From positions 1 through 30,689 of the forward strand of contig JAHBMJ010001386.1 in NCBI GenBank assembly GCA_018398765.1: a stretch of DNA of 30,689 nt, written 5' to 3'. Origin of the DNA: Chromera velia (taxonomy: Eukaryota; Sar; Chromeraceae). The translations under genes and the position numbers were made by a program. The notes under the pieces are model-generated. The model saw only the letters and a program-made list of their open reading frames with translations. It was not told the DNA's origin and ran no database searches. Each line of letters starts with the position of its first letter. The first letter of the stretch is position 1. Positions 1 to 30,689 of this stretch are shown here, in pieces.

Positions 1-666
1 GGGAGAGAGCTTACAGCAGCCTTTGTACACCTTGTCTTGAAACACACGCCTGCAGGCACAGATCGACTCTCAAGGCCAACGCTGTCTCGCTGACGGCAGA
101 TCTCATCCGACAGCATTTTCCGGGACAGTGCAGCGCGACGTCTGAGGCTTTCAAAGAGGCACAGATCAATGTTCTCTTGGGAGAACGGTCCCGAGAACCT
201 TCCTGGAGAGAGGGGCAAGAGAGGCTCTTCTGGCTGCTGGGGGCAGACAAACATCAAAAGTGCGACAGCTGCGGAAAGGAGCGCCGAGCAGAACTGAAAA
301 GGTAGCTCGGTTGAAAAACGTGCTGTCTACATGCAGAAGTAGGGGGGGTGCGCGTAGACTCTGATCACTTTGGTATACTTTGGTCTCCTGCTGCGTCTGC
401 GTGCGTGGGTGCGCGAGAGTGTGTGTATCCGTTTTGTTCTCAGCTTCGTAGTTTGCCGGTCCGTCCGTCTGTACGCATTCATGTGCGTATATCCATCTCC
501 TTGCCTTTGTCTCTTACCGTGCAGATGCGCGCAGTGCGAGAACAGGTGGTACTGCTCTGCTGCGTGCCTGAAGGCAGACTGGAAGAGCCACAAGCAGACC
601 TGCAAGGCTGAGAAGGGGGCACGTGAGAAGCTCGTCCCTCAGAAGAAGTCGGATGCGGGGAAGTGA
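1..666 (+). CDS. MYND-type zinc finger protein, 3' end (5' partial)
   Basis: Two exons are visible: 1-301 and 525-666 (stop TGA 664-666), split by an intron that starts GTAGCT at 302 and ends CCGTGCAG at 524. The reading frame is open to the left edge, so the start lies outside the window. CTGCAG at 50-55 could be another acceptor, in which case the first 55 bp would be intron. The junction falls inside a MYND zinc finger and rebuilds it exactly: CDSC in the first exon, then CAQC, WYCSAAC and H-x3-C in the second, giving all eight Cys/His ligands in the expected C-x2-C...C-x2-C...YC-x3-C-x7-H-x3-C order. MYND fingers bind proline-rich partners and occur in SET/SMYD, ZMYND and other proteins. 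The finger is C-terminal and followed by a short Lys-rich tail, as in ZMYND10-like proteins, but no second domain is visible and I do not assign a subfamily. Confidence 0.82.
302..524 (+). other. intron inside the MYND finger
   Basis: Phase-2 intron of 223 bp (AG|GTAGCT ... CCGTGCAG|A). Removing it joins the two halves of the MYND finger in frame, which is the evidence for both splice sites. The short frames reading across it on either strand carry no recognisable domain. Confidence 0.8.
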
Positions 667-1240
667 TTGCATGAGGCTGTGAATGTGTCGAACCGCCGCG
701 ACGCAGTCCATGCCGATGACAATCATCATGCAGTCGTCTCGATCCTGCCTTTTCGTTCATCTCCGTACGTTCTGACTGAGAGTCTGTCTGTCGTGTAGAG
801 GGGAGAGCGGGTAGCATGGCATTCATCGGTCCCAGTCGCCTATTCTCCCTCTTTTTGCGCAACTCTCACATCGTTCCACTCTGCACGTGCCCATCGGCCC
901 GAGCCGCTCTCTTAACATCTGATCGATTCACTCGCATGTAAATACGGCCATTGCAATCGTGGGAACTTATGATTCCCTTTTGTTTCTTTCAAAGTTGAGT
1001 GATTCTCTTCGGTTCCGATCTCTGCATTTCTGAGAAATGCAGTGTAGAGTGTCTGTCTTTCTTCGATATGTACATGGCAATCATCTGCCCCCCGGGACTC
1101 CCCCCCTCCTTCTTGCCCCCCGTCCTTCATTCCCCTACATTCTAAATTCCAGCCTCGTGTCCTCGTAAACACCCACGCATGCACACTGGTAGTATGAGGG
1201 TTTGAAGGGGTTCTAGAGCACGGTGCTACCATGTGCTACC
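667..1240. other. 3' flank of the MYND gene, no gene seen
   Basis: Mixed-composition, pyrimidine-rich DNA following the stop codon. It probably includes the 3' UTR. No domain-bearing frame was seen on either strand. Confidence 0.5.
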
Positions 1241-1540
1241 CAAAAATGAGAAGTAATGAACAATTGCAAATATCTAGGAAAACATAAACATAAGTTAACA
1301 TCAACGTTGCCGCGCTTCGGACTAGGCCTGGGATAGATAATTACAATATGAAAACTATGCAGCTAGCTGCGCAGTATGTCAGGCCGGTGGATTTTAACAA
1401 AAAAATGACTAAAACATACTAAAACAATGATATCTACTCTAGCATGTATACTCAGATTAAGTTTATCATTAAGTCAGACTGTAGCTCAGACTCTGAGTGA
1501 ACATTGGTCCTATCATCTGTCCTCGGAGAGTCAGAATGAC

Positions 1541-1565
1541 AAATATATTTTTTAAAAATATATTT
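1541..1565. repeat. AT-only inverted repeat (hairpin)
   Basis: AAATATATTTTT is followed by one T and then AAAAATATATTT, a 12-bp perfect inverted repeat with a 1-base centre. It could form a hairpin or cruciform. No gene overlaps it. Confidence 0.75.
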
Positions 1566-1959
1566 TTATATAGTTTTGTTTCATTTATTTCGTTACATTA
1601 TTGATTGCTACGAGTCTGCAACTCTATCCTGTGAATGGCTGTGAGCTACATGTATACTGTCATCCTTTTAATTGGGGAGCGATGACTCAGACCGTGACTA
1701 AGCGGTCTCTAGAGCGGTCTGCATACAAATAAAGATTACAATTTATGTTTTAAGTACCTTTGCAGTCCACTCTAGGGTCTACGGCAGTACTGCTAGGCAT
1801 CGACTTGCATCGTTCTGTGCTACAATATCACTACTAGTAACTTAAACATCATTATGACCAGATAACAGATGTAAAAAAGTTAAAAAAACATATAATTGAA
1901 AACTAAGATCGAAACTAGGTGTGATGTGTAAAGTTTTTAAGTGAAATAAAGTTTAAAGT

Positions 1960-2000
1960 GAATGAATGAATGAATGAATAAATGAATGAATAAATAAATT
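1960..2000. repeat. (GAAT)n / (AAAT)n microsatellite
   Basis: Tetranucleotide array of GAAT units drifting to AAAT near its right end, inside AT-rich island 1. Confidence 0.85.
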
Positions 2001-2376
2001 AAGGCGGTTAAAGCCAGTGAGCCACCACTTAGGCTCTGGCCAACCACGGGGCATGAAGTCTATAGTTTGAGTCTGTAGACTGAAAGACTGCGTATACTAC
2101 AATCTAAAATATAATTTTTGAAACGCACTTTAAAAGTTTTTTGCCATACATTTAAAAATGTTTTAAATTAAAGGCTAAACAATCCTAAACAGCATATCAA
2201 TGTGTTTAAGCTTTTTATTCTTTAATTCTTATTAATTTCTTAAAGTTTTAAAACCCAAGAAGTTTTAAAGTCTAAAGTCTGTGGTTAGACTTTATTATAA
2301 AAATAACTTTACAGATCACACCTAGGATCGAAAAGAATTTAAGAAAGATAAAAAAAAATTTAAAGATAAAAACGAA

Positions 2377-2387
2377 AGAAAGAAATT

Positions 2388-2435
<48 letters not shown>

Positions 2436-2444
2436 GAGGAAGAG

Positions 2445-2479
<35 letters not shown>

Positions 2480-2492
2480 AAAAAAAAAAAAA
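2377..2492. repeat. (GAAA)n microsatellite with poly-A end
   Basis: Nearly pure GAAA tetranucleotide array with one GAGGAAGAGA interruption, ending in an A run. It is a homopurine strand. Confidence 0.9.
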
Positions 2493-2561
2493 GGAACGAA
2501 TATAGAGTAAGCAAACAGTTTGAAATTTAAGGAAGGAAGAAACGACTCGGAACTTTGAACG

Positions 2562-2675
2562 AAAAAAGAAAGGAAGGAAGAAAGAAAGTACTTATATATA
2601 ATTCAATGAATAGAAGGAAGGAAGGAAGGAAGGAAGAAAGGAGGGAAAGAGAGAGAGAGAGCGAGAGAGCGAGAG

Positions 2676-2717
<42 letters not shown>

Positions 2718-2784
2718 AGAAAGAAAGAAAGAAAGCAACAAAGAAAGAAAGCAAGAAAGAAAGAAAGCAAGAAAGCAAGAAAAA

Positions 2785-2815
<31 letters not shown>

Positions 2816-2856
2816 CAAGAAAGAAAGAAAGCAAGAAAGAAAGAAAGCAAGAAAAA

Positions 2857-2887
<31 letters not shown>

Positions 2888-2936
2888 CAAGAAAGAAAGC
2901 AAGAAAGAAAGAAAGCAAGAAAGCAAGAAAAAAAGC

Positions 2937-2972
<36 letters not shown>

Positions 2973-2978
2973 AAAAAC
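2562..2978. repeat. homopurine array: GGAA, GA, GAAA and GCAAGAAA units
   Basis: About 410 bp of almost pure purine on the + strand: GGAA units, then GA dinucleotides with GC-containing variants, then GAAA units interspersed with an 8-base GCAAGAAA variant that recurs in a higher-order pattern (two similar blocks of about 80 bp near 2775-2930). The long frames that read through it (Lys/Glu/Arg on +, Phe/Leu/Ser on -) follow from the repeat period and are not genes. Confidence 0.9.
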
Positions 2979-3332
2979 AGAAAACTGGGGGGGAAGAAAG
3001 AAGGGATGGATGGACTCGGAGCGAGGGAGGAAAAGAATTAAGGGAATAGAAACCCATTATGAAGGAAGGAACAAAAATGAAATCAGGAAGAAAAAGAATG
3101 AAGAGAGTAGTGAAGGGAGAGGGGAGAGTCCCTTTCCAAAATCTGGTTCATTCTGGTGCCTAATGTATGTTGAAAGTTCATGCACCCCTGTCAGACTGCG
3201 ATCCGAATGCAATGCAAAGAGAATACTAAGGAGCGCTGAATGGCACGTTGGACACAGCCTTACCGTTCAACCAAACGAAACTCCTTCCTCTTCTGAGCCT
3301 GCCAAAACTTTGCTGAACCGGTCAATTCGACT

Positions 3333-4496
3333 TCACAGAGCCGGAATATGTCCCGTCTCGGCAAACCACTTGACCATCGTTCCGAGCGTCTCCTGCCAAG
3401 GAATGAGGGGCCTCTGCAGAAGTCTGCACGCAGGCTCGTTGTCAAACAGAAGGGGCACTGGCAGGCGTGCGTCAGGTTTTTCCAACGACGAGGGCACCAG
3501 CCCAGATTCCCTCATCTTCGGGAACTGCTTTGCCGTCTCTTCACACACGTCCCACCAGGGGACACTCGCAGACATCGCCACTACCCGTCTCCCCCTTGTG
3601 TTTGCCAATCCAGAGGAACCTGAAACGGCCGTCTCTCCGAATGCTTCTGCGATTTCGGCAGGTGTGGCGGTGGCAGCACGCAGATGGAGGAGGCTGACAT
3701 CTCTCACATCCACCCACCCACACCGATCAGCAGGACACCCTTTCTTTGCCTTGCTTCCATTGAAATACTGCAATAGGGTCTCGTTCGACTGATTCAACCC
3801 ACTTCCCCCTTCCCCCCCAGTCTTGCTCGTCTCGTGCAAGCACGGCCCGAACACCATGGTTGGATTGATCACAATCAAATCCCACCCGGCCTTGCCTTCT
3901 TCTTTCATTTCCCAGGCGCGCTGCTCGGCCAGTGTCTTGGACAATGGATAGAACCTCTTGTTCTTCTCAAGGACTTCTGTATTGCTCCAGTCCGCGGACG
4001 ACACCACAGCCTCGGGCGGAAAGTCCCGCCCCTGCATGACCGCAGCCATCGAGGACGTCAACACGACACGATGCACTGACGCCCCTGCGTCTCCACTACA
4101 GGCTTGGAGAACCCTCTCAGTTCCCTTCACAGCAGGGTCCACGAAATCTTCCCTCTTTCCTCCGAAGAAAAAAGGAGATGCCGTGTGGCACACCACCGAA
4201 CAGCCTCGCACGGCCTCGTCAAAGGCTGATTGATCGGACCCCAACAAATTGAGAGAGAAGAGCTCCAAGCGCTCTCGAGCCCCTGGGAGCGCTCGCAAGT
4301 GCTTCAACTTTTCTTTCACACTTGCCGTCTCCGTCTCCTCCTGAACGACGGAGGCATCGACCCCTCCCTCTCCCAATCTCACGGTCCCCCTCACCTGCAG
4401 ACCCTTGGAAAGAAGATCTTTCACCAGCCACGCAGCAATGAAACCGTTCGCACCGGTCACGAGCACCTTTCCAGTGGTGCTCAGCACTTTTTCCAT
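3333..4496 (-). CDS. NAD(P)-dependent extended SDR, dihydroflavonol 4-reductase / cinnamoyl-CoA reductase-like
   Basis: Single-exon protein of 387 residues; the ATG at 4496 has an A-rich context (CAAAATGG). The N-terminal Rossmann motif is VTGANGFIAAWL (residues 13-24, TGxxGxxA). Active-site serines lie at 148-149 (VVLTSSMAAV), and the catalytic YxxxK is Y183-K187 (YPLSKTLAE). Also family-typical are NPTMVFGP (211-218), the WVDVRDV segment (261-267) and the C-terminal IPWQETLGTMVKWF helix. Length and motif order match the DFR/CCR/anthocyanidin-reductase-like branch, which reduces carbonyl groups of hydroxylated substrates with NAD(P)H. About 20 extra residues follow the second beta strand (41-66). 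The true substrate cannot be read from sequence. No targeting peptide is evident, so it is probably cytosolic. It is intronless, whereas genes 3, 4 and 6 have 8-11 introns each. It is transcribed divergently from the DUF4211 gene. Confidence 0.9.
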   Translation of the reverse strand: MEKVLSTTGKVLVTGANGFIAAWLVKDLLSKGLQVRGTVRLGEGGVDASVVQEETETASVKEKLKHLRALPGARERLELFSLNLLGSDQSAFDEAVRGCSVVCHTASPFFFGGKREDFVDPAVKGTERVLQACSGDAGASVHRVVLTSSMAAVMQGRDFPPEAVVSSADWSNTEVLEKNKRFYPLSKTLAEQRAWEMKEEGKAGWDLIVINPTMVFGPCLHETSKTGGEGGSGLNQSNETLLQYFNGSKAKKGCPADRCGWVDVRDVSLLHLRAATATPAEIAEAFGETAVSGSSGLANTRGRRVVAMSASVPWWDVCEETAKQFPKMRESGLVPSSLEKPDARLPVPLLFDNEPACRLLQRPLIPWQETLGTMVKWFAETGHIPAL

Positions 4497-4977
4497 TTTG
4501 ATGGCAGGACTCTGGAGACGTACCGGTCACCTCAATTTCACAATTCGAATTCTGAGGCCACTTTCACGGGAAATTTCAGGGTAATTCTTGAGTGCTGGGC
4601 TAGCGAGCTCTGTTCAAGAAATCAAAGGAGAGGCGGAAAGTCTACGAGTGGTTTTGTCGAAAGCAATGACTATCGATATTGAAGGGGGTTCTTCGGATTC
4701 AATGAGGACGGAGACGGCGTTTCTTTTCATGGAGACGGCATGCGTGCGTCAGCTTTGCAATGGCAAACACAAGAATCGAAGTCACGCATACAGCCTCATT
4801 CTGAGAATCTTTTCAGGGTGCTTCAGAGCCCGCCACCAGCTCTGCAAAGCCAGCTTTGCTTCCGGTCAGAAGTGCCAGTTAGTCTGTGACTTTCCTGACG
4901 TTTTCACCTGAAGATTGTCGGAGTTGAAGAGGTTTGGGAGGAGACGAGAGGAGAGGACAGGAGAGAACAAAAGAGAG
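4497..4977. promoter_or_regulatory. shared divergent promoter region, SDR gene / DUF4211 gene
   Basis: 481-bp spacer between two divergent start codons, so it should hold both promoters and 5' UTRs. It contains a 10-bp palindrome AATTCGAATT (around 4541-4551) and an ATCGAT word near 4672. There is no convincing TATA box and no long coding frame. Calling it a promoter is inferred from gene layout alone. Confidence 0.45.
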
Positions 4978-7900
4978 ATGGGCAAGTTAAAGAAGCGCCC
5001 GTTGAGCGACTCGGAAAGCGAGGAGGCAGACCCCCCTCCGAAGAGGAAAGGGAGATTGATCAGAAACGACTCTGACGATTCTGATTCAGACAACGTTCAG
5101 AAGATTCCCAAAAGAGGAGGGAAACAAAGAAGGCTGATTCGCCCAGACAGCGACGAAGACGAACAAGACAGCAGCGCAAAAAAGCAAAAGCCCCTCGGAA
5201 GAAATTCAAGACTGGCCAATTCAGCTGCGGCAGCAGCAGCAGCTGCAGCGGTACAGTCTTCGGGAAGGGGTAAGAAGAGAAACGCCGGACAGGCCGCTGC
5301 ATCCAAGCCGCACCAGCAGTCTGCCGTTGATCGTCGCGCAACGGGTGTTTCTGCTGTCAGTCGGCCTGAGAAACCTTCTGAGAATCTGAAGACTGAACCC
5401 TTGAGCAGGGCAGAGAGACTTGCCAGATTGGCGAATCAGAAGAAAGAGGACGATCAACGGCGACGGGAGCGCCAGCTGGGAATAGGTCTGTCGGCTTAGC
5501 TGTCTCCTTGACTGCGTGCCTCTGCATGCATCCATCCGTCTGCTGGTTTTTCTCTTCAGTGTTATTCTTGTCTGCGCGTCGGTTCCAAAGTCGCGTTTGA
5601 CTGTTCGCCTGTAGTCCAGTCAGGCATCTGAGTTCCTTATCTGTTTTTCTCCCTGTGCAAGCAAAGGTGCCTAGCTCCCCGCTTGGCCCCTTGTACTTTC
5701 ATCACGCAGAAAGGCGCACAATGTTTCATTGTGCTCTCGCAGATCATAACGTCGTCTCAGTGGATAGCGACAGCGACGGCGGGAGTTCCTCTGACGAGGA
5801 TGAAGAAGAGTTTGACGAGGAAGAGGAAGACTCGGAGGAAGAAGAAAGGAGGAAACGAAAGAGGAGACAGGGGAGGCAGATGAGAGAACAAATGTCCACA
5901 CGATCGGTTGGTTGGTCTTACCATCTACTTACTGGGTTTTGCGTTTTTTTTTTTCTTGTCCTTGTGCTGCATCCTTTTTTCACCGTCTGCCTTCTTTCTA
6001 GCATCTTCTTCCGTCTTCCCCCGCCCACCTTTTTTTTATTTTTTGGCGGGATCATCTTGTGTTTCTGTTTTTCACATGAAAACATTCATTTTGTGTCATT
6101 CTGTCGCTGAAATCGGCAGATTTTCATACAAGCCAGAGCACACGCAGGCAGGTAGGCAGAGTTACAAAGCTAGAAAGATACCTAACAAGTTTGAGCTCGG
6201 TCAGTGTCTTCGCTGTATTCGATGCGGATTCGCTGCTTGCTATTCCAAACTTCCCTTTCTGCAGAAACCTTTTCATACAAGTGCGTCCTGCTTCATGTCG
6301 GCAGGTCGAAATGTGACAATTTTCTTCGGTCTTTTGTCAACTTATTCTTGCGTTTGTTCTTTCGTCCCCGCAGCATCGTGGGGGGCCTGGCGGGGGTGCC
6401 TCCAAAATGTTGGCCTTCAGGGGCGACGTGGAGGCATGGGACCGTGAGAAGCGGAGGGGGGGTCAGAGAGGAGGCCTGGAGGATGACGAGTTGTCCAGTG
6501 GGGATTCGTTCCTGGCAGCAGATGACGAGATAGAGATGGCCTCTGATTACGAGGAGCCGAAGAAGAAAAAAAAGAAGACGAAAAAGAGAGAGCGGGACGA
6601 CAAGGAGAACTCTGTGGGGGTCAGAAAGGGAAAACAGAAAGATCAGAATGCATCCTCTTCGTCCTCTTCAGCCGCTGCCTCAGGAAGCAAAGCAAAAGAA
6701 GGAAAGGGAAAGGGGAAAAAGGGCCGCCTCCGATGGAGATCGGAAATCAGTTCGTCTGAAGAAGACGAAGATGAGGATGAGGACTCGGAAGGGGGCGAGG
6801 GAAGCAGCAGTGAGAATGACGACAGCGACAGCGACGGAAGAGATTCTGATTCGGAGTCTTCGTCTGAAGATGAGAGCGACGACGAGGGACCGGTGGGTGC
6901 TGTGTGTCGTGTGTCATCTTGTAGGGCTCTACTCTCTGTTCATGTTTGTTCGGCTTTCCGGCATGTTTCTCTCTCTGTGAGAGACACGAAACGGTATGAC
7001 CTATCAGTCTGGTATGTTTTGTGCCTCCCTGTGTGTCTCCCTTTTTGCATTTCTCTTCACCTGATGTCATCTTTGATATCTGAGTTTCTTTCATTCGGCC
7101 CTCGTTCGCACTCTGTCTCTCCCTGCAGCTTTATGTGTTCAGAGATCCGTGACCTCTTTCCGAAGGGCGCACGAATTTCTGTTCCGACACTGTGTCCCTT
7201 ACTTCTCTGAATATGAGCGTGGGGGATGTTATGAGTGTCTTCCTCCTGTTGCGCTCCCGCTTTCCATCCCTCTCTCGATCTCTGTCTACTCGCAGGTGAA
7301 CGAGGTTTTACTTCGGCGCCGCTTTATGGAGGGCAAAATTGGAGGCGAACTGGAGGGCAGCGCCGACTCTCTGTCGACTGGTCATGCCTTCAAAAGGTCT
7401 CTCTCTACCCCTGTCACTTTCTGTCTAGCTTTCTGTGTATTTCGTTCTCTTCCCCCCTCTTCGTGGGATAAGTACATTCACTTGTCGCTTCTCGGTTCGC
7501 CTGACCCCTCATCGTCCTTTTTTTGCAGTCAGGCTCAACGCATTCATTCGTTTCTTTTGCTTTCTGGTTTGATTGAACACTCCCCCTCTTTGACTGTCTG
7601 TTTCTCTCTTTCTCTCTCGCCCTCGCTTTTTTTCACCGCCCCCCCCCTCTGTGTGTGCGTGTGCGTGTGCGTGTGCGCGCGTGTGGGTGTGTAAATGTGT
7701 GTGTGTAGCACGAATTTGCCCTTTCGAAGTACTGATTCACTGCTGCTTCTCCCCCGGTCTGCCTTCCCGCCTGCAGGTACGTAGAGTTCCTGGCTCTCTG
7801 CCTCCTTTCCCCCACACTCTCGTATCCTGTGAAGGAGAAGGACTTGAAGATCCTCAGCGACGAGGCACCTGCCGGAAGGGGCAGTGCGGGGAAGGGGAAA

Positions 7901-8633
7901 GGTGCAAAGGCCAAGGACAAGAAGGCGGAGGGGAAAGGAAAGGGAGAGGAGCCCTTTGCAGGAGGAGAGAGCTGGGGATATTATCAGGCGGTGGGTTCTT
8001 TCTTCTCTTCTCTTTGGTTTTACTTCTGCTTGTCTTGTGCCTCTCTCTGTCTTACGTGTCCTCTCGATTTTCTGGCCCTTTTGTTAGTGGAACAGAATCT
8101 TCGCACAAGTGTCGTGTCTGTCAACCCATTCACCCATGCACCTGATCACCCAAACAAAAGGATGCCCTCTCTCTCAGTCGTCCCCATCTCCCCGTGCATC
8201 GACGTATAATATATACGTATGAATGGTGAGTTCGAGCATAGTCTTGCTGTATTTCTTCTGCATGTCAGCATTCTTTCGCCTTCTCGACGGTATCCGTCCC
8301 CTCTGCCTTTCATCCAGAAATGCCACCCAACAGAGGCAGGTTTGCACTGCTTCGTCTTTCTTTGCTCTGGCTTCCAAAACCAGCTTAGATGCCTATTTCG
8401 TTCTCTTGCCGGTCTGCCTGCCTGCCTGGATGCTGAATGCTCTTAATGCTGCAGGCAATTCGACGAATTGAGAATGCCCTGAAGATCAAATCGAGTAGCC
8501 AGATTGAAGGCAACTGGCCGAAACCCTTCAAGGAGGTCCTCGAACACTTCCCCACACTCCAATGCAAAGACGACACAGGGTCGGTCAGTCAGCAAGCAGT
8601 TGGTCAGTCAGAGGGACATGCAGTCGGTGTGCT

Positions 8634-8690
<57 letters not shown>

Positions 8691-9000
8691 TGAGCTGCTA
8701 GTTTTGAATGGATGAGGGCGACAGAGAAGACACCTTTCCACTTCCATTTATGATAACCCTTTTCCTTCCCTTCCTTCGTTTCTCTGTCTCTGTCTCTGTC
8801 TCTTTTTCTCTGGCTGTTACTCTCTCTGAGAGACAGAAAGACGGGGCGTGCGCACGCAAATGTGCCTGCACATGTGTATGTAAGAGCACATGCGTGAGAG
8901 ATGGATTTTTGGGTGTGTGTGAGAGAGAGGATGGATGGATGTGTGTATGTGTGTGAGAGAAAGAGATGGATGGATGGATGGATGTGTGTATGTGTGTGTG

Positions 9001-9038
<38 letters not shown>

Positions 9039-9084
9039 GGAGGGATGGATGGATGGATGGATGGATGGATGGATGGATGGATGT

Positions 9085-9120
<36 letters not shown>

Positions 9121-10496
9121 AAGAGAGAGAGATGGATGGATGGATGGATGTGTGTATGTGTGTGTGTGGAAGAGAGAGAGATGGATGGATGGATGGATGG
9201 ATGGATGGATGCAGGATGTACAAGGGGCACACCTGCCAGGCGTGCAACAGAAGACAGACAACGCAGACCCGCCTGGCCCTGATGGGAAATCCTTTTGATT
9301 CAAGTCAGTCAGGCAGTCAGTCGTCCCTGCAGTCAGCGAGAGAGCGGTTGGGTGACTCGGCAAGTGAGGGAGGGACGAAGCAAAACGGAGTGACGGGCAT
9401 GATAATCAAGCGTTAGCGAGTCAGCAAGAAAGTGATTGAAACACCGAGCAAATGAGTAAATGACTGCGTGAGTGAGCGAGCCAGTAATTCAGTCAGTGAT
9501 CAGTTGTTCAGGAGTGAAGGACGAATGCTTTGCTTGCGTCAGATTCTTTTGAGGCAAAGGCTGCATGCGTTGCTTTGCGTCTGCTCTTTGAATTCGGTCG
9601 ATAGGAAAGAGAGATTAAGCGCGAGGCATCGCAATATCTCAAAAAGGGACAGGGGTGTCTCTTCCTTTCCTTTAATACCTGCAGATGTCTTTTTGTTCTT
9701 GTAGTACTCACATTGAGGAACGTATTTTGATTGGCCGCTTGTTCTTTCTCCAACTCTCTGTCTCAGCTGGTCTCTCTTTTCTCTGAAGTTGCCCCACGTT
9801 TGTCTCGTTTCCGTTTCTGGAATCAAAGAACACATTCTCCTGCTGAATTATCTTGCGGCTGTAATTGTCTTTTGTTTACCTTTTTTGATGTCCCTCGATA
9901 TCTGCATGCATGCAGAGGCTCTGTGGAATGGGGACCTGCATTCGTACATGAGTCAGTGAGGGAGGCGGGGACGGGGAGGGAGGAAGGGAGGGGGGCGGTC
10001 AAGACGGGAAGGAGTGAGAAAGGAAAGTGGGCATACAACGCTCAGCTTTGTCGTGTCTCTCTGCCATATTTTTGTTCGTGTTTGCTTGAGGACCAGAAAC
10101 AGGAGGGCAAACAGGCAGGCGCGCATAAACGCAAAAATGGAAGGGAGAGGGGAAGAAGTTAACGAGACAGAGAGAGACCACACACACAACGAGAGAGGCT
10201 CTGGGCTGCAGATCTGTGTCTGTCCTCCACACTGCTTGTTCACAGCATCCCCCCAAGTTGCTGCACGTCTGAATGTGTTCCATCCATCTGCAGATTCCAG
10301 TCCGTCTGGAACCTCAAAATTTAAATGCCCCTCCCTCTCATCAGCTCCTGTTCGCTCTCCCCCGCTGTCTCTTCATTCTGTTTGCTCGACTGTCCTTCCT
10401 TCCCTTTAAGCAGAGGCTCGGGGATACAAGTGGCTCGTCAAGGAGGCCTTCCCAGACTACATTGGTCGGTCTGTCAGTCAGTAAGCCACATACAGC

Positions 10497-10532
<36 letters not shown>

Positions 10533-11589
10533 GTGCGTTTGAAGGCATACAGAGTCGATGTTTGTTGAAATTTGAATACGCTGACGGCAGAGCTTTGATC
10601 CACTGCATTGCATCCCTCGAGGTTTGTCTGTTCGGATGAGTGCATCCTCTGATGTTCGTCCTCTCTGAGTCTGCGTTCTTTCGTGCGTCCTCTGTTTCAA
10701 TTGGGTTTCTCTTCTTTTTTCTGTCTTGACGTGTTTTTGTCGGTCGGTCTGTCTCTCCACAAGAAACATACAGTCTGTCGTGTGAGAAAAACAAAAAGGA
10801 GAAGCCATACAGTGTGTCGTCTGCATGACAACCTCTCAGCGCAGGCTCACCAACAGCAACCTCATGAACATACTCACTCACTATCTCTCCCCGGCTGTAC
10901 TTTTTCTCTCCATTCCTTCCTTCCTTCCTTCTGCAGACCCCACTACGTGCAGATCGGAGACTCATGAGATCGTGGTGGAGGATGAAGTGATGAGCAGCGA
11001 CTCGGAGACAGATGAGGATGAAATGAGCGAGGAGGAAAAGCCGGGAGGGGGTGCACGTCTGGCGACAACACCCACCATGTTGAAGTTTGTGCGTGACAGA
11101 TTCGGGTCGAGGCCTCCAAAGAGGAGATGCGTGGCGGTTTCGGAGTTCAAAATGGACGTGAGGAAAGTCTTCAAGGTCCCCAAACTGGAACAGATCTGTG
11201 AGTCAGTCAGTCACTCAGTCACTGCTTCTCTTCTGGACTTCTTCGTTCTTGGGCCCATTTTTTGTCCGTGCGTCGGCTGAAAGAAAAATCAGTCAGCATG
11301 AGTGCAAAGCATCGGGAAGAAATAGAGTCGGAAGCCCCAGAGACTCTTGTGTTGCCGCATTGAAATTGAAATGCTCATGCAGCAAACATTTTTCATTATT
11401 GTTTCACAACCCCCTGGCTTCCTTTCGTGTCCTGGCCCCTTTCTGGCACGAGTCGCCTCTTTCCTCGGATTTCAGAGCTTTTCTGTTCCATGCTTGCTTC
11501 AATGATCACCTGTGGTTGATTTCTCGATGAAATGAATCACCGATTGTTTTTCCCGCCAATGTTGGGAGATGATGATAAATGTCCTTTAT

Positions 11590-11630
<41 letters not shown>

Positions 11631-12338
11631 CTTCTCCCAGATTCTCTCTATCGCAAGTACTGTCGGAAGGTGAAAGTGAAAAGCCGATTTGTCGGCACTC
11701 TCTGCGGCCAGCGCGCGGAGGGCTTCCACATCATTCAGCATTGGAAGGCGGAGCTTGTGGACTCCATCTACAGCGAGCTGTCGGGTCTGGAGGCAGAGGT
11801 CCTCAAGAACCCCCTTCAAGCTGCAAAGACTATTCGAAGCGTCAGTCAGCATGCAGAGCGAGCGAGGGTATTGATATTGCACCGACGGTCGACTGTACCA
11901 TGGTTCTGCATAAAGGGCTGTGGAAGGGAATGTCTGCGCTTGAAGGGGAGTGTGAGCAGCCTTATGTTCTATCGGTCTTCTTGTACCGAGGTCGCCATTC
12001 TTACATCACAGTCCTTAGCTCCCTCTCTTCCATGACCTGCATTCAGCCCGTTAGTTGTCTCTTTTGCTCCCTTCAAAATATTGATCTTGCTTCCTCTCTC
12101 TCAGTCTCACTGTCGGATTCCTTATGCTTCCCCAGCTCTTTGTTCTTCTCATTATCGTGTGACGAACCAGAAAAATGTCTAGGTAGGACTCTGGGTGATG
12201 ACTGCATTCTTTAGCTTGCTTTGTTTGCAGAACAAATACTTCCTGGAGGAGTGGCTCGAGAGCTACGAGCAGCTCTTGGACCAAGAACCAATAGAGTACA
12301 AGCGGAACAGGAGGCGTTCAAATGATTTTGAGATGTGA
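4978..12338 (+). CDS. DUF4211 domain nuclear protein (12 exons)
   Basis: Exons: 4978-5485, 5743-5906, 6374-6892, 7296-7396, 7777-7990, 8455-8579, 9215-9303, 9916-9951, 10414-10464, 10937-11197, 11641-11840, 12231-12338. They total 2,376 nt (791 residues plus TGA) and every junction is in phase. Residues 1-400 are disordered, with SDSE/DEDE acidic-serine runs, Lys/Arg nuclear-localisation-like patches and poly-Ala near 83-91. Residues about 425-760 match DUF4211, known from fungal nuclear proteins and animal QSER1/PRR12: [15 protein letters not shown], then [14 protein letters not shown], then the C551-x2-C554 pair in HTCQACNR with MGNPFD, then [19 protein letters not shown] (706-724), ending in a W/E-rich helix. 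C551, C554, C711 and H719 or H723 could bind zinc (inference). A second acidic serine block lies inside the domain (exon 10). The molecular function is unknown; a nuclear chromatin or transcription role is inferred. Least certain: the acceptor of exon 2 (5743 or 5761) and whether a small extra exon lies in 6893-7295. Confidence 0.8.
8580..9214 (+). repeat. microsatellite-filled intron 6 of the DUF4211 gene
   Basis: 635-bp intron containing (CT)n at 8632-8660, (GT)n at 8661-8689, and from about 8919 to 9210 a compound array alternating GAGA, GGAT and GT blocks that recurs four to five times. The last GGAT block runs straight into the acceptor (GGATGCAG|G at 9214/9215). Exon frames on both sides show that this is intron; the Met-Asp-Gly-Trp frames through it are products of the repeat. 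Confidence 0.85.
10498..10528 (+). repeat. (CT)n tract in intron 9 of the DUF4211 gene
   Basis: Pure CT dinucleotide run near the 5' end of the 10465-10936 intron, too far from the acceptor to act as its pyrimidine tract. Confidence 0.85.
11592..11632 (+). repeat. (CT)n tract just before the exon 11 acceptor
   Basis: CT dinucleotide run directly upstream of CTTCTCCCAG|ATTC (exon at 11641). It evidently serves as the polypyrimidine tract, so here a microsatellite is part of the splice signal. Confidence 0.8.
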
Positions 12339-13140
12339 TCCAATAATGTGAATTAAGATGTAATACTATCACCTACAGTGCTAGCCATACTTATACAATG
12401 AAACGTCTGTACTGATGACAGTCTCATGTACATGCACTGATAAAGGGCCATTGAATAGCCTTAATCTAGGCGTAGCTTGATATCACTGTCTCACTGTCGG
12501 ATCTAGCTAGTGACGCTGCTAGTCTTTTATAGCCTTTATATGATCAAAATTTTTAGATATTGATCACCAGAATTTAATTTGGAGAGCTAGTTAAAGGGAA
12601 TATAACGATTTCCAATTTCTTGGGAAAATTTTAAATTATGTTCAGTCCCTCAACGTACTATCAATGCTATGCTAAAAACCAAATTCCAAAAGTTCAATAA
12701 TCATAATCCTAATCTTTTAGCTAATCAACGCCTATAATTTCCATTTTCTACTAGATTTTCTAAATTTTTTTTAACCAGCAAAAACACGTGCAGCTATAAT
12801 TAATAAATGTCTAATTAATTGCGATCGTGCATCAAAGCTTGAAGCAAACTTAGCTGTATAGCACTAGGTGTAGCTAGCCAGTAGGTGTACTAAGCAGGTA
12901 TAACGGTATATAAATGTATATATATGTATAAATGTCAAAATTCTAGTCAAAATTATACGGTCAAATTGTCGCGTAAGGCTGTAAGCTTCAGGCTGTCATC
13001 AGCTCAAGTACGAGTACATGCATGATCGACTTATGCATGAATATGTATATGGCATAAGACTGAAAGGGGAAGAGAATAGAAGAACTCATTCTAGGAGACA
13101 TTCAACTGGACCTTCAACTTGCCAGATACTAATGGAACCG
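12339..13140. other. AT-rich convergent intergenic island 2
   Basis: About 0.8 kb of AT-rich DNA between the 3' ends of the DUF4211 gene and the tandem E2 gene. It is stop-rich in all frames and holds several GCTAG/TAGCTAG words and short TATA runs (for example 12909-12930). No coding or RNA gene was recognised. Confidence 0.6.
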
Positions 13141-14637
13141 AATTAATTAGATGAGTGAATGGATGCACATCGACTCCCAGAGCGTCTCCATGAGCATTCA
13201 AGCAAACACACTGAACGCGATCAAATGACCCGTAGGACAGAGGCAGGGTTGCTCTCCACAACCTCTGTCTTTTTCTTTCTTGTCTCTCTCACGTTAATTA
13301 TGGCCTTCGTTCTGCTCTTCTACCTCTCCTCCCCTCTTCAGAGAAGAGACAGGACAGTCGCACAAGAACGAGCTGATCGGAGCAACCTTCCGGCCACGCG
13401 TCCCTTCTTTCTCTTCATTTTCTTTTCTTGCCCGATCGATCAAGTGACGTACATTCTCGTCCCTCTCTCTGTCAATTGACCTATTGAACGCCGCACAGCT
13501 CCTCTTGCCTCCTTTTCCCTCTGCCTCCTTGACCCTCTGAGACTCCGCACAGACGACAAAACAGAAGCGACAAAGCAGTACGCAGACGCTTGTGCCTCCC
13601 TGCCTTGGTGCCTGGTGAAGAGGGAAGGGGCCCCCCTGGGTTCTTGTCGAGATGCAGGGAAACACTTCTCTTCTTGCTTGCTCGATTTTTCTTCGTGGAC
13701 CGACAGGCAGAGGACGGGCACTTTTCCTCCATCACTCTCTTTTCTGTTCTGTTCTGTGCGGCCTTTCCCCAGCCTCCCTTCTCTCTTTGTTTTCTGTACC
13801 TGCAGGAAGGAAAGAAACCTGCATGGACGTGCACCGCTATCCGTTCTTGAAGGACTTTCAATGTATGGTTTCTTTTCTGCAGGACCTTATTTTGTCTTCT
13901 CTTACTCGTGCAGCCCGCCCAAGACATGAGGAGACAAGATGATTGCTGCGTTGCAACTTCCTTCCGTGCCCCCCTCGATTCGCTCAAAGCACGATCGAAC
14001 TAAAGCACAAAGCCAGAGAGAGAGAAAGAGAGAGACGTCCACCCGAATACGAAAGGGACCAAGGATGAAGAATGATCGATCGTGAGAATGAATGGATGAA
14101 TGAATGCATGAATCATTCATTGAATGCAGGAGCGCGCGCACACACACACACCCTTCCCCTTCCCTCCCGGTGAAAGTCCTTGTAGGTTCCTGTCTGTCTG
14201 CATTAGAGCACTCATTTGTGCGTGCAGACAGAGGCGATTAAGACTCCGTCCCGCTCCCAGGTCTTCCCATCCCTTCACCTCTCCCTTCCTACCTACAGTC
14301 AGCCAGTCAGTCAGTCCATCACTAACTACCATCAACGGAGCAATCCGACCCGCCCTGTCCCACCCACCCACCCACCCAGATTTGCGTGCCATCTACCGAA
14401 CAAAAGAGAGAGAAAGCAGAGAAAAGTGGGACAGGCAGAAAGAAGGAGAGAGAATAGAAAAGGGGAGAAAGAAACGGAACGCAACGAAGAGTCATGGACC
14501 CTCAGATAGATAAGTCCAGCCCCTTCCCGCCTCTCTTCATTTTTCCCCCCTCCGTCTGTGCTCATCCCCCCTCCGCAGCCATACCCCCCGCAGGATTTTC
14601 TCTGGCCCCCCTCCGCTCTTTGCAACCACCCCCCTTC
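13141..14637. other. intergenic / probable 3' UTR of the E2 gene, no gene seen
   Basis: Mixed-composition, pyrimidine-rich on the + strand. Frames of up to about 170 residues exist on both strands but show no domain, no conserved motif and compositional bias (Phe/Leu/Ser or Arg/Lys), as expected for noncoding pyrimidine-rich DNA. A GAAT-type inverted repeat lies near 14088-14125 (AATGAATG ... CATTCATT). Part is probably the 3' UTR of the minus-strand gene ending at 14638. Confidence 0.45.
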
Positions 14638-16234
14638 TCACAAACCCGCCCCAAAACTCTCAGGAGGAGGAAGCTTGGCGAATTCCTGCTTCACGTCCCT
14701 TACCAGGGATGCCAGGCTCGCCTGCTCGCTTACCCACTCGTCGAGTACCTTCTCGATTCTCTTTCTCTGGAAGGAAAAGTGACGACGCACTACTTCCGCA
14801 AACTCCTTCGGTGGCGACTTGACCATCTCCAGAATTGCGTACCTGACCGTGCCGTCCCGAATGACTGCGTTGTATTCCTTCGACTTGCTGCAGCCACGCA
14901 TACGCACACGGACTTGCGTACACGGCCATGTATTCTGACACACAACCATGTGTGATAAATGCACGCAGACAAGTCTTAAAGACACATGAACCTCCCCAAA
15001 AACTAAGTGGCGGGATGGAATTGTGGTTTCTGCCTTCGCTCTTTCAGTAATTCTCTGACGGTGACACAGGAGAGGAGAGGAAACATGAAAAGAGAACCCA
15101 TCGTTTTCGCGTTCTTCGCCCCTCTCTTCGTGCAGTCAACAAATTCACCTGTTTCCATCGGGAGTGTGCATCATGCGTTCGTAACCCTGCAGGCAGGCAG
15201 GCAGAGAGAGAAAAAGAGGAGGGAAGGTGCCGAACCGACAGGAAAGAAGGAAGGCTCTCATCTCATCTCAGGGCATCCCTCGCTTTCCTTCGAAAATAAT
15301 TAAGTCACATTCATTGCAGGATGTGGGAAAAGCACCTTAGTTCTACGGTTGGTTTGAGGTGAAAAGGAAGACACGAATTGCCCCTCAGTGCAGGACGGAC
15401 GGACGGAAAGGTCGGACACACACACAACACATACTCGCGTCCAAACGTCCACACAAGCTCGACATGTATGCGAAAATACGCCGGACAAATGTATTCAGAT
15501 TTGATCAATCGGCCCTACCGGTTCGTTGTAAAACGGCTGGTCGACGAAGATGAGCGACTGAATGGAAACTAGCACCTGCAGGCAGGCAGGCAAACAGAAA
15601 CAAACAAACGCACAGACAGAATTAAGACGGCAAGGAAGACTTCTGATCGATACAGCAGCGGAAGGAAACCAAAAACGGATCGATCAACAAGCAATCTCTA
15701 CACTCCAGCAACCAGGCAACCAAGAAAAAATGAATCGACGAAGAAACTCAAGAGGAGAAAAATCAAGAGAAACTGACTGAGAAAACTCCTGGGAAAGACT
15801 GTAATTCTCTCTCTCTCCCCCTCCCTCCCTCCCTCCCGACGCACGAGTGCACACGCACGCACAAAGAGAGGGAGAGCCTTGCTTGCAATACAGAGAAAGA
15901 AGTGAAATCCAACCCCAGAATCAACATAAACTAAAACGCAAGCCACGCACACCCCCATGCACCTACCTGCAGCATGGACGAGGCCGCCGAATCCCATCCC
16001 TCTCCGACCCCTCCCGACCATGTACCCAGGAGGGACAGGCAGACCTTTCCACAGTTGTACAGATTCGGGTTGAACCGAACTTTCCCGCCTCCTGTGGTTC
16101 GCAGGTTCATCTGAAGACAAAAGGGCGCCACGCAGAAGACATGAATGCGATACAGGCACGAACGAAAATTTGTCTCGACATGAAGCCAATGAATGATGCC
16201 AGAAAGAAGAACACTCCCGGCGATCCACCTAAAA

Positions 16235-16268
<34 letters not shown>

Positions 16269-19200
16269 GGTCCCTTCATGTCTTTCCCTTCTTCGCTTCA
16301 AACTCTCAGCACACCCGGACACACACACCAACGCACGAACGGACTGACTGACCATCGGAGGCACTCCAGGGTACTCAGGAGGAAAGTAGGCGTCGAAAAG
16401 GAAACACCCGCCTGCATATGGGGTGTCATCTGGGCCCGTGATCAGAGCTCTGCACACACACACACACACACAGACACACACGTACGTTCTCATGATGAAC
16501 GATACGAATACAATAAGAAATCGAATAATCAGTTAAAAGAAGATGAAAAAAAGATGGCAATTTTTTCTATCCCGTGCCTACTCACACCATGAAATCAACA
16601 CGCCTTCTCAAAAGTCTTCTTCCCTCAGTCCATCCACTCCCTCAGATGGACGTGCTTCGTAGCTTTTCTGCTTTTTTCACCCGCAACTTCACGGGACGTC
16701 AATTCTCTCAGCCCATGCCCTTTCGTTTATCTTGTCTCCCACCGACCTGCTTAAAGGGCCTGACTATTTTATCTTCTTCCTCTTCCCGTACGGTTCCTTC
16801 ACTGGCGTCCTTTCCTTTATCTTGGCACATACTCAAAATCAACTCCATTCCTTAGGGGATCAGCACGCTACCGCCAAAAAAAAAAAAAAAGAGAAAGAAA
16901 GGAGGCCTGCTCACTCACTCACTCACTCACTCACTTCCACAGTTGATTCTTCGACTGGTCGTACCGGATGAAGACGGAGGAGGAGATCTCGAGGGGCAGA
17001 GAGTTGAACATTCCTGCAATTTTATTGATTTGCAGTTCGTGCCCATGCTATCAGAACAAATCAATCAAAACACATCTGCATGCTGTCTCGTGTTCTTTTT
17101 TTCTTATGTCTGCAATCCATTCCATTCCTCGTTCTCTCACCTTCCTTTTGTTTCTTTTCCTTTTTTGCTTTTTCGTTCCTTCAACCCTCTTCCTCCTTTC
17201 TTGCCCTATTTGGCGCTTCTCTCTTTATTCTGCCTTCCTCTCTTGTCCTGGAATGCATCTCTTGTCAGGCGTGCGGGCCCGGTCTCTCATCGTTTGCTCT
17301 CGACTACAGAGAGACAACTGGAAGGCCCCACACGCCCATCCACGCAACTTGCAAACAAGCAGGCGTGGATTTGTCTATGCCGCACCGGTCGCGCCCGCCC
17401 ACCCTGATAGGACTATCAAGGCAAGTGTGTGGGCTCCCTCTCCCTCCCTTCCCGCCTCCCTGTCGGTAGGCGGTCGGGAGAAGAGACGAGACGGCGATTT
17501 CCTCTCAAACCCGGGGCACTTGGCTGGCGGCTTCTCTCTCTCTCTCTCTGACAGTATGAATGGAGTCAGTTGCCTTTTGAATTTTTTTGTTCTTTCTTCG
17601 TTTCGCTGTCTGCACCTTCTTTTTTCATCTCCCCCTCGACTTGTCTCGGTACCTCCGGTAGCGGTTGCATTCCGTGTCCCGTTGGCGCTCTCTCTTTCCC
17701 AAGACTGAATGGAGGAATCAATACCCACAGAAGGAGGGAAGAGAAACGAAATTGTCAAAAGAGGGGAAGATAAAGGGTGAATAAAAAAAGCAACAATGTG
17801 GAAACACACAGAAGGTAGGAAAAGGGAAACATGAGTGAGTCACTCGACGCACCGGAAAGTTCCTTCGCGATGCGCACAGTTCGCCTTTGCGGTACTGCAG
17901 ACTCCGTGAACGCTTTTTGCCCGTAGTGGTTGTGTTCCCTCGTGTCGTTCATCTCTCCGACCTGAAAGAACGAGAACGAGAAGAGAAACGAAGGGAGAGG
18001 CGTGCTGATTGAGAAACGGGAACCAAGCAAGGGGGATACTTGTCTTCCTTCTCAATGTGCATACAGGCAGGCACGCACACATATACAAAATGGGGAGACA
18101 GAGAGAGAAAGCCACTCTACTCCTCCAACTTTAAGGACCACCCTTCCTGCAACCACACTCACACTTTCACCGCAAGACGGTAAGTCACAGACTGTCACAC
18201 GACGATTCAACCACAGTCACCCGATCAATTGCAGAACCCCCCCCCAGACCCACCCACCCACCCACCGACCGACCTGCCATTCCTTCAGGAGTGCCCTGTA
18301 CCGTCTCGTCTCTGCAGGGTCAACCAACGTGCCCACCCCAGGAGCACCAGAAGAAGAAGAAGAGCTGGCGGCAGACGAAGAAGACGTAGCCGCCGCTCCG
18401 GAAGGGGAACCCGCAGCAGCTGCAGCTGCGTTCCGTGCGTTGCCCCCCCGCGTTCGCGATGCGACTGCCCCATCAGCAGCAGCATCCGTCATCTCCCTCT
18501 CCTTCTCGGCCAACAGCTGACTGGTCCTGTCAATGATGCGAGGGATATTCTCCACAATTTCCACGGCCAGCTCTCGGGCTCGGAGGGCCTCTTTCATCTC
18601 CTGTTCAGCAGTCACAAGAGAATTTCCAGGCCCGTACCTCCCCTTGGGTACGGTGGGGGGTCTCGCAGAGACAACTGTGGGTGCATGGAAGGGGTTTGCT
18701 TCTGTTTGCCCTGGCTTGCCGCCATGCTTCTGCTTCGCTAGGTTCATCGTGGTGTCGTAGTACATCTTCGCACCCCTTCTGAGGTTCTGAACTACCTCGA
18801 TGAAGTTATGCGCATTGTAGAATCGAGAGAAAACAGCCTCATCGACTCGGAAGCATTGCTGAATCAGAGAGACAAGAACTGCATAGAAATCCACCCTCTT
18901 CGCGACGTCTGTAAACGATGTCTGAAACTCATTGACCAAGAGAACAGACAGACAGGAACGAGTCAGCCACTTGACAACCTCGTCCCGAGGGGGGACAGAA
19001 AGTCCGGACATCATGCGAGGAGAATCCCTCATCCCCCCTCCTGCCACGTCGGTCATCAAAACGTCATCCCCCGTACCCCCCCCTCCGTCTCCCTGCTGCA
19101 TCAGAGAAGGCATGGCATGGGCACTGCTGCTGCTGCTGCTGCCTGAGGGTCCCCTGGAAGTGGGAGAATCCCCCCCGGAGGTCAGCATGGATGCCGGCAT

Positions 19201-22200
19201 ATCGACCACGGACTTTCTCTCTTTCCACCCGAACTCCAGGTTCTGCACACAAAAAGAAAAATGGGTCCATGCATCATCATTCCATCCATCCATCCATCCG
19301 AGCTTTCTTTCTTTCACGCATACCTTCTTTCTTTCTTCCTTCACGTAAGTACATCATCTGAAGAATGAACGAATGCAGAGACTTAATTTTCAATCAAAAA
19401 TCATTTCCCCCCCCGTCCACCCATACTGGATCGATGTGCACGCGCGTGTGAGACGGTAAGACGAGACACACGAACATGTAGAGGGAACACACGATCAACA
19501 GCCGCAGCGGAACATCATGGAATGAGACCAAGAAAGAGGCAAATCAGGATCCACACTCACACACACACAAGCGCACACAGAGAGAGAGAGAGAGAGAGAG
19601 AGAAGACGAAGTTACTAACACGCCAACAAGGATGCGAAGAGTCGGAGAATTCTGACTTCAACAACAAACAGACAAGCAACAAAGCAATCAAACAAACTTG
19701 AGACCCCCCCAACCGACAGACACACCGCCAGGCAGTCCGACAGTTTCCGCAGCAGGCCCAAAATTTCCTCGTCCTTCGCCTGTTGCGCCGCCTCTGCCGC
19801 GTGAGGATCCCAGGTCTCCTTCGTCCCCCCCCCCCTGCCGTGTCCGTACCCAGTCCCACGGGCCCAGTAGGTCGTCTCTGCTGGAGGCTTTGCAGCTACA
19901 GTCACAGTCCCCGCCTGGGGGGGCGCACCTGTGATAGTGCCGCCTGCTGGAACGACAGCCACGCCTGTGGGTGCATTCGCAACTGCAATGGGCACCTCCA
20001 GACCCTCTCCTGTGCCGCCTGACGTTGATGCAGACACAGACGCGGGCTGGCCCTGAGGTTCGGTTTTGGACTTCTTTGTGGGGGGGGGGTCGGGTTGCTG
20101 CTGCTCTGCGTACTTCCTGTGAAGCTCTTCGCATGAGGCAGGAATGATGTTGGAGATCGAAGAGAGCTGTGCAAAGAGGCGCTCCAGGGGGTGGAATGCA
20201 CCGTCAGTGAACACCTCTCTGCAAAGAAAGGGGAAAGAGAAGAAGAGAAGTCGTGTTATTGACATTGTCTTTCTGAAGCATTGAAGAATCTGCGACCGAG
20301 CGGAAGGAGGGAGCGGAAGGAAGGAGGGAAGGAATGGGACTTAGCGCAGAGACAAGAGAGAACGCCGACGAACTTCGTAGAAAGAAGACCGACTGCATGC
20401 TCTGACGGAGACGGACTTGTTGTTTCTCTCACAGGAGACATCGATTCGAACGAGACGGCTGATGAATCCGGTGATCTCACTCAGAAGCCGACGTGCATCT
20501 GTAGTAGGTTGCCACCGTTCGTATCTGCACTCAAGGGAGGGGAACAGACACACCAGAAGAACGGGAGAGATCCAACCACACGAGAGGAAGAGATCCCCGA
20601 TTCAACACTTCAGAAGGAAATCGCTAGTGGATTTACCTGGCGGAAAAAGAGAACGAAGACAACAGAAAAAGTTCAAGAGGACCGCATCCTGGCCTGGTGA
20701 AAGAAATGACGCTGACCGACCAAAACCTTCTCTAGCAGCACGCAAGACAACACCGTCTCGCAGAATAGAAGAGAAGTGTGGGCTGAGGAAACAAGAGGAA
20801 GACACAAAGAAAACAAGGCAGATAGATAAAACAAAAAAAGACTACCACAGTCAAGTACCTTACACTAACCGGAGAATGGGCAGACAGGCCAGAGCTTCCA
20901 CCACGTTGAAGTCTTCGCCCCTCTCCCCCCCGCTCCTCCCTCTGCCGTCTCCCCCCCCCGAGTCCCCCCCTCCCGCAGACACAGGCGACCCTGACGGGTT
21001 CAGAGACGGATCCCCGAGAAGCGTCAGACGAGGACGCACCACTGTCAGCCGAGGAGGGTAGAACGGGTGGAGGTCCGGAGTGAACTCCAAGATCATTTCG
21101 ATGCAGTTGTACCCGAACTCCTGCAGACAGACAGGCAGCAGCTTACGCACGCACATATAGTCACACCCCAAATACATGAGTGCAGAGAGTAATGACACCG
21201 ATCCATACAGCCACGCACGGCAACAAGACGTACAGCAATGCAGACAAAGAAACTGAAAGGCTGGTACCTGACAAGTCGGACGGTGTAGAGACGGGCAGGG
21301 ATAAAAATGAGGGTAGACCGAAGTGTACTAACAGCAGAGGAGAGGGAAAACAAAAGAGCAGAAGAATAGAAAAGAGAAGACAGTCTGGGCGAGGAGGCAA
21401 AAAGAAAAGTCAGTCAGAGTCTAGACGCACATCATCAAGATGCTGCAGTTGTCTGTTGAGTCGCTCCTCGTCTCCGAAGTTCAGCAGTGAGACCTTCCAC
21501 TCGTATACGTTGTAGTCAATAGCGTCGACATAGAACTGAGGGGCGGGCCCCCTGCCGTTCTCAAACGCCTTTCTTGTGTTTGAGAAATCTTCCTGAATCT
21601 GCTTCAGCTCGTTGGACAGCATTGTGAATGCCTCTCGGGATGTGAAGATCTGCTTCTTCCGGACAGAGTCGAGCCCCTGAAGCCTTTTGTTTTCCTGCGT
21701 CATACGATGATGGGATTGACGTGCGTGATTTCCCTTCATGTCAGAAAGCGAGAACAACAATCGTGGCTCGTGCTTTCATGATCGAGTGCGACTGAAAGGC
21801 GAGCAAGAAAAAAAGGGATGCAACAATCTTGAGAAGCTGCGGAGGCTCAATGTAACAAACCCAAGCGTCGTTTTGTGATGCAAAGAGGATGGAAGCATTA
21901 CAGAGCGGGGAACCAACACTAGAGGAACGAACGAGAAATAATAGAAAGCCCAGGAATTCAATGTCATACGGATTTCACTTGCATATTTCTGTTCATCTTC
22001 GGTCTTCGAGGCGCATTGGAAGTTTTCCCTTCTTTCAAGAGACGGCAGTCAGTCTGGTTCACTGAACGATGAAGGCTCCTACTCACCTTTTCCTTGTCCT
22101 GCAGTCTCTGAGCCTCCCTCTCAGCCCACCGTGCTGCTCTGACGACTCTTTCCTCCATGTCCCTCATCCTGTCGGACTCCAAGTTCTCCGCGTAGCCTTC

Positions 22201-22569
22201 GTCGTTCCCAAACATGTCCAGGTCCGTTCCCTCCAAAAGAGGTTGGAGAAGGTCACCGGGAATATTGGCAGCCTCACAGAGGACTTCGAGGACTACGGGA
22301 AGAGAGGTGAAGTCCATCTCTTGGAGCTTGGAGCTCATCCGTTCCACAAGCTCGCTATACTCATCCATGTCTGACAAGAAGAAAGCATCAGTGCTCGGAT
22401 AATTCTCAACCTCCCCCCAGTGAACCTCGACACGCATTTGCCTTCCAGTAGGAGGGAGTGCCAGCTTGAAGTCAATGACGCTGTCATCCATGTTCATTTT
22501 TTCGATGAAACATGGTTTGTCAGCCCTTTCGATATTTCTCTTCAAGATGCGGTAGTGTTGACTGAGCAT
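14638..22569 (-). CDS. tandem E2 ubiquitin-conjugating enzyme: UBE2Q-like N-half, BIRC6/BRUCE-like C-half (12 exons)
   Basis: Exons (minus): 22569-22087, 21694-21431, 21120-20864 (alternative donor after 20870), 20218-19726, 19242-18274, 17961-17853, 17013-16935, 16449-16353, 16110-15967, 15575-15519, 15186-15149, 14887-14638. Total 3,240 nt, 1,079 residues, all phases closed. Residues 1-160 are RWD-like with a charged helix. Residues 185-360 resemble the UBE2Q UBC fold ([13 protein letters not shown] at 222-234, [13 protein letters not shown] at 268-279), but a Gly/Ser linker replaces the usual Cys site. From about 450 the protein follows BIRC6: YWARGTGYG, a helical domain (about 570-650), [12 protein letters not shown] (864-875), [12 protein letters not shown], the HPN-equivalent NPN (931-933), catalytic C941 in [31 protein letters not shown], then [10 protein letters not shown]. 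Predicted to charge ubiquitin on C941 as an E2 or E2/E3 hybrid. No BIR domain is visible. Confidence 0.88.
15967..16110 (-). other. exon encoding the E2 active site (Cys941)
   Basis: 48-codon phase-0 exon flanked by TCTTCAG and GTAGGT. It carries the NPN triad and the active-site cysteine codon at 16041-16039, within [11 protein letters not shown], which is diagnostic of the BIRC6/UBE2O group of E2 enzymes. With the [15 protein letters not shown] exon it gives the strongest identification in the window. Confidence 0.9.
16237..16265 (-). repeat. (GT)n / (CA)n in an E2-gene intron
   Basis: Dinucleotide array in the intron 16111-16352. A second array, (CA)n at about 16452-16480, sits immediately upstream of the acceptor of the ITGP-encoding exon on the minus strand. 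Confidence 0.85.
16912..16934 (-). repeat. (GTGA)n array starting at a 5' splice site
   Basis: On the coding (minus) strand the exon ending at 16935 is followed at once by five or more GTGA units. The first unit is the donor itself (TGGAA|GTGAGTGAGTGAG), so the microsatellite begins exactly at the splice junction. Confidence 0.8.
18250..18273 (-). repeat. (GTCG)/(GTGG)n array starting at a 5' splice site
   Basis: Minus-strand donor after 18274 reads GTCGGTCGGTGGGTGG and continues with further GTGG units: six or more consecutive GTNN units beginning with the splice donor. Confidence 0.8.
19579..19603 (-). repeat. (GA)n microsatellite in E2-gene intron
   Basis: Dinucleotide run in the 19243-19725 intron. 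On the coding strand it reads CT. Confidence 0.85.
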
Positions 22570-23001
22570 TTTGGTGAAAGCAGTTCTTCAGTCGGGGCGC
22601 GCAGAAATCTGGACAGAACCCCGAGCACACGGGGGAAAGACGCCGCCAAAGATCGGTAGCAAGAAGAGACTTATGACAGCCTTCTGCACCAAGAACGAAA
22701 TCCGGAAAGTTCCCGAAAAAGTAGGTTTCAGAAAACCTGCCTTTCAGGACACAAGAAACAGGACAGAAGCAGAGCGGGAAGAGCAGAATAATTGGTGCAA
22801 ACCGTTTTCTCTCTACCCCTTGTGCTTCCAAACTGGAAAACGCAACGGCCACAGAATTCGTTCGGAGTCTCAGGAAGTCAGAATGCAAAGCCTGCACTGG
22901 ATCCCATGCTCAGATCTGATGGAAAGAGAGTAGGAAGTTGCAGATGATCACTTCGATCAGATTGGTCGAGTTTCTGTTGACTGCGTGAATCCAAAAATTT
23001 T

Positions 23002-23009
23002 GCGCCAAA
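23002..23009 (-). promoter_or_regulatory. E2F/DP-like site
   Basis: The minus strand reads TTTGGCGC, matching the E2F/DP consensus TTTSSCGC, with A/T-rich flanks on both sides. A single 8-mer may be chance; the only support is its position in a divergent promoter. Confidence 0.25.
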
Positions 23010-23067
23010 TTTTTTTGCCAACCGCATGCAATTGATGACGGGCGCTCGCGCGTCAACCGCCTCGCCA

Positions 23068-23075
23068 TGCATGCA
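23068..23075. promoter_or_regulatory. TGCATGCA palindrome (candidate ApiAP2 site)
   Basis: Perfect 8-bp palindrome about 265 bp upstream of the secreted-protein ATG. GCATGC-core motifs are bound by ApiAP2 factors in apicomplexans and their relatives. The same word occurs elsewhere in the window (9903-9914, 24344-24351, 26608-26617), so specificity is weak. Confidence 0.3.
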
Positions 23076-23338
23076 CACCGATACATCAAGCTCTTTCGAT
23101 CGTTTCGCATATTTTCGCTTTGAACCTTCTGTCACACATCTGACTGTCAGAGTCCCTGAGAGTCTGGGACTGACCCCTAGGGCTGAGTGACTGCAAGCAA
23201 TTCTTAACGCCATATGGGGTTACTATGCCTCCTTGCGGGCAATGCTACAAAGTGCCGTCACACGTTTATTCACGCAGGTGTAAACTGTCAGAGTAAAGTG
23301 GAGCGAGAAAAGGTCGATCTGACAATCAGTCTATCAGA

Positions 23339-24034
23339 ATGAGGAGAAGAGAGGCCAGCAGCAGGCCACTGCTTCCGAAGTACACTGTCCTCTTTTACCT
23401 CCTGAGCTTGCTCTCCCTCGTCGATGCTGTACGCAATGTGATCAAAGACCCCGCGGCTTTGTCCTCCTCTGGACCCGCTTCTGTTTTGTTGGAAAGCGGG
23501 GGGGGGTGCCCCACCTCATGCCCCCTTCAACCTCACAAGCCGACGAGCGGCGGGCCTGGTGCTCGAAGGGTGCGCTTCACCGGGACTGATCAGGTATCGG
23601 CAGCGAGTACGGTGGATGTGAGGACAGAATGCAAGGACCGCACAAGTTTTGAATTGTGCGACACAGAGTCCGGCACGTTCTTCTTCATCGAATGCAGAAA
23701 CCCCAACAGGGCAGTCAGAAAAGAGTTCTACAAAAACGATGACGCAACAGTCGCGAAGGACATTTGTGACAACTTGCTTCCGATTTTAGGTTTCTGTGCG
23801 GACAGGGTAATAGAAAATCTCGACAAGATGGGGGGGGCCTGTCAGAGCGAGAGTGCAAATGCTGCACAGATGATCAAGTCGGCAGAGAACGCCTACATCG
23901 GCACCACGTGGAACGCAGGATGGAACGACTGCAGCGCGTCCGACCTTTCTCAGAATCTAAACACCCTGAAGTGCATCGAGCAGTATGCTTACCAACTGAT
24001 GGAGTGCGATCGCCCGTCGTGCCCCACCGAGTAA
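23339..24034 (+). CDS. secreted cysteine-rich protein of unknown family
   Basis: Single exon, 231 residues. The start ATG at 23339 has an A-rich context (CAGAATG) and is followed by a signal-peptide-like N-terminus: Arg-rich residues 1-9, hydrophobic 16-28 (TVLFYLLSLLSLV) and a likely cleavage after VDA (about residue 30). The mature part has 12 cysteines (57, 61, 98, 107, 119, 143, 153, 168, 198, 212, 223, 228), compatible with six disulfides, and ends in MECDRPSCPTE. There is no transmembrane helix or GPI signal after the leader, so secretion or delivery to a vacuole or other luminal compartment is predicted. A low-complexity Pro/Gly/Ser stretch (41-75) separates leader and Cys-rich core. 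I recognise no known family. It lies divergent from the E2 gene with an AT-rich island behind it. Being intronless it could in principle be a chance frame, but the leader plus even cysteine spacing argues against that. Confidence 0.65.
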   Translation: MRRREASSRPLLPKYTVLFYLLSLLSLVDAVRNVIKDPAALSSSGPASVLLESGGGCPTSCPLQPHKPTSGGPGARRVRFTGTDQVSAASTVDVRTECKDRTSFELCDTESGTFFFIECRNPNRAVRKEFYKNDDATVAKDICDNLLPILGFCADRVIENLDKMGGACQSESANAAQMIKSAENAYIGTTWNAGWNDCSASDLSQNLNTLKCIEQYAYQLMECDRPSCPTE

Positions 24035-25554
24035 TTAAGAATTACATGCAATATCACCAACTTAACTTGAAAAAGGAATCGCTGCTCTGAAGGTGCGCTC
24101 GCAGACCTGTCACCCTACATCCCAACACGAAGCACAAAAGAGAGGCTCCGAGAGGCGAGACAGCTCAAAACCCCTGTCCGGGGCGATCGGAAGGAATGAA
24201 ACTATACTTAAGAATTAATGCGCCCTTGGAACGAAAGCCGAACTACAGAATATTCGAATGAAATTTTTGCTTCCGGGAGCATCAGCGCCAGGAGGAGTCA
24301 TGAGGGTTTGGTGAAAAGGATTTTCGAGGCAAATCTCGTGGCATGCATGCAGACGCGGATCTGATGAGCCCTCTTGATCGATTTCGTGGCGGATCGACGA
24401 TTTAGCGATCATCATGATGATGGACTTAGCGAAGAACTTCACTCAATGCACTGACACCATACTGGCAGGAATTCGCGGTCGCAATGTCGTACAGTTTTTC
24501 CCCTAGTGATCACCATACGATCACCTAATCATTCTTCTTTGTTTTTTCTATTGCAACACTGTATACTGCATTGCATACGTGTTATTAAACTGAATTTTAA
24601 CTGCATGCACTGCCATCATGATGTCGATGCATATGCATACACATTGACTGTATGATTGACATTTATGCGCGGGATCCTGACGTGCTTGCAGTAGCCCTGC
24701 ACACGTCTGCATACACCCGCTTGCTCCAGTCGCGTTTACACTCCGTCGATCACCCAAAAGCCCACTTGCCGGCCATAGATCCGCTTTGGTAAAGGCATGC
24801 GCAGTGCATGTGGCGTTGCACCTGCATGACCTACCATAAGTGCATGACCCACTTCAATTTATAACTCTTGACCTGTCACGGTGTCACCTCAAAGCATGAC
24901 TATACTTCTTGCACTTATATTTTTGCAATCCTGTGCAAGAAAGCATCATGCATAAATAATAATCTAGATAATAATTTGGCTGAATTTCACTAACAGCGTG
25001 ACTAGCTTAATTCTATAACTATATATATAGTAATTTTAAATATTAAAGTATATAACTGTGTTAAACTGTTGCTAAATACTAATAAGTCAGAGCTTCAAAA
25101 GTTGAAAGAAAGCCTAGCATGCAGTGGAACCAATCAATCAGGCAGTTATCAATCAATCAAAAAAATATAAACTAAAATAAACTAGTGAAAAAAAATTAAA
25201 ACGTTTTATGAGCTAAAGCCTATATATAGGCAGCATATATAATAGGCCAGAGAAAAGTATTTAAAAAGGACTGTACAAGTGCAGGTCGAGGCCTAACAGT
25301 GCCACGCAGACTCCTCAGGCTAGATCCACTGCGTCACGCAGTGGCTCTAGCTAGGGATCTAGCCTGAGAGGCGATCCGAAACATGAATTTTATCAATAAT
25401 ATGCTAATAATGGTATATGGGATTGTATGTTTTCATTAAACTTTTCAAAAATTACTTTTCAATTTAACGTAGAACCTAAGTTTTAATTCGCTGTTCAATT
25501 CAAACCGGTCAGACCCGGTCTGCAGAGCCGTATATTATTATTAAACTGATTTCT
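24035..25554. other. AT-rich convergent intergenic island 3
   Basis: 1.5 kb between two convergent 3' ends, strongly AT-rich from about 24450, with no domain-bearing frame. It holds several palindromes: CTATATATATAG near 25019-25030, GCCTATATATAGGC near 25218-25231 and the large nested hairpin at 25314-25368, plus a TGCATGCA word at 24344-24351 and clusters of TGCAT words near 24600-24650. Confidence 0.6.
25314..25368. repeat. nested perfect inverted repeat (two-stem hairpin)
   Basis: Outer arms CTCAGGCTAGATCC (25314-25327) and GGATCTAGCCTGAG (25355-25368) are perfect 14-bp reverse complements. Between them lies a second perfect inverted repeat, CCACTGCGT-C-ACGCAGTGG (25326-25344), then a 10-base linker CTCTAGCTAG. 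The fold is GC-rich inside an otherwise AT-rich island. It could be a transposon remnant, a structured RNA or an origin/terminator-like element; no neighbouring protein gene explains it. Confidence 0.8.
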
Positions 25555-27158
25555 TTAAGATTTTCCGTCAATCACATCAATCGCATCGAGCACCTGCAAC
25601 ACACAGAGTTATACAGATGGAAAACCCATTCAGCATTTGCGAAGCAGCTTATTCTCCCGATGGTATGAGCCAGAGCTAGCGCTAGAGATAGGTATTGGCA
25701 CAGACGGGCATGCAGATTGAAAGAAACGCAACATATACGGGCAGACAGCCTGAGGGAGGGCAGATATTTCACAGGTGGAAAAACAAACACACAAGGTGAG
25801 GGTAAAAGTCATGGATGGGACCCAAGAGGGAAATGGGACAGAGAAGACAGCTAGGAGGTGGGCACGCGGTACGTCTCTTTTCTTGATTGAAAGGGGCGCT
25901 GCGTTCCTCAGAGAGCAGACAACGAAGCAGCAAGCAGGAAGGGACAGAGAAAGAGAGAAAGGGATAAATACAGGTGTAAATGAATGGAGAAGTAAAAGAC
26001 GGAAGGACGGAGAGACAGAGATAGCGCAGAAGCGTAACTCGACAGTGGATTTTAAAATGGACAAGAGGGACTCTGTGTCTGTGTTTCTCTTAAAGTTGAT
26101 GCTTGTTCTCTTTGTTTTTAGAGTCAACATTGTGTCGCATGATGGCATCCACGTTCCGCTAGAAACAAAAACTGCCTCATATGTAGTAAGTGCACGATTC
26201 AAAATGAGGCACGAATTTGTGAGGTAAGTGCAGGGTGTTGGGAAGGGAGGACGAGCGAAAAAGAGGAGCCAAGAGGGAAGTGAGAGAGAAAAGCTGAAGG
26301 TAAGTGCCGTCTCTGTCTAGGTAGAGAGATCCTAGCCCTGTGTGCACAGTCTCACGCAAAGTGATATCTCTGTATGCATGCCGTCTTCTCGCAAAGGCAG
26401 TCGTCTGCTGAACACGCTTGTCGATCTGTGAATGGACAAAAAACAACCACTGCTTCCCCTTTCGTCCTATTCAACAGCGAGTGCAAAGCCGGCCGACCGA
26501 ATGCACCACAGAGACAGTGGAAGGAAGAGATGCTAAATAACAAACAAAGAGACACATGCAATAAAGCTTCCGGCAAAACAAAGCCAGCATGCAGGCATTT
26601 TCTTCCCGCATGCATGCCTTTAATTGTTGGCTGGCGGCAACAAGGTGACAATCCGTTGCTCTGCTCTGGTGGGGAGACCCTTTGGAGAAATCGAAGAAGA
26701 AATCACTGTTGCAAAGAACGGCAGAGCCAACTCACGAGGGAGGGAGGAGAGAGCTTCAACAAACGCAAACAAGAAAGAGAGGCTACAGACAGACTGCATT
26801 TCCGTTTCTTCTTCTCTTCGTTTTCAGTGCACAACAGTCAAGGGAAAAAAAGGAAGAGAGAAAGAGAGAACCACCGACTGACTGACCGACCTGCAAGGCC
26901 CTCGGCTTCAGTTGCTCAGGCAAGGTTTGGAGCTCGGTAGCTGCGAGGCTTTTGTCGGCCTGGTCTCCTGACTTCAAACGGTTCAGCAGGCTGGCGGAAA
27001 GGAGGGAGCAAGGAAGGAGAGCAAGAGGGAGGGAGGGAGGGAGAATGCATTTCAACGAAAAGGTACAAGCGGAGTGGACGCAGGGAATCAATCACGTGAG
27101 AAATGATGGTCTGAACAAACAAGCACACGCACACACACACACATGCGCGCGCGCGCTG

Positions 27159-27249
<91 letters not shown>

Positions 27250-30200
27250 AATTTGCGCCTGATGAGGGGCAGAACCGAAAAACACAAAAAGCAAAGCAAG
27301 CAGTGATTGGACTGACTGGTGTATGGTTGACTGACTGACTGACCCTCGAACTCTCTGTGTCAGGATAGGATCCTCATTCAGAATCGCCTGCGCTTCAGCG
27401 CGAGTAATCCCTCCGATTCCTGCCCCTCCCCCTGCAGTGCTCCCTAAATGAGCCGGAGGGAGAAGCCCGGGATCGTAAGCTGCAGCTGGAGCGCCCCCCG
27501 TTCCAATTGGAGGCGGCGCGTGTCCCAAAAGGCCCAGAGACCCCCGAGTCGCCCCACCCAGACTGGCACTGCTGACGGGGGGGGGTTGAGAGACCACGCC
27601 ATGTAAGAGAGGTGCCCCTGTGGGGGCACTAATCAACGCCCCCCCTCTGCCTAGGCCTGTGCCTACTGCTGCTGCTGCCGCCCCCCCATACCTTGGATGA
27701 AGAGCAGAGGGGGTAGGGAAAAGAGAGACAAGGGGACCTGGGTCTTCACCCCCTGTCCTCTGTCTCTTCCACTGAGTCAGCGCATCCACTTGTGGATCCC
27801 CCTGCAGCAGAGGAACATACGATCGATTTCGATCAAGATTCTGTTTTCACATGTCTTTCTCGGAAGACTTTCAAAATTGACGTCCATTCTTTGTCGCTCT
27901 CTATCGAGTTGTGAACGCAAATGGAGTGAGCAGACCTGCTTTCAGTAGAAATTGTCCCTGACAAACGGCTGAACTCTTTGGAGGGGTGGGGACAGGCTCT
28001 TGTGCTCTCGCTCAGTAGCTCAATTGCTCGCTTGACAGGAGAAAATCGGGGCGACAAGTTGGTGCATTTCATGTTTACACAGAAAAATAGAGCCCCCCCC
28101 CCGCTTCTGCTTACCGGCGCACTCCTTTTACCTCCCGGAATGTGCAGAACTCCGCTGCCCTGATGAAACCTGATGTCCGCAGGGTCAAAAGGACTTAAGT
28201 TGCCCCCCATGGCGCCTAAACCCCCTCCGTCTGCACCGGTAGCCCCTCCTGGTCGTCCAAGGAGATGAGTGCGTTCTCTGGGTCGGACTATCAGTCCCTC
28301 TCGCTCCAGTTGCGCCTGCATTCTTCCACCCATCCATTCATCGATGGAAGGTCATTTTTGTGTCTGTCTGTCTGGATGGATGGATCAAACTAATGAGGAA
28401 AAAATTCACAAGAAGGGAGAGGCTGATGGAGGGACTAAATGGATAAATGGAGAAGGGAAAGAAACAGGGAAGAAAGAAAGGAAGAAAGGAACACAGAAAA
28501 GAGACGACAAAAAAGAGAGGGAGAAATAAACCCTTTCCTTCCTCGATACATTCTGTCTGCACTCACTTTCCATTTCTTTCTGCCGCTTCCTTCAATCAAT
28601 AAACATTCCGTCCGTTCCCTCACCTCCTTCTCCTTTTTCTTTCTGCCTTCCAGATTTGTTCTCTCTTCCTTCCGTTCTCTGCCCCCTTTTCCATTCCAGT
28701 CAGAGAAAGAAAACGACAATCTCCTACTCTTAAACCACCTACCTCTCTACCGCTACTGAGAGACAAGACACAAGCTCAACTCAGACTGACCTCTTTGTCC
28801 CTCGCGATCTCTTCCAAGAGCCGAGCGTCTGAATCCCCCAAGGGCTGCACCAGGAAGGAAAGAAGCAGGAAGGCTTTTTGGACCTGAGTGCACAAACACC
28901 ATCAGTGCAGTGTTGCGAGATACAAAGTCCAAGAAGGGAGGCGGGGATGCGCGGAGCAGGAAGTAAAAAAAAAAGGGAACGTGCGCAGTCACGGAAGCAC
29001 CTTCCCAAAAATAAAACACGGGCCGCAACGAGATGATAACAAGTCAAGCAACAAAAAGGATCTGAACTGCTGTAGACATCTGGAGTCAGCAGGAAAAGGA
29101 AAAAAAGGGGCAGAGAACAGAAGACAGCAGAAAAGGACCCACCAGGACATCCGTCTTCAGGACGCCACAGACCATCAGTGCATGTAGAAGAGCGTCTGTA
29201 AGTTGGGGGTTTTCTGTTCATGCGCAGGAGCACAAGATTATCAGGCAGGAGGAAAGACTTGTCAGACGGAGGAAGCAAATAGAGGCAGGGAGAAAGGAAT
29301 ACTGGGAAAAATCGAGCACAAGAAAAGACGGCAAGGATCATGCAAACCCCTCTCCCCCTCGGTCTGTCTCCATGTGCATCCGCTGATCGGTTGACTGGGC
29401 AGGTTCTGTCTGTGCACATCGCAGGCAGCTAACGCTCCAATTTCTCTTCCTTCCTGTGCAACATCAGAGAGACGCAGAGACCGCAGTAAGGCAGGGGAGC
29501 CAGGCGGACAGGTAAGAGATCCAGTCTTTTACTTCCTCAGCACTATTCCACAGATGGCAGCTCGTTCCCCCTAGTAGCTCACCGAAAAAAAGAGTCCGCG
29601 CAACATCTGGAGATTTCTCAACAAGTTTCTGCATGGACAGAAGAAAGAGGAAAAAAAGAAAGACAGACGAAAAGGCATGGGCACGCGCCAAGAGGGACCG
29701 GAAGAACGTTGCGTGTGCTTGAGGGATCATTCGGAAACAGAAAGAACGACAACCAGGCACATTTCGCTGTACGAAAATAACAGAGAACAAATACGAAACT
29801 GCGGAAACAAAGTCATTGGCTCGAGAACAAAGAAAGGGCACGGAAAAAGGGGTTTGACAGAAAGAGAGAAGAGAGTGCGCGATTTTCTGTTCTCTTCGCT
29901 ATCGTCTGCTTCATTTCCCCCCCCCTTTCTTTTTCCACAGACAGCTGGAAGAGAAAAACATGAAAGGCTAGATGCCTCCAAGCAGAGCAGACATTTTGAC
30001 GGGCAAACATGTGAAAATGAGGAACACAAAAGCAAACGGGCACACAGACATGCACGCAGAGAAACAAACAAAAAGTGACACGCGGCATAGTTGGGTAGAC
30101 ATCTATGAACGGATACGGTCAACTTACTTGTGTGTTTCCGAGAACGTAGAGCAACTGCGCCACCGTCATCTTTCGAATGGCCTGCATGCACAAAGATTCA

Positions 30201-30689
30201 CCGGCTGTGTGGGTGTGTGTCTGTGTATGGATGCGTGCGCGCGTGTTTGTGTGTGCTTGTGTGTGTGTGGGGGGGGGGGTGCCTGTGCGAATGTGAGGAA
30301 AGCTTAAAGAATCATTTCTCCTTCTTTCAGTACAGAGAGAAATCGATTTGTTGTCGAACGAAGAATTGCATGTATTTCTGCTTCTCCTTCTGTCATTCTT
30401 TGCAACTTTCACCCCAACACACTCCGGTCGGGCTGTACACAGAGAGTTCCAATTTGAGGGAATACTCAAAGACAACCTCTCTGCACGAGTACAAACCACA
30501 CTGACGCACGCAGACAAACAGAGACGGACCTTCAACGTCACCTCTGACTCCCCCACAGCTGGGACCTCCTCGTCGCGCACCAGCACAGAGAGCACCGGGG
30601 GGGCATCAGGAGGGAGGGAGGCTCCGTAACCATGCGAAGGAAGGGGAGGGGGGCCAGGGGGGGGGGAGACGGCGGACGGCGTTGGACCC
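25555..30689 (-). CDS. CSTF2: cleavage stimulation factor 64 kDa-like protein, hinge and C-terminus (5' partial)
   Basis: Exons (minus): 30689(edge)-30530, 30181-30128, 29628-29583, 29195-29143, 28844-28791, 28315-28115, 27801-27344, 26990-26891, 25593-25555 (TAA). All junctions are in phase. The first segment is Pro-rich. Then comes a CSTF2-hinge-like helical stretch: AIRKMTVAQLLYVLGNTQ, KLVEKSPDVARTLFF, DALLHALMVCGVLKTDVL (in CstF-64 this binds CstF-77 and symplekin). A Gly/Pro/Ala-rich linker follows, with repeated LLGH/GG blocks. It ends in LQTLPEQLKPRALQVLDAIDVI, which fits the CSTF_C three-helix domain. The family's N-terminal RRM, which binds GU-rich RNA downstream of poly(A) sites, would lie beyond the right edge, so the identification rests on hinge and tail. 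Least sure are the 39-nt last exon and the 28844 acceptor (28871 region alternative). The symbol denotes the family, not proven orthology. Confidence 0.68.
27126..27247 (-). repeat. compound (CA)n-(GC)n-(TC)n-(CA)n-(GA)n array in CSTF2-like intron
   Basis: Inside intron 26991-27343: CA repeats, a CGCGCGCG Z-DNA-prone core, then (TC)n at about 27160-27177, (CA)n, and (GA)n at about 27198-27246. The TC and GA blocks are complementary and flank the CA block, so the intron RNA could fold into a long hairpin. Confidence 0.85.
30205..30281 (-). repeat. GT-rich microsatellite and G run in CSTF2-like intron
   Basis: Imperfect (GT)n with GCGC insertions ending in a run of ten G at about 30270-30280, within the 30182-30529 intron. 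On the coding strand it is CA-rich with a C run. Confidence 0.8.

Follow-up and report, generated by a model that had tools for sequence, protein, structure and literature searches.

Runs of GTNN units at intron donors in Chromera velia: the splice signal as a likely seed for tetranucleotide repeats

Why should an intron open with a run of GTNN units, making the 5' splice site itself part of a short repeat? The question is raised by the window analysed here, a stretch of 30,689 nucleotides of Chromera velia DNA, in which an initial annotation named ten such runs. All ten are found in the sequence as written. They are listed below with one further donor and with the coding region that fixes three of the donors by homology.

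5907..5916, plus strand: donor run GTTGGTTGGT, 3 GT units; gene model, flanking exons both coding
8580..8592, plus strand: run GTCGGTCAGTCAG, 3 GT units, exact donor unsettled; model donor at 8584 or 8603
10465..10482, plus strand: donor run of 5 GT units (GTCG GTCT GTCA GTCA GT); gene model
11198..11213, plus strand: donor run GTGA GTCA GTCA GTCA; gene model
16319..16352, minus strand: donor run of 9 GT units (GTCA GTCA GTCC GTTC GTGC GTTG GTGT GTGT GT); gene model and homology, first GT is the donor
16910..16934, minus strand: donor run (GTGA)6; homology, first GT is the donor
17841..17852, minus strand: donor GTGCGTCGAGTG, 2 GT units; homology, first GT is the donor
18248..18273, minus strand: donor run of 7 GT units, (GTCG)2 (GTGG)4 GT; gene model
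19712..19725, minus strand: donor run GTGT GTCT GTCG GT; gene model
26873..26890, minus strand: run GTCG GTCA GTCA GTCG GT; coding on the donor side, acceptor side unsupported
27328..27343, minus strand: donor run (GTCA)4; gene model
15967..17961, minus strand: BIRC6-like ubiquitin-conjugating (UBC) domain in four exons (17853-17961, 16935-17013, 16353-16449 and 15967-16110); homology

That introns here begin with GTNN runs is confirmed in part. Eight of the ten named runs are supported as donors: seven (5907, 10465, 11198, 19725, 18273, 16352 and 27343) by an ab initio model in which each is flanked by coding exons, and that at 16934 by protein homology alone, its exon having been missed by the gene finder. 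The other two are unsettled. In the 8580 stretch the finder placed its donor further along, at a different position in each of two runs, and at 26890 the exon on the donor side is present and the next modelled exon has a score of 0.0. The total of 31 introns given by the annotation was not reproduced, our two-sided filter leaving 14 in the window, one of which (17848) is misplaced by 4 bases relative to homology (17852). Seven of these 14 have at least three GTNN units, six at least four and three at least five. Elsewhere in the genome at least three units are found in 9 of 48 introns, and GT at +5 in 27 of those 48 against 13/14 in the window; the window is an enriched example relative to its own genome. 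The set of 48 comes neither from the window nor from loci that the motif was used to fetch: four introns from motif-fetched loci were dropped before counting, and 28 of the 76 introns of the replication set were dropped for being shorter than 150 or longer than 1,500 bases or for lacking YAG.

The BIRC6-like exons indicate which GT is used, since homology makes the first GT the donor at all three testable sites (17852, 16934 and 16352). Four DEAD-box stretches (L039-L042) were also taken as a source of homology-fixed donors. The first has a plausible donor, CAG/GTCTGTCTGTCGG, where a second pair fits as well, and L041 has the modelled donor GTCGGGCAG; L040 and L042 yielded no clear junction. 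The expectation that a 4-base slip would break the frame is right in direction at the two sites computed, where use of the second site does so. At 16934 a TGA follows at once on each shift of 4, 8 or 12 bases, and at 16352 the same shifts lead to a frameshift, a stop, and a VSQS insertion that stays in frame.

Across 94 modelled introns the donor consensus has C at +3 (0.46), A at +4 (0.50), G at +5 (0.77) and T at +6 (0.72). In the 48 high-confidence introns GT is found at +9 in 11/48 (p=6e-4, the frequency in intron interiors being 7.3%), at +13 in 7/48 (p=0.06) and at +17 in 3/48. The first gene models learnt the donor from -3 to +6 and the acceptor from -16 to +1; because they thereby learnt splice-site positions, which is circular, the calls were repeated with freer models, in which the donor was GT only and the acceptor was YAG plus position-free pyrimidine content. 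With the GT-only donor, 74 other introns have GT at +9 in 16 (p=7e-5) and at +13 in 14 (p=8e-4), with no excess at +17 (6/74, p=0.45). With the donor modelled from -3 to +6, 63 introns have it at +9 in 12 (p=0.0015), at +13 in 9 (p=0.034) and at +17 in 3. In the 48-intron set, identity at a lag of four bases is higher over +7 to +20 (0.44) than in the interior (0.36), with a paired difference of 0.093 (s.e. 0.029).

One alternative is plain background: introns in this genome are 4-periodic, GT tends to recur four bases on, and the donor would simply be a GT that never goes missing, its role being nothing special. The sampled DNA has a clear tetranucleotide bias. Lag-4 identity is 0.353 in introns, 0.334 in the remaining sampled DNA and 0.275 in exons; outside exons the next highest lags are 8, 12 and 2, at 0.298-0.318. 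Among short-repeat arrays in 205 kb, period 4 is the commonest (88 arrays), followed by period 2 (28) and period 3 (19). A third unit is reached at 9 of 34 donors and at 163 of 933 other non-coding GTNNGT sites, an excess that is not significant (p=0.13), and perfect extension to at least 8 bases occurs at 6/34 and 184/933 respectively. Run starts in intron interiors give 9/48 against 9/27 for donors (p=0.13). The GT at +9 and +13, which had been called unexpected, stands above the dinucleotide background, but the sampled non-coding DNA is 4-periodic throughout, and most of the donor GT excess is what GTNNGT shows anywhere in non-coding DNA so rich in tetranucleotides. As a full account, background nonetheless seems to us rather doubtful, and the evidence against it comes from arrays of one unit, GTCA.

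Over the whole genome, arrays of (GTCA)3 or more start in G phase 4,890 times, in A phase 3,435, in C phase 3,059 and in T phase 2,512, the A and C counts being reversed-pattern controls, that is, those phases on the other strand. Divided by the number of exact 6-base seeds in the matching phase, these counts give a conversion of 0.112 for G, against 0.070 for A, 0.052 for C and 0.043 for T. Coding sequence lies upstream of 18 of 40 starts in GT phase and, in T phase, of 2 of 20 (p=0.008; among the matches listed). The phase excess, the conversion per seed and the coding sequence upstream all argue against background, and a GT-phase excess of GTCA array starts linked to exon ends is left over beyond it. 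The sampled arrays were taken among the first 100 matches listed and so all come from low-numbered contigs. The first GT-phase batch was the first match in each of 20 contigs, and the second was the first match of 11 further contigs plus the second match of 9 earlier ones; among these listed matches coding sequence was upstream in 12/20 and, more weakly, 6/20. The T-phase sample was likewise the first match listed per contig, minus C19 (a contig edge) and C27. Relative to short seeds of 6-7 bases, which were taken from other contigs and have coding sequence upstream in 19/84, the GT-phase arrays (18/40, among the matches listed) give an odds ratio of 2.8 (1.3-6.2, p=0.02). With a stricter seed, in which the next base is not C, the share is 9/49 in L019-L038, 1/10 in L009-L018, 1/19 at three C1 loci near satellite and 0/4 in the window. 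Taking the coding-upstream share from the matches listed, GTCA-array donors are estimated to number 1,900-2,200 genome-wide.

We propose that the donor is a protected seed from which tetranucleotide arrays grow into the intron, a reading to which we give a probability of about 0.58. The consensus GTNNGT, with C the commonest base at +3 and A the commonest at +4, would amount to 1.5 tetranucleotide units, and in a genome whose non-coding DNA appears to gain 4-base repeats readily it could serve as a seed, to which slippage would add whole units on the intron side. Since neither the exon nor bases 1 to 6 of the intron would change, such units would be nearly invisible to selection. Purifying selection on the donor would keep the seed and its left edge intact, where seeds elsewhere would decay, and arrays would therefore be born repeatedly at donors. 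The spliceosome would take the first GT because the exon bases are present in that register only. Runs at the exon border are thus most likely a matter of the splice signal being a ready-made repeat seed, and not of use by the cell. Of the interpretation offered by the initial annotation, slippage from the donor is accordingly the part that survives as the best-supported reading, given that period 4 is the commonest and that GTCA arrays have a GT-phase excess. Growth of the introns by slippage is unsupported, run length and intron length being uncorrelated (rho 0.12, p=0.35, 63 introns), and the same is true of U1 sliding, discussed below. Several observations count against the seed. GTNN runs of any unit are not significantly longer at donors than at other non-coding GTNNGT sites. 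The first two units share the same NN in 5/27 cases, against 3.2 after shuffling (p=0.17), which is below what clean slippage predicts; the (GTCA)n and (GTGA)n donors do repeat a single 4-base motif in tandem, and many runs are mixed. GTGA, tried and rejected as a second donor-phased unit, has no left-end excess (2,538 left ends against 2,738 mirrored right ends, a single control). The second GT-phase batch was below the first, and the data come from a single assembly.

A different possibility is that the extra GT units are useful, either by keeping U1 or U6 close to the splice site or as reserve donors, with NN free to vary; we think this unlikely. It would be in keeping with the several window runs that hold GT while NN varies, although the runs were chosen for holding GT. 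Where the repeat first becomes imperfect beyond (GTCA)3, that unit keeps GT in 10 and CA in 5 of 18 donor-like arrays, compared with 8/22 and 8/22 in other GT-phase arrays and 5/20 and 8/20 in T-phase arrays, the numbers being small. Acceptors too have a phased run, with TG periodicity at -5 to -21 matching the donor GT pattern. It is similarly improbable that the two phased registers, GTNN inward from the donor and TGNN to about -21 at the acceptor, form a spliceosome ruler or landing pad kept by selection. Against such a role, 4-base shifts disrupt the frame, and at none of the ten named sites does the second or third register pair better with U1 than the first. The first is best or equal best at 10/10, leaving the idea of U1 sliding along the repeat unsupported. 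The pairing argument is qualified by 18273, where a fourth register pairs slightly better (-9.4 against -9.1), and by nine other donors, at which the first register is best or equal best in six and a later one in three. An unusual U1 is rejected, the 5' end of the best U1 candidate in the genome being canonical, and U6 keeps its ACAGAGA box.

Recently gained introns or mobile introners with GTCA-rich ends were also considered, introners with direct and inverted repeats being known in the alveolate Amoebophrya (PMC7789003). This explanation is disfavoured, and we regard it as very improbable. An all-against-all comparison of 62 introns, in which just two short stretches matched (29 and 36 bases long), rejects introner families in that set. 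GTCAG and CTGAC are reverse complements, which motivated a test of pairing between intron ends; in the same 62 introns, pairing of a 5' end with the 3' end of its own intron is no stronger than with a swapped one (-15.77 against -15.74 kcal/mol, p=0.48). The introns studied here resemble the Amoebophrya elements in having repeats at their ends, and differ from them in that the 62 compared show neither intron families nor matched end pairing.

Among the nearest known relatives are GYNNGY (delta-4) tandem donors, in which the shift disrupts the reading frame and should lead to nonsense-mediated decay (PMC8055015), and which are listed for roughly half of constitutive donors in human, with rows of 47% and 5% (PMC2423196). 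The donors described here likewise have at least two GY four bases apart, and splicing at the second one would disrupt the frame; unlike GYNNGY donors, a subset extends to 3-9 units and resembles repeat arrays. In human paralogues, gene structure is reported to be altered by variable tandem repeats that lie at exon-intron borders (PMC2812944). Here too the repeats adjoin the splice site, but one family, GTCA, is over-represented genome-wide in exact donor phase. Titles and abstract openings among the matches listed from the open-licence literature hold no description of donor-phased tetranucleotide arrays. If the seed reading is true, splice signals shape where microsatellites lie in a genome, a conserved motif protected by selection acts as a permanent repeat nursery, and frame-breaking tandem donors have a concrete source. 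Any genome with internal periodicity in its donor consensus offers a test of this reading.

It is worth noting a second asymmetry, at the right ends of GTCA arrays. As candidate acceptors, arrays ending after G (first match per contig among the matches listed, minus C19) were rejected, with coding sequence downstream in 0/20. Right ends after G are nevertheless in excess, by a count of 4,155 against 3,167-3,349.

All ten GTNN runs named in the initial annotation are present in the window sequence, at 5907, 8580, 10465 and 11198 on the plus strand and at 19725, 18273, 16934, 16352, 27343 and 26890 on the minus strand. The proposal that they are intron donors is supported at seven of the ten, where a purpose-written gene finder (trained on the window and the sampled loci) places coding exons on both sides, and at 16934, which homology fixes; the other two, 8580 and 26890, are candidate donors. 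The homology comes from four exons spliced together using the first GT in every run:

17853-17961, minus strand, BIRC6-like UBC exon
16935-17013, minus strand, BIRC6-like UBC exon
16353-16449, minus strand, BIRC6-like UBC exon
15967-16110, minus strand, BIRC6-like UBC exon
16934, minus strand, donor run (GTGA)6, fixed by homology
16352, minus strand, donor run of nine GT units, fixed by homology

The joined protein matches Pfam UQ_con and aligns to the BIRC6 UBC domain (3ceg_A) over 129 residues (E 3.5e-42). Because this alignment is gapless, the donors at 17852, 16934 and 16352 are the first GT of their respective runs. The expectation that a 4-base slip breaks the frame is borne out by computation at 16934, where moving the donor by 4, 8 or 12 bases gives an immediate stop. 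At 16352 the same shifts give a frameshift, a stop or four added residues (VSQS). It is worth adding that a single-exon gene at 3336-4496 on the minus strand resembles NAD-dependent epimerases/reductases (Pfam NAD_binding_4, Epimerase, 3Beta_HSD).

GYNNGY donors themselves are well known and common. Their downstream motif is reported at about half of human constitutive donors (PMC2423196), and splicing there causes a frameshift and is sensitive to inactivation of decay (PMC8055015). Among the titles and abstract starts listed by searches of open-licence literature, none describes long donor-phased tetranucleotide arrays.

Three or more units are found in 7/14 modelled introns of the window and in 9/48 introns beyond it (motif-fetched loci excluded), so the window overstates the rate of long GTNN donors. 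GT at +9 and +13 had been considered unexpected. When this was checked in 74 sampled introns, using a donor model consisting of GT only, GT was found at +9 in 16 (p=7e-5) and at +13 in 14 (p=8e-4), above the interior frequency of 7.3%, and at +17 in six. The surprise is smaller against non-coding GTNNGT run starts, 163/933 of which reach a third unit, compared with 9/34 donors (p=0.13). Most of it is accounted for by the background, since the sampled non-coding DNA is itself 4-periodic: lag-4 identity is 0.353 in introns, 0.334 in the remaining non-coding DNA and 0.275 in exons, and among short-repeat arrays in 205 kb, period 4 accounts for 88, period 2 for 28 and period 3 for 19. The published genome of Chromera velia strain CCMP2878 (193.66 Mb, 5,953 scaffolds) is described as containing much low-complexity DNA (PMC4501334). 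The assembly analysed here, of which the window forms one whole contig, encodes a PsaD fragment that matches PDB chain 9hyu_D at 97 of 97 residues. The window has an AAAG-rich array of 622 bases (2362-2983) in an intergenic spacer.

We favour a reading in which the GTNNGT donor, being one and a half repeat units, would act as a seed preserved by selection, with slippage inserting further units where they are harmless. If donors seed arrays, the exon would set the left edge, and GTCA arrays should therefore start in GT phase. Across the assembly (177.8 Mb, 4,040 contigs), (GTCA)3+ arrays start at G 4,890 times, A 3,435, C 3,059 and T 2,512; the A and C counts are reversed-pattern controls, equal to those phases on the opposite strand. 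Exact 6-base seeds number 43,696 (G), 59,162 (C), 58,010 (T) and 48,935 (A), giving 0.112 arrays per seed for G and 0.043-0.070 for the other phases. On upstream reading, coding sequence ends at the start of 18/40 GT-phase arrays, pooled from two batches that disagree (12/20 and 6/20), and of 2/20 T-phase arrays. It lies upstream of 19/84 short GTCAGT seeds of 6-7 bases, an odds ratio of 2.8 for arrays over seeds (1.3-6.2, p=0.02), the two coming from different contigs. N bases at the contig starts of loci L020, L022, L023, L033 and L037 (1,363 to 8,428 per 10,000) reduced the usable sample. Applied to the whole genome, the pooled share of 45% of the 4,890 GT-phase starts would amount to about 2,200 donors with three perfect GTCA units; an estimate based solely on the excess of that phase is about 1,900. 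Against the seed reading, the NN of the first two donor units is shared only weakly. GTGA arrays gave no left-end excess (2,538 vs 2,738 in the mirrored control). Matches to GGTCAGTT are crowded at about 73,900-75,500 of contig C1 of the assembly (G000:C1), often in 21- and 31-base steps, and look satellite-like.

Alternatively, the extra GTs may themselves be selected. The first broken unit retains GT in 10/18 donor-like arrays vs 8/22 and 5/20 in others, a hint in numbers too small to decide. Both the U1 and the U6 candidate appear canonical. Of registers one to three, the first gives the best U1 pairing, or ties for it, at 10/10 named donors and 6/9 others; at 18273 a fourth register pairs slightly better. 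Scored with the learnt donor matrix, the first register ranks highest at 8/10 and 8/9, respectively. A canonical U1 5' end pairs with A at +3; despite such an end in the candidate, the favoured base at +3 in 94 modelled introns is C (0.46), ahead of A or G.

The same 74 introns, which lie outside the window, carry TG at four-base steps before the acceptor, TGCAG (-5, -9, -13, -17, -21; for example CTGTCTGTCTGCAG), a pattern that the initial annotation does not mention. With an acceptor model that gives these positions no phase score, TG is found at -9, -13, -17 and -21 in 22, 18, 18 and 17 introns, compared with 9.3% in the interior (p 6e-7 to 4e-4), and at -25 in 11 (p=0.08). Among acceptors with TG at -5, 10/35 also have TG at -9; for TG run ends elsewhere in non-coding DNA the figure is 1757/14914 (p=0.006). 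This is compatible with seeding at both intron ends, and also with a functional register. Genome-wide, GTCA arrays end after G 4,155 times vs 3,167-3,349 after other bases; among 20 of the former sampled, none had coding sequence downstream, and many flanks read GCAG or CCAG.
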